The notes under the pieces: model-generated
Told to the model about the DNA's origin: nothing
What the model saw: only the letters and a program-made list of their open reading frames with translations
Database searches by the model: none
Source of the DNA: Bolinopsis microptera
Lineage: Eukaryota > Ctenophora > Tentaculata > Lobata > Bolinopsidae
DNA length: 64,000 nt
NCBI RefSeq assembly: GCF_026151205.1
Contig: NC_087078.1
Span: 14,148,618-14,212,617, forward strand
Reading direction: 5' to 3'
Part shown: piece by piece, positions 1 to 64,000 of the stretch
Numbering within the stretch: position 1 is the stretch's first letter
Layout of the letters: each line of letters starts with the position of its first letter
Made by a program: the position numbers and the translations under genes

Positions 1-1737
1 CTTTTTAGCGTTGGGGTAGTACCCATATCCCGGGCCGATGTCACAGAGTCTATTCCACCACTGAAGAAGTTGGATGAAGCTTCCACATGCGGAGCTGTCA
101 TCAGCGTACCACACCATGGTTGCTTCTGCATAAGCTCTGAGATCATCTATTATAGGTCTAGTGGCTATGGAGTAAAATTGCATTGCTGCAACATCTCCTT
201 GAGTGTTTCCTTCTTCACCCCAGATGAACTCCCCTGACTTTGACCCTGAAATAAAGAGCTTTATCCTTGCTTGATAGGTGTTTTTGAGAAATTGGTGAAA
301 CACAGGGCAGGTTGTTGCAACAGTATCTAGGGCCTGCTCTCGGTGTAAACTGTTGAACGCATTTGATGCATCAACTAGGAGAAGGCCTTGGCTGTTTTCG
401 TTGGCAAAGTTCTCGGCCATTGAGTGAACTGCAGCCTCTATGCCTGACTCAATGCCACTACAAGTTTGAAGAGACCCACTTGCTTCCTTAATGTGTTCTT
501 TGATGGTTCTTGTTACAGTTTTTGTCATGATACGTCGCAAAACTTCACCAATGCCGATAGGTCTGACTCCTGGTCGCTTATCTAAAGGGATCAATCTACT
601 TGCAAGAAGGTCACTGAGCATGGAAGGATCAATAGTTTCTGTGCATAGTCTTTTGGTGACATCGGCTATGGCTTGAGCTAGGATATCGTTGGATTTTCCA
701 TAGCTCTTTGAGCATAAGATATGTTTCCAACCATCAGCATCAATGAGGGTGGGGCCTCCTGAACCATGGGTATTCTTGGCCGCAGCTTTTATAGCTTCAC
801 CATCGATTTCTTCAAACAATACAGGTTGGATATCGATTGTTGGAAGTTTCTCTGGCCCCTCACGTTTTGTTGCAGGGGGGTGCTTCTCCCGTAGCTGTCT
901 GATTGTGTCGTCATCGATAGGAAGAATGCCTGTTCTCTTCTCGTTGTCTATTAGTCGTGTGGCTTCCTTTACTTTACCCTGAAGCATTCTCCGGCAGAAA
1001 GCCTTCTTTTCATTGAACTCTTTAGTGACGTTTGTTTTCTGAAGGCGGCTCTGTATCACTTTACACTCAATTAAGAGTCCCTCTATGTCTCCGATATCCC
1101 ATTTCTGAAGCCTGGAGATCAGATATTTGTTGTTCTCACGAGCTTTAGATCTTGCTGATGGTTTCTGAAGGATCAAGGGAATAAATATCTGAACAAGGGA
1201 AAGTGAAACCTTCTCCCATACAGAATCAGGGGTGAACATAGAGAACAGCCTGGTTAGCTCAAGGATGAAGTCTTTGCCAGCCTTACCACGTGGAAGTCGC
1301 ATTAAATTCTTATCCCATGTTATTATCTCTGCATACACTCTGTTGACCATTTCAGTAATGGCTTCCTCACTGTTCATTTCTCCCCACGTCAACTTAATTT
1401 TATCCATCTTGCCAGTTTTCTTGCATTTCTGGCATGTCCACTCGGTAGACTCTTTACTTATCATGTCATATTGTTTTATTGAAACATTGACACATGAAAT
1501 GTGGAACCATACCTGGCATTTTCCGCACTCAACCCATCTGGATGTTCTTTTCCCATCTCCTTTATTGCAGATTCCACATAGATCCGATTTTGGAGTGACA
1601 GGGTTCTCTTCTACCTTGTCTGATTTCAGTCTTTCCGATTTTATATACTCTGCTATAGGATCTTTTCGAGTTCTAGGAGTTCTAGGAGGGGGTATAGGAG
1701 CAGAAGGCATAGGAGACACGTTTGAAAAGAAATGTTT
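1..1737 (-). CDS. PHD finger plus reverse transcriptase, retroelement ORF (3' end outside window)
   Basis: Reading the minus strand from a TGA at 1740-1738, the frame stays open to base 1 (579 codons), with the first ATG at 1710-1708. Near the N terminus is a PHD-type C4HC3 finger (about 1578-1423): CGIC, then ECGKC, FHISC, and TCQKCKK. A long linker follows, then a reverse transcriptase with the fingers motif RPIGIGEVLRR, motif A VDASNAFNSLHREQ (D at 372-370), a TQGD motif and catalytic YADD (108-97). The window edge cuts the thumb. There is no APE-type endonuclease between PHD and RT. PHD fingers are known in ORF1 of some CR1-like elements. Here the finger is in the RT frame itself. I cannot place the class. 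The open frame suggests a young copy. Confidence 0.8.
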
Positions 1738-1740
1738 TCA

Positions 1741-1829
1741 GATACAAAGATGTATATTAATGCCGTTTCAGACCTAGCGAATGGCATACGATATGACATT
1801 AGATTAAATGGTCATAATGCTAAGTTTCA
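1741..1829 (+). pseudogene. LINE reverse-transcriptase fragment (motif C region)
   Basis: The plus frame starting at 1732 reads MFSDTKMYINAVSDLANG. This resembles the FADDTKLY stretch after motif C of LINE reverse transcriptases, with one residue of the catalytic pair missing. It lies directly upstream of the 5' LTR-like repeat, and a LINE thumb fragment on the same strand follows the copia element at 7125. The two could be halves of one LINE split by the copia insertion, but about 70 residues of the usual linker are missing. Weak support by itself. Confidence 0.4.
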
Positions 1830-1964
1830 GATAGTCGATATGATATATACTAATTGTGTTCTATTTCAGAATGTACCACAAACATGTTGTCTGTGGGGTT
1901 TGATAATTACTTGTAACAACTGGTGTGTTTCATTGCATAGTGATCCATTTAAAGTTAACAAGTG
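1830..1964 (+). repeat. 5' LTR (or its 135-bp remainder)
   Basis: Identical over 135 bp to 6990-7124. The repeat ends next to the putative primer-binding site. Upstream of 1830 the two copies diverge at once, so this LTR appears 5'-truncated relative to a 3' LTR beginning near 6956. Confidence 0.65.
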
Positions 1965-1973
1965 GTAGCAGAG
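1963..1973 (+). other. Putative primer-binding site
   Basis: TGGTAGCAGAG directly after the left LTR resembles the TGGTATCAGAG sites common in copia elements, which prime from initiator tRNA fragments. Assigned by position and similarity only. Confidence 0.5.
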
Positions 1974-1982
1974 AAGGACGCA

Positions 1983-4900
1983 ATGGCACCCCCAGAGACA
2001 GTTAGAGTAACTAGTAATTACAAAGCCCCACCGGCATACAGTGAGGATCAGGACTACTGCAATTGGAAGTTAGACCTGCAGCTGTGGCAAGAGTTCCTAA
2101 TATTCGCCAAAGATGGTTCCTCTAGTCAACCGTAGGAGAAGAGAAAGCTCAACAATAAATTAGATGGCTGCATTTTGTTTTCATTTTATTAGGTCCTAGT
2201 ATTTATTCCTATTGTCTTAAAGTTTTAAGAGAACTCACCTTAAATTATTTTTATGCAGTCACTCAGATAAGTTTATATCAGGACAATTCAATAAAGACAC
2301 ATACTCTGCCCACAATAAGGGGCCATAATTGTTTCAATTATGTAACTGTATAGAATTATTATTATTATTATTATTGGCAAGAGTTCACGGGTTTAGAGAA
2401 AAAGAGACAAGGAACTGCGTTGCTCTTAGAATTGAAACAAGGGAAGATAAAGGATACAGTACGATCATTGGGGAAAGATGTCCTAATTGCAGAGGATGCA
2501 ATAGCGAAGATTTTAAGTCATCTTGACAAAATCTATTTAGAGGACTCAGCTCAAACCTGTTACCGAGTTTACGGTAAGTTTGAAAAATATGTGAGACCAG
2601 AAGGGTTGTCTCTACAGAGTTACATATCTGAGTTTGAGAAGTTGCTAGCGGATCTCAGGAGACACAAAATCACTCTTCCTGAAGCAGTCCTGGCCTACAG
2701 ATTCCTTAACAGCGCTAACCTTCCGTCAGAAAAATATGATCTCGCTTTGGCAACTGTAAAGGATCTTACTTATAAAGATATGTGTGAAACGATCGGGAAA
2801 ATCTTCTCCGTCCAATCGAACCTTTCCACACTGCCTGCGTCAATATCAGTGAAGGTGGAACATGAGGAATGTAACTATACATACAACTCAACCCCAAGAG
2901 GTGGACGAGGAAACTACAGAAGGATGTCAAGAGGACGTGGGAATCATCATCATCCGTATAATCGACAAAAGAGTGCGTATACTGGATGCTATGCTTGTGG
3001 CGATAAAAACCATATTGCAAGATGGTGCATAAGCAAGAACAGAGCTTCTTTAAGTTCAACAGATAATGCACAGTATTTCGCACAAGATGGTGCTGAGAAT
3101 GTTACGGCCATGGAAGCAGAGGGTGCATTCTTAACATTCATGGTGGTGTCTGAATCTGAAGATGTTGTTGAGATTCCTGAAGAGTGCCTGATGAGTGATA
3201 CGAACCTTGGTTCTCTTGTATATGAGTCATTAGCATGTGCAGTTATTGATTCCGGATGTACAAAGACAGTTGTTGGTAGGAACTGGGTGAATCACTACAG
3301 AGAAACTCTGGAAGAAAAACAACTGAAAATGATGGTTAGTGAACCTTGCTCGACGCCTTTTAGATTTGGGGATGGACTCGAAGTCATTTCCACAGAAAAG
3401 ACTATCATCCCTGGGCGAATAGGAAAGACAGATGTTCGGATAGAAGCAAACATTGTTGAGAAAGAACTGCCGTTGCTTCTCAGTAAAGCATCGTTAAAGA
3501 GAGCTGGTGCTGTGTTGGATTTCACAAATGATACAATGAGATTCAGTGGAGATTGTGTTGATTTGTTTGAAACTAAATCAAAGCACTATTGCGTTCCTCT
3601 TTGTAATAAAAGACGCATGACCATTGGGCCGCCAGATCGAAAGACCCCACATCTGGTGATGACAATCAGCGAAGAAGGTTTGTTTGGTACTGACGAAAAG
3701 GAGATTAGGAGGAAAGTGGAAAAAATCCACAAACAATTCTCACACCCTCCTAGTGATAAACTGAAAACATTGCTGAAAACTGCAGGATTTAAGAGACCAG
3801 AATACATGAAAGCAATTGATGAGGTATCCAGCAGTTGTAAAATATGTCTGATGTACAAGAAACCCAAGTCAAGACCAGTGGTGGGTCTCCCAAGAGGAAA
3901 GGTGTTCAACGAATGTGTTGCAATAGACCTTAAGAATGTTCCTGGCACTCCTAATGTGTATATCTTGCATATGATTGATTCGGTGACAAGATATTCAGCA
4001 GCTAGAATAATCTACAATAAGAAGAAAGAGACAATCATCCAAGGAATTTGCTCTGGATGGATATCCATCTTTGGAAATCCAAAGAAATTCATGGCTGATA
4101 ATGGTGGAGAGTTCGCCAATGAGGAGTTTACTGAGATGTGTCAAAGATTCAATGTGGATGTGCAAAATTCAGCTGCCGAGAGCCCTTGGAGCAATGGGAT
4201 TGTAGAATGTCATCATAAGATGCTGACAGAGATGATGGTAAAAACGAAGGAAGATTCAAAATGCAACTGGGAAGTTGCATTGTGTTGGGCACTAAGTGCG
4301 AAAAACTCCATGCAGATGTTTGGTGGGTTTTCTGCAAATCAGTTGACAATGGGCCGTAACCCTTCACTTCCGAATGTCATCAATGATAGACTGCCAGCTT
4401 TAGAAGAAACAACGGTGAGTAAAACTGTGGCTGATAATGTTAATGCAATGCACAGTGCAAGGCAAGCATTTGCAAAGTGTGAAAGTAGCAACAAGATACG
4501 TAGAGCTCTGCAAAGCCAAGTTCGGACAAGCAATGATGAGTATTATAGCAACGGTGAAAAGGTGATGTACAAGAGAAAAGGATCTGCAAAATGGAGTGGG
4601 CCAGGTGTTATACTGGGGAGAGACATTACTCATTTATATATTTTAAAGCATGGAAATCAGTATTATAAGTGCAGTGCATGTCATCTAACCAGGGATACAA
4701 CAACAGGATATCCCATTACCTCAGAGTCAGTTGTTGGGCAACCTAACCCGAGTATTGTATCAAGTTCACCAAAATCCCCATTAGAGACGCAGAGAAATTT
4801 CCTAGAGGATCAACCATCTTGCTCTATGGAAACAGCAGTTTCTGTACCGGAAACAGAAACACTGCCTCAAAGTGAGACAACAGCAACAATCAGACCTCAG

Positions 4901-6637
4901 CACAAATCAGGACTTCCTAAAGCAAGAAGTCACGTGGAGTTTCTACCAAAGTATCCAGAGGAGGATGGTGAGATCTGGCATAAAGCTTATATCCATAGCC
5001 GTGCGGGAAAATCAACTGGCAGTTACAAAAACTGTGTAAATATTCTACTTGATGGTGAGGAGAGCATCCAATGTGTGGATTGGTATGAGCTTGCTGTGAA
5101 TTGGAGAGATGACCTGTCACCAGAAACAGAAGAAGAGGTGTTGCTGTCCAGTGTGAGTATGTATGACCAAGCAGTTGTAGATGCCAAGCTAGCAGAGCTT
5201 GAGAAGTTCAAAGTAAACAAGGTTTACGTGGAAGTTGATGCAAACGAACAGTCCAATGTTGGTGTTCGTTGGGTAATTACAAAGAAAGCAGAAGGTTCTG
5301 TTAAAGCTCGTTTAGTGGCACTTGGTTATCAAGAAAATTGTAGCAACATACGAAAGGACTCCCCAACATGTAACAGGGACTCTATAAGACTGCTCCTTAC
5401 AATAGTTGCAACAGAAAGTTGGAAGTTGCAACACATCGATGTTCAGGCTGCCTTCTTGCAAGGCAAGAAGATTTCAAGAGATGTCTTCATTATTCCTCCG
5501 AAGGAAGCTGAAACGAGGAAAATCTGGAAACTGAACAAATGTATTTACGGGTTAGTAGACGGACCTAGAATGTGGTATGTTGAGCTTCGTGATACTCTAG
5601 TGAAGTTAAATGTTGTGGTATCGTCATATGATGAGTCATTCATGTTCTGGTATGATGAAGGAAAACTCGAGGGTATCATTGCTGTGCATGTTGACGATCT
5701 GATGTTCAGTGGAAGCAAGAAGTTTGAAAGGGAAGTTATTGGGGAACTGAAGAAGAAGTTTCGTCTAAGTACGGAGGTCGAAGTTAAATTTGCTTATACT
5801 GGTCTTGATGTAAAGCAAACACAATCTGGAATTCTGGTATCACAACTGGGGTATGCAGACCAGATTTCAAGAATAGAGATCGACCCCACCCGAGTGAATC
5901 GAATTACGCTCCCAATCAACGAGAAAGAAAAGCAACAACTGAGAACTCTGTGCGGACAGTTGTTGTGGGTATCAACACAGACACGGCCAGATGTAGCTTA
6001 TGCTACATGTTTTGCTAGTAATTCTGTGACTGAAGGGACCATCGCAGATTTGAAAATGGTAAACAAAACAGTAAGGTTCTTAGAAAAGAATCCTCTAACA
6101 CTCAGGTTTAAGAAACTACTGTTGCCTGAGTCAGTCTTAGTGGTTTTCTGTGATGCATCGTATGGAAACTTGAAGGATGGTAGCTCTCAGGGAGGCTTCA
6201 TAATTTTCCTTGTTTCACTTACAGGAAAATCTTGCCCCATTACATGGCAGAGTAGAAAAATCCGGAGAGTATGTAAAAGTACTTTAGCAGCGGAGAGTTG
6301 GGCAATGATCGAAGCAGTGGAAACATGTGAGTTGATCCAAGCTCAGCTGAGTGAGATCATGTTATCTGGAAAACTTGATGTCATTGTAATGACTGATTGC
6401 AAGTCTCTACATGATGCTATCCAAACCTCGAAAAATGTTGATGACAAGGGATTGAGGATACCAATAGCTTGCCTGAGACAGCGAGTGAACAATAGTGAAA
6501 TGACAGTTCGTTGGATTTCAACAAAGAAACAGCTTGCAGATTGTTTGACTAAAGCTGGAGCTCCAACTTCACTGCTACGGGAGGTATTGTCGTCAGGAGA
6601 ATTTGACAATGAACTGTTTAGAATTGTATTCCAATAA
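1983..6637 (+). pseudogene. Copia gag-pol polyprotein, gag interrupted by a 290-bp insertion
   Basis: Gag begins at ATG 1983 (MAPPETVRVTSNYKAPPAYS) and runs to an insertion after 2096. The frame resumes at 2387 and is then open to the stop at 6635-6637 (about 1,400 codons). Domains in order (codons counted from 2420): CCHC knuckle CYACGDKNHIARWC at about 190-203; aspartic protease VIDSGCTKTV near 274; integrase with zinc-binding HKQFSHPP...CKICLMYKKP and the D, D, E residues of AIDLKN, ADNGGE and NGIVECHH near 503, 560 and 595; Ty1-type RT with WVITKK and catalytic VHVDDL near 1091; RNase H with CDAS near 1244 and MTDCKSL near 1325. The order protease-integrase-RT-RNaseH is diagnostic of copia. 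Apart from the insertion, pol looks intact. Confidence 0.9.
2097..2374 (+). mobile_element. Short retroposon inserted in copia gag, 12-bp target duplication
   Basis: The 12-mer TGGCAAGAGTTC occurs at 2085-2096 and again at 2375-2386, and the gag frame reads straight through when one copy plus the 278 bases between them are ignored. The insert ends in an (ATT)n tract (about 2355-2374), as many LINE/SINE tails do, and has no coding potential I recognise. It is a 5'-truncated LINE tail or a SINE. Confidence 0.8.
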
Positions 6638-6720
6638 TAAACATTGTATTCAAAGTTTTTAATATTGTGTGTGAAGGATTTTAATAATCTTAATAATTTG
6701 AAACTTAAAGAAGTTAAAAA

Positions 6721-6816
6721 AGTGAATATATTGGTATTTGTGATTTATATAATGTGCTCGTTTAAAAGAGTGAATATATTGGTATTTGTGATTTATATAA
6801 TGTGCTCGTTTAAAAC
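6721..6816 (+). repeat. Two 48-bp tandem copies in the copia 3' non-coding region
   Basis: The unit beginning AGTGAATATATTGGTATTTG at 6721 repeats at 6769 with almost no change. It lies between the pol stop and the 3' LTR. Confidence 0.85.
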
Positions 6817-6955
6817 GATTTTCTATTACATGTTGTGCATGTATCCACAAAGAGGGAAGTTATATTTAGAAAGATTATAGTCTTTCTTGTGACACCTTTA
6901 TTTTATATTTAATATTTTAAATCTTTCAAAGCCTTTTTAAGAAAGAACGGGAGAT

Positions 6956-7124
6956 TGTGAATTGCTATATATTTGGTTTATATATTTATGATAGTCGATA
7001 TGATATATACTAATTGTGTTCTATTTCAGAATGTACCACAAACATGTTGTCTGTGGGGTTTGATAATTACTTGTAACAACTGGTGTGTTTCATTGCATAG
7101 TGATCCATTTAAAGTTAACAAGTG
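6956..7124 (+). repeat. 3' LTR of the copia element
   Basis: The LTR follows a purine-rich tract and starts TGTGAATTGC. Its last 135 bp (6990-7124) match the 5' repeat exactly. LINE coding sequence starts immediately afterwards. The inner part, read in the LINE frame, contains NNWCVSLHSDPFKV, which looks LINE-like, so the exact LTR/LINE border is uncertain. Confidence 0.6.
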
Positions 7125-7747
7125 CGACAGAATATATACTAAGGCCTGCCAACAACTTGGTATGGTCAGAAGAAATGGCCATATTGTCATTGATCAGAAA
7201 CGTCGCCGGGCGCTTTACCTCTTCCTGGTTTGTAGCCAATTCGAAAATTGTTCCATAATCTGGCGCCCTTGTAATAAATCACTTAGTGATAAATTAGAAA
7301 GACTCCAAAAGAGAGCTATTAAATGGATTCTTTCTGAAGAGGGCCGCAGTTATCCACCTGAGCAATATGTCAAAAAGTGCAAGCTTGTCGACATTCTCCC
7401 TTTGTCTCAAAAGTTTGACTTGAATGATCTTATTTTTTCCACAAAGTTCTGAACAATTTAATTCCTGTATCTCTTTATATCAGGGCACTTCTCAACCAAG
7501 ACGTTGCCACCTCGACAGTCTGTCTATTGTGTCATCAATTTTACCTAAGTTAAGTCAGAATTCACACACCATATGTACCTCAAATAGCCCACTGGCAAAA
7601 TCATTTTTTCTACAGAACCCATATACTGGTATACTGTGGAATGGACTCCCTTTACAGGTAATACAGATTGTGTCTACTAGTCTTTTCAAAGCTGAGGTCA
7701 CTAAGCACCTATGGAAATGTTTATTGGATAGTGAAACAACAGTCTAG
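7125..7747 (+). pseudogene. LINE reverse-transcriptase thumb and C terminus, frameshifted
   Basis: The first frame (to 7452) contains KACQQLGMVRRNGH, CSQFENCSIIWRPC and KLERLQKRAIKWI, the classic LINE thumb pattern (LEY.S.VW.P...LE.VQ.RA). The usual continuation moves to other frames at about 7440 and 7485 (RRCHLDSLSIVSSILP, then ILWNGLPLQ and SLFKAEVTKHLW) and stops at 7747. At least two frameshifts make it dead. It belongs with the fragment at 1741 and the AT-rich tail to 8165. Confidence 0.7.
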
Positions 7748-8165
7748 CCTAGTCTCTTTGCTCCCCATATTATTATTATTGTTGTTTTATTAATTTTTTT
7801 ATCTACCTTCCTATACTTTCAACATCATATCACACTTCACCCGCACACCTTCTCACACATTAATGACCATATCAGACCTGTATCTAATATATCTGGAATT
7901 TGACGTATTGAAATACCAATTTTGACTCTATATTCACAGTTATTCACCATGGATTTGTTTGTTATTAAATATTTTTTTCATAAATTTTTGGATTTAGATT
8001 AATTCGATGTAATGGGTCCAAGTTACTGCGGACATAGTTCACTATGTGTTTACCGTGTTTGGGTGCCCATCATATTTTACAGATGGGGGCGATATTTTGA
8101 ACAATTCTATTTTATATTCATCTATTGCTGTAAAATAAATGTTGTATTTATTATTATTATTATTA
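7748..8165 (+). other. LINE 3' non-coding tail
   Basis: AT-rich sequence with no coding potential, ending in (ATT)n at about 8146-8163. That is the expected 3' end for the LINE fragment immediately upstream. Confidence 0.5.
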
Positions 8166-8460
8166 AAATTTGAAAAGTATTTAATTTAAAAAAAAACATG
8201 ATCTACTCCATTATAGGGGCAGGGATGAGGTTGTATGAGACTTCTGATAGCCGAAACTCACGTTTGGTGTCCACCTTCTTTCCTCAGTACCCTTGTAGAG
8301 CAATAAGAGTTGTTCTCAACATTGCAAATCTTATCCTTGTTCTTACATGTCTTACTTCATCACAGTACCTCTCCTTCCTTTTTCTTGCAAACTGCTTACA
8401 CTCTTTAGACATTCCTCCAGATGTGATTTATATTTAAAGTCACTAATTATACTATTGATA

Positions 8461-8645
8461 ATAGTTAATAGTTATATAAATAGTACTATGTTTACAGTAT
8501 GCACTGAAGGGGTATCCTAGGAAGTTTTTTGAACTTTTAACAGGTACCCCTCCTCATTTAACCCTCAATTAAGTTTCCTATCATTCGGTTGAGTCGACCG
8601 AAGAGATCGCATAGATCATAGAAGGCGTGGCGGATGCTTTAACCA
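8461..8645 (-). mobile_element. tRNA-derived SINE, copy a (internally deleted)
   Basis: On the minus strand this shares a long central and 3' region with copies at 48862-49098 and 62289-62540 (for example TCGGTCGACTCAACCGAATG and GATACCCCTTCAGTGC). The head shows a GTGGTTAAAGC A-box-like piece, but the B-box half of the tRNA region is missing. It interrupts a sequence whose uninterrupted version occurs at about 11690-11737. Confidence 0.65.
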
Positions 8646-8761
8646 CAAACATGGCTATAAAAATGCTTTTTATTATTGAATCCTCTTATTGAATCCTCGT
8701 GTTATATTGAGTTTAATTTAGTTGCATTTAAAAGGGTTGCATTTAGTCTTTACTGATACTA

Positions 8762-11700
8762 ATGTTGCATCGGGCTGGCCACACTGCCCGTTCCCTCCTG
8801 TCAACTGTAACATCTGCTGCACTCTCAACAGACTACCCTACTCTTCATCAACACAGTATCGAGTCCAGGTACTTTTGTCCACCAATTAATTAACTTTATT
8901 ATAATTGTATTGTCATATAAACCTGTCAAGAATCATCTTGTCGTGATGGATTTAACTCCTCTTATGAACCTGCTTGTTAAAAAACCTGTAGAAAAATGCA
9001 CATAAATAAGAAAAAGGGCCAGGTATTGTATATATTATATTCGCCAGAAACATCAACCCATCTCTCTGACAAGTTTATTCCAAACAAGTTCCAGAACATG
9101 TAGCCAAACTATGCGGGTCCCCCGACACAAACTTGACATTTCTAAACACAATTTTGTCGTCAAAGGTACGACTATATAATGGAACAGTTTGGTTGATAAA
9201 ATATTCGACAAATGCACTCCTAATGAAAACAATGTCATGGTCCCTGGCTCTAGTAAATTTTCCGACCTTTCCTCCCCCATTTCAATTATCAAGAGCCGTA
9301 TCAAAAAGCTTTTGCTTGAAACCCAGCAATTGACAACGTGAAATTGAGTGGCTTCCCCTAAATAGCTGGGGCATTGAACCAGCTTAGTTGATCCCATCCC
9401 TTGCATACAATTAATTACAAAAGCGCTAATTATACCTGTTTCAAAAGCATCCTGTCTGGAAGTTCCCTGACTGCCGTGTGAATCTTTGGATCTATTTTTG
9501 GATCTATTTTTATATTTATATGATTTTTATATACCTATATATTCATCGCATAATTTCCATGTCCGCCTGAACAAAGCTGGCACCATCAAATCTTACCTCT
9601 AGAAACCCCAGAACTCATCAAGCCTAGTCTGAACTCAAAACTAGTTGACCAGCTACGTACAGTTTCCTGGACAACTGGAACCTTTTGGGCCATGCACAAG
9701 CCAATAGCATGTATGGTCCTGCAGTGGGGTCTCCTTGTCCTTGGATCTGTGTTTTGATCCGTCTTTTCTTAAAATTTTCCATTTGTGTCACTTAGACTCA
9801 CCTATTAAATGTTAATCGACACCACTGGTCCTAGTTAGATTTAGCCATGGCACAACTACTCAAACGTAACAGTTAAATAGGTGTGACATACTATTATATT
9901 CTTATAATTATATCATATATGAATTGATTGCACTGCTAATAAATAAAATACTTTGTTTTACTAAATACTGTGTTTTACTAACAGTCTTCAACCTGTCATT
10001 TAAATCTAGTGTTTTTAAAGTTTATGATCTGTAGAGTTTGTTCAACATCATTTTAAAAGTGACTCAGTTTATTGGAGTTATGATTTGTTTCTTTTGTGCT
10101 CGGACTGCAGTATAAATTTGGTACATGTTTACTGTTTTTTGGCTTCCTTTAAATGCAAAATGTTTCAGTGATGAGTTTTGGAACCAAATAGCAACAGAAA
10201 GGATACACTGGAGAGAGCCGTACCAGACAATCTCGGACTGCAATTTCAAAGCAGGAAAAGTGAACTGGTTTACAGGCGGTAAACTCAATGTGTCAGGTAA
10301 TATAAAGAATTTTTAAATATTAAAGCAATACAACCATAGTTTATATTATGACAAAAGCTCATATTTATGACTAGGGGATCAGCAACCATCCCCATTCTCC
10401 ACTCAAACTCATGATGAAAAACATTCAGAAAACCTGTTGGACAGACATCTAGTGGAACACAGTGACAAGGCAGCTATACTATGGGAGCGCGACGAGCCAG
10501 GGCAACATGAGATAGTCACATACAAGTAAGTTATAACTTCAATTGGTAACGTACAATTAAGTTATAAATTCAATTGGTAACGTACAAGTAAGTCAGAGTT
10601 ATAAAAGACAGAACTTCTCTTTACCATGTTTCATGTGGGAAACGAAAAGTGAACAGAACAGATAAAACCAGGTATAGAGCGGTTCACATGATACCAATCC
10701 CAGTATCTAATCCCACCCACATTATTAGAATTTGAAACTACGCAATTCCTCAGAGCACTCCATGAGATGACATGCCGTATTGCGAATGTGCTAAATTCTC
10801 ACGGGGTTTCAAAAGGAGATAGAGTGGGTGTTTACCTCCCTATGTGCCCTACTGCTGCTGCTGTCATGTTAGCTTGTGCTAGAATAGGTAATGTTACGAT
10901 GATTTGTTTAGTTACACTGAAACATATTGAAAGGATGTTAGGAGTTATTCAAAGTATTTTTTGAAAGTTTCTTTTCATTCTATCCATTGAATTATCATCT
11001 TTTCAGCAATGTTTGAACAGTGCTTTGCTGCAGCTGTCCTTACTGTCCTATTACAGTCAGCTCCTTTATGTTTTTTATTGAAATTTAACTAAAACTTTTA
11101 ATAGCTTAAAAGTTATTCAAAATATGACCGTCTTTGATTTACTGCAGTTATTTTTTCTTCCCCCATAACTTTGAGTCGTTGGTTACAAGAAACGCTCTGA
11201 CATGGTTAGTCCCTAGCACTTGTGTCAGTTGCTATCCATATGAGCGCGGTAAACGAGCACAATATTTCATTTAAGGAACCATTCTCAAATCTTGGGGGGG
11301 ACTGGGGAGGGGAGCTGACCATGTGCCCATATTTGGGCATAGGCACCAAATTTGAAAGCTTTTGCCCAAAATTCGATCAAATTTCAATATTTTTGAATGA
11401 GACTAACTTTATGTGAAAGATATAGCTCAATATCTGTTGAATAATGGATACTAAGTAAAAAGACCTCCATGAACAAAACTGCACATATAATAATATCTCG
11501 GTTCAGGATACTAGCCAAAATGACTTCATTAAAATCGAAATAACTCCATCAGTTTTCAAATTTTTGCATAAAATTTTCGGAATCGCTTAAGAATTGCATT
11601 TCAAGCTTATTGTGGGCAGCGACATAATTAACAAAAATAATAATAGATTAGTCTAACTTTGATTTGATTTAGTTTCTAGTGATATATATTTAATGTCGCT

Positions 11701-14700
11701 AATTATACTATTGATACAAACATGGCTCTAAAAATGGAGCTATACCAGGAGCTATACATAACGTTGTATTTGCTGGGTTTAGTGCAGAGGCTCTTGGTAA
11801 ACGTCTCGAACAATCTGAAGCTAAAGTAGCATTCACTGCTGACAGGGTTCGTTCTTTCTTGTAATAATATTATAATATTATACTGTACTTACCATTAACG
11901 TATTCCATGGTAATGTCAATGCATTACATTGTATCACCATTCATCATGATACGATGTCACTCATGTACCATTACCCAGGCTATACGAGGTGGTAAACTGA
12001 TTCCTCTGAAGAGTATTATGGACGAGGCAGTGAAGATGGCCCCCTCTGTCCAGAAAGTATTTGTTATGGACAGAACTGGAGCTGTAGAGCTCACTTCAAG
12101 CAAGGATGTGTCTCTTGAGAGTGTAATTAGTTTTACTTATTTACTTTTCATTACTTTTACTTATTCTCAGAGAAAAGTTTCTTTATGCTGATAAACTTTT
12201 TTTTAAACTAATAAAGCCAACAATTTATAATGAACAATTTATCATCAGCTATGATTATCACTTTATTCGCAGCTGGAATTCATTATATTTATTCCAGGAA
12301 ATGGCTGGTGCCTCGTCAGAGTGTGCTCCAGTAGTATTAGACTCTGAAGACCCTCTGTTCATGTTATACACCTCTGGAAGCACTGGAGCTCCCAAAGGTA
12401 CAACACTCATCACTAACTCAAATTATTTACTAACAACCTCATTGTCACAGTATCCCCGAGCATGAGAATGAACACGAGAGCGTGCTGACTTAAAGATTAT
12501 GCTTTCCTTTTGCTTTGGAGACAGATCTGATAGCGATGATAGTGTCCAATACAATGATACAGCGACACCTCTAATCACAGTACCTCTTAATTATAGTGCC
12601 TCTTTTTTTAGAGAGTCTTTTTACCATACCCCGCCTAACGCCATCTACCAAGTGTAGAATGTAGGTAACAACTTGTAAGTAATACATCCTAATAAAAGGT
12701 ACTGGTCAGGTTTAGTTCACACTCAGGCGGGCTATCTAACGTACGCTGGTTACACCCACCAGCAAATATTTGACTACAAGCCAGATGACGTGTACGCCTG
12801 TGTAGCGGATGTGGGGTGGATTACCGGTCACTCGTACGTGGTGTACGGTCCTCTCAGTAACACTGCTACCACTGTTATGTTCGAGAGTACGCCTAATTAC
12901 CCCGACCCTGGTTTGTATTCTCTTTTCTAACATAATTCGCTTTTAAGTTGAGCGATTTGGTGGCGAAAATGATTAGAATTGATCGATGCAAAAAGTTGGG
13001 GTGCACTGACCTTGTAACAATGGTTCAGGTCGTTACTGGGAGACGGTTGAAAGGCTGAAAATAAACCAGTTTTACGGAGCCCCCACAGCTGTGAGACTAC
13101 TCATGAAGAGCAGTGATAGTTATGTGACCAAATACGACAGGTAATCTCTTAGTTATGATGTAGATAATTATGTGAATAATTACTATATAATTTTAATTCT
13201 AATTGTGTTTTGATACTTTAGTTTGGAATAGTTGAAAAGAAGTATTGTTGTTAAATATAATGTATCGGTGTTTAGTTTTGACTATCCAGCCGTTATGCTG
13301 ACTGCTGTGTGAGAAAAATGTGATTAAGGGGGCCGGGGGGTCTGCATCAAAATTCTATCGAAATTGATTTTATAGTTGTTCCTGATAGAGGGGAGTGATA
13401 TCTATCAGCTGCTCTTAGGTCCCATGGACAAATATTGTTCCTAGCCGAAATTATCGCCGGTCGTTTTTTTATGATTTTTTGAAGTCCAAATTTTCAAAAT
13501 CGAATAAAGCCTTTCCCAAAATTCTGTCTGGCTCATCTCTTTTAAATGATCTCTAGAACATACGATTAAAATACGATTAAAAATCGCTCACACGAAACAA
13601 TTACACATAAGCGCTGACCTTTGACCGGCGATAATATTGGCTACCTTACGAGACATATTTAAATGGGACGAAAGTCGGTAGTTTTTCGAAAAAAACACCA
13701 TATTTTCGGACTATAAATAAATATGATTCATCAAACAATTAATGAACACTATTATTCGATCATGAATTGCCTTAAAAATTATAAGTTAAGTTGAGGCTAA
13801 TTTTCAAAGGCTACGGAGAAATTGTTTACAAGATGAAAGTTGAAACAGCCGCTCAGAGAAGATCTTTGTATTTTATTTTCTCAAATATTGGGTTTCATTT
13901 TTGTAAAATAAGGTGATGAATAAAATCCCCAAATATCAAGATTTAATTTAGGGTACGAAATGAGGCGGTTTTCGAAAAAAATTCCCATATTTTCGTTCCC
14001 AATTTATCATTTAGGTCACCGGAACTATGTCTAACATAAATATGTCTCGTAAGGTAGGAACAATATTTTTCCACATGGGACCAAAAGCCGCTGCGCTGAT
14101 AGATATCACTCCCATCTATCAGAAACATCTTAAGAGGCCCCCCCCCCCCGGCCCTCTTAAGATCGGAATGTTGTGTAATTTAATAGCATTGTATACATTA
14201 TTACATTACACAACGTTATATAATATCTATTTATAAATTATATATATTTTATTATCAGGTCATCGCTGAGAACGCTAGGAACAGTTGGTGAGCCTATAAA
14301 TCCTAAAGCTTGGCAGTGGTATTTTGACGTTGTGGGAGAGGGGCGATGTCCCGTAGTGGATACTTGGTGGCAAACTGAAACAGGTCGAATATTTGTTAGG
14401 TTAAATAGATACTTGATCTTTTCAGATTGATCCTTTCAAACCTGGCCTAGACCCCAATAACCTCACTAACTTGAACTAACTGTCAGGAGGTATAATGATA
14501 GCTCCCAGACCTGGCCTAGACCCCAATAACCTCACTAACTTGAACTAACTGTCAGGTGGTATAATGATAGCTCCCAGACCTGGCCTAGACCCCAATAACC
14601 TCACTAACTTGAACTAACTGTCAGGTGGTATAATGATAGCTCCCAGACCTGGCCTAGACCCCAATAACCTCACTAACTTGAACTAACTGTCAGGTGGTAT

Positions 14701-17700
14701 AATGATAGCTCCCAGACCTGGCCTAGACCCCAATAACCTCACTAACTTGAACTAACTGTCAGGTGGTATAATGATAGCTCCCAGACCTGGCCTAGACCCC
14801 AATAACCTCACTAACTTGAACTAACTGTCAGGTGGTATAATGATAGCTCCCAGACCTGGCCTAGACCCCAATAACCTCACTAACTTGAACTAACTAGAAC
14901 TGTCAGGTGGTATAATGATAGCTCCCAGACCTGGCCTAGACCCCAATAACCTCACTAACTTGAACTAACTGTCAGGTGGTATAATGATAGCTCCCAGACC
15001 TGGCCTAGACCCCAATAACCTCACTAACTTGAACTAACTGTCAGGTGGTATAATGATAGCTCCCAGACCTGGCCTAGACCCCAATAACCTCACTAACTTG
15101 AACTAACTGTCAGGTGGTATAATGATAGCTCCCCGACCTGGCCTAGACCCCAATAACCTTACTAACTTGAACTAACTGTCAGGTGGTATAATGATAGCTC
15201 CCAGACCTAGACCCCAATAACCTCACTAACTTGAACTAACTGTCAGGTGGTATAATAATAGCTCCCAGACCTGGCCTAGACCCCAATAACCTCACTAACT
15301 TGAACTAACTGTCAGGTGGTATAATGATAGCTCCCAGACCTGGCCTAGACCCCAATAACCTCACTAACTTGAACTAACTGTCAGGTGGTATAATGATAGC
15401 TCCCAGACCTGGCCTAGACCCCAATAACCTCACTAACTTGAACTAACTGTCAGGTGGTATAATGATAGCTCCCAGACCTGGCCTAGACCCCAATAACCTC
15501 ACTAACTTGAACTAACTGTCAGGTGGTATAATGATAGCTCCCAGACCTGGCCTAGACCCCAATAACCTCACTAACTTGAACTAACTGTCAGGTGGTATAA
15601 TGATAGCTCCCAGACCTGGCCTAGACCCCAATAACCTCACTAACTTGAAGCCTGGAGCCGCTATGAGACCTTTTTACGGAGTGGATATTGCTCTCATGAG
15701 CCCTGACACCAAGGTTAGACGGGCTGCAGAAAAGCTCCTCTTCAAAAATCTTCCAAAATTTTCCGTTTATCAAAAGCTTTCTTTGGGTATGGAACTTTGA
15801 TTACCTCAATCGTGTCTTGTGCCATCGTCAGTGACCTTTCTAGATAGTCATTCAAGAAAAAGAGTATATCAAAAAAAATTCCGCAGACAAGAATTGAAGG
15901 GAACGATGTGGCAGGGCACCTGTGCATAGCACAGCCGACACCAGGGCTTGCGCGCACTGTGTACGGAGACCACGAGCGCTACATTAAAACTTACTTCGCT
16001 GACTACCCAGGCTACTACTTCTCAGGTAAATTATCTTTAAAATTACACAATACATAGTAATTGCGGCCTAAATAAACACCTTCACACCATTTGCAAATCA
16101 AACACCAGTGCTTGTCCTATGTGCGGGGACGGAGAGGAAACTGTCTCACACTTCCTTGGACAGTGTCCGGCTATTGCCCAAATTAGAGGTCAATATTTCC
16201 AGGACTACTACCTCTCTGTCAATGACATATTCGACAACCAACACATCACCACAATTGTCAATTTCACAAACCGCACCAAACGCTTAATTGTGCCGGAAGA
16301 GCTGGATCAGACCGGGGTGACTTAAAGTATTATCTCATATGCTGTCTCGTCTCGTTTTACTTTTCCAAACCCAGCTGGCATTTAAGCGTATCATTTTGAC
16401 TCATATAACATCCTACACCACCCTCCACCAATCACTCTGATCTCACCGGCAACCTTCCCCAAGGTTGCCACACCCCAGAGGTAGGCAGAGCATCTCAATG
16501 CTATCCTCTCGTGGGCTATCATGGCCCAGCCTCTCTAAAAAAAAAAAAAAAAAAAATACATAGTAATATCGATATAATGGTAACCAGTTCAACAGACGGT
16601 GGTTGTCCACATGAACGTTAATTCGTGCTCCAATACCGCCATCCCTCAGGTGACGGCGGGTACAGGGACGAGGATGGTCACATCTGGTTGACGGGCAGGG
16701 TAGATGACGTAATGAACGTGAGTGGACACAGGCTAGGCACAGCTGAGGTGGAAGGAGTTCTTGTGGATCACGTGGCAGTGGCAGAGAGTGCTGTGGTGCC
16801 GAGACCACATGAGATTAAGGGAGAGGGTTTGTTTTTTAATCACGGATCTTTTGTTGAGTGTGCACTTCAAAGTGCACAATTTTTGACTATAGGGACTTTG
16901 AAATGGTTCTAAAGGAGAAAATATCTGAATTACCAAATACACACACTTGATAGCACGAGTAACATCTTCAGTCTGCATTTGAATTCTCTTATAACATTAA
17001 GTTTGGTTCCTACTTTTGCCTCGAATTTAAAACTTTCTCACGTTCTAAATTTCGTGAAAACTCCTTCAAATTCAATCAAATAAGCCGTATAAAGAACTCT
17101 TATCTTCATAAATATTTGTTGCCAGAGAGTAAACTTAAGATGAACCAGATTGATAAGTAGTAATTCTTTCGCTGGGACGCTTTCTTTGGAAATATTCAGT
17201 CAAATTATTAAATTCCTGTCCATGACATTTCGTTTTCAATCTTTGAAAATTGTCTTATCTTTCGTTCATCCTGACATCTCGTTTAGGAAAGTAAGGAATA
17301 AAGAAATATCAGTTCTATTAAAATAATTATCAATTTTATACTTTCATCTTCGATTCGGTGACTTTTTTAAGGAGATAATAAGGGGAATGGCTGCACCACA
17401 CAGTATTAATGAGTTGTAAATTTCAGGGATATTTGCATATGTCATTCTGAAAGAAAGTGTGGACATTGATCACGACGTTCTGAAGAAGGAAATGTCTGAT
17501 ATGATTTCAACGAGGATCGGAAAATTTGCTAAACCTGAAGCAATTGTGGTAGGCAGCAAAATTATCTTAGTTGTATCAATTGCTTACATAATGAAGCGTA
17601 TATTTGACATGCTAACACTTCTTTTATCTTTCAAAACATACTTCCAGATCTGTCCTAATCTACCGAAAACAAGAAGTGGGAAGATAATGAGAAGGATTCT

Positions 17701-17806
17701 GACGAAACTAGCGGCAGGGGAAAAGGACGGGTTTGGAGACGTCTCTACTTGCTCTGATCCTTCCATCGTGGAAACCTTAATGCCACTTGTTGATGCTGTT
17801 ATCTAG
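8762..17806 (+). CDS. ACSS1: Acetyl-CoA synthetase, mitochondrial type (15 exons)
   Basis: Ligates acetate to CoA through acetyl-AMP. Proposed exons: 8762-8868, 10169-10296, 10429-10525, 10754-10887, 11749-11846, 11979-12122, 12298-12397, 12710-12910, 13029-13140, 14259-14383, 15592-15713, 15887-16025, 16650-16826, 17427-17548, 17648-17806. Phases agree at every junction and the total is 1965 nt (654 residues, the normal length). Exon 1 encodes a Ser/Arg-rich, acid-poor leader ([20 protein letters not shown]), suggesting a mitochondrial isoform. Family motifs: [26 protein letters not shown]-loop [33 protein letters not shown], the hinge region [23 protein letters not shown], and [12 protein letters not shown] with the catalytic lysine. 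AATAAA follows at 17870. Compartment is inferred from the leader only. Confidence 0.93.
9000..9560 (+). pseudogene. Possible degenerate LINE C-terminal fragment in ACSS1 intron 1
   Basis: Broken plus-strand frames give pieces such as LYNGTVW in one frame and FDKC...[16 protein letters not shown] in another. They loosely recall the WN.LP...FK end of some LINE polymerases, and an AT-rich stretch follows. No frame is open and no boundary is clear, so this is a weak call. Confidence 0.25.
10526..10605 (+). repeat. 31-bp repeats starting at an ACSS1 5' splice site
   Basis: Exon 3 ends TACAA at 10525, followed by the donor GTAAGT. A 31-bp unit that begins with this donor and ends with a TACAA-like copy of the exon end repeats at 10557 (donor mutated to TTAAGT) and starts again at 10588 (donor GTAAGT restored). 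The intron therefore offers a second matching donor 62 bp downstream. Confidence 0.8.
11690..11737 (+). repeat. Unoccupied copy of the target sequence of SINE copy a
   Basis: This stretch (CTAATTATACTATTGATA then CAAACATGGCTCTAAAAATG) matches the two flanks of the SINE at 8461-8645 once the SINE is removed. It lies in ACSS1 intron 4, next to the exon 5 acceptor. Confidence 0.6.
13328..14156 (+). mobile_element. TTAA-flanked MITE candidate in ACSS1 intron 9
   Basis: TTAA occurs at 13324-13327 and 14157-14160. The ends are inverted: GGGGGCCGGGGGG on the left, and CCCCCCGGCCCTC on the right. Subterminal inverted segments also match (TGATAGAGGGGAGTGATATC on the left and its near-complement on the right). 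No coding sequence is present. TTAA duplications are typical of piggyBac and Kolobok elements. The right end contains a second TTAA at about 14130, so its exact edge is uncertain. Confidence 0.55.
14437..15650 (+). repeat. 17-copy, 69-bp tandem array carrying the ACSS1 exon 11 acceptor
   Basis: Units begin TGTCAG at 14481 and recur every 69 bp to 15586, with one 6-bp insertion (unit at 14901) and one 5-bp deletion (unit ending 15240). Each unit holds an AG acceptor plus about the first 58 nt of exon 11 ([19 protein letters not shown]). In all upstream units a TAA follows TTGAAC, so only the last one continues into the real exon ([13 protein letters not shown]). The array ends inside the exon and forms most of intron 10. 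Units are nearly identical, pointing to recent homogenisation. Confidence 0.95.
16062..16555 (+). mobile_element. 5'-truncated LINE with poly(A) and 12-bp target duplication
   Basis: ATACATAGTAAT flanks the insert at 16050-16061 and 16556-16567. The insert ends in about 20 A residues. An open frame through 16322 encodes [19 protein letters not shown], the C-terminal CCHC-like finger of many LINE ORF2 proteins, then TGVT and a stop. It lies in ACSS1 intron 12, starting 25 nt after the donor, on the same strand as the gene. Confidence 0.9.
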
Positions 17807-18747
17807 ATCATATCAGATGTATACAGATCATACTGAATTGAAGCATATGTGTGTGTTGGTCATATCAACAATAAATCTATTTCCTAATGAAGTATAATTT
17901 AATACAGGACAAGTGGGATTAATTGCATGAGTACTGTATGGGTGGAAATATCTGGTATAGTTGAATACTACAATTTGAGATTATTGAGACTTAAAGTTAA
18001 TACTGATATCTGTTTGCATGTTACTTGAAACCTTTTTAACTAATGATATGTGATAACTGAATGTTTAAGTTTTTAGTAAGTATTTTAGTAAACCTTTTTA
18101 GCAAGCAAGCCTTTTTAGGTAGCTTTTTTAATGTTATAAGCCTGAGCTGAAGTATTATAAGACGTATCATTTAAACTTTTAAAATTGTATTTTGGTAATG
18201 TAGGTTAATGTATGCAGGTAAATGTATAAGTTGAATAATTGTTATTACTATCATTCAGCATTTTAAATCGGTGACGACTTTGACTACATCAAATAATTGT
18301 CTTATTCCGAGGGTTTTATAATCATAAAAAACGGGGGACAGAGTGAAAAACATGAGAAAGTGCATCTTTTGCAGTGATTTTCTGAATTCTGTTACTTCAG
18401 AGAAGTTATCAGCTAAGTGATAAACAGTATAATACTCGTGTAAGCTTCATTCTCATTGAACCCCAAAAGTTCAGTCACGGACCCTAGTTAAATTTATATC
18501 TGGCCAGAGATCATGACCTATATAAAGCCATTTGATTACAGCTAAGCTTTACAGTATTAAGTTAAAGTATTTGTATTCAAGTACAGAACTGAAATTATGA
18601 TCTTATTTCTAGACTGATGAGATTCGCCATTTAGTTTTTTTCGTTTCAAAAACATTATTGTCCCACACAAATAATCTTGGTTTTGTAGCAGTATTTGTAT
18701 TTATTTCTTATCTTCTTTAATAACATTAAAGTTTTACTAATTATATA
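17807..18747. other. ACSS1 3' UTR and intergenic DNA
   Basis: AATAAA lies 64 nt after the stop. The rest is AT-rich with no gene seen. Bases 18674-18747 resemble 24209-24292, downstream of the second zinc-finger copy, so this is probably part of the duplicated zinc-finger unit. Confidence 0.6.
17870..17875 (+). promoter_or_regulatory. Polyadenylation signal of ACSS1
   Basis: AATAAA, 64 nt downstream of the stop codon, in AT-rich DNA. Confidence 0.7.
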
Positions 18748-19021
18748 AGACGCTATTTATTGTATCAAATTCATAAGTTCAGTTTATTTTAAGATATTAT
18801 AATAATTATCATTCCTATTGTTGCTCTGGAAATTAAACTTTTTATTCACCGTAAGATGACAGCTCTAGTAACTCTCTAAGATAGAGGTGTTCAAATAAAA
18901 CAATCAACAACTTTATTAAATAGGATGTGCATATTAAATCCCTGCAATCCTACTAAAAATATATCCATTCTCCTATCTTCAGGTATGTATAACTAGTTAC
19001 GAATCAATTGTTGTACTCGTT

Positions 19022-19495
19022 ATGGAGAAAGTGGATAATTCTGTTGAAGAAGTGGACATGGAATTTGATCACATGAAAGTCGAAGGGAAGAAAGAGGAAG
19101 AAGATTCGAGAAGCAGGACTGGAGGCTTTGTATGTCCGACATGTGGCGAACAAATTATCAGTGAAAACTATTTCATTGAACATGTCAGGAAGTTTCATCA
19201 TAACGCTAAATCCCCAGAACGGGAATTGGAGGATAAATTCTCGAAAGAATCTACTGAAGTTTCTAGAAATGAAAACAATAACTCTAGATTTGAAGATGGT
19301 AATTTTGTTGAACAAGATTATGATAAGTTTAAAAAAGAGGTGAAGACAGAAGAGGGGGAATCTCAGGACAACAATATGGAGTTTCTTTGTCCTGATTGTG
19401 GTGACACATGTTTGGGAGAAAACACATTTATTGAACATATTATCAGGGAGCACCAAATTGACAAATTAGCGTCACCACCCCCGCTACCACCATAA
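19022..19495 (+). pseudogene. Zinc-finger gene copy A, truncated before its finger array
   Basis: The 5' flank and first ~440 coding bases (18748-19461) are a near copy of 21430-22156. The ORF has two C2H2 fingers, FVCPTCGEQIISENYFIEHV and FLCPDCGDTCLGENTFIEHI, in an acidic, Lys/Glu-rich protein. At 19461 homology to copy B stops and unrelated GC-rich sequence supplies a chance stop (19493-19495). The tandem finger array present in copy B is missing, so this copy is probably non-functional. A short acidic protein could still be made. Confidence 0.7.
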
Positions 19496-20032
19496 AGATC
19501 CAGATCCAGAACGCCGCCGCCTCCCCTGCCCAGGTACTTTTCAGAGGACACTAGGAGGGTAGAGAGGGGTGAATGGGGGCTCCAGGGTGCCGAAAGGAGG
19601 ATCGGACCCTGGATGCGTTGGGATGTAGTGGAAAGAGAGGGGACGACCAGGGCTTTGGAGGATAGATGGAAGGGCTTCACAGATGATGTTTTGAAGAGGA
19701 TGGAGGAGGCCAGGACCACGGAGGAGGCTAGGGAAATCTGGGGGGTAGTAGAAAAGGAAGCGGAGGAGCTGAAGGATTTGCTCATTAAGAAGGTGTTCAC
19801 GGGTTTGGAGGAGCTTAGGGATGCTGGCAAGCTGGAGACTAACAGGAAGCCTGGGAGTTTTCAGATACTTAAGGGGGGCTTTAAGTACCTGGTCAAGGGG
19901 ATGCAGGGGGATGTGGTGCGGAGTGTTAGGTTCCAGAAGGGGTTAGAGAAGATTAGCATGGATGGATTACTAGGATGCCTGGGACTGGTAAGGAGGCTGG
20001 TGGACCTGAGGAGGAGGCGGGAGTAATCATCT

Positions 20033-20255
20033 TTGGAGTGCCTCTTCTTTGATACAGAGTGCCGTCATCGTTTGGAGTGCCTCTTGTTTTATACAGAGTG
20101 CCATCATCATGGGAGTGCCTCTTGTTTTATACAGAGTGCCATCATCATGGGAATGCCTCTTGTTTGATACAGAGTGCCATCATCATGGGAGTGCCTCTTG
20201 TTTGATACAGAGTGCCATCATCATGAGAGTGCCTCTTGTTTTAAACAGAGTGCAA
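20033..20255 (+). repeat. ~39-bp tandem repeats (about 6 copies)
   Basis: Units contain GAGTGCCTCTTGTTTTATAC followed by AGAGTGCCATCATCATGG, with small changes. They lie in the non-coding part of the unidentified element. Confidence 0.8.
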
Positions 20256-20257
20256 TT

Positions 20258-20545
20258 TTATTTATTTGTTTTGATAAGGGGACAGATAATTATATATGGT
20301 ATTTCGTTGGTATTTTGATATTTATATTTTTAAAATTTTATTGGATATTTATTATTGATTGTATTGTAGTGGGGATTTAGTCAATTCGGATCGAATCGAT
20401 CGAGTTTATTCATTTTGATAAGGGGACAGATAATTATATTGTATTTCATTGGTATTTTGATAATTATATTTTTTTTAATTTTATTGGATATTTATTATTG
20501 ATTGCATTGTATATGTAGTGGGGTTTTTTAAAGTTTTAGTCAATT
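20258..20545 (+). repeat. ~145-bp direct duplication
   Basis: TTTGATAAGGGGACAGATAA at about 20268 recurs at about 20419, and both copies continue through ATTTTATTGGATATTTATTA and GTGGGG. It is part of the tail of the unidentified element. Confidence 0.75.
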
Positions 20546-21704
20546 CGATCTACGCCTCATTTACAGAAGCGGATCAAATCGATCAAACTGTCCCGGGGAG
20601 TATGGTGTAGTTTTGTAATCCTCAGTATGGAGGATTTATTTTACATTTTAATATTTTAATTCACCGTTTTTTTGCCACTTTTATTTTAAGGTTATCTCAC
20701 GTTTCTATTTCATATTCGTACATTTACTTTCTTATCAATAGTTCGTTCGGCCTTTTGTTTATTTATCACATTTTTACGAGCCCTTTTTTTAAGAGATAAG
20801 GGAGAGATTTTGGGAGATAGCCACTTCTGTAAATGTAACCGAGCATTCGTCGGGTTTTGAGTTATAAAGTTTTCGACCGTTACGAGAGCGTTTTATTTGG
20901 TACAGTACACTAAATCTAAGTCTTGTTTAAAATACAGACTCCGGCAGCCTTCCACCTTTCTTGTTTTTAAACAGACTGAGTCAACACATCGCAGTTCACC
21001 GGAGTTCACTATCAGATCTACGTGCAGCCACTACCGCGAGTTGCTGAGTCCTCATCTCCTCGTTTACCGGGAGTTTAAGTATTAAGATTGTAATATCTTT
21101 TTTTAGACAGGTGCACCCGTAGCTCGTTTTATACAGTTACGTTTATTTATTAAGTCCTCGTTCATTGGGATTTGGGAGCAGTACTTTTTAGCTTTTAGTG
21201 TTAATTCCTCGTTCATCGGGAGTTGTCACTAATTTACCAGCACATATCTCGTTTAAAACAGATATATCGTTCCTTACTCCTCGTTTATCGGGAGCAGTTT
21301 ATTGGGTTTTAGACCTTGTTTTAATACAGGTTCAGTTAGCTCTAGTCGCCCTATCCGTTGACCAGGGAGCGCCCCGTTAAGGCCAGTCAAGCCGGTTGCC
21401 GTGTAATAGCTGTTTCGTTTTTACACCATAAGACGCTATTTATTGTATCAAATTCATAAGTTCAGTTTATTTTATTCCAAGATATTATAATAATTATCAT
21501 TCCTATTGCTGCTCTGGAAATTAAACTTTAATTCACCGTAAGATGACAGCTCTAACTCTCTAAGATAGAGGTGTTCAAATAAAACAATCAACAACTTTAT
21601 TAAATAGGATGTGCATATTAAATCCCTGCAATCCAACTAAAATATATTCATTCTCCTATCTTCAGGTATGTAGAACTAGTTACGAATCAATTGTTGTACT
21701 CGTT

Positions 21705-23142
21705 ATGGAGAAAGTGGTTAATTCTGTACTAGCTAAAGTTGAAGAAGTGGACATGGAGTTTGATCACATGAAAGTCGAAGTGAAAAAAGAGGAAGAAGAT
21801 TCGAGAAGCAGGACTAGGGGTTTTGTATGTCCGACATGTGGCGAACAAATTATCAGTGAAAACTATTTCATTGAACATGTCAGGAAGTTTCATCATAACG
21901 CTAAATCGCCAAAACGGGAATTGGAGGATAAATTCTCGAAAGAATGTACTGAAGTTTCTAGAAATGAAAAGGATACCTCTAGATTTGAAGATGGTAATTT
22001 TGTTGGACATGATTATGATAAGTTTAAAAAAGAGATGAAGAGAGAAGAGGGGGAATCTCAGGACATCAATATGGAGTTTCTTTGTCCTGATTGTGGTGAC
22101 ACATGTTTGGGAGAAAACACATTTATTGAACATATTATCAGGGAGCACCAAACTGACTATGATTCTCAAGAAATAACAATTATCAAACCTCAAAGTAGTT
22201 CTGATGCCAACATAGTCTTAAGTCATCCTCTGGGGATTTAAATGCTCATAAAATTGAGGAAAAATCTCATCTCTCCAGTCATCTGAGACAGCATACAAGG
22301 GAGAAACCGTTTAAATGTTCGGATTGTTCGTATTCAGCTGCTCAAAAATCATGCCTCAATATTCATCGGAAAACACACACAGGAGAGAAACCGTTTAAAT
22401 GTTCGGATTGTTTTTATGCAGCTGCAGTAAAATCAAATCTTATGGATCACCTCAAAACTCATACAGGAGAGAAACCGTTTAAATGTCCGGATTGTTCTTA
22501 TGCAGCTGCCCTAAAATCAAGTCTTATAAAGCACCTCAGAACCCATACAGGAGAGAAACCGTTTAAATGTCCGGATTGTTCTTATGCAGCTGCCCTAAAA
22601 TCAAGTCTTATAAAGCACCTCAGAACCCATACAGGAGAGAAACCGTTTATATGTCCGGATTGTTCTTATGCAACTGCAGTAAAATCAAACCTTAAAAACC
22701 ATCTCAAAACTCACACAGGAGAGAAACCGTTTAAATGTTTGGATTGTTCGTATTCAGCTGCTCAAAAATCATGCCTCAATATTCATCGGAAAACACACAC
22801 AGGAGAAAAACCGTTTAAATGTCCGGATTGTTCTTTTGCAGCTGCTCAAAAATCAAATCTTATGGATCACCTCAGAACCCATACAGGAGAAAAACCGTTT
22901 AAATGTCCGGATTGTTCTTTTGCAGCTGCTCAAAAATCGACCCTTAAAGACCATCTCAAAACTCACACAGGAGAGAAACCGTTTAAATGTTCGGATTGTT
23001 CGTATTCAGCTGCTCAAAAATCAAACCTTATGATCATCAGAAAACACACACAGGAGAAAAACTGTTCAAATGTCCGGATTGTTCATATGCGGCTTCTAGA
23101 AAAAACACTCTGAAGGTTCATCAGAAAACTCACCAAAATTGA
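21705..23142 (+). pseudogene. C2H2 zinc-finger protein copy B, two frameshifts
   Basis: The first frame (ATG 21705 to stop 22241) encodes an acidic N terminus with two degenerate C2H2 fingers, as in copy A. From about 22210 the coding continues in another frame with ten C2H2 fingers at 84-bp spacing, joined by HTGEKPFKC linkers (for example [20 protein letters not shown]), to a TGA at 23140-23142. A second 1-nt deletion at about 23030 breaks finger nine. Fingers three and four (about 22471-22638) are identical in DNA, a sign of recent in-array duplication. Either assembly errors or real decay could explain the frameshifts. The family is nuclear and DNA-binding. The target is unknown. Confidence 0.75.
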
Positions 23143-24874
23143 ATCATGTATTCACAGATTTTAACATTTTACTGCCAAATTTTCACAAAGTATAAAATCC
23201 TCATTTTTGTTGGATGTAATTAATGGTGTGTCATCATTAGGGGTCGTTCACAAATTAAGTAATCATTTTTTTGGAACATTTTCACACCACCCCCCCTCCG
23301 TAATCAGTTTTATAGTAATGTCAAAATTACACTAGCGTAATCATTCGGAAACTCCCTCCCCCCCCCCTCAGCTGAATGCTGATTACGTAATAATTATTAT
23401 GTGAACGACCCCTTATATAGAATAAACAATTTTGACTGTTTCTACACTCGAGCTCTGTGACAACAATAAGATGTTTCGGAGCCTTTGCTAAGATAGCAGT
23501 CTCCCCTGAGTAGAAGTGCATTTCTGACCAAACAAAGTAATTCACAAACTTTTAATTTAAAATTTATTAGAAGAAGTATAGAACTGTATGCCTCTCTTAC
23601 TCTTAACACTACCATGGTTAACCTGTTGTCATTTTACTCTAAAATGGTTCTATACTTCACCAAAATGTTACCCTGTAAATAATTATACATAATTCTGACG
23701 AAATGTCAAAGTGGGTATCTATATAATTATAGTAATAATTTTACCTTCATGCCCACAGTTTAATGTTTTAATCCACCATAGCATACCAATGTACCATACT
23801 TTATACTCATAAACTTTTTATTTATATGCTATATGTTTTGATTCTTAGTCCTTAGAAGGGCACTCTATTAACAGTTTTTGACTGATTTGAGTGTCCTGCA
23901 CAGCAGATCGAAGCATCTTTAAATTATTTACTATTTTGATTGTATTGCTGTGTAAATTTAATCCTAATTCTAATTCTACGCACAGTACACGACTTTATTT
24001 TTAGAGTTCAAGAACAGATTTGTTTCAAACAAATCTGTTTTAAATATAAATATTTAAATCAGGGGTATCTGAGTAGAGATCATGATCATTAAGCTGGATA
24101 TGTTTACAGTTTCAAGCATTTTCATTGTGCCGCTTTTTCAGGACCTGTTTTTTTACATCATAACTACAAATAATGTTTAGATCTTAATTCTAGATAGATG
24201 ATGCTAGATACATAATCTTGGTTTTGTAGCAGCTATTTGTATTTTTTCTTATCTACTTTAATAACATTCAAGTTTTACTAATTATATAAGTCTAGTTTTT
24301 TTGTAAACTGTTATCTCGAAATTGAGTTTCGCATAGATTTCAGGCTGAACTTATATACTTGCAGTGGGATTAAGTAAGTTTATGTATTTTGCCTCGTTAT
24401 TGACTACAAATTTGATTATCGGCCTATCGAATGCTTCGCATCAACTTACATGAGACAGACGAGATTTCCACGTTTCGAGGGGCAGTCACTCCTCATATTC
24501 TATTGTTTGTAGCGCGCAATACAAATATCATAATATTCACGCACCGTCATGTATATAGCCGCATTGAATTGTAAACTGGAAATGTTTCTACTACCACAAT
24601 ATTATACCCGCCATTCAAATCTGGGCAAATTGCCAGTCCGTAGAATAGTAATCACGCCACACATGGCCCGCAAATGTTGTTTATTTCGTAGAATTATTGC
24701 TCCCTATTTAATTGTTCTTGTCTTTAATTTGTTACAAATAAAATTTGTGTAATTTTTGATAAAAACTTAGTAAAAAAATGATAATCGTTCCGTATCCCAG
24801 GAATATACAATAATAACAGTGAAATTGAAGTACTTCGCATTTATATAACATAACAGTTGTTTATATCAGCAAGG
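23143..24874. other. Intergenic, no gene seen
   Basis: AT-rich DNA holding one MITE (23240-23412), a short perfect hairpin (ACAGATTTGTTT/AAACAAATCTGT at 24012-24036) and a copy of the zinc-finger upstream flank (24209-24292). No coding sequence is supported. Confidence 0.6.
23240..23412. mobile_element. MITE, PIF/Harbinger-like
   Basis: The ends are inverted repeats, GGGGTCGTTCAC and GTGAACGACCCC, with further complementary sequence inside. TTA flanks both ends, which fits the TWA target of PIF/Harbinger. There is no ORF. A single end of the same family is at 25650-25693. Confidence 0.7.
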
Positions 24875-27800
24875 ATGTCAGTATTATTGGAGACAACGCT
24901 TGGTGACATTGTGATAGACCTTTACACTAAAGACAGGCCCAGATCAACTATGAACTTTCTGAAGCTGTGCAAACTGAAGATGTACAACTACTGTATGATC
25001 CACTGTGTTCAACGCAACTTTGTTATCCAAACAGGTAGTTATATACAGGTTACTATGGTTACAGGTACAATATATGCTATATACAGGCGTGTGACTATGG
25101 TTACGAACAGGTGTGATAGTTGGAACTTAATATACTGTAATATTGTGTGACTATGGTTACAAACAGGTGTGATAGTTGGAACTTAATATACTGTAATATT
25201 GTGTGACTATGGTTACAAACAGGTGTGATAGTTGGAACTTAATATACTGTAATATTGTGTGTCGTTACAAACAGGTGTGATAGTTGGAACTTAATATACT
25301 GTAATATTGTGTGACTATGGTTACAAACAGGTGTGATAGTTGGAACTTAATATACTGTAATATTGTGTGACTATGGTTACAAACAGGTGTGATAGTTGGA
25401 ACTTAAAATACTGTAATATTGTGTGACTATGGTTACAAACAGGTGTGATAGTTGGAACTTAATATACTGTAATATTGTGTGACTATGGTTACAAACAGGT
25501 GTGATAGTTGGAACTTAATATACTGTAATATTGTGTGACTATGGTTACAAACAGGTAGTTGGAACTTAATATACTGTAATATTGTGTGACTATGGTTACA
25601 GTTTATAGATGCAATGACCTGATGGTAGCATCAAGGTGATAATACGCCACACTGTTACTGTGATGATTACGTAATATGTGAACGACCCCTTAATCTGGTA
25701 ATACAGATGACATTATTTTACTTTGGTTTCAGGTGATATTGACCAAAAAGGCGGCAGCTCAATCTTCAAAGTCCTGTATGGCGAGCAAGCTAAATTCTTT
25801 GAGAAGGAAAATGTTCCCAAAATAAAACACACCCAAAAGTTGACGGTTTCTATGGTTAACGATGGTAAGACCTCTACGTTTTTCATGTCTACTTAATCGG
25901 CGTTCAACTTGGCATTTTCATTATGAACTAAAAGGTGGAGGAGAAACTTTATTTGGTCAATTTTAGGAAAAATTGCAGTTTGTCAAGTCCTTTCTCGCCG
26001 TTATCTCTATCCGGGCCTATATTTTGTGTCAATTCCTATTTCCTTTCTCATTCTGTTCTCAGTTCTACACACAAAATATTTATCAAGCTTTAAATTTTGA
26101 GAATTGTTCTTATATGATTTATTTAACAAATAAAACGCACTTTTTATCGAAATCAACGAAATAAAAACATAACTAATATTACTATTTGGTATTAACACTA
26201 CTAGCATCTTTCTTTAACTTTACCTTAATATCATCCGTACGACTAATTGTTTTGTTTGCAATTGTTACAATTATTACGTTTACAGTTGAAATGAGCACAG
26301 CTTACACAGTATAGCTATATTGTTGAAAAATACAGTTGAAAAGTTGCCCTGAATCGTCAGTTTGTGACTATATCATTGTTTATCAAAACTTACTAACTTT
26401 ATTCAGTTGTACTTTTTGCGATTAACTCACCGCATGGAAATTTTGGAGCTAAGTCGGTGGAATGGACCATCCTCCAGAGGCTCAGCTTCTGGGACCATCC
26501 TCCAGAGGCTCAGCCTCTGGGACCATCCTCCAGAGGCTCAGCTTCTGGGACCATCCTCCAGAGGCTCAGCTTCTGGGACCATCCTCCAGAGGCTCAGCTT
26601 CTGGGACCATCCTCCAGAGGCTCAGCTTCTGGGACCATCCTCCAGAGGTTCAGCTTCTGGGACCATCCTCCAGAGGCTCAGCTTCTGGGACCATCCTCCA
26701 GAGGCTCAGCTTCTGGGACCATCCTCCAGAGGCTCAGCTTCTGGGACCATCCTCCAGAGGCTCAGCTTCTGGGATCCCTTTCATTGCGAGGGGACTTGTC
26801 ATATTATAATGTGAACGATTTCATAGTAAAGTACATTTTATTTCTATTATTAATTTAATAATGCGACGTAAGATGTGGAGTAATGTTGGGTAATGTGTTG
26901 TAATAGTAACCACTATAGTGCACTATTTCAGGTAATGGTTACCATGGTTCCCAGTTCCTGATAACTACAACTGAGGACGCAGATGCTCTGGATAGTCAAC
27001 ACACTGTCTTTGGTATCGTTAGTGAAGGTAAGTCACTTTTTTTTTTCTTTTTTTTTTTCTTTTTTTTTTTTAATGAGGAACCTGCCAAACCCCAGGACAC
27101 CAGGAGGATACCACCGGCAAAGCGGCTAATAGTACCCTCCGGTCTGTGTTGTACCGAAGAAGCTGAGTTAATCGATCATGACTCGGCTTACCAGCCAAGA
27201 GGTAAGTCACTTTGGTACACCAAGTTTCCTTAATTTATCGGTCACCTCCCCTTAAATATTCATTGTGCTGGCAAGCTTCTCAGTTTGATTTAAACTCAGT
27301 TTTCTATTATCTGTCCAATGAAAAAAGGTTGTTTTTTAATGTTGCATGAGAGATGCGGTATGCTAATTGTTTCTACAACGAACGGGCAACGTGCTTGCCT
27401 TCGCAAAGTTATATGTAGTTTAATAATCGTATTTTATACAGTGGATAATTTGCACGATGTTGGGTCTTTTGTTCAATAAGGGCTATCTAATTCTCTATTA
27501 TCAGATGATAAAACAATTTTATCAACAATAACGATAAACGTTAACCGTAGTCTGGGATTCTCCGAATAGTTTACCTTTCTCCTACATAATTGTATAAATA
27601 TTTAGTGGTGAGACTACGAGGCTGGCAAGTTCGCTATTTCACTCTTTAAGTGTTGAGGAATAATTTGAACTCGGTACGTAGCAGCTTCCTTCCACTGGGT
27701 GAAGAGAAGAATACAAGCTTTACATGGGGAAATAGCTTATGATGGAGCTGCAGTGTATACGCAGTGTATACGCACTACGCAGTGTATACGCAATGTATAC

Positions 27801-30800
27801 GCAGTGTATACGCAGTGTATACGCAGTGTATACGCAGTGTACGTGTTTAAAGCTTTTACGGTTATTCTGAATCTCACTGGGTGTTGGTTATGATAGCTGG
27901 AATTGTACCAATAAAAGTGTCTTTTATTCTCATTTTCAATTCACACATACATATCTTTACCATCGAGATATTAAAGTTGACTCTGCTTAAAGCTCTTAAA
28001 ATGACCTAAAAGAACCTACACGCGGAGTAGTTTCCCTATCTGTTACTCTATTAGGATGGAGCTGCAGTGTATATACTATACGCTTCACTCTATTCAACAA
28101 TCAGTATCCTCCTTATCCGCTACTCTGGGGATTCTGTCTTTGGAGAAGAAACCAAAAGCAACTCCCGAGTATTCGGGCACCACACCAATGTCACTGTTAA
28201 GCCCATTCTCAATTGTAGAGTACCTGGAATTACCATTAGCGGATCTCAGTCTCATGAAGTTATTGAAACGGTTGATGATGAGGGGAAAGGGTAGGGAGAT
28301 AACCAGGATCCCAGTCAGAGCACACAAACTACCCACCACCTTGCCCATGGCCGTCTTTGGGGCGTAGTCACCGTACCCCACAGTGGACATTGTGATGATA
28401 CTCCACCAGAACCCAGTGATGATGCTGTCAAACTGGTTGCTAGGCGTAGGAGGCGGCTCACAGCCCTGCACATCTGAGATAGTAATAGTCTTGTTACCCA
28501 GAACAATAGTGAGAGGAACCGCCAGCTGTGAGCCGCACTCTGATAACATGTTTGTAAGGTTGATTACAGGGTTACATGTTGAATTTAGCTGAATAAGAAA
28601 GTCGAATGTGTTATTGACATGCACTGTCATAACCTCGTCAGGCTGCTCTGTGAAGAATATTAGACTGCTGAACAGAACTACAAAAGTTATCAACATGAGA
28701 GCTAGTATGACAAGTTCCCCCGCGCTGGAACTGAGAGCGTAACCCAGGGCAAACAGTCCCTGAAAGTAACGAGACATCTTAAATATGCGCACTATTCGCA
28801 AAGTTCGGAAGAAGCGGAGTACCATGAGGAAACTGAGGTTCTTCTGTTGTCTAAAGATCAGATCTAGGTAGAAAGGCAGTATCGCGAGTAGATCGAACCT
28901 GAGAATACAAGTCGTACCTTAATGATCGTAATATTTTAGATCACAAAATGTAGTTATTTCAATGTTATTAACTAAAAAGAGGGTTTTCTGACAATCAACA
29001 TCCTGATCAAAATAGTTGAACAGCATTAATAACAAAGTGTTAACAAAGTGTTAACCAATAATTGAACAGCATTAATAACAAAGTGTTAACCAACCAGTTT
29101 AGAACAGACTTAGCGAACCGTCTTTTGTCAGGACAACAGACAAATCGTATTGTAAAGTTCAGTGTGAACCAGATGTTGCTGACCGCTTCTATTGCCAGAA
29201 GAGCTACACAGGACGTGGGACCGCTGTAGTAATAACTGTCAACATATTAGAACATGCTCTACTGAGATCACATTAGAACATATAATTACCCTATTCTATC
29301 TAACTAACCTTTTTTGTCTTTACACTCCCCAGGCCCTCATTTACCACCAGCCCCTCATTTACCTCCAGCCCCTCACTAACCTTTAACCCCTCACTAACCT
29401 TCAGCCCCCTCCCCCAGCCCCTCACTAACCTTCAGCCCCTTCCCCCAGCCCCTCACTAACCTTCAGCCCCTCACTAACCTTCAACCCCTAACTAACCTTC
29501 AGCCCCCTCCCCAGCCCCTCACTAACCTTCAACCCCTCACTAACCTTCAGCCCCCTCCTTCAGCCCCTTACTAACCTTCAACCCCTAACTAACCTTCAGC
29601 CCCCTCCCCAGCCCCTCACTAACCTTCAACCCCTCACTAACCTTCAGCCCCCTCCTTCAGCCCCTTACTAACCTTCAACCCCTCACTAACCTTCAGCCCC
29701 CTCCTTCAGCCCCTTACTAACCTTCAACCCCTAACTAACCTTCAGCCCCCTCCTTCAGCCCCTTACTAACCTTCAACCCCTCACTAACCTTCAGCCCCCT
29801 CCTTCAGCCCCTTACTAACCTTCAACCCCTAACTAACCTTCAGCCCCCTCCTTCAGCCCCTTACTAACCTTCAACCCCTCACTAACCTTCAGCCCCCTCC
29901 CCAGCCCCTCACTAACCTTCAACCCCTAACTAACCTTCAGCCCCCTCCTTCAGCCCCTTACTAACCTTCAACCCCTCACTAACCTTCAGCCCCCTCCTTC
30001 AGCCCCTTACTAACCTTCAACCCCTAACTAACCTTCAGCCCCCTCCTTCAGCCCCTTACTAACCTTCAACCACTCACTAACCTTCAGCCCCTCCCCCAGC
30101 CCCTCACTAACCTTCAGCTCCTCCCCCAGCCCCTCACTAATCTTCAGCCCCTTCCCCAGCCCCTCACTAACTTTCAACCCCTCACTAACCTTCAGCCCCC
30201 TCCTTCAGCCCCTTACTAACCTTCAACCACTCACTAACCTTCAGCCCCTCCCCCAGCCCCTCACTAACCTTCAGCTCCTCCCCCAGCCCCTCACTAATCT
30301 TCAGCCCCTTCCCCAGCCCCTCACTAACTTTCAACCCCTCACTAACCTTTAACCCCTTCCCCCAGCCCCTCACTAACCTTCAGCCCGTTCCCCAGCCCCT
30401 CACTAACCTTCAACCCCCTCCACAGCCCCAACTAACCTTCAACCCCATCCTAAGCCCCAACTAACCTTCAACCCCCTTCCCCAGCCCCCACTAACCTTCA
30501 GCCCCCTCCCCCAGCCCCCCACTAACCTTCAGCCCCCTCCCCCAGCCCCTAACTAACCTTTAGCCCCCTCCCCAGCCCTTCACTAGCCTTCAGCCCCCAG
30601 CCCCACTAACCTTCAGCCCCCTCCCCAGCCCTTTACTAACCTTCAGCCCCAAGCCCCCACTAACCTTCAGCCCCCTCCCCAGCCCTTTACTAACCTTCAG
30701 CCCCAGCCCCCACTAACCTTCAGCCCCCAGCCCCCACTAACCTTCAGCCCCCACTAACCTTCAGCCCCCACTAACCTTCAGCCCCCTCCCCAGCCCTTCA

Positions 30801-33800
30801 CTAACCTTCAGCCCCCAGCCCCCACTAACCTTCAGCCCCCACTAACCTTCAGCCCCCTCCCCAGCCCTTCACTAACCTTAAGCCCCCAGCCCCCACTAAC
30901 CTTCAGCCCCCTCCCCCAGCCCCCACTTACCTTCAGCCCCCTCCCCAGCCCCTCTAACCTTCAGCCTCCTCCCTCAGCCCCTCACTTACTTCCAACTCTG
31001 ATCGGGCGGACATTCCGCCCTGATTTGTGGCAGGGATTCCAAGCATTGTGCTACAACTGCTATTAGTATTATCACCAGATCCAAGTAGGCTATCACTTTT
31101 GCAAGTCGTCCAGAATCTGGATTATCCAGGCACTGAAAACGGACATTTTGTGTGAGTAAATTTCGTTTCATTTTGCTGTAACTACTGACTTATTGTAGAG
31201 ATCACTGGTTTTACATTTTTAAGGGAATTGTGAAATAATGTACGGATCTCCTTATGATATGTTGTCAAACCTTTTCTTGACCTTCAGCTTAATTTGAACG
31301 GTTTGAAACTAATATTGAGTTGGTACGATATTCCATACAGAATTTTACCTTACTCATTATACTCAAGTCATATCATAATTACTAAAAATGTAGTTGAGAC
31401 TTCACAAAACGTTGACAATATTATTTGAAAGACTCACCATCCATAACTTCTTCTGTAAAGGATGGCAGAAACGCATGCCTTGGTTAATGAGCCACTGACT
31501 GCTGGCTTGCTGGATAGCAAAGCGGGAGATAACATGAGGTCCCATCTTAAAGAATCGCAGCTCCTCCACGAAGATGTCTGGGTTGATGTGAGAGGGAAGA
31601 CACATTACCCCGTTTGAAAGGTAGTAACCTAGGATGGGCTGGAAGACTGCCCTGTTCCGATCGAAAAAATATTCCCCCCTTTCCGCCTCATAGTAAGATT
31701 CTATCTCGTCAGAACCTGAGTTATACCTTATTAGAACTGAGTGTAGATCAAGTAGATCATCTTGAAGAAAGTAAATAAGTCTACACAACAATGCACTAAA
31801 ATATATAGGGTTTCATCAATATATAGATTCAATATAGATCAATAGATTATAACTAACCTAACAAAGTTTCGGGGTATCTTCTCAAAGTGCTTCTCCGTGT
31901 TTGAAAGCACAGTCCCCCCACGTTAAGCGTCACAATATCTCTGTTTTTAGAGGAAGAAACAGCTCTATCTCTGGTCTGATGATTGTTCACTGTCAGGGAG
32001 GGCCGACTCGTCTGGGAGGGCCGCCTCGTCATCTGCATATCGTCAGCTTTTTTGGCTTTAAAGATATCTTTCTGAGAGTGAGCCCGCCTGGTTGGCGGTC
32101 TAAAGTTCTGTTGCAACGGCATTTCGTTTTAAGTTTTATCCATTATAATTCAAACGTTTCAACCACGTTTTAGGCAAGTAAATAAGTTTCAATGCTGCTG
32201 GCACAAAATTTAATACAAATACAAGTACTATACAGAGAATAGACGGCGTGAATAAATGTATTGTATCACGAACAAAGCATCTTATATTAGATTCTCCCAT
32301 ACTCGGGTGAGAAATAGTCACCTACTACTCTTCGGTCACGTGTACAATCACATTAACGCTGTATTAATAAGTGGTCTCCACATTACAGCACACTATTCTT
32401 ATAACCATGTTGTAGGAACTGTGCGCATAAGTCTCGCGATCTTCCGCTTAATGACATTAATCTTTTCTGCGAAATCAACTCTAAATTGAATACATGTGGT
32501 GGACTTCATTGGCACTAAAACTGACTCGCTTTGTCACTCAGATTTTTAACATGATGACCGTACGATTTTAATGGCATTTGGCTTATCGACTGAGTTCTGG
32601 AGATCTTAAAAGCTATTTTGTACGTAGCATCCGACTGATACGAATTAACACCGAATGAAACATCAAATGCACCTCTATTTAAATACTTAACAAATCAAGC
32701 ATTTTACCACACTAAAGTCGGACTTTTAAAAACGCTCGACAGATGGTGGTACTTGCAAACTGATATGATCTATTTATCTAACGCTAGTACTGACGAAAAC
32801 TTGTTATTGCAAGCTTATAGAATAAAATCCTAAGAAAATGTAAGGAATATTATTCCTAAATTTTTCTATGGGTTTATTCCGGCAAATTGAGTTGAGATCG
32901 AAAAAGCTAACATACATTCACTTAAACTGCGAAGAAAATGTCGAAGTAAATTATTTATCTTGTCGTAAATAAAAGGAAACTTGGTTAACCATTTCAATAA
33001 ATGAAATAATCATCGATTATGTAAACATAATTTATATAATGGATGACACCACACGAACATTTATAAATAATCACTGAACAATTTTAAAAGACGTAAAAAA
33101 GAGCCCTAGCTCCGAAGAGGTATTTCCTTGCATCCAAACTCGATGGACTGCATGTTAACTTTGTGAACTTCCGCAAGTCAACAGACCCCTCCCCCACGTT
33201 CGTTTTTTATAAACCCACTCCCCATTTCGTGGGGCCAACTAAACCAGCTCATTTCATGACTGTTAAGCAGAACGAAATAAATGCAATCCAACTGTTTGTA
33301 ATACTAAACGTTGGGCTATAAGGATTAAGGAGCCTGTGTGTAAGTGGGGCAGGGGTTGTCAGGCTGCGTGTAAGTGGGGCAGGGGTTGTCAGGCTGTGTG
33401 TAAGTGGGGCAGGGGTTGTCAGGCTGCGTGTAAGTGGGGCAGGGGTTGTCAGGCTGCGTGTAAGTGGGGCAGGGGTTGTCAGGCTGCGTGTAAGTGGGGC
33501 AGGTGTTGTCAGGCTGCGTGTAAGTGGGGCAGGGGTTGTCAGGCTGCGTGTAAGTGGGGCAGGGGTTGTCAGGCTGCGTGTAAGTGGGGCAGGGGTTGTC
33601 AGGCTGCGTGTAAGTGGGGCCGGAGATTATCAGGCTGCGAGTAAGTGGGGCAGGGGCTATCACCCTGCGTATTAAAGAGACAGGGACTGTGATTTAAATG
33701 GAGCAGAAAGCAGGGCTAATTTGTATAGAGACCCATAGCTTGCAATACCAGGATTGCTCAGTTGTGGTTATGGTATAATTGTTAGTGCCCTCACTCATCA

Positions 33801-36800
33801 CTGCAATCAGCTCACACCACCAACCGTGATGTAACAGAGGGATAATAGTAATATTAGTTAGCAGCCGCCTTGTCAGTCAAAATACAGTACATTTATTGAT
33901 ATTTCTACCACTATCGGTGCGGGTTTTACAATTAGCGTGATTATAGATAAATCTACTAATTCCTTTCATCATTCATCTGATCTATTATAATCCTGACTCT
34001 CCCCTTCTCTAGAATCTATATTGTAGGAAATGTTCGAGTAGAAGTTGACATTTTTCTACTTTAAAGTAGGAGTTGACATTTTTCTACTTTAAAGTATTCA
34101 ACTTAATTTAGACCTTTTGGAAGTTGTCCGAATACATAGTTTAGGCCATCACAAATAGACGATTCGTGAAGATCGGCTTTTTACAAAGCACAAACTAAAA
34201 TTTAATCGCGATTATTTAGAAAGATGAGCAACTTAAGAACAAACAACGGTCAATTTTTGGAACCTTTAAACGATACTCCAACATACTGCAGAATCCCTAT
34301 AAAAAATTACACAGTAAATAATAAATATGCAGTGCCTTAAACGAGTGATTACTAACCACCGGAGTATTGAAAAGCTTGATTTTACTATTCTTGTGGGCTA
34401 CTCTAAAGAAGTTGTGAACTAGGTTAACAGCAAATACCTTGAGCACAACAAATATGCCAAGTCATTTAAACAAAAGCCAAGTTTCAATCCTTCCTCATTA
34501 TTGTTATAATTGTCTTAGATAAGTTCTTACTTTTACAAAAGGTAAAATCTTGCAGACGTCTAGACTCTAATTTTCTACTTAGATTACTCAGCTGGATTAC
34601 ACGGTTACAAATTAAAAGAAGTTTCAAAGTAAGTGACTAAGCCTACGGAGTTAAAATTTAAGACATTCTCTTTGAGTAAAATTGAATTCTGAGTAGTATA
34701 ATGTAAGGAATGTTCTGAGTAATATGATATAAGTCAAAGTGAAGGAGATATGTGGTACTATCCATTTTGTATAGTGAAATAATTTCTTAAGAAACTAAGC
34801 AACATATATATTGTATATAAACAAGTTTCGTTATGACTCTTTCCTGTTAAAAACAATTCAATTATACATAGCTATATCACACCTAACTAAATTTCAGCTG
34901 ACAAAAACAAGACACAACAATATAACATCACATAATATAATAGTGCACTTAGTAATACCACTTAGTCTCATATTCTATGCTGTTAAAATCCCCTTCATGT
35001 CATTGGCGTGCAGCGCCTCCGTTGCACGTAATACGAGTAACTTGAAGCAGCTCTTAGCTGCTAAAGCGTGCTATGCACTTGAAATAAAACCTGCACGTGT
35101 TAATATAGTTCATTCGTTAGGACTGTTACACTGACAACTCTTTTAGGCTTCTAAGTACTTAGCACGAAAACGTACCAAAACTTTAGCATTATTGAAAATA
35201 AACAGTCAAAAATGCGGTGTTAACTAGAGGAATATTATACAATTACACATAATATGTATAAAATATTATATACAACATGTACCTAATCACATGCTCACGC
35301 TTGCATTAAAAAAGCCCTGTCAACAATACTTGAGATCAATTCAATCGCTCTAGCCAATCAGAGAGCTATATCCACCAGCGTGCGCTTTTTCGCATAGCGG
35401 GCTCTCACCAGCCCGCTGTAAAAGGGCCCGATATCTTTGCAGCCCGCTCATGATATAGCCCGTTAACAAGTGACATTTAATTTGACCAGTAGCAATATAG
35501 CCCGGAGTTCTCTAAAATATTTTCAGTTTCTGTATCGTCTCCTTGTGAAATTCCTTATTACACTGACTATATACATACAACTGTATATACATTTTATTTT
35601 TGTGTCCGGTAGGGTCATGCAGCTCGTGAGCAGATGACATGATACTTTGATTTATATCAAAGTTATTATAACACACTACATAATACACATCAGCACTATA
35701 ATCGGTCACCCTATATTATTGATATTCATCGTCACTGACATTACATTCATTATTCCCACGGCCCAGGAATGCAGTGCATCTCCAGCCCCTATATACGACA
35801 CACCCCTTTATGATTGGCTTACATTGAACAACTACAAGTGACGTGTTACCATGGTTACAACAATTAGTGGTGACCTTTTCTAGAGTTGACTTTTATACAA
35901 GCTCCATTGTTTATTTATAAAATTATATATTAACTGTAATACGCCCGCTGGTGGATATAATCCACATCACCTCGACCTGCGGGCGGAAAAATCGTATAGC
36001 ACTCGGGCCCGATGGGCCCTCCGTGCTATACGAAAATATGTCCTCCTCGGGCTAGCGCCCTCGGGGACATATGAAATATTGCACGCGCGTGCGCGTGCAA
36101 TATTTTGTTCCGCCCGCGAGTCTCCGGTGATATGTATATATATCCCTGACACGCGGCACAAATTAACCAATCAAAGAGCTATATCCCTATCTCGTGGCAC
36201 AATTTACTCAATCAGAGAGCTCAGAGCTATATCCTTGTCATTTTACACAAATTAACTTAAACCCTGAAATCCTCGTCACGTGACACAAACTAACCAGAAT
36301 TAAGTCCGAAGCACACGGTCAAAACTGCATCATTTTATACATCTGCGATACAAGTGATGCTGTATTCCTGCCAGGGACAAATTTACAAGATACAGCCCAT
36401 TAGTGATACGTGTACATGCCTAAACATGATTCACAATATGTCTGCGGTTGGTGGTATTTTACACACCCAATTATTAATGCACAATGAGTGGATAAGTTAC
36501 AGAAATTTTGTAAACTTCGGTTTATCAATTGTATTGTTCAGCTAATTGTTTGTATAAACGCGCTGCCGATTATCATACGTTAAAGGGGAAAGAAGTGTCA
36601 TGGATATTGGATATTAGGAACATCATGGACAAGAAAGCTACTGTTCATTTGTCGTTCTTTAATTTTTGGTGATTGGGCACCCTCTTTAATTTAATGACTC
36701 TCCTGGTTTGGGCTGCCGATTTCCAATTACTGTTAACCGGTAGTTGTAATATTTAAAACTAATGATGTTTCACGCATAGAAACTAATTCGAGTATGTATT

Positions 36801-39800
36801 CAAATGTACGTGATCACTCGTTCAAAGGACTGGAAAATTTGCCGGCACAAACAAAACAAAAAGATTGATCATAATTTTAAGCGATAACGTTATTAATCAA
36901 TGTTGATTAGACAATTGTGTGCACCGTACATGATAGAAACTCCATGAGGCTGGGTGACTTTCCAGCAAAACAACAGTTTTGCTTCAAATGTGTATATAAT
37001 AAGTAATAACTGACTAGCTTAATGAACCAGGTCTAATATCCGATCTCTATTCAATACCCATTACCTTGATTATGCCATACGGACGCCAATTGTAACTGGA
37101 TTACCCCTCTCCTTCTCCCCCTCCCCCCCCCCCCCCTGGTTAATGATCGTGACTGAAATATTGGGGAAGTAAAATTGGCGACTAGTAAGTTAGATAGGTA
37201 TCAGACGAATGTTAACCGGGCCCCAAACATTCACTCCACCGCTCCGAGTCTGATCATTAAAGGAGATAACGTTACTATTTAACCTATTATAAGTTGTTTG
37301 ATAATGATGTGTTTGTTGCAGGGGAAGATGTGGTGTCTCAGATTAATGAGGCGTATTGTGACGAGAAAGGGAGACCTTATCAGGACATCAGGATCCATCA
37401 CACTGTAATCCTACATGATCCTTTCTCAGACCCAGAGGTTATTATTTCTCACTTTAACTTCTTTCTATTATACTTTAACTTCTTTCTATTTAACTTCTTT
37501 CTATTATATTCTAATTTTAATTAATTGACTACTTATTATTTGGCTTCTTATTCATGTTCTGTTACTTATTTTACCCTTATATTCTCATTTTACCAGCCAT
37601 TGTGCTATCATCTGATCATGTCAATATCCCACACGACTGTTATCATGCTATTTATCAAACACCACCGCAGTTACGTATCATTCTCGCACAGATAGATGTG
37701 ACATCGTGCAAGATATTGTAGCTGCTTTTTGTAATTGTTCACACTTTATTATAAAGCTTCTCTTTCAGATGCTTCCTGTCCCACCTCGCTCTCCCTCTCC
37801 TCCACCCTATGTCATACAATCGGACAGGTCTGTTATTTCACTTTTCAATAAGAGAATAAGAAGGTATTTTTATTCGGCTGTTTCATAACGTTACTAACAC
37901 TAGTTACTATCTAGCTCTGATGTAAAAGTCGGCACATTGTGTTAGACAGCCCGCAGCCACTAACCATGGTAAGTTTAACCAAGTTATTTTGTTGTTGCTC
38001 GTTCTCGAAATAATGAGATTCTTCCCTTGATGCTAATGTAGTCTCCTTGTGCAGCTAAACTAACACCCCCCCCTCCTCCGCAGCTAAACTAACACCCCCC
38101 CTAGCCCATTCCCCCTCCTTCCCCCTCCTCCGCAGCTAAACTAACACCCCCCCTCCCCCACTGCTAAACTAACACCCCCTCCTTCCCCCTCCCCCGCTAC
38201 TAAACTAACACCCCCTCCTTCCCCCTCCCCCGCTACTAAACTAACACCCCCTCCTCCTCCCCTCCCCCGCTACTAAACTAACACCCCCTCCTCCTCCCCT
38301 CCCCCGCTGCTAAACTAACACCCCCTCCTCCTCCCCTCCCCCGCTACTAAACTAACACCCCCTCCTCCTCCCCTCCCCCGCTGCTAAACTAACACCCCCT
38401 CCTCCTCCCCTCCCCCGCTGCTAAACTAACACCCCCTCCTCCTCCCTCCCCTCCTTCCCCTCCCCCGCTACTAAACTAACACCCCCTCCTCCTCCCCTCC
38501 CCCGCTACTAAACTAACACCCCCTCCTCCTCCCCTCCCCCGCTGCTAAACTAACACCCCCTCCTCCTCCCCTCCCCCGCTGCTAAACTAACACCCCCTCC
38601 TCCTCCCCTCCCCCTCCTTCCCCCTCCTCCGCAGCTAAACTAACACCCCCTCCTCCTCCCCTCCCCCGCTGCTAAACTAACACCCCCTCCTCCTCCCCTC
38701 CCCCGCTGCTAAACTAACATCTCTTTATTTTCAGAGAGAAGTAGTGTGTCTCCACGTGGGTCAGACAGGGGTCCGTATAGGTAGTGCCTTATGGCAGCTC
38801 CTCTCTCAACAACACTCCTTACACCCTGACGGTAGCTTATCCTCACGTGACCAGTTTTACCCTACCTCTATGTTCAGTGAGAGTAGCAGTGGTGAACTGA
38901 CCCCCCGATGTGTGTTCACTGACCTGGAAACTACCATAGTAGAGGACGTCAGGAGGGGACCCTGGGGTGGGCTGTACCAGTCAGACTGTTTTGTAACTGA
39001 TAAAGAAGACGGAGCCAGTAACTACGCTAGGGGGAACTTGTCAGTAGGAAGGGGCCGTGTGGGGGAGTGTTTAGATCGGATCAGGAAGGAGGTGGAAGGG
39101 TGCGAGTCTCTGCAGGGACTAGTGATATCTCACTCTGTGGGAGGAGGAACTGGGGCTGGCTTCACTGCTCTCCTCAACCAACACCTCCGAGACCTCTACA
39201 AACACAAAACAAAGTTACAGTTCACAGTCTTCCCCTCCCCTCACATCTCACCTATAGTTGTAGAACCCTACAACACAACACTTTACATGAGCCATGCTCT
39301 GGATGCCTCTGACTCAGAACAGTTAACAGTCCTGCTGGATAACGAATCTTTGTACAAGGTGGCTCAGAGAGAAGGAGTGGAGTTGCCCGACTACTACGAT
39401 ATAAACCAGCTCATTGGTAGGATAGTAGCCTCTGTTACAGCTCCAATCAGACTACAGGGCCCTCAGACAGTGGACCTTACCACTATCCAGACTAACTTAG
39501 TACCTTACCCCAGGATCAGTTATGTGACTGCTAGTTTGTCCCCTAACTGTGAGGGCAACACTCACCAACTTACCTCTGTATCCGATATGACTGTATCATG
39601 TTTTGGCGAGGAAACTTCAACTCTTGATTTAGACAGGGTACATGGTAAAGTACTTTCTAGCTGTCTGCTGTACCAGGGGTCTGTAACTCCGGGGGAGATT
39701 AACACGGCCATTCGTCAGCTGTCCGCTCTGCGAAGTTTGAAAACCACCAGCTGGGTACCCTGCCCTTTTAAAGTAGGGATAGTAAATCAGTCCACCAAAT

Positions 39801-42800
39801 CTGACCCTGTCCTTCCGTCCGTGTGTGCTTTAACCAACCACACCGGCCTTGAAACCACTATTGAGAGCATAACCGGGAAGTTCGAGAGACTGTACCGGCG
39901 GCGCGCATTCTGCCACTTCTACCATGGTGAGGGGCTAGGGCAGGACGAGTTCCAGGACGGGTTAGAGCAGATGTCAGCGTGGGAGAAGGACTACATGTAC
40001 GAGAACCATCCCTACCAAGGACCCTGGTACCGCTACAGGGGGGAGGGCGATGAGGACTCAGACAGCGATGAGAGTGAGGAGTATGGGGAGGGAGGTGGCA
40101 ATGTGGAGACGTTAGTGAGAATTAGAGGGAGGGGGGAGTGAGGGTGATATTTAAAAATATGATATTTTGATATGTTAATTTAATTTATGTTTTAAAGATT
40201 TGAAATTTGTATATACGTATAGTTGTATTTAAGTTATTATTGTTCAGAAACATTATGTCAATAAATTATGATAGCATTGTATTTTATATTATTGTAATTA
40301 GATCCGTTATTTTCATCCTTTTAGCTTTCAACAGCTGTATATATCATCCGATTTAGTGTATTTAATAAGATAATTGTCTTTTAGAATATTATAATTGCTG
40401 TGTTAGAGTTTTTGTGTGTTTGCCATTGCTTTCAGTAATCACTTATCAGTCAATTAATATAAAGAATTTTTAGCAGATGTTAAATTTTTCAGTTCTCGTA
40501 ATCAACGCTTTTTTTAAATTCATCGATGGCATAAATAACGAGGACATTTTGTCATTGATCCTAGAAATACCCGAGAGTAAATATGACGATTATTAACGCA
40601 CCCATCTGTTGCATAGCTTAAATATTTATTTTACAATATGAATTTGCAGGTTGGCGGTGGGAGAGACGGTCAACAAGTTAGCTGGACATAATACAGAAGA
40701 TGTGGTGGAGTACATCGAGGAGAAAGAACTCAAAGCTAACACTCAAATGTTAGAAATAATCGGTAAGTAAGGAACTCAAAACTAACACTCAAATGTTAGA
40801 AATAATCGGTAAGTAAGGAACTCAAAACTAACACTCAAATGTTAGAAATAATCGGTAAGTATGGAACTCAAAACTAACACTCAAATGTTAGAAATAATCG
40901 GTAAGTAAGGAACTCAAAACTAACACTCAAATGTTAGAAATAATCGGTAAGTAAGGAACTCAAAACTAACACTCAAATGTTAGAAATAATCGGTAAGTAA
41001 GGAACTCAAAACTAACACTCAAATGTTAGAAATAATCGGTAAGTAAGGAACTCAAAACTAACACTCAAATGTTAGAAATAATCGGTAAGTAAGGAACTCA
41101 AAACTAACACTCAAATGTTAGAAAAAATCGGTAAGTATGGAACTCAAAACTAACACTCAAATGTTAGAAATAATCGGTAAGTAAGGAAATCAAAGCTAAC
41201 ACTCAAGCGTTAGAAATAATCGGTAAGTAAAGAACTCAAAGCTAACACTCATATGTTAGAAATAATCGGTAAGGATTCAGCTAATTAAGGAATTCAAATG
41301 ATAGAAACTATCGGTTAGTATTAAGTAAGGAGCTGGAAGTTAACACTCAAATGCTAGAAACAACCGGTAAGTAAGGAACTCAAAGCTAACACATGAATGA
41401 TAGAAAAAGCCGGTGACTCGGTGACAAAGAATCACGAAGCCAACAGTCTAATGTTAGAAAAAATCGCATACGGAGTATAGTACGTGCTAGTACTACGGAA
41501 AAAGCTCAAACCTTATAAAATTGTCGGGAAGTTAAATGTGACTGCTTTATTTAATCGAGTTAAAGTAGGGTCTATCCTATATTAATGCAGTTAATTAGGA
41601 TATATCCAACTCTCCTTTAAGTGTATTACCTAGTGTCTGCCGGGGACTATGATCTATGGATAAAGTGATTGATCTGAGTTAAAGTTAGGATAAAGTTAGG
41701 ATAAACCGAATTGTTTTCAGGGGATATTGCTGATGCTGATATGAAGCCCCCGGAGAATGTACTCTTTGTGTGTAAACTGAACCCTGTTACTTCTTCAGAT
41801 GATCTGGAGATAATCTTTTCTCGTTTTGGGACTATCGAGTAAGGATAATTGTTACTTAAAACTCAATAAGTTAGGCTCATGGTAGTTCGCGGCGCGCACG
41901 AGCGATAGCCCTTATCGATCGGTACACGGTAAACCGAGGGAGAAAGATATGAATTAGGATAATTTGTAGGTTTTTTTAAATAAGATTTTATCTGATAAAT
42001 AAGATTTTAGCACTTCAATCCGGATTCCTGTTACCGAAACACGCGGGCCTGAGATCCTAAATTCACCATATCTTCAAATTCAAACAATCAAACAGTCATA
42101 AAATCGTAAAGAATATAAAAATTGTAAGTAAGTAACGGTTTTTCACCTTGTCTGCTTCTTGACACGTGACTTTACAGGTCATGTGAGGTTATCAGAGACT
42201 GGAAGACCGGGGACTCCCTCTGTTACGCCTTCATCGAGTTCGCTGACGTTACGGACTGCGAGGCTGCCTACTTCAAAATGGACAATGTTTTGATCGACGA
42301 GCGCAGAATACATGTGGACTTCTCTCAGAGCGTTTCTAAACTTTATTTCAACAGGAATTCTAAAAACCAAATGAAATACTCTGCTCAGAATAACGATGAT
42401 AAATCACGTGATAAAAGACGGCCTCAGAATGACAATTTAAGGTCAAAACAGAACGATGAACTAATGAGGCCAAAACGGAATAACGACCATATTAAGTCTA
42501 ACCAGAATGTTGATCCTATGAAGTCTAGGGGGGAAGATAAAAACAATAAATCAACGCGGAACGATGACCATGTAAGGTCAAGGCGAGACGATGGCCAAAT
42601 AAGGTCAAGGCGGGAAGATGGCAAAGACAATTTAAAGTCAAGGCGGGACAATGATCATTTGAGGTCAAGGCGGGAAGATGACCGTGTAACGTCAAGGCGG
42701 GATGACGACCATAAATCTAGGCGGCACAACGACCTTATCAAGTCTAGGCGGGATGATGATTATATAAATTCTAGTCGGGAAGAAGACCATAAACGGTCAA

Positions 42801-43576
42801 GGCCGCAAGATATCCATTTAAAGTCAAGGCGGGAAGATGACCCTGTAATGTCAAGGCGGCGGCACGATGACCATATCAAGTCTAGGCGGGATGATGAATT
42901 TATTAATTCTAGTCGGGAAGAAGACCATAAACGGTCAAGGCGGGAAGATGACCATGTGCGGTCAAGGCGGGAAGATGGCCAGATAAAGTCAAAGCGGGAA
43001 GACGACCGCATAAATTCGAGGCGGGAAGACGACGATATTAAGTCAAGACGGAAAGATGACCATATAACGTCAAGGAGGGTGGATGGCGAAAGTAAGTCTG
43101 AAAGAAGTAACAGTCGTTCAGATCCTGTTAAAGATATGAAAGTATCTCGGTTAGATAAGAAAGATGATAAAATAAATAAATCCGATCCAAAGAAGCCAGC
43201 CAAGAAACTTCGTACAAAATCTCCCTCGACTACAGAAGAGTCTTCATCAGATTCAGAGGATTCTTCGTCAGATTCAGATGAGGTATCTAAAGTTAAACCA
43301 CAGAAAGACTCCAAGCAACGAGCCGTTAGTGATACTGATAAGGAAGGTAATAAGAAAAAGCGCCTAAAAGCGGACAAGACTGAATCTTCACTGAAAGAAA
43401 ACCAAAGAAAATCACGAGATAAAGAAGAAGAGAGAGCAAAAGCAAAGGAACTTCAGACTAAAATTGCCGACCTAGAGCTTAAGATCAAGAAGATGAAAGA
43501 AGAAGAACTAGAAGACGGCCCCAGTAAGTCTATGAAGAAACACAAAAAAGCAAAAAAAACGAAGGGTACACGATGA
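24875..43576 (+). CDS. PPIL4: PPIL4-like cyclophilin with RRM and long charged RS-type tail (8 exons)
   Basis: Proposed exons: 24875-25034, 25733-25864, 26932-27027, 37322-37437, 37769-37827, 40650-40762, 41721-41838, 42178-43576. They sum to 2193 nt (730 residues) with consistent phases. Order: cyclophilin domain ([34 protein letters not shown]), linker, then an RRM ([34 protein letters not shown]). Known PPIL4 proteins are nuclear and spliceosome-associated, and the human one is about 492 residues. The excess here is a C-terminal tail of degenerate [14 protein letters not shown] repeats followed by Ser/Lys-rich sequence. Introns 3 and 5 contain whole genes. Activity of the cyclophilin domain cannot be judged from this. 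Confidence 0.9.
25111..25610 (+). repeat. 56-bp tandem array downstream of the PPIL4 exon 1 donor
   Basis: About nine units, each ending TTACAAACAG and followed by GTGTGATAGTTGG. The AAACAG/GT junction mirrors the real exon end (CCAAACAG/GTAGTT at 25034). The last unit reverts to AAACAGGTAGTT. One unit (near 25260) is shortened. Confidence 0.85.
25650..25693. mobile_element. Solo end of the Harbinger-like MITE
   Basis: GATTACGTAATATGTGAACGACCCC matches, in two overlapping parts, the right end of the MITE at 23240-23412. No left end is present. Confidence 0.6.
26464..26776 (+). repeat. 28-bp minisatellite in PPIL4 intron 2 (about 11 copies)
   Basis: The unit contains CCATCCTCCAGAGGCTCAGC and TTCTGGGA, repeated with few changes. 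Because the length is not a multiple of three and no unit has a stop, several frames are open by periodicity alone. Confidence 0.9.
27040..27199 (-). mobile_element. Poly(A) retroposon inserted in the PPIL4 exon 3 donor
   Basis: AGGTAAGTCACTTT occurs at 27026-27039 and 27200-27213 as a 14-bp target duplication. Between them the minus strand reads about 115 bases of unknown sequence ending in a long A-rich tract. The duplication copies the splice donor, so exon 3 (ending GAAG at 27027) is now followed by two consensus donors 174 bp apart. Confidence 0.85.
27748..27842 (+). repeat. 11-bp repeats (CAGTGTATACG)
   Basis: About eight imperfect copies, in PPIL4 intron 3 and downstream of the Kv gene. 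A similar GGAGCTGCAGTGTATA occurs once more near 28055. Confidence 0.8.
28094..32122 (-). CDS. Voltage-gated potassium channel, Shaker superfamily (5 exons)
   Basis: Minus-strand exons: 32122-31858, 31760-31438, 31132-30990, 29223-29095, 28898-28094, totalling 1665 nt (554 residues) in consistent phase. The ATG is preceded by an in-frame TAA. T1 domain: [40 protein letters not shown]1 lies in exon 3 ([17 protein letters not shown]), S2 in exon 4 ([18 protein letters not shown]), S3 [16 protein letters not shown]4 [19 protein letters not shown] with five or more basic residues every third position, filter TVGYGDYAP, and S6 ending [11 protein letters not shown], where Kv1-3 have PVP. The S5-pore linker is about 75 residues, with several N-glycosylation sequons and four cysteines. 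It forms a tetrameric plasma-membrane K+ channel. It lies in PPIL4 intron 3, antisense. A TTTATT on the plus strand near 27923 could be its poly(A) signal. Confidence 0.92.
28995..29094 (-). repeat. Duplicated sequence beginning at the Kv exon 4 donor
   Basis: On the minus strand, GGTTAACACTTTGTTATTAATGCTGTTCAA (written here as two overlapping halves of one unit) begins right after exon 4 and recurs once more with an extra 11-bp TTAACACTTTG inside the second copy. Confidence 0.7.
29325..30988 (-). repeat. 1.66-kb G-rich/C-rich array filling Kv intron 3 from its donor
   Basis: On the minus strand the intron starts GTAAGTGAGGGGCTGAGGG and turns at once into dozens of related units of the type GAAGGTTAGTGAGGGGCTGG with GGAGGGGGCT spacers, organised in higher-order blocks. 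Some units restore a good donor (GAAGGTAAGTGGGG near 30930). The unit resembles the real exon end and donor (GGAA/GTAAGTGAGGGG). Confidence 0.9.
33330..33660 (+). repeat. 30-bp tandem array (about 11 copies)
   Basis: The unit contains GTAAGTGGGGCAGGGGTTG followed by TCAGGCTGCGT. As the unit is a multiple of three, long open frames appear on both strands ([10 protein letters not shown] and [10 protein letters not shown] repeats) and should not be read as genes. Each unit begins with a donor-like GTAAGT and ends with CAG. Confidence 0.9.
35341..36245. mobile_element. Palindrome-rich element with a three-leaf hairpin core
   Basis: TATATCCACCAGCG (35367-35380) is inverted as CGCTGGTGGATATA (35946-35959). 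From 35953 to 36144 an outer stem (GGATATAATCC...TGCGGGCGGA against TCCGCCCGCG...GGTGATATG...ATATCC) encloses three adjacent hairpins: CGTATAGCAC/GTGCTATACG (35993-36032), ATATGTCC/GGACATAT (36036-36072) and AATATTGCACGCG/CGCGTGCAATATT (36075-36104). CCAATCAGAGAGCTATATCC-like motifs occur on both sides (35354, 36170, 36210). There is no ORF. Probably a non-autonomous element. Class unknown. Confidence 0.6.
37966..40141 (+). CDS. Divergent alpha-tubulin-like protein, nested in PPIL4 intron 5
   Basis: The start codon is alone in exon 1 (37966-37968), followed by GTAAGT. Exon 2 (38735-40141) gives [20 protein letters not shown], so the protein is 469 residues. Tubulin signatures: the GTP loop as GGGTGAGF (normally GGGTGSG), [43 protein letters not shown] and [13 protein letters not shown]. 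An intron right after the ATG is common in alpha-tubulin genes. The alpha-specific catalytic Glu of DLTEFQTN is Thr here (VDLTTIQTN, about residue 251). There is no Lys40 site, and the acidic tail ends in RIRGRGE, not EEY. AATAAA lies at 40260. Probably a specialised, fast-evolving paralog. Confidence 0.88.
38048..38718 (+). repeat. ~37-bp array of branch-point plus pyrimidine tract in tubulin intron 1
   Basis: About 18 units of GCTGCTAAACTAACACCCCC followed by TCCTCCTCCCCTCCCCC. Each has a branch-point-like CTAAC and a long pyrimidine tract. The final partial unit (CTGCTAAACTAACATCTC) runs directly into the true acceptor TTTTCAG at 38734. Confidence 0.9.
40260..40265 (+). promoter_or_regulatory. 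Polyadenylation signal of the tubulin-like gene
   Basis: AATAAA, about 119 nt after the stop codon, in AT-rich DNA. Confidence 0.7.
40763..41440 (+). repeat. 46-bp array carrying the PPIL4 exon 6 donor
   Basis: After the true donor at 40763, eleven further CGGTAAG donors recur every 46 bp to 41267, then units degenerate to about 41440. Each unit contains 37 nt copied from the exon 6 end (coding [13 protein letters not shown]) plus GTAAGTAAG. The first eight or so units are almost identical. Confidence 0.95.
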
Positions 43577-44102
43577 GCAATGTTGAAACTATGAACTGCA
43601 AACGCTCTCAATGATTCAGGCTTTGGCTCCTGAAACCCTTTCGGCACCGTTCACTGCCCTCCAATAGACACGACCTGGCTCGTTCGACATCTTGCTTATA
43701 TTTGGTTTTATTGATGATGTAAATCCCTCTTTATTGATGATGTTAATTCCTCGCAGCTAGAAATCTGTTATGTGCCTTAATTTCCTTACTAATTATACAC
43801 ATAATATTCATATTGTAAGTTTACCCCAGGAATAATTACATTATATTAATAACTTTTTTGTTTTGTTTTGTCGCATAACATGAAATAGAAATGAGGTAGC
43901 TGTAAGTTGCACAAGAGTAAAATTTTAGAGAAAGCGCTGACAGTTAAAATGAAACATCACCGAAACGGGAGAAAGTAGTATATAGGGGCCTATATAATTA
44001 TAAGGTTTACTGTATCGAGATTTTTTCATTTCTGACTGAATTTTGTCAGCGTGCGAAAGAATGTTCCGGTGTTCTATTTGCTGTTCCGCACCGTCCATTT
44101 AG
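43577..44102. other. PPIL4 3' flank, no gene seen
   Basis: AT-rich DNA between the PPIL4 stop and the tRNA-derived SINE. No canonical AATAAA is obvious, and no coding sequence is supported. Confidence 0.5.
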
Positions 44103-44117
44103 TGATGTCATCATTAC

Positions 44118-44401
44118 AAACAAGATACAAGGGCAGGTCTCTCCCGAACGTTGGGATGGCCTGAGGTGCTTATCTCCTTTTCAGTAACCCTTAGCCACTC
44201 TGTGCCGAGGCACTAATACTGTACTAGCTGTAGGGGGGTTAGTCCTACGAGCCAGAGATCAGAGTGTGTTTCACCAGCCGAAGCTGTACCAAATCACAGC
44301 TTGGTAACTGGCCGACTTGCATCCGACCGGATTTGAACCCGGGTCTTCTGCTTGGGAGGTGATCGTGTTACCACTACACCACAGTAGTGGTAACACAGTA
44401 A
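44118..44401 (-). mobile_element. tRNA-Gly-like SINE with 15-bp target duplication
   Basis: TGATGTCATCATTAC flanks it at 44103-44117 and 44402-44416. The minus-strand head has the A box (GGTGTAGTGG), an anticodon-loop-like CTCCCAA and the B box (GGTTCAAATCC), but the 5' strand does not pair with the 3' acceptor side, so it is not a functional tRNA. About 200 bp of unrelated body follow. It differs from the other SINE family in this window. Confidence 0.85.
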
Positions 44402-44412
44402 TGATGTCATCA

Positions 44413-45090
44413 TTACTGCACCTTTTTCCACGGTATAATGACGTCATTCTCGTCTGGGTTGTATAAGGCAACGGTGCAAGCCCCACTGCAGCTGTTTATC
44501 TTCGCATCAACACAATCTGAATCTTTAGAACAAGGTTCTGGAGCTTCCGACAACCAACACCACTCTATCAGTGTGTACAGGTTGTAAAAATTGTTACAAG
44601 TACCAGCTGGGCCGTCCCAACTCATTACACCAGCCCCGTTGCATTGACTCCAGCATTTATTGTCAGTACAGCCGGGGGGGTAATGACTACTTTTGGGAAC
44701 TTGGGGAATTACGTCAACGATTTTACCCCGAGTCCCCATGATTTTTAGTCCCCAAAAGTCTCCATTAGTCCCCATTTAGACGATTTTTAGTCCCCAAAAG
44801 TCTCCATTAGTCCCCATTTAGATTTATCCTACTCTTATCTTGGACAAAACATCTCGATCGTATCGTTATTAAATTTAAACTAACTTGAAAACCATAAATA
44901 ACTGTCAAAAATTCTGGGGACTTATGAACACAGAATGTCATAGTTGCAGGAGTAGATGTCTTCGTAGTCCAGGTTGCATTTTTCGTACTCAACAACGTAT
45001 CCACCATTGCCCCACTCTCCAGCAGACAAATGTACTGCAGCGATCAGAAGAGTGGTTGTGATAACCGTATACCACTTTGTTATCTTTAGA
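44413..45090 (-). CDS. Small secreted Cys-rich protein, two candidate exons, partial
   Basis: A minus-strand frame at about 45090-44897 gives a hydrophobic, signal-like stretch (ITTTLLIAAVHLSAGEWGNG) followed by EKCNLDYEDIYSCNYDILCS. A second frame ending at 44413 encodes PGCTDNKCWSQCNGAG, WDGPAGTCNNFYNLY and a CSKDSDCV/SCSGACTV region, with about twelve cysteines in total. I see no start ATG for the first exon, and the splice sites are a guess. Short AGTCCCCAAAAGTCTCCATT repeats lie between them. No family recognised. Confidence 0.35.
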
Positions 45091-45343
45091 TAACTAAGAT
45101 ATTCTTAAGATTGAGAGATTGAACTGGAAATGAATAATGATTCTTTCCCTGCCTTGCTTTTAGTTTTATAATTATAAAATCTGAACAGGTGGTCAGGGTG
45201 TTAAAAGCTGTTTAAACTTTGTAGACTTGTTACTAATACTTTGTTCGAATTAAACGCATAATTCAAATGAGCTGTTGATAGTGAATCTTTAAAAGTTGCA
45301 CGGAAACGACTAATTTAAAGTTGTGTTGTGAACCGTAGAAATA

Positions 45344-45426
45344 TTACCTGAGGACCCCAGGCTTTAATGTTGGTAAACAACCAAATAGAGATTAGGCGGA
45401 ATGACAGGCTGAGCGCGGCCCAGTAA
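45344..45426 (+). mobile_element. 83-bp TTAC...GTAA MITE, copy 1
   Basis: TAGAAATA flanks it exactly at 45336-45343 and 45427-45434 (8-bp duplication). It begins TTACCTGAGGACCCCAGGC and ends GCGCGGCCCAGTAA. The ends are inverted for only about four bases. Confidence 0.7.
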
Positions 45427-45627
45427 TAGAAATATTACCATCTTCTTGTTTCTGCATCTGCGTCCAGACTATTGTATTTGGTTAGACTAGACGTAGAGCA
45501 AAACGTTTCAGTAGAAAAAGTAAAACGTTACCTGGGGATTGATTGTCAATTGTCATACGTTGCATGATCCGCCGCGCACGAGTGCGCGGCCCCCTGTATC
45601 GTAGAAACGCTATTACTATACCACTTA

Positions 45628-45710
45628 TTACCTGAGGACCCCAGGCTTTAATGTTGGTAAACAACATAATAGAGATTAGGCGGAATGACAGGCTGAGCGC
45701 GGCCCAGTAA
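45628..45710 (+). mobile_element. 83-bp MITE, copy 2
   Basis: Nearly identical to copy 1 and in the same direction. ACCACTTA flanks it at 45620-45627 and 45717-45724, with six extra bases (AGTAAT) at the right end. Confidence 0.7.
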
Positions 45711-46851
45711 AGTAATACCACTTAGTGCTTAGTGAAACGACAACGCGACGGGGATGTCACGACGGAATTAAACTGGAATTAAACTGGAATTAAACTTAAA
45801 TAGTCAGGGGGAACACTAACGAACCCGTCGTGACAATACATCAATGAAATAAATAAGATAATTTTAAAGAAAATCATAAATAAGACCCAAAACACGTTTA
45901 AAAAATTAACTTCACTAAAATCTGATCGAACGAAAAAGAAATAAAATCAAATATAATAATTTAACCTGGTTAAAGTGGATAATGCACCGACAAGGTAATA
46001 AATTATGCAGGAATGGTTCATAAAATTCACAAAATTACTCCAAAAGTCAAAAATACACTATCAGGAAAGATTACACACAAACTCAAAGACGGGCGTAAAT
46101 TATGCAACTGTAACTCCAAATGAAAACAGTTCGAACACTCGTTTAAGGGCCACTGGGGTAGTTAAAATGTCCTTAAGACAGTGACTCGGAATCGTTACCG
46201 GATGTGTTAGATCGAGTGGAAGACGATGTTGGTGTCTTTTTCGGATTTCTGATGCGATGACAGCTGCTGAGAAACTTGCCCAGTTCTTCTATGTGGGCTG
46301 AATTCATCATGTCTTTGTAGTTCCTGAGAAGTAAAAGCCCTTTAAGGTCATCTGAGAGAGAAGATCGTACTGAGTGGTACATGGGGCACTCAGTAAGGCA
46401 GTGTTCCTCGTCTTCAATAATCGTGCCTTCAAAGAAGGGAAGGTATTCGAAGCCGAGAACGTGATCCCTATCGCAGCAGAATCTGCATGCTCTTGGCCAG
46501 ACTCCGGCCTCCTTCGTGTAACGCCCTCTTTCTATCATCAGGTCGTGGCTGCTGGAGCGGATTTTAGCTGTATTCGTTCGGAATTGCCTGCTCTTCAGAT
46601 TGAGGTACTGCTCTTCTCCAAATTCCTCCTTGATTTTGTTGTAGAACAGCATCTTGGTTTGCGATCCCAGGTCCACCCTCCAGTCATTGATAAAGACATC
46701 CCTCATGGTGCCATGAGCTGCTTCTGTTTCATAATGAGCCACAGAGCTAAGTTTCTCGTGCCAGGAGAGGTTAAGATTTTTCTGTTCCTGAAACGCTTGA
46801 GATACTAAAAAATTGACACTGTTCGTCTCAGAAGAAGCTCCGGAAAGTCTT

Positions 46852-47530
46852 TAGTACAGTCAAATCCGTCTTTTTGTCGGACAAAATTCGCAACAAAGCG
46901 ATTTTAACGGGATATGGTCGGGACAGGTCCCAGGAATCATTCCAGAGAATTCCCAAAATCCTCGACTTCAGGAAAATCCACAATTACCACTTTTTTACCA
47001 CCTTTTTACCACTTTGGTTTTCTGTAAATAAGTCACGTTCTGAATATCCTTGAAGACTCTAGTTTAAAGCATTGTGTTTAGAAAACAAAGAAGAACAACT
47101 TTTTCTTTAACAACTTTTTCAAAAATAAATTATTCAATTAATTAATTAAATAATTAATAAATTTTCAAATATTTCAAAAATATATTTTCATAAAAAATGT
47201 TCACAATTACATTCCACGTATAATGAACTAATTTTTATAAAAATTTTCACTTTCAATATTTTGGACTTGTAAAATTTTCGAAATTTGTAAAGAAAAACCA
47301 CTATTTACCACTTTTTACCACATCGAATCTCCGCTAATAAAACGACTTCTGAATTTCGTAGAAGGTTCTAGATTGAACCAATGTGTTCAAAGTATAAAAG
47401 AGAACAACTTTTTATCTGACAACCTTTGGATTAGATAATTAATTAATTAGCTAATTCGATTATTAAACAAATATTCAAAAATTATAAAAATTATTTTTGA
47501 TCAAAATATTTTAAAATTACATATCACGAA
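46852..47530. repeat. Left terminal inverted repeat of the 4.1-kb transposon
   Basis: Reverse-complementary to about 50270-50954 with roughly 5-10 percent differences. Similarity fades near 47500-47530. Confidence 0.8.
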
Positions 47531-47599
47531 TAATTAACAAATTTTCATTAAATTAATCGGGAAACCGAAGTAGTACTTTATATAACCATATATACTAGA

Positions 47600-48354
47600 T
47601 AAGAGTCTAACTTATGAGTCCTCAGCTAGCACATTGGTGCAATTGTCCTGACATTTGAGGTTGATCCACAATGTATTCCTGCTTTTCTGCATGAACAAGC
47701 ATTGCCACAACCTGATTTTAAACAGTTGCAAATGATTTTTTAAATGAGCTTTTTCGGAGCTGTACTCATAAGAGTGGTCACTGGTACATGTGTCCCATTG
47801 TTCATCTTCCATCCCCAACTTATCGGATCTAGGTCATTCTCATCCCACGCCTGCAGCTGATGGTAAACACGATAAGAATGTTGTTCAGCTGCCCCAGATG
47901 TTGGCGGGAGCTGTTCGCACTTGATGTCTGCTGTTAAAGATTGCGACTTCTGTTCAAGAACTGAAAGTCTAGCTTCATCTAGTGATCTCGATTTTGATGA
48001 AATCAGCTGCAGCATCAAAAGTTCTCGACATACTTTATGGTAGCTGGTGTAGAATTTGCCGAATAAAAGGCATCTATTACACTTTCATCGATGGATGCGA
48101 TCGTTCTGAAGAGCCGATCCTTACCAATCCAGTGAAAGCGTGGCATGCAGCAGTATCGTGTTTACGTACCTCCTACCAGTCGCACTTCGAATGTTCTCAA
48201 TGTCATAGATGTAGCTTTTGGTGGTGAGAAACAGTTGTTGGTCAAATGCAAAGTGTTTTGTCATGTGCAGTAAAATGACAAGCAAATCAGTATCATCACC
48301 AATTACAGAAACAACAACTTGATTAGACCACTCAACTGCCTCTCTGCAAATCAA
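47600..48354 (-). pseudogene. Nuclease-like ORF remnant inside the 4.1-kb transposon
   Basis: Minus-strand pieces: VVVSVIGDDTDLLVILLHMT with YDIENIR, then HAFTG- and GKDRLFRTI-type sequence in a shifted frame, then QAWDENDLDPISWGWKM and GCGNACSCRKAGIHCG. This set (D-D-T-D-L-L-V, HAFTGCDTTS, WGWK, CSCRKxGxxC) recalls a family of unknown function often found in animal genomes and possibly an XPG/PIN-like nuclease. Several stops and frameshifts. A 27-bp stretch around HAFTGCDTTS is deleted here but present in an inverted copy at 48505-48585. Confidence 0.5.
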
Positions 48355-48713
48355 AACGATGTGCGAAACGGATTGAAAATTACGAAGTTATCAAGCAATT
48401 TGTTTATCTCGTTAGCGAAATTGATTGGGTTATCAATGATTACCTAATCGCTTATCACGTGACAGGGTGCTAGGATACTGAAATCGGGCTTTCTGCACGA
48501 TTTCTGTGCCACGCTTTCACTGGATCAGACACCACCAGTCGAATCCACGGAGTTGGTAAGGATCGGCTATTCAGAACGATTCCAATAGTGGGAATCAGTG
48601 CACTAAGCTACGGAGAAAGTCATATGAAATTTTTGGGCGAGCGAATTAGTAACTTAATAAGAGCCTAACGTATGTGTACTATAACACCTCCCCCCTCCCC
48701 CGTACAATAACTT

Positions 48714-49724
48714 ACCCTGTCTGTAATCCAGTTTGAGGATTTATCATTTGGTGCGATCTCTACGTTACAGAGTGGACATTTGTTTAAACTGTGTTCGTGG
48801 ACTAAAGCAAAGATGGTCCTGACTCTGTTACAACGGACTCCTCTTCATTGGCCGATATAATAGTTAATAGCACTATGTTTACAGTATGCACTGAAGGGGT
48901 ATCCTAGGAAGTTTCTTGAACTTTTAACAGGTACCCCTCCTCATTTAACCCTCAATTAAGTTTCCTATCATTCGGTTGAGTCGACCGTTGAGATCGCATA
49001 GATCCAATGGATCCTTAGCTACTCCCTAGACTAGGTGACACTGGGATTTGAACCCTGAACCTTCTGCGCTGATGCTCTAACCGCTAGGCTAGACATGAAT
49101 CTTTGGAACTGGTCTATGGTCACTGTCTGCAATAATACACACAAGACGTCACTCTGAGCTGAATCAGTCATGCCGTTGTACTGCCGTTTAATTTCGTTCA
49201 GTGACCAGGGGTTGTTGATCCAACCTGTGGTGCGTTGATTTGTTTATTTATACAAGGTATGAGAGGCGTCAGGATAAAGAATAGGACTGTACGTATCCGT
49301 TTCAAATTTGCTGGGCATAGTTTAAAAGTTAAAGTGTACTTACTTAAAAGATAAATAGTTTAAATAGCACCTGGGGACAGCAACCCTTTCCATATTTCAT
49401 TCCATACAAATTTACATCGTCGATCATTCGCCCTCTTAAAGCTATTCACCGAAACTAACTCCTCATTTGCCTGGTAAATTAAAACATTGTATTGGTTAAG
49501 AATACCTCTAGTTGCGCTCTCCGCTGACATCAAACTTAAAAGTAAAACGGTAAAAACATATTACTATTATTGTATATTAGTTGACAGCTACTTACATAGA
49601 ATCTGCACGCGTACAGTATCAGGCACACGATGTGTTCTTCTTTTGTCAAAATATTAACTATTTCGTGTGATTTTAGTCCTCGATTTTTAGCAGATTCAAC
49701 TTTTTTACGAAGAGAAGTCAACAT
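48714..49724 (-). other. Two or three putative exons of an unknown gene inside the transposon
   Basis: Minus-strand candidates: 49724 to about 49597 (MLTSLRKKVESAKNRGLKSH, ending before GTAAGT), about 49240-49100 after a CAG acceptor (WINNPWSLNEIKRQYNGMTD, VLCVLLQTVTIDQFQRFM), and about 48860-48714 (RTIFALVHEHSLNKCPLCNV, ending before GTAAGT). A SINE separates the last two. Could be part of the transposon's own gene or a captured host fragment. I do not recognise the protein. Confidence 0.35.
48862..49098 (-). mobile_element. tRNA-derived SINE, copy b (full length)
   Basis: The minus-strand head has TAGCCTAGCGGTTAGAGC (A box) and GGGTTCAAATCCCAG (B box), then the body shared with copies a and c. 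It lies inside the 4.1-kb transposon, so it is younger than that insertion or was carried with it. Confidence 0.8.
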
Positions 49725-49828
49725 AAAGTAAAGCTGAAGCTTACACTTCCAAACAAACTAGTTTAACAATCTAGTTAAGCACAACACTAAGTCGAGAGAT
49801 ATGATGTGTAAATAGTTATAATATAATA

Positions 49829-49925
49829 ATGCCTTCGGCTCTTCGGGCTCCGCTTGATAATTCCCGACAGCTTGCTGGAGGGAATTTGCGGCCCGAAGAA
49901 CCGGAGGTATTATGTATTATAATAT
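49829..49925. repeat. Nested hairpin inside the 4.1-kb transposon
   Basis: GCCTTCGG and CTTCGGGC pair with GCCCGAAG and CCGGAGG further on, enclosing an inner TTCCC/GGGAA stem. AT-rich flanks extend the stem. No coding. Confidence 0.55.
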
Positions 49926-50269
49926 TTTCCGGTTCCGAATTGGAAGGGGTGTAATCCGATACGTGCGCATGATACAATATAGTGTCTAATATATAGAACG
50001 CCAGTGTTATTTGTTTTACAACTTGCCGCCAGCCAGTCTGAGGTCTATGCTGATAATATCTTGGCTTCCCTTGCGGGATATATCGGCAAATTATCAGCTC
50101 TCAGTGTCCGAGACTTTTAGTGGATATAATTCCCGGAAGGTATTATAAGCTATAATGGTATCGTACAAATTTGGATATTTTACCGTTTATTCCATTTATC
50201 TGGATTTTTAATCTGTTATCTAATCTATGTGACGGTGTATGTTCTGTTATTCAAGTAAATTCATTTTAC

Positions 50270-50954
50270 GTTTTACGTCACGGCAAATATTTTTGATAAA
50301 AATTATATTTTGAAATTTATAAAAATTTAATTATTATTTATTTAAAATATCAATTAATTATCTAATCCAAATGTTGTCAGATAAAAAGTTGTTCTCTTTT
50401 ATATTTTGAACACATTGGTTCAATCTAGAACCTTCTACGAAATTCAGAAGTCGTTTTATTAGCGGAGATTCGATGTGGTAAAAAGTGGTAAATAGTGGTT
50501 TTTCTTTACAAATTTCGAAAATTTTACAAGTCCAAAATATTGAAAGTGAAAATTTTTATAAAAATTAGTTCATTATACGTGGAATGTAATTGTAAACATT
50601 TTTGGTGAAAATATATTTTTGAAATATTTGAAAATTTATTAATTATTTAATTAATTAATTAAATAATTTATTTTTGAAAAAGTTGTTAAAGAAAAAGTTG
50701 TTCTTCTTTGTTTTCTAAACACAATGCTTTAAACTAGAGTCTTCAAGGATATTCAGAACGTGACTTATTTACAGAAAACCAAAGTGGTAAAAAGGTGGTA
50801 AAAAAGTGGTAATTGTGGATTTTCCTGAAGTCGAGGATTTTGGGAATTCTCTGGAATGATTCCTGGGACCTGTCCCGACCATATCCCGTTAAAATCGCTT
50901 TGTTGCGAATTTTGTCCGACAAAGGCTTAAATTAGGACGGATTTGACTGTACTA
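50270..50954. repeat. Right terminal inverted repeat of the 4.1-kb transposon
   Basis: Partner of 46852-47530. It includes a small extra segment (AAGGCTTAAATTAG) near the tip that is absent on the left. Confidence 0.8.
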
Positions 50955-53204
50955 CTTCTAAAGTATCTGAGGCATTGTGGCAGAACTGAGAGGGCCCAGG
51001 GCATCCTTCCTGTATCCCCGTAACAGAAGTTGTTGTTAGTTTTCTTGTGCACACCCAGTACCCATTTGAGCATTTTGAGGTGTGTTGTCTCAAGAGTGTC
51101 TTTTGCTGCAACTTTTGATAGGTTGTGTCTTTGGCTGGGTTCACGCGCCATTTCTTTCACGAGGTGAGTCGAGGGTAGCCATATCTGACAGGCGTAAGTT
51201 GCTACCGGTTTCACCAGACAGTCAATTAGCTTTAGCATGGTTTTGGTGGTCAGAGCTCTGGTGTCTACCATGCGTTTTATCGAAAAGAATGCTCGAAGCG
51301 CCTTCTTCCTCAGTTCGTTCATGGCGCATTTAAAAGATCCATTGAGGCTGAGCTGGATACCTAAATAGCAGTAGGACCTTGTTGGAGAGATGTCGAGCTG
51401 TCCAAGCTTGAACCCGTACGAGCAGTTTAGCACCCGCGAGCTTGAGTTGAAGACCATTATTTTAGTCTTATCAATGTTGATAGATAGCTCCCATTTGTTT
51501 GCAAAATCATTTAGGCAGTTAAGCTCTTTCTGAAGGCTTTGGTGGTCAAGAGCTAAAAGGATGAGATCGTCGGCCCAGAGCAGGTGGTTGACTGGGAAGC
51601 CATTAAGTTCAGCGACAGAGAGATCTTCTAGGGCTGCTAGATGGATGGAGAGGTCGTAGATGTATATCTTAAACAATTCAGGAGACATTGGATGCCCCTG
51701 CTCTGTTCCAATGGTGACATCAATGGTCTCCGATAGTTTTTGGATCAGTTTGATGCGGGTCACCGAGTTGCTGTACATGTTCTTAAGGCAAGCGAAGAAG
51801 TTCCCTCCGATACCAAGGTGATTGAGCTTATACATGAGTGCTTCTCTGCACACCGTATCGAACGCTTTCCGGTAGTCAACAAAACAAGCAAACACTCTCT
51901 TTTTGAGCTTTTTCGTGTATTTCTCAATAATTGTGGTAATTGTAAGGATGTGATCCGAGCACTGTGCACCAGCTCTGAAGCCAAGTTGGTGGGGGAAATC
52001 GGGGCAGATAACTTTGCGGAAGTCGATAAGTCTTTCAAGGAGAAGAGAAGCAAATAGCTTCCCTAGACAGCTTCCAACAGTTATCGCCCTGTAGTTGTCA
52101 GGGTTCTGTTTGTCGCCCTTCTTGTGGAGAGGGGTGGTTATCGAACAATTCCATGGGTAAGTCCCCTGTTCCAGGCAGCCGTTGAACAACTTGAGAAGAA
52201 CTTTCCTTAGGCAAAGTTTGGAGTTCTTGAGCATCTCGTTCGATATTAGGTCCAGTGATACGCTCTTGTTGTTTTTGAGTTTGTTGATCACCTTTTCAAG
52301 CTCTTGTAGAGTGAACTCCATGTTAAGATTTTCCACTTCAGTTGGTAGGTCAGGGTGGCTGCTCCCATCATTGCTTGCGTTGTGGGCTTGAAGTTCACGG
52401 TGGGATGGATCCTTGCACTTTTGGTTGTAGAGGTCGTTGAAGAATTTGTGAAAAGCAAATAGATCGTACAGATCGAATGTCTCAGGATCTCTACAGGAGG
52501 ACGAGAGATCTTTCAGAGCAGACCAGTTAATGTCATTGCCATTGTTTATTTTTTCGTTCAGTTGAAAGAGATATGCGCCTTTTTGGATCGAACTTGAGCC
52601 CTGTATTCCTTTTTCGGAGGTAAAACTTAGCACGAGTAGGTTCCACTAACATGGGATCAATGTAGGGGTTGTTCTTTACTCTTTCGATCTTGCAGACTTG
52701 ACGTTTTGCCTTTCTGCAGTCCCAATCGAACCATTTGTTTTTGTTAGTGTGAAGACGGCCACTTTTTTGGGTAGTGACCTGGCTGGCTAGGTTAATGTAG
52801 GTTGTAATCACAGAGTCATTGTATTTTCGAATGTCTTCGGGGCAGGTGATGTCATTTGCTAGGAGCGATTCGACCTTCTGCATGAATTGGGCATCATTCT
52901 GGGCCGACTTGAACTTTTCTGATGTACCAAACCCAGTGCTAGTGTCTTTGGTCCACTTGAAGGGCTTCGGCACTGGTGCTAGTTTCCGTTCACGTTCTTT
53001 ATAGAGGTTGTCATCAAGAAGATTCACCCCATGGTTTGTGGTGAGGGCGGTTGATATCGGTCTGTGGTCTGAGTAAGGTGTGATATCGCCCACATAAAAG
53101 GACCTAACCCGATGGTGGATATCTCGTGAGACACAGATGTAATCAACAGTGCTGGCTCCGTGACGTTGAATGCATGTATGGCTACCGAAAATGTCTGGCA
53201 ACTT

Positions 53205-54315
53205 GGTCGTTTAGCTCCGGACAGTCTATGCAACGTCTATGCAACGTCCGTGCAACAACAAAAGAACCGTCTATGCAACGTCTATGCAACGTCCCTGCAC
53301 AATGAACACTCTATGCACACTCCCTGCACGGTCAGTCTATGCAACGTCTATGCAACGTCTATGCAACGTCTATGCAACGTCCCTGCACAGTACCATATGA
53401 ACACCGGCTACTAGCCGGCTACTAGCCGGCTAGTAGCCACTTTTGTAATAACAGCTCCTCAACTTCACATTAACAACCGGCTACTAACCGGCACTTGAAA
53501 AGTGGTCACTAGCCGGCTACTAACCGGCTACTAGCCGGCTAGTGACCACAAAGTGGCTACTAACCGGCTACTAAGCGGTCACTAGCCGGCTATTAGCCGA
53601 GCTCTAAAGCAGACCTATTAGTAGCCGGTTCTAAACCGGCTACTAGCCGGCACTTGAAAAGCGGTCACTAGCCGGCTACTAACCGGCTACTAACCGGCTA
53701 GTAACCACCAAGTGGCTACTAACCGGCTACTAACCGGTCACTAGCCGGCCCTAAAGCAGACCTATTAGTAGCCGGTTAGTAGCCGGTTAGTAGCCACTTG
53801 GTGGTTACTAGCCGGTTAGTAGCCGGTTAGTAGCCGGCTAGTGACCGCTTTTCAAGTGCCGGCTAGTAGCCGGTTTAGAACCGGCTACTAATAGGTCTGC
53901 TTTAGAGCTCGGCTAATAGCCGGCTAGTGACCGCTTAGTAGCCGGTTAGTAGCCACTTTGTGGTCACTAGCCGGCTAGTAGCCGGTTAGTAGCCGGCTAG
54001 TGACCACTTTTCAAGTGCCGGTTAGTAGCCGGTTGTTAATGTGAAGTTGAGGAGCTGTTATTACAAAAGTGGCTACTAGCCGGCTAGTAGCCGGCTAGTA
54101 GCCGGTGTTCATATGGTACTGTGCAGGGACGTTGCAGGGACGTTGCATAGACGTTGCATAGACGTTGCATAGACGTTGCATAGACTGACCGTGCAGGGAG
54201 TGTGCATAGAGTGTTCATTGTGCAGGGACGTTGCATAGACGTTGCATAGACGGTTCTTTTGTTGTTGCACGGACGTTGCATAGACGTTGCATAGACTGTC
54301 CGGAGCTAAACGACC
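53205..54315. mobile_element. 1.1-kb foldback element (near-perfect palindrome), 5-bp target duplication
   Basis: AACTT flanks it at 53200-53204 and 54316-54320. Both ends read GGTCGTTTAGCTCCGGAC inward, and the arms are complementary over more than 500 bp around a loop of about 35 bases centred near 53760. Arms are built from short units: GTCTATGCAACGTC near the tips, then CTACTAACCGG/CTAGCCGG. The short ORFs inside are by-products of these repeats. The element sits in the endonuclease region of the LINE. Confidence 0.9.
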
Positions 54316-55015
54316 AACTTCCCTAAGCGTCTCCAATAGTCCTTCCATTGAGAATTATCATCCCTGCTGTTTGGAGAAGCTCAATGAACGGTTTGCCATT
54401 CGAATTCAAAGTTCGGTCCTGATTGTTCCTTGGTGTCAAGGCTGTTATGAATTGAGGAGGGTCGAGATCGACATGTATATTCCTAGATTCGCAGGGAATA
54501 AGAAAATCTTTCAGAGTACCGGTCCGTGCGTTCATATCCCCAAGTATGGCGGCATCTTCTGTGTCGGGAATCCTGGATAGGCACTCCTCAAGTTGTTCGC
54601 AAGTAGTGATGTATTCCTCGGTATTCGAACGTATACGTTTTTATACGAACCGTGTGCTGGCGAGTCGTATACATTGATAAGGTTTAGGTCCTTGTCAAGA
54701 TTAAAGTATTTGGCTCTTAGCTTGACGATGAGTATGTCGTCACAATCTGGTACGTGGACTCTAACAGCTCCAGCTGCTAGGTGTTTATGAATCGCCGTGC
54801 ATACACCGCCTGAGTTTGTTCCTGTCCTGTTAGCATTGAAGCATTTGAAGTCACGTAAAGAAACTTGCCCTTTAGTTTCTTGCAAGCAGATAACGTCGTG
54901 ACTGTTAAGGAGCTTCTGAACTTCATCGATTTCAAATTTGATACCTTCAAACTTGTCACGCTGATGGTTGATGTTCCAGCTCATCAGCCTAAGGCAATTG
55001 CGTGTGTCCCGGTTT

Positions 55016-56758
55016 TTACTCATCTTTGAAACGGTTCGAGCTGCTTTTTTGACGAGGATTTCCATCGTGGCTCTGGTGAGGAATGCGCGTCGTCTTCTTA
55101 AGTCCTTCACGAAGGCTGACGTAGAGCATTTTTTCACCTCTGTTTTTTAGGGTAAATCCAGTGTTGATAGAATAACTGTTCTGGTTGCCAACCCGGTCGT
55201 TAGCAAACGTGAATATGCGTGTACGAGCGGTTTCGCTATGTCTGTGGAACCAGCTAACATTGCTTTTAATTTCGTTGTTAACAGCTTTGATTCGCTCGTT
55301 CATTTTCTTGTCATTAGAGGTTGGAATGAAAAGGGAGAAACATATCTGAGCTTTGCGGGTCTCCAGGAGATACTCTGCGAGTTCGTGGATAGCTCCAGAT
55401 GGGATACATTTCCTCTTCGTAAGGTCGTTGATACCCAGGTGAACGTAAATACAGTCTGGTCGTAGCTTATTCAACTTCTCGTTGAGCTGTTTTCGTTTCT
55501 TTGCTAGGTTTTCGAGACTTGATGCCCCGAATTGGTGCACATTGAATTGAGAACTGAAACTACGTGGATTGAACTTGTCAAAGTTACTATCGTGTATGAG
55601 AAGTACCGTGTGCCTACGATAGATATGAGAGTTCCTGGTTCCAGTTCCTGTGCCTGGTCCGACTTCCCGAGATTGTGAAGTTGAGGATGGTACATGATCT
55701 TCACGCCGATGAGGCATGCGGCTATCATTTAGAGAATTGTCTAGGCGCTCTTCTTGAGCTTGTTCGTTCAGGACAGTTGTCATGCGGCTACCATTTTGAG
55801 ACCCGTCTTGTCCCCCACCAGTGGGTGAGTTGGTGCGTTGATTGCCTCTGCTGCCGTTTTGTAGCCGCTCACTTTGGCTCGGTTTTCTCTCACGGTGGTT
55901 TTTGTTGTTACGTTTGTCTGCTTTTGTAAACGGATTTCCGCTGTTAGCTGCCGATATTGAGGCCCAGGTAGGGGTTCCTGTTGCATTCGGACCATTCCTT
56001 TGAACGTCCCGGGTAGCAGTGTCAGGTTTGCTTATATGCGTTACAACGGGCTGTACGTCATTTGCAAGGACAATTGCTACATTCTCATGGTTAGTCTCAA
56101 GGGCCTCAATTCTTGTCCTGTTAGATGAGCTTACAGTGTCAAGTGACTGAAAAGCGTTGTTGAACTCGTTCCTAAGCGAATCGATTGAGGCGATCGTTTC
56201 ATTCTTAGCAGAACTTACCGTGCTTCTAAGAGCTTTCTTCAGTTTATCTTGCTCGAGCTCTAGATCTTCAAATCGCCTCTTGGAGGTGTTACTCACTTTT
56301 TCGGACGTTTTGACGCTGTCTGCGACCTCGGCTCTAACTTCCTGTAGTGATTGAATCTCTCTGTTGGCTATGATCTCGAGGGTTCTATTTTGTTCGTCAA
56401 CTGCATCCCTGAGCAAATTGAGGTCAACCCTAAGTTGTCTCACTTTGTCCTCCAGCGGGCTAACCTTGCTTTTGACGATACGGTCCATGTTTTTATCTGA
56501 GATTGTTGGGGATGATACAATCAGATCAGATAGTGCCTTTTGCTGCAGCATCTCTTCTTTAATGGTGCAGATGCTTTCCTGCAGCACAGTCACTGCCGTC
56601 CTGAGCTCAGAACAGTTGCTGCATTCCGTCTTCGCCAGGCGGTCCTTTTGAGGCGGGTAAAGGTCTGATGGCACAACTTTCTCGAAAATGTTTTCAGTGG
56701 GCTGCCCACCAGGTTCAATGATGTCGTGAGCAGTTGGTTTGTGGTTGGCTGTTGGCAT
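55016..56758 (-). CDS. LINE ORF1: coiled coil plus SGNH-esterase-like domain
   Basis: The frame is open from upstream of 56911. The first ATG seen is at 56758 (MPTANHKPTAHDIIEPGG). The N-terminal half is heptad-rich and charged (KSKVSPLEDKVRQLRVDLNL, RRFEDLELEQDKLKKALRS), a likely coiled coil. A Ser/Gly/Asn-rich low-complexity linker follows. The C-terminal domain has HTVLLIHDSNFDKF (block I Ser in DSN) and YVHLGINDL (block III), as in SGNH hydrolases of CR1/L2 ORF1. Block V, usually D-x-x-H, reads NTGFTLKNRG, so the catalytic His and Asp seem to be missing. ORF1 of such LINEs coats the RNA. The role of the esterase is not settled. Confidence 0.75.
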   Translation of the reverse strand: MPTANHKPTAHDIIEPGGQPTENIFEKVVPSDLYPPQKDRLAKTECSNCSELRTAVTVLQESICTIKEEMLQQKALSDLIVSSPTISDKNMDRIVKSKVSPLEDKVRQLRVDLNLLRDAVDEQNRTLEIIANREIQSLQEVRAEVADSVKTSEKVSNTSKRRFEDLELEQDKLKKALRSTVSSAKNETIASIDSLRNEFNNAFQSLDTVSSSNRTRIEALETNHENVAIVLANDVQPVVTHISKPDTATRDVQRNGPNATGTPTWASISAANSGNPFTKADKRNNKNHRERKPSQSERLQNGSRGNQRTNSPTGGGQDGSQNGSRMTTVLNEQAQEERLDNSLNDSRMPHRREDHVPSSTSQSREVGPGTGTGTRNSHIYRRHTVLLIHDSNFDKFNPRSFSSQFNVHQFGASSLENLAKKRKQLNEKLNKLRPDCIYVHLGINDLTKRKCIPSGAIHELAEYLLETRKAQICFSLFIPTSNDKKMNERIKAVNNEIKSNVSWFHRHSETARTRIFTFANDRVGNQNSYSINTGFTLKNRGEKMLYVSLREGLKKTTRIPHQSHDGNPRQKSSSNRFKDE

Positions 56759-57177
56759 AAGGCACGCCACAGGAGCTCCTTTGGCTTTTCTTTTTCTTCT
56801 TCTTTGCTTCCTGCCGCTTCTTCTTTGAGTGAGATTGGACAGAAGGAAAGTCGACCTTTGTCTCTGTGCTGCCCCCGACGTGATACATGAAGGGATTGAC
56901 ACACGCTGCAACCCCTTTTCGCGCGCGGCGGCCGGCCGGAGTGCACGAGAACGCTCCTACCACCTACTAAATCGCTCCCCAAATTTTAAGAAAATTCTTG
57001 TGAAAAGGCCCATTGGGCATGAAAGTGATCTAAATCGGTGTATTTTTGGACGCTGATTCCGAATCACCCCCATGACGTAGGGCTAAAATGCTTCCCTGGA
57101 GAGTTATAGGCAAAGAACCCTTTTGGTCACGTGACAGGCTAGTAAAATCACAAATACGAATTCGATTGTTTCTAGGG

Positions 57178-57250
57178 CTCGGGTTAGGGTTAGGGTTGTG
57201 GTAAGGGTTATAGATAGCTTCGAGGTTAGGGTTGGGATTAGGGTTTATGT
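57178..57250 (+). repeat. Telomere-like (TTAGGG)n stretch, degenerate
   Basis: GGGTTAGGGTTAGGGTTG followed by several variant copies. This is a short internal tract, not a chromosome end, since genes and elements continue on both sides. Confidence 0.6.
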
Positions 57251-57314
57251 AAAACCGTTTTGTACGGCTGAAAAACCATAAAAAGCAAAGTCACGTGAAA
57301 TTTTTTCCCGATCC

Positions 57315-57390
57315 TTACTGGGCCGCGCTCAGCCTGTCATTCCGCCTAATCTCTATAATGTTTACCAACATTAAAGCCTGGGGTCCTCAG
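57315..57390 (-). mobile_element. 83-bp MITE, copy 3 (inverted)
   Basis: TTACTGGGCCGCGCTCAGCC through GGGGTCCTCAG is the reverse complement of copies 1 and 2. No clean target duplication is seen. Copies 2 and 3 face each other across the LINE. Confidence 0.65.
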
Positions 57391-57399
57391 TAGTTTAAT

Positions 57400-58823
57400 G
57401 GGAGTTTTTCGAGCTGTATTTACCCCAAAAATTGGGGCACATTTAGCTTTAGCACATTTGACTAATCTGCCAGATATTTAGCCGGAGATTACAAGTTCGA
57501 ATCCCAGTCAGAGTCGTTCTCCAAATTGATTATATTATTATTGTACACATTTTAACCTAGTTTAACCCATTATTCAATTTGTATCTAACTTAACCCTACA
57601 TTATGCAATACAGATGTATCAACTAAACACATTCTTCACACAGCAGAAGTCGTTAAATGTATATAGTGTACACGTTCACGTAACATCAATATTGCATTGA
57701 GATGAGTACGACCATAGTTTGCGATCGACGATGGGCACATTGAAACAATGTTAACATCTGGCACGCATCGACCTTTGTACAGTGTGCTGATGAGGTGAAA
57801 TAATGTCTAATGTGTTTTGATCTAAATTTAGTGTACTGTTTCAGGACAACACCTGGAACTTTGCTTACACTATCTCACTACTATTTAGCTTTCAGTTGTA
57901 TGTTGCGTAACATTTATCTCTGTATGTTTCTTACCTCAATTTTAGAGGACTGTCCCTCATGACATTAGTGCGATCAGTGTTTGTCTTTGTTTGATTACTT
58001 GATAAGGTATAATTGCGAACAGGTGCGTGTTTTACTGGAAGTGGACAGTCTCTTCCTTCTTCATATCTTGAGGTCTTAGGTAAGTGATATCTATTAACGT
58101 TTAATCTGGATCAAAGTTGTTTTGTTTAATCTTACTCTCAAGGTTCGTACGATTCTGCTTTGTTGTATTTGAGCTGTTATAGTATATCAGCATAGTATTT
58201 TAGAACAATTGTTGAAATTGTAAGTTTTAAAAGATCATTATAATTCATCTTTTCGGTCGACCAGACTCTCTTCTTTACAACTACAAGTACAACATCGTGT
58301 CTTAAAACTTTACGTCGAAATTATATAAATATATTTATATGTCTTATGATTTACCATTTACTCATTTCCAACTAATTTTTCACACGTTGACTTGTCGTGG
58401 TTCCACCTCAATTTTCCTAATACAAAGTCTTGATGTACGTTCTATTATCTAACGGTAGCAATCTGATTTATTCTCACAGGAAGATACTAGTACACTAGTC
58501 CATGAAATACTGTCGCCTTAAAAGATGGGCTCTTCTTTTTCTGGGGGTTGGCTTGATGATGAATTCGGGCGGAGAGGGGACTGAACCTCAGTGTCAATTG
58601 TCTCCCTCTAGGAAGAAACAGAGGCGACGCGTTGGAGAATGCAGAGAATGCGGTTTTTGTGCAATGGTGACATTTATTTGATTTCATTCGATAAAATAAT
58701 TACTAACTTAACTCGCAGCTGTATTTGTAAGTGGAAAACAAATTGTCTGTAGTGTCAATAAAAGTTCTTAGCTTACAGTTACTATTTCATTCTACAATTA
58801 ATAATGATATCTGGGTTCCCTAG
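57400..58823. other. Region between the LINE and the polymerase gene, no gene identified
   Basis: Non-coding as far as I can see. A B-box-like GTTCGAATCCC at about 57500 suggests an old tRNA-derived SINE head. Upstream exons or the promoter of the polymerase gene may lie here, but none is convincing. Confidence 0.4.
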
Positions 58824-61800
58824 TCGGATATCGAGCTAAGAGAGCACGCATGTTCCGAAGAAAGCAGAAGTGGAGCAGAGTTTTGGCTGAAAGATGACAA
58901 CACGAATTCTTCCAGAGAAACTCCAACGTCTGTGAGTGAAACTTCAACATTTCTTATTCCTACATTATCTTTATAAAGATATCATATCGTCGGATATCTG
59001 AATTACAACTATATGAATATCATTAACTTAACAAATTCAGATTAAACTGAGTAACAATTAACGTAATTGATCACGATAATGTTTAGATCTAGTCAATAAC
59101 ATTAAATCTGTAAATAATTCTTGATGACATTTTCCCGACTTTCAGACTGTAGACAATGAACATAACGACCAACATGAACATCAGGATGTTAATATCACAA
59201 GGAGCTCTTCTACAAATCGGGTAAGTTTAAGAACTACGTGCAGCTTGTTTGTCAATTACTAGTGTTGTCTGTACTAATATTCATGTTTGTACTTATATTC
59301 AAACGGCAACAATTAAAATTTACTTAACAATCATCACTATACTAACAATCATCGCTAAAATTCTTATATTTACCATGTTTCTAGTTTTGTGGTAAATGGA
59401 TATAATTTCAGCACAAGATAACGACCTGTGATCGATGTGGTTCTGTGACCCGAAATGATCATCTCGACCGTCATCAGAAAAGTATTCGTTGTCGAATAAG
59501 GTGTGAAATCTGTGGTGTTAATGTTCAGTCAAATCTATTTTCGGAGCACAATAGTGAGCACTTGATGGATCTGAATCTCCAATTCCACCATGCTGATTCT
59601 ATCGAGTCAACAACAAGTCCTTTAGAGGAATCAGTAGAAGAGGAGTCCGAGTACGGTGATGTCTACAAGAACTTTGGAAAGTACATTGGTACAAAAGTTA
59701 AGTTAGGAAGGTTGATGGACCGCTATAACTTTCAAGTTTCTAGCTTTAGTCCGAGTGAGTTGGTTCATTTATTTAAGAAAGTGTTTAGAGCTCAGAAAAA
59801 CGCTTTTAAGGTGAACTTGTCCATGGGGTTGATTCTTCAGCATAAGACTTCTGGAGAGTACAGATTCAATTGGAGTTCACAAAATAATCAACTCCTATTT
59901 CTGAAACCAAGTCTTATTCGTAACTCTACGGATAAAAACGCTTTCATCCGATCGCTGAAAAGTATTTCTCTCATTAGTAAAGTCCAACGTCCGAATACTG
60001 AGTGGGTTTTTGTTAAGGTGACTAATGTTGAGTTCTTCATTTACAAGCTACCAGGAATAGCAATAGGATCTTCTGTTGAACTACCGCCACATCTTCTAAA
60101 AAACAAGGGTCTTAATGCTTTGACAAAGGATAAAAGGGGAAAACCATACGCCGATAAGAAATGCTTCTTCAGGTGTTTGGCGTTACTCCTTAACACGCCT
60201 CTAAACGGTTTGGAAAGAGCAACAAACAGACTCTTAAAAAAGTACTGTACAGAAGCCTCAATTACAAACTTTGACGGTGTATTCCTTGAACAACTTGAAG
60301 ATATATCCCGAATCTTCAACATTGCGATCAATGTTTACACACAAAAGGAAAATCGTGATACAGACCTGATATTTCGGTCCACACTTGACAGCGAAAAAGT
60401 ATTAAATCTTCATCTTCATGAGGACCACTTTAGTTTCGTCAAGGACCTAAACTTGTATTCAAACTCCTACAGATGTAAGAAGTGCGATAAGATCTGGTCT
60501 CATTCTGGCAATTTCCATCGTCACATTAAAAATTGTGAGGGAGGTGTGAAGGAGTACTATGGAAGTGGGGTATTCACTATAAAACCTACTATCTTTGATG
60601 AGTTAGAGTCGATAGGCATCCAGGTTCCAAAAGAAAACAGAAAGTTTCCATATCTGGCTGCTTTCGACATCGAATGTATGATTAAAAATACGGGTCGAGA
60701 GAGCTCTGAAAAGATAGAGTATTCTGCAGAGCATGAACTTGTGTCAATCTCCGTGTGCTCAAATGTGAAAGGCTTCAAAAAACCACAGTGTTTTGTACTT
60801 GAAAAAGAAGGTGAGCAAAAGAAGTTGGTTAAAGACATGCTTGACTACCTGCTTGAAATTAGTGAAACATCAACCATGATTTTAAAAGAAAAATTCGCTG
60901 ACGTTTTGGAGCAACTTGAAAATTCACCTTTGCAGGATAAGTTCGAATCTTACCTCAGTCAACTTCCTGTTCTGAGTTTTAATGGAGCAAGATATGATTT
61001 GAAAGTCCTTAGGTCTGAGTTAGCTCCCCTATTGACACAGCTTGACTCTGTCAAGTTTGTGATCAAGAAAGGGACTGGGTACATGGTTATAGCAACAGAA
61101 GAGTTGAAATTTCTGGATGCGACGTACTACATAGCCCCAGGTTTTAACTATGACTCATTTATCAAGGCATATGGAGCTGCTAGTACTGCCAAATCGTTCT
61201 TTCCCTACGAGTTTCTAGATTGTCTGTCAAAGCTTGATTCTAAAGAATTTCCTTGTTATTCTGCCTTCTACTCCTCCCTCAAGAACGCAAATATGCTAGA
61301 ACCATCTGTCGGTCAACAGAAAATTACAGATGAAGAGGTTTTGTGGATCAATCGTAGTCCTACAAAATCTGAACCGATAACAAAATCGGAGACTCAAACG
61401 ATTGGACAAAAGCGTTATGATAATCTCAAGACTATCTTCGACGAGAGAGACTGGTCTATCCGAGATTATCTTGTTTACTACAACAACATTGATGTTGAAC
61501 CTTTTATCCGAGCGTTGGAGAATATGTCCATATATTACACGGATCGAAATGTTGATCTGTTTAAGGATGCCGTATCAGGTAAGAAAATCGTTAATTTAGA
61601 CAGCTTATACACCAATAATTTTAAACACGAGAATGAAGTCATTACTGTTCAATTTGTTGAATTTCTAGATAATCAATGTCCATGTTTTTAGCACCAGGGA
61701 TAGCTGAGCGGATAGCCTTCCAGACTCTCGAGGAAGCCGAAACATTCTTTCTGTTCAACAAAAAGAATAAGGATCTCGTCAAGCTTTTCAGAGATAATCT

Positions 61801-63782
61801 GGTTGGAGGTCCTGCCATTATTTTTGATAGATTTCAGGAAACAGGTAAGTACACTTGATATGTCTTTTCCTGCAGGATCTAGCAGTTATAGCTCATTCTA
61901 TCGTCGGTATGTTTCGAAAATAACGTCGATTTTAGAGTTAGAATGACTTATATTTACGTAGTAGAAGTATACCAGAGTTTTATGTTTTATCAGGCAAGAC
62001 AAAGATTCGACATGATCCAGACGGTCCTTACTGCGCGAGAATACTGGGATATGATGCCAATGCACTTTATCTAAGTAAGTAATATCCATGATTTGTGTCA
62101 TATCACGCAATTTATAAGTTATTAAGCTTTAAAAGTTAAGGTATTGTTTTCATGTAGTGCCAGGTCGATACCTAGTGGCTAGTACTATTATCGGATATTG
62201 ACTGTCAGTCTACTTATCGACAATCAAAATCGGTTCAACGGGTCAGATATTACCATATGCGGAGCATTTCACGTCAAATACTACGGATGGTTAGGTGACA
62301 CAGTTGTTAGAGCTTCTGCCTATGCAGAAATTTCAGGGTTCGAATTCTAGTGTCACCTTGTCCAGGGAGTAGCTAAGGATCCATTGGATCTATGCGATAA
62401 TGCAATCTCCTCGGTCGACTCAGCTGAATGATAGGAAATTTGATTGAGTGTTAAATGAGAAGGGGTGTATAATGTATATCAAAATAACAAGAATCTTCTT
62501 AGAATACCTCTTTACTAGTAGTACTATTATAAATATATTACAGAATTAACATTAGTCAAACTTTCTCAGAGTGCATGGCTGAAGCTTGTCCTTGTGGAAT
62601 GTACTTGAGACGCCAGGCTATTAATGGTTTTACCAAGGAATACCCATCAAATCAATCCTATGGGGCTACGCATTGGCTATCTTCTATTGAGGATAAGGAA
62701 AATATCCATATCCAGCACGCTCGTAACGGTTCTGAGTATCAAGTAGGCAGCAAGAAAATACGAGTGGATGGATTTTGCAAGTAAGTTATTTTAGAGCTTA
62801 CTGAATGCAAATCACTTCGCTTTATTATAATGCACAGGTACGTGAGTATGCGAGTATTTTTAAAAACTTAATGTCGTTAGTTTCGTAGCAGTAATATCAA
62901 ATTGAAACTGCATTAACAAACTAACGAAATGTGTTTTCAGGACGACAAATACTGTTTATCAGTATCATGGATGTTTTTATCACGGCTGCAATAATTGCTT
63001 CAGTGATACGAAATATGACCGCAAAACTCCTGCTAAAGTTGGAAGTCCTTTGATGAGCGGCTGAATGCTACGAAAAACATTGAAAGCTACATTCGAGAAC
63101 AAGGTCATGAATTGGTAACGATTTGGGAATGTTCCTGGAGAGAACTGTGTAGTAAGCAAAAGCCAGCCAACAAGTATCATTACCCTGGCGAAGAAAAATT
63201 TCGATTGACCGAAACTGATATAATTTCGATGATTAAAAAAGGGTCATTGTTTGGAGCTGTTGAGGTTGATATACATGTCCCAGATCATTTAAAAGCAAAG
63301 TTTTCTGAGATGACTCCAATATTTAAAAATGTTGAGGTGACGGTAGAAAACATTGGTAGTTTCATGAACAGTTACCTCAACGAGTCTGGTAAAACGTTCT
63401 CACCGACAAAGTATTTGATTGGGTCTATGTTCGGACAGAAGATCCTCCTAATCACCCCACTACTTCTTTGGTATTTGGAGCATGGTCTGGAGGTTACAAA
63501 GATTTACCAAATCATTCAATTCCGGCCAATAAAGTGCTTTGAGAGATTCGCAAACCAAGTCTCTGATGATAGAAGAGCGGGTAAGGATTCGTCAATATCA
63601 AATTACGCTAAAAAATTGTGATAGAATGTCGTGATTGCTAGCTCTGAACAAAAATAAAAGAAAAACCTTTAAAAAATGAAATGGTAAAATAGATCATCAC
63701 AGAAATAACATAATGACTTGCATAATTTCAGGTGATGCTGACAGTAGCAAGACTATGATTGCTGAGACTTCTAAACTGCTAG
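58824..63782 (+). pseudogene. Protein-primed-type DNA polymerase B, Polinton/Maverick-like, with introns (3' part outside window)
   Basis: Candidate exons: 58824-58931, 59146-59220, 59412-61578, 61698-61844, 61994-62074, 62570-62780, 62941-63580, 63732-63782. Order in exon 3: a zinc finger (CDRCGSVTRNDHLDRH), an OTU-like stretch (KPYADKKCFFRCLALLLN), a second finger (CKKCDKIWSHSGNFHRH), then the 3'-5' exonuclease with AAFDIECM (Exo I), SFNGARYDL (Exo II) and YLVYYNNIDVEPF (Exo III). Later exons carry VGGPAIIFDRF, ILGYDANALYL and YHGCFYHGCNNC, then FGAVEVDIHVPDHL and MTPIFKNVEV of the polymerase region. A frameshift near 63045 (TGA in frame) breaks exon 7. Capsid, integrase and terminal repeats of a Polinton are not in the window, so a host-retained copy is possible. 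Confidence 0.75.
62289..62540 (+). mobile_element. tRNA-derived SINE, copy c
   Basis: A box (GTTGTTAGAGC), B box (GGGTTCGAATTCTAG) and the same body as copy b, including GGAGTAGCTAAGGATCCATT and TCGGTCGACTCAGCTGAATG. It lies in the intron before exon 6 of the DNA polymerase gene, on the same strand, and is more diverged than copies a and b are from each other. Confidence 0.8.
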
Positions 63783-64000
63783 GTATCATTACATATAAAT
63801 CCAGTATTTAACATTTTAACTCATTTATTTATTTATTTTTAAAAATTTTGTAGGATTTCCTGGTTTGTACGATTTCCTGGTCATAAAATTGTTGTTTTTA
63901 GGGAGTTGATACGTAAAAGTTGAAACATAAATGTCGTGTTTCAACTATTATACCAATACCCCTACCAATATGTTTCGATTCCTATGTTTCAACTTCCACT
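63783..64000. other. Last intron piece of the polymerase gene, AT-rich
   Basis: After a donor-like GTATCA the sequence is AT-rich to the window end, with repeated GTTGAAACATA/TGTTTCAAC motifs in the last 110 bases. No further exon seen. Confidence 0.4.

Follow-up and report, generated by a model that had tools for sequence, protein, structure and literature searches.

In 2007 Zhuo et al. reportedly described human introns of modern origin that arose from tandem arrays, a likeness judged by the title alone. Human genes contain minisatellites that sit at exon-intron boundaries and alter the intron (PMC2812944, of which a part was available). They resemble what we describe here in a ctenophore in that units of roughly 30 bp lie at boundaries and intron structure is changed. 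However, in that part of the paper the repeats belong to recently duplicated genes, are either kept or spliced, and give novel introns, whereas in Bolinopsis it is the introns of ordinary genes that are lengthened, and this occurs genome-wide. Fission yeast has introns composed of tandem repeats (PMC3629103), and in the potato RdRp gene the parental intron/exon structure was copied (PMC4974935). As far as the available portions of these two papers go, both are alike in that an exonic tandem duplication carries splice signals and copies become intron, but they create a new intron while the Bolinopsis unit spans an existing border. The dual-specific sites of human UBC also involve tandem units bounded by AG|GT (PMC10809524, again seen in part). 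The UBC units are coding and variably spliced, whereas the Bolinopsis copies are intronic and, in both cases read, contain in-frame stops. The earlier note on this DNA held that no described system matches, which is too strong given these published cases. In the open-licence literature we found no paper that describes such arrays across a ctenophore genome. The kind of event is already known; its frequency here and a roughly threefold excess at strong donors are unexplained.

The window is a stretch of 64,000 nucleotides from Bolinopsis microptera. Arrays were called with TRF and gene models were compared with the sequences of solved structures, except that the tubulin gene was identified by protein search only. 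The arrays on which the argument depends are as follows, with the evidence for each in brackets.

10521..10593, + strand: ACSS1 exon-3 donor array, 2.4 copies of 31 bp (TRF, junction, protein continuity)
14440..15649, + strand: ACSS1 acceptor array, 17.5 copies of 69 bp (TRF, unit profile, acetyl-CoA synthetase alignment)
25089..25600, + strand: PPIL4 intron-1 array, 9.3 copies of 56 bp (TRF, sequence, distances)
26464..26774, + strand: PPIL4 intron-2 array, 11 copies of 28 bp, off-border, 157 bp upstream of the next acceptor (TRF)
29330..30986, - strand: Kv exon-3 donor array, 1.66 kb, degenerate (TRF, gene model)
33334..33670, + strand: PPIL4 intron-3 array, 11 copies of 30 bp in a long intron (TRF, unit profile)
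37451..37505, + strand: PPIL4 short repeat of 21/15 bp, 13 bp past the donor at 37437 (TRF)
38051..38719, + strand: alpha-tubulin-like intron-1 array, 37-bp units (TRF, sequence, unit profile, protein search)
40726..41406, + strand: PPIL4 exon-6 donor array, 14.7 copies of 46 bp (TRF, unit profile, PPIL4 solved-structure alignment)

Seven arrays at splice sites had been claimed. Five of them hold (the ACSS1 donor, the ACSS1 acceptor, PPIL4 exon 6, Kv exon 3 and tubulin); PPIL4 exon 1 is weaker at 54 bp from its border, and so is Kv exon 4, which is a short repeat. The claim that units copy exon and splice signal together is borne out most clearly by the ACSS1 acceptor and the PPIL4 exon-6 donor. 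At the ACSS1 acceptor (15591|15592) the 69-bp unit is 58 bp of exon start joined to the 11 bp CTAACTGTCAG, and the true exon start is the last copy. The junction AACTGTCAG|GTGGTATAATG is exact in 15 copies. At the PPIL4 exon-6 donor (40762|40763) the unit is 37 bp of coding exon end, which encodes 13 residues, joined to the 9 bp GTAAGTAAG. As for the new splice choices that the earlier note thought such arrays could give, an alternative copy, if used at either of these two borders, would bring a premature in-frame stop, as read codon by codon. The ACSS1 exon-3 donor (10525|10526) is covered by its array, whose unit TACAA|GTAAGT... is 5 bp of exon end plus 26 bp of intron start with GTAAGT. The PPIL4 intron-1 array starts 54 bp after the exon-1 donor; its unit includes AAACAGGT with a donor-like AAACAG|GTGTGA, and the last copy reads AAACAG|GTAGTT, which matches the true donor. 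The unit of the PPIL4 intron-3 array contains GTGTAAGTGGGG, and no adjoining exon was recognised there.

The array at the Kv exon-3 donor (30991|30990) begins 4 bp into the intron. Its donor-like core, AAG|GTTAGT, has 65 matches with at most 3 mismatches in 10 bases, and 56 of the 65 start exactly with AAGGTTAGT. We make no claim that this core is more strongly conserved than the rest of the array, since the units were selected by the same core. The Kv exon-4 repeat is 2.4 copies of 11 bp, 39 bp from the border. The tubulin array fills most of intron 1 and stops 15 bp upstream of the acceptor (38734|38735). Its unit is a branch-point-like CTAAACTAAC followed by a C/T tract, and by eye GCAG is retained in 4 copies while the others have GCTG or GCTA. 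The tubulin of a relative (P0001) is 93% identical and is uninformative about the array.

These are minisatellites by the ordinary description, with head-to-tail units of roughly 10-100 bp that are locally homogenised (TRF and unit profiles in one assembly). That assembly was built with wtdbg2, so array sizes in it may be off; the paper on it (PMC10232365) also names Iso-Seq libraries, which may include Bolinopsis. RPC1, dynein and ADAM exon ends have units that straddle the junction as those of ACSS1 and PPIL4 do. Further border arrays in the genome lie in the UMPS, PRKCSH and glutathione reductase genes. All these cases were drawn from sampled stretches, from clusters of donor and control words and from acceptor clusters. 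Other assignments we tentatively take to be MFAP1, DPH2, SLC35 and, for some, sushi genes, partly by eye; the MFAP1 segment has no match in Pfam, and the first sushi exon matches at E 0.0027, weaker than the Pfam cut-off. Many repeats in this repeat-rich genome probably began as copies of exon-intron borders, and a single intron may hold dozens of copies of one splice signal.

We argue that these are probably ordinary minisatellites born across splice borders and tolerated because their copies are intronic, with a donor excess on top that is unexplained. A short tandem duplication would occasionally span a splice junction, and slippage or unequal exchange could then add copies and homogenise them. 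With coding sequence and true splice site both kept in the exon-proximal copy, the array would be tolerated and the intron would merely be longer. Which copy is spliced we judge from protein continuity: only the exon-proximal copy lets the gene be read through. The anatomy, its recurrence and the word excess are thus observed, whereas the mutational route, the tolerance and the choice of copy are inferred. That the units join exon and intron sequence fits the same scenario. The suggestion that border growth is tolerated and lengthens introns finds support, as the copies are on the intron side and only 56 bp of the ACSS1 intron 14384-15591 lie outside the array. Neutral tolerance alone cannot raise arrays above their level in neutral DNA, and something more must lie behind the donor excess. 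Arrays could be commoner throughout transcribed DNA, donors could be subject to a mutational bias, or selection could retain exon-proximal donors only where they are strong. A genome with many border arrays would reveal the course of intron lengthening through tandem repeats, and whether local mutation is raised by strong donors. Near-identical donors or acceptors beside one true site amount to a natural experiment in spliceosome choice between equal sites. Where annotation pipelines mask tandem repeats, exons that end at these borders could be cut short.

The donor excess comes from word counts, which cover the first 100 pairs per word among the matches listed, with array-free sites per stretch scaled from genome totals. 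Two strong donor words have 20 clusters at about 981 sites and two near-identical words have 18 at about 2787, an odds ratio of 3.2 (p=0.0004, among the matches listed, near duplicates merged in both sets). If near duplicates are kept separate in both sets the counts are 21 and 19 (p=0.0003, among the matches listed). In a strict donor set, without one twice-counted array, three clusters of low complexity and one duplicate, 16 clusters stand against 18 among the matches listed (odds ratio 2.6, p=0.006). Had the pair listing been ordered by strand, the odds ratio would fall to 2.5 (p=0.004; strict 2.0, p=0.03), but a search with the reverse complement gave the same 100 places with the strands swapped, so the order is by place and the lower values do not apply. 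The acceptor word TTTCAGGT has no excess by locus, with 6.2 array loci per 1000 sites against 5.0 and 8.0 for the control words among the matches listed. Codon scores upstream of the donor words do not differ between 20 sites in arrays and 20 array-free AGGTAAGT sites (Mann-Whitney p=0.15), the latter all on the plus strand of C1 between 0.1 and 1.5 Mb. An enrichment of array-borne donor words at coding exons is thus unsupported by this comparison. The array-free sites also contradict the view, taken with the reversed word as background, that real donors are rare among AGGTAAGT words: by eye about 7-9 of the 20 resemble coding donors. The idea that some process starts arrays at borders survives in part, with donor words at 3.2-fold per site, but the acceptor word has no excess by locus, no tie of array-borne donor words to coding exons was shown, and arrays may simply be commoner in genes as a whole.

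It is worth considering whether the borders matter at all. Arrays are dense in this genome, with 57 in 200 kb of sampled stretches, or 285 per Mb and 7.5% of bases (TRF; period at least 10, copies at least 2, score at least 80), so one can imagine that border matches are simply expected by chance and that a rich window was noticed. A permutation in the window of 13 intron arrays (period at least 15, score at least 50) against 52 borders gives some comfort to this view, since strict overlap is 3 against 1.65 expected (p=0.21), and so does the acceptor word, which falls between its controls. However, 6 arrays come as close as 20 bp to a border against 2.19 expected (2.7x, p=0.009) and 7 within 60 bp against 3.11 (p=0.015). 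The 20-bp test gives p from 0.0005 to 0.051 over five array cut-offs. These window p values flatter the pattern because the window was picked after the pattern had been seen. Arrays at 20 sampled loci lie within 20 bp of coding segments 1.9-3.3 times as often as shuffled ones (p 0.019-0.043 in six settings), the distances being to coding segments predicted from codon usage and not to proven splice sites. Closeness above chance is thus found within 20 bp, to borders in the window and to predicted coding segments in the sampled loci, but not for strict overlap in the window. The excess near borders is modest, about 2-3 times shuffled. The earlier note listed few off-border arrays in genic DNA (26464, 27748 and 33330), and this list is incomplete: TRF adds intron arrays at 9485, 9946, 17300, 34037 and 36139, 87 to 2177 bp away. 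Near borders it adds a poly-T rich array 9 bp away at 27037, one at 37451 (13 bp) and another, 15 bp away, at 41680. With the donor words about 3.2-fold above near-identical words among the matches listed, we consider coincidence unlikely. The same donor excess would fit a mutational process in which strong donors, when transcribed or spliced, set off tandem duplication of the junction, perhaps by replication-transcription conflict or R-loops. By hand count, the window donors copied by arrays are GTAAGT in 3 of 3 cases and the other modelled donors in 2 of 20 (Fisher p=0.006). On the other side, the word excess has no tie to verified coding exons, and of the 6 control-word clusters fetched, 2 (UMPS, PRKCSH) likewise lie at a splice border. 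We think such a donor-linked mutation rather unlikely.

That the arrays stem from introner-like or other mobile elements which landed at splice sites has next to no chance of being right. In its favour, the arrays are intronic and carry splice signals, but their units are local, mostly unrelated to each other, and copies of the neighbouring exon; among the arrays examined no one sequence is dispersed through many introns. A 22-bp word of the Kv unit occurs 10 times in the genome and all 10 are inside the Kv array, and the units of the 13 AGGTAAGT clusters among the matches listed are unrelated except for one duplicated pair. Since the units are local, this origin is refuted for the arrays examined. 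It is very doubtful that the arrays are useful, with repeated donors, branch points or acceptors raising splicing efficiency or serving recursive or dual-specific splicing. AG|GT sites in tandem repeats do have a precedent in the part of PMC10809524 available, and pairs of TTTCAGGT number 477 genome-wide against 44 for the reversed word and mark repeat units that start with GT and end with AG. However, the acceptor-word excess vanishes when counted by locus among the matches listed, most copies in the tubulin array have no AG, as would be the case for decoys, and in both PPIL4 and ACSS1 misuse of a copy would run into an in-frame stop. A bolder proposal is that strong 5' splice sites in Bolinopsis are hot spots of tandem junction duplication, and that some arrays of the ACSS1 type, with AG|GT in each unit, are spliced out stepwise, so that splicing makes the genome permissive and drives rapid intron growth. 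We regard it as improbable. The anatomy of the ACSS1 acceptor array, which also speaks for usefulness, is that each 69-bp unit starts with GTGGTA and ends with CTAACTGTCAG, with CAG|GTGGTA in 15 copies, so each unit could, as far as sequence compatibility goes, leave as a small intron.

Splice-border tandem arrays are a real and genome-wide phenomenon in Bolinopsis. The genome searched was the 264.65-Mb, 232-contig assembly, in which the window is C7:14148618-14212617; according to PMC10232365 it was built with wtdbg2 on PacBio reads at a coverage above 70x. Spliced models were built from the window for ACSS1, PPIL4, a Kv channel (minus strand) and an alpha-tubulin-like gene. The first three were compared with solved-structure sequences and the tubulin model was placed by a protein search, in which its matches are alpha tubulins. 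PPIL4 residues 1-321 align to PPIL4 (7qtt chain V), gap-free at the exon-6 junction and with a 2-residue gap three residues past the exon-1 junction. The ACSS1 alignment crosses the exon-3 junction in its 5' part. Its mid-part aligns with acetyl-CoA synthetases through the junction that bears the array, and five additional residues follow about ten residues downstream. The Kv model aligns with Kv channels and has an 8-residue gap near the exon-3/4 junction. PPIL4 spans about 18.7 kb (window 24875-43577), and its introns contain both the Kv gene and, on the plus strand, the tubulin gene. Its last exon (42517-43079) holds a degenerate 27-bp coding repeat that encodes an Arg/Asp-rich tail.

The simplest account of these arrays is that a minisatellite arises across an exon-intron junction and would then grow neutrally within the intron. 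This predicts the features that were observed: an intact exon-proximal copy, further copies on the intron side, and units that are unrelated from gene to gene. The ACSS1 acceptor-array unit combines the first 58 bp of the exon with CTAACTGTCAG, and the exon continues from the last copy only; use of an earlier acceptor would, as the sequence reads, run into a TAA. The array-bearing intron is 1208 bp long and its non-array part is 56 bp. At PPIL4 exon 6 the unit combines the last 37 bp of the exon with GTAAGTAAG, and use of a later donor there would give an immediate TAA. In the Kv array AAGGTTAGTG is matched 65 times when up to 3 mismatches are allowed, and the matches are spaced mostly 18 and 30-31 bp apart. 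The tubulin unit is a branch-point-like CTAAACTAAC plus a pyrimidine tract; by eye, GCAG is retained in 4 copies and the others have GCTG or GCTA. Beside the 69-bp ACSS1 array, the exon start (15592-15649) encodes five residues (LDPNN region) absent from two aligned acetyl-CoA synthetases, perhaps coding sequence acquired with the repeat. By hand count, GTAAGT occurs in 3/3 window donors with donor-copying arrays versus 2/20 other donors in the four models.

The earlier note had claimed that arrays repeatedly sit on splice sites. That excess holds up as a modest one where it is testable and is clearest at strong donor words, but actual overlap in the window is not significant (3/13 intron arrays versus 1.65 shuffled, p=0.21). 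A splice site is no more than 20 bp away for 6/13 intron arrays versus 2.19 shuffled (p=0.009). The wider sample was twenty 10-kb stretches of C7, evenly spaced. These hold 41 arrays with period at least 15, copies at least 2.4 and score at least 80, or 57 with period at least 10 and copies at least 2.0 (285 per Mb, 7.5% of bases). Distances were taken to codon-usage predictions of coding segments: within 20 bp there are 4-9 of 39 or 55 arrays versus 1.2-4.7 shuffled, with p 0.019-0.043 across six settings. At 40, 60 and 100 bp, p was below 0.05 in just 2/18 tests. A coding-like ORF lies at most 120 bp from 31 arrays, a minority of them with an identification. Those read as borders are as follows (L-numbers are the fetched stretches), the MFAP1-like identity being by eye, as Pfam gave no match.

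L030:3984, donor array of an MFAP1-like gene, 27 bp of exon end copied (flank reading)
L030:7654, acceptor array of the MFAP1-like gene (flank reading)
L011:1-743, 31-bp acceptor array before an actin-related exon (Pfam Actin, E 5e-51, ORFs)
L017:2056, short array ahead of the acceptor of a glycosyl hydrolase 47 exon (E 1.8e-7)
L016:3027, 61-copy array stopping 34 bp upstream of the acceptor of an ion-channel exon (E 7e-16)

In the same sample, a 2.3-kb array of 12-bp units (L013:4597-6889) is open in five reading frames, a caution for calling genes from ORFs in this genome.

A whole-genome test counted pairs of copies of the same 8-letter word at spacings of 25-55 bp. The strong donor words gave 2196 pairs from 10,758 words (AGGTAAGT; reversed word 41 from 7,965) and 1669 from 8,474 (AGGTGAGT; reversed 236 from 7,650). 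The near-identical control words gave 357 from 7,084 (AGCTAAGT; reversed 10 from 5,835) and 961 from 8,325 (AGGTCAGT; reversed 178 from 8,429). Much of each total comes from large arrays; clusters were therefore counted instead, among the first 100 pairs listed per word; these run by place on both strands, as a reverse-complement pattern confirmed. Per 1000 estimated array-free sites there are 22.7 clusters for AGGTAAGT (13 in 17.7 Mb), 19.7 for AGGTGAGT (8 in 15.8 Mb), 5.0 for AGCTAAGT (7 in 55.5 Mb) and 8.0 for AGGTCAGT (11 in 49.5 Mb, or 12 when two places separated by 6 kb are split, as was done for a AGGTAAGT pair in its 13). Donor words versus near words give an odds ratio of 3.2 (p=0.0003 with near duplicates split, 0.0004 merged). 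A stricter donor set, without one twice-counted array, three low-complexity clusters and one segmental duplicate, gives 2.6 (p=0.006). The acceptor word TTTCAGGT, at 20-50 bp, has 477 pairs from 15,918 words versus 44 from 8,674 reversed; by locus it shows no excess (30 clusters in 83.4 Mb among the first 100 pairs listed, 6.2 per 1000).

The 5' flanks of all 13 AGGTAAGT clusters were fetched. In 5/13 the first donor closes an open exon whose end recurs in the unit, and in the remaining 8/13 flanks no exon was recognised. The five exons are:

dynein heavy chain (E 5e-13)
RNA polymerase III RPC1 (E 6e-12)
ADAM (reprolysin, E 1.6e-17)
sushi-like (E 0.0027, below cut-off)
an ORF in L038, without a family match

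For AGGTGAGT, 7/8 clusters were fetched, the eighth being the L038 array; two lie by eye at coding-exon ends (sushi-like L096, DPH2-like L100) and L099 is possibly a third. An exon start was read at the last copy in 7/20 fetched TTTCAGGT clusters (of 30), several more with open frames being left uncounted; 4/7 could be matched to a family or a structure (ubiquitin-conjugating enzyme, glutathione reductase, ephrin-receptor-like repeat, cytidine deaminase). Controls were read for AGCTAAGT only, 6/7 clusters. Two are splice-border arrays (UMPS donor, PRKCSH acceptor), one is a coding repeat, one is a within-exon pair adjoining a small acceptor triplication, and nothing was seen in the other two.

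The donor excess is beyond what junction birth and neutral growth alone predict. Part of it could come from arrays being generally abundant in genes. Since 2/6 AGCTAAGT control clusters lie at splice borders, the phenomenon raises the control rate as well. In upstream codon scores, array-borne and array-free AGGTAAGT sites show no difference (Mann-Whitney p=0.15), and about 7-9 of 20 array-free sites resemble coding donors by eye. This implies that the excess attaches to the donor-like word, and specificity for real coding exons is unsupported.

The earlier note knew of no described system that matches. We found no ctenophore report of splice-border arrays on a comparable scale in the open-licence literature, but related events are published. 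Human minisatellites at exon-intron boundaries produce novel introns (PMC2812944), fission yeast has introns made up of tandem repeats (PMC3629103), and a potato intron derives from a duplicated parental intron/exon structure (PMC4974935). Among human introns located within tandem repeats, dual-specific splicing is enriched 8.4-fold (PMC10809524).

The window holds other elements too, their likenesses judged by eye. An uninterrupted 1427-codon ORF (2354-6637) resembles an LTR-retrotransposon polyprotein. At 53224-54296, two arrays of 11-bp units face each other and are nearly mirror images (CCGGCTACTAG / GGCTAGTAGCC); they are flanked by reverse transcriptase-like and endonuclease-like ORFs of a LINE-like element. 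A short telomere-like run of TAGGGTTGGGGTTAGGGT-like units (57173-57245) adjoins the LINE-like ORFs. A 761-codon ORF (59406-61691) resembles a Maverick/Polinton-type protein-primed DNA polymerase.
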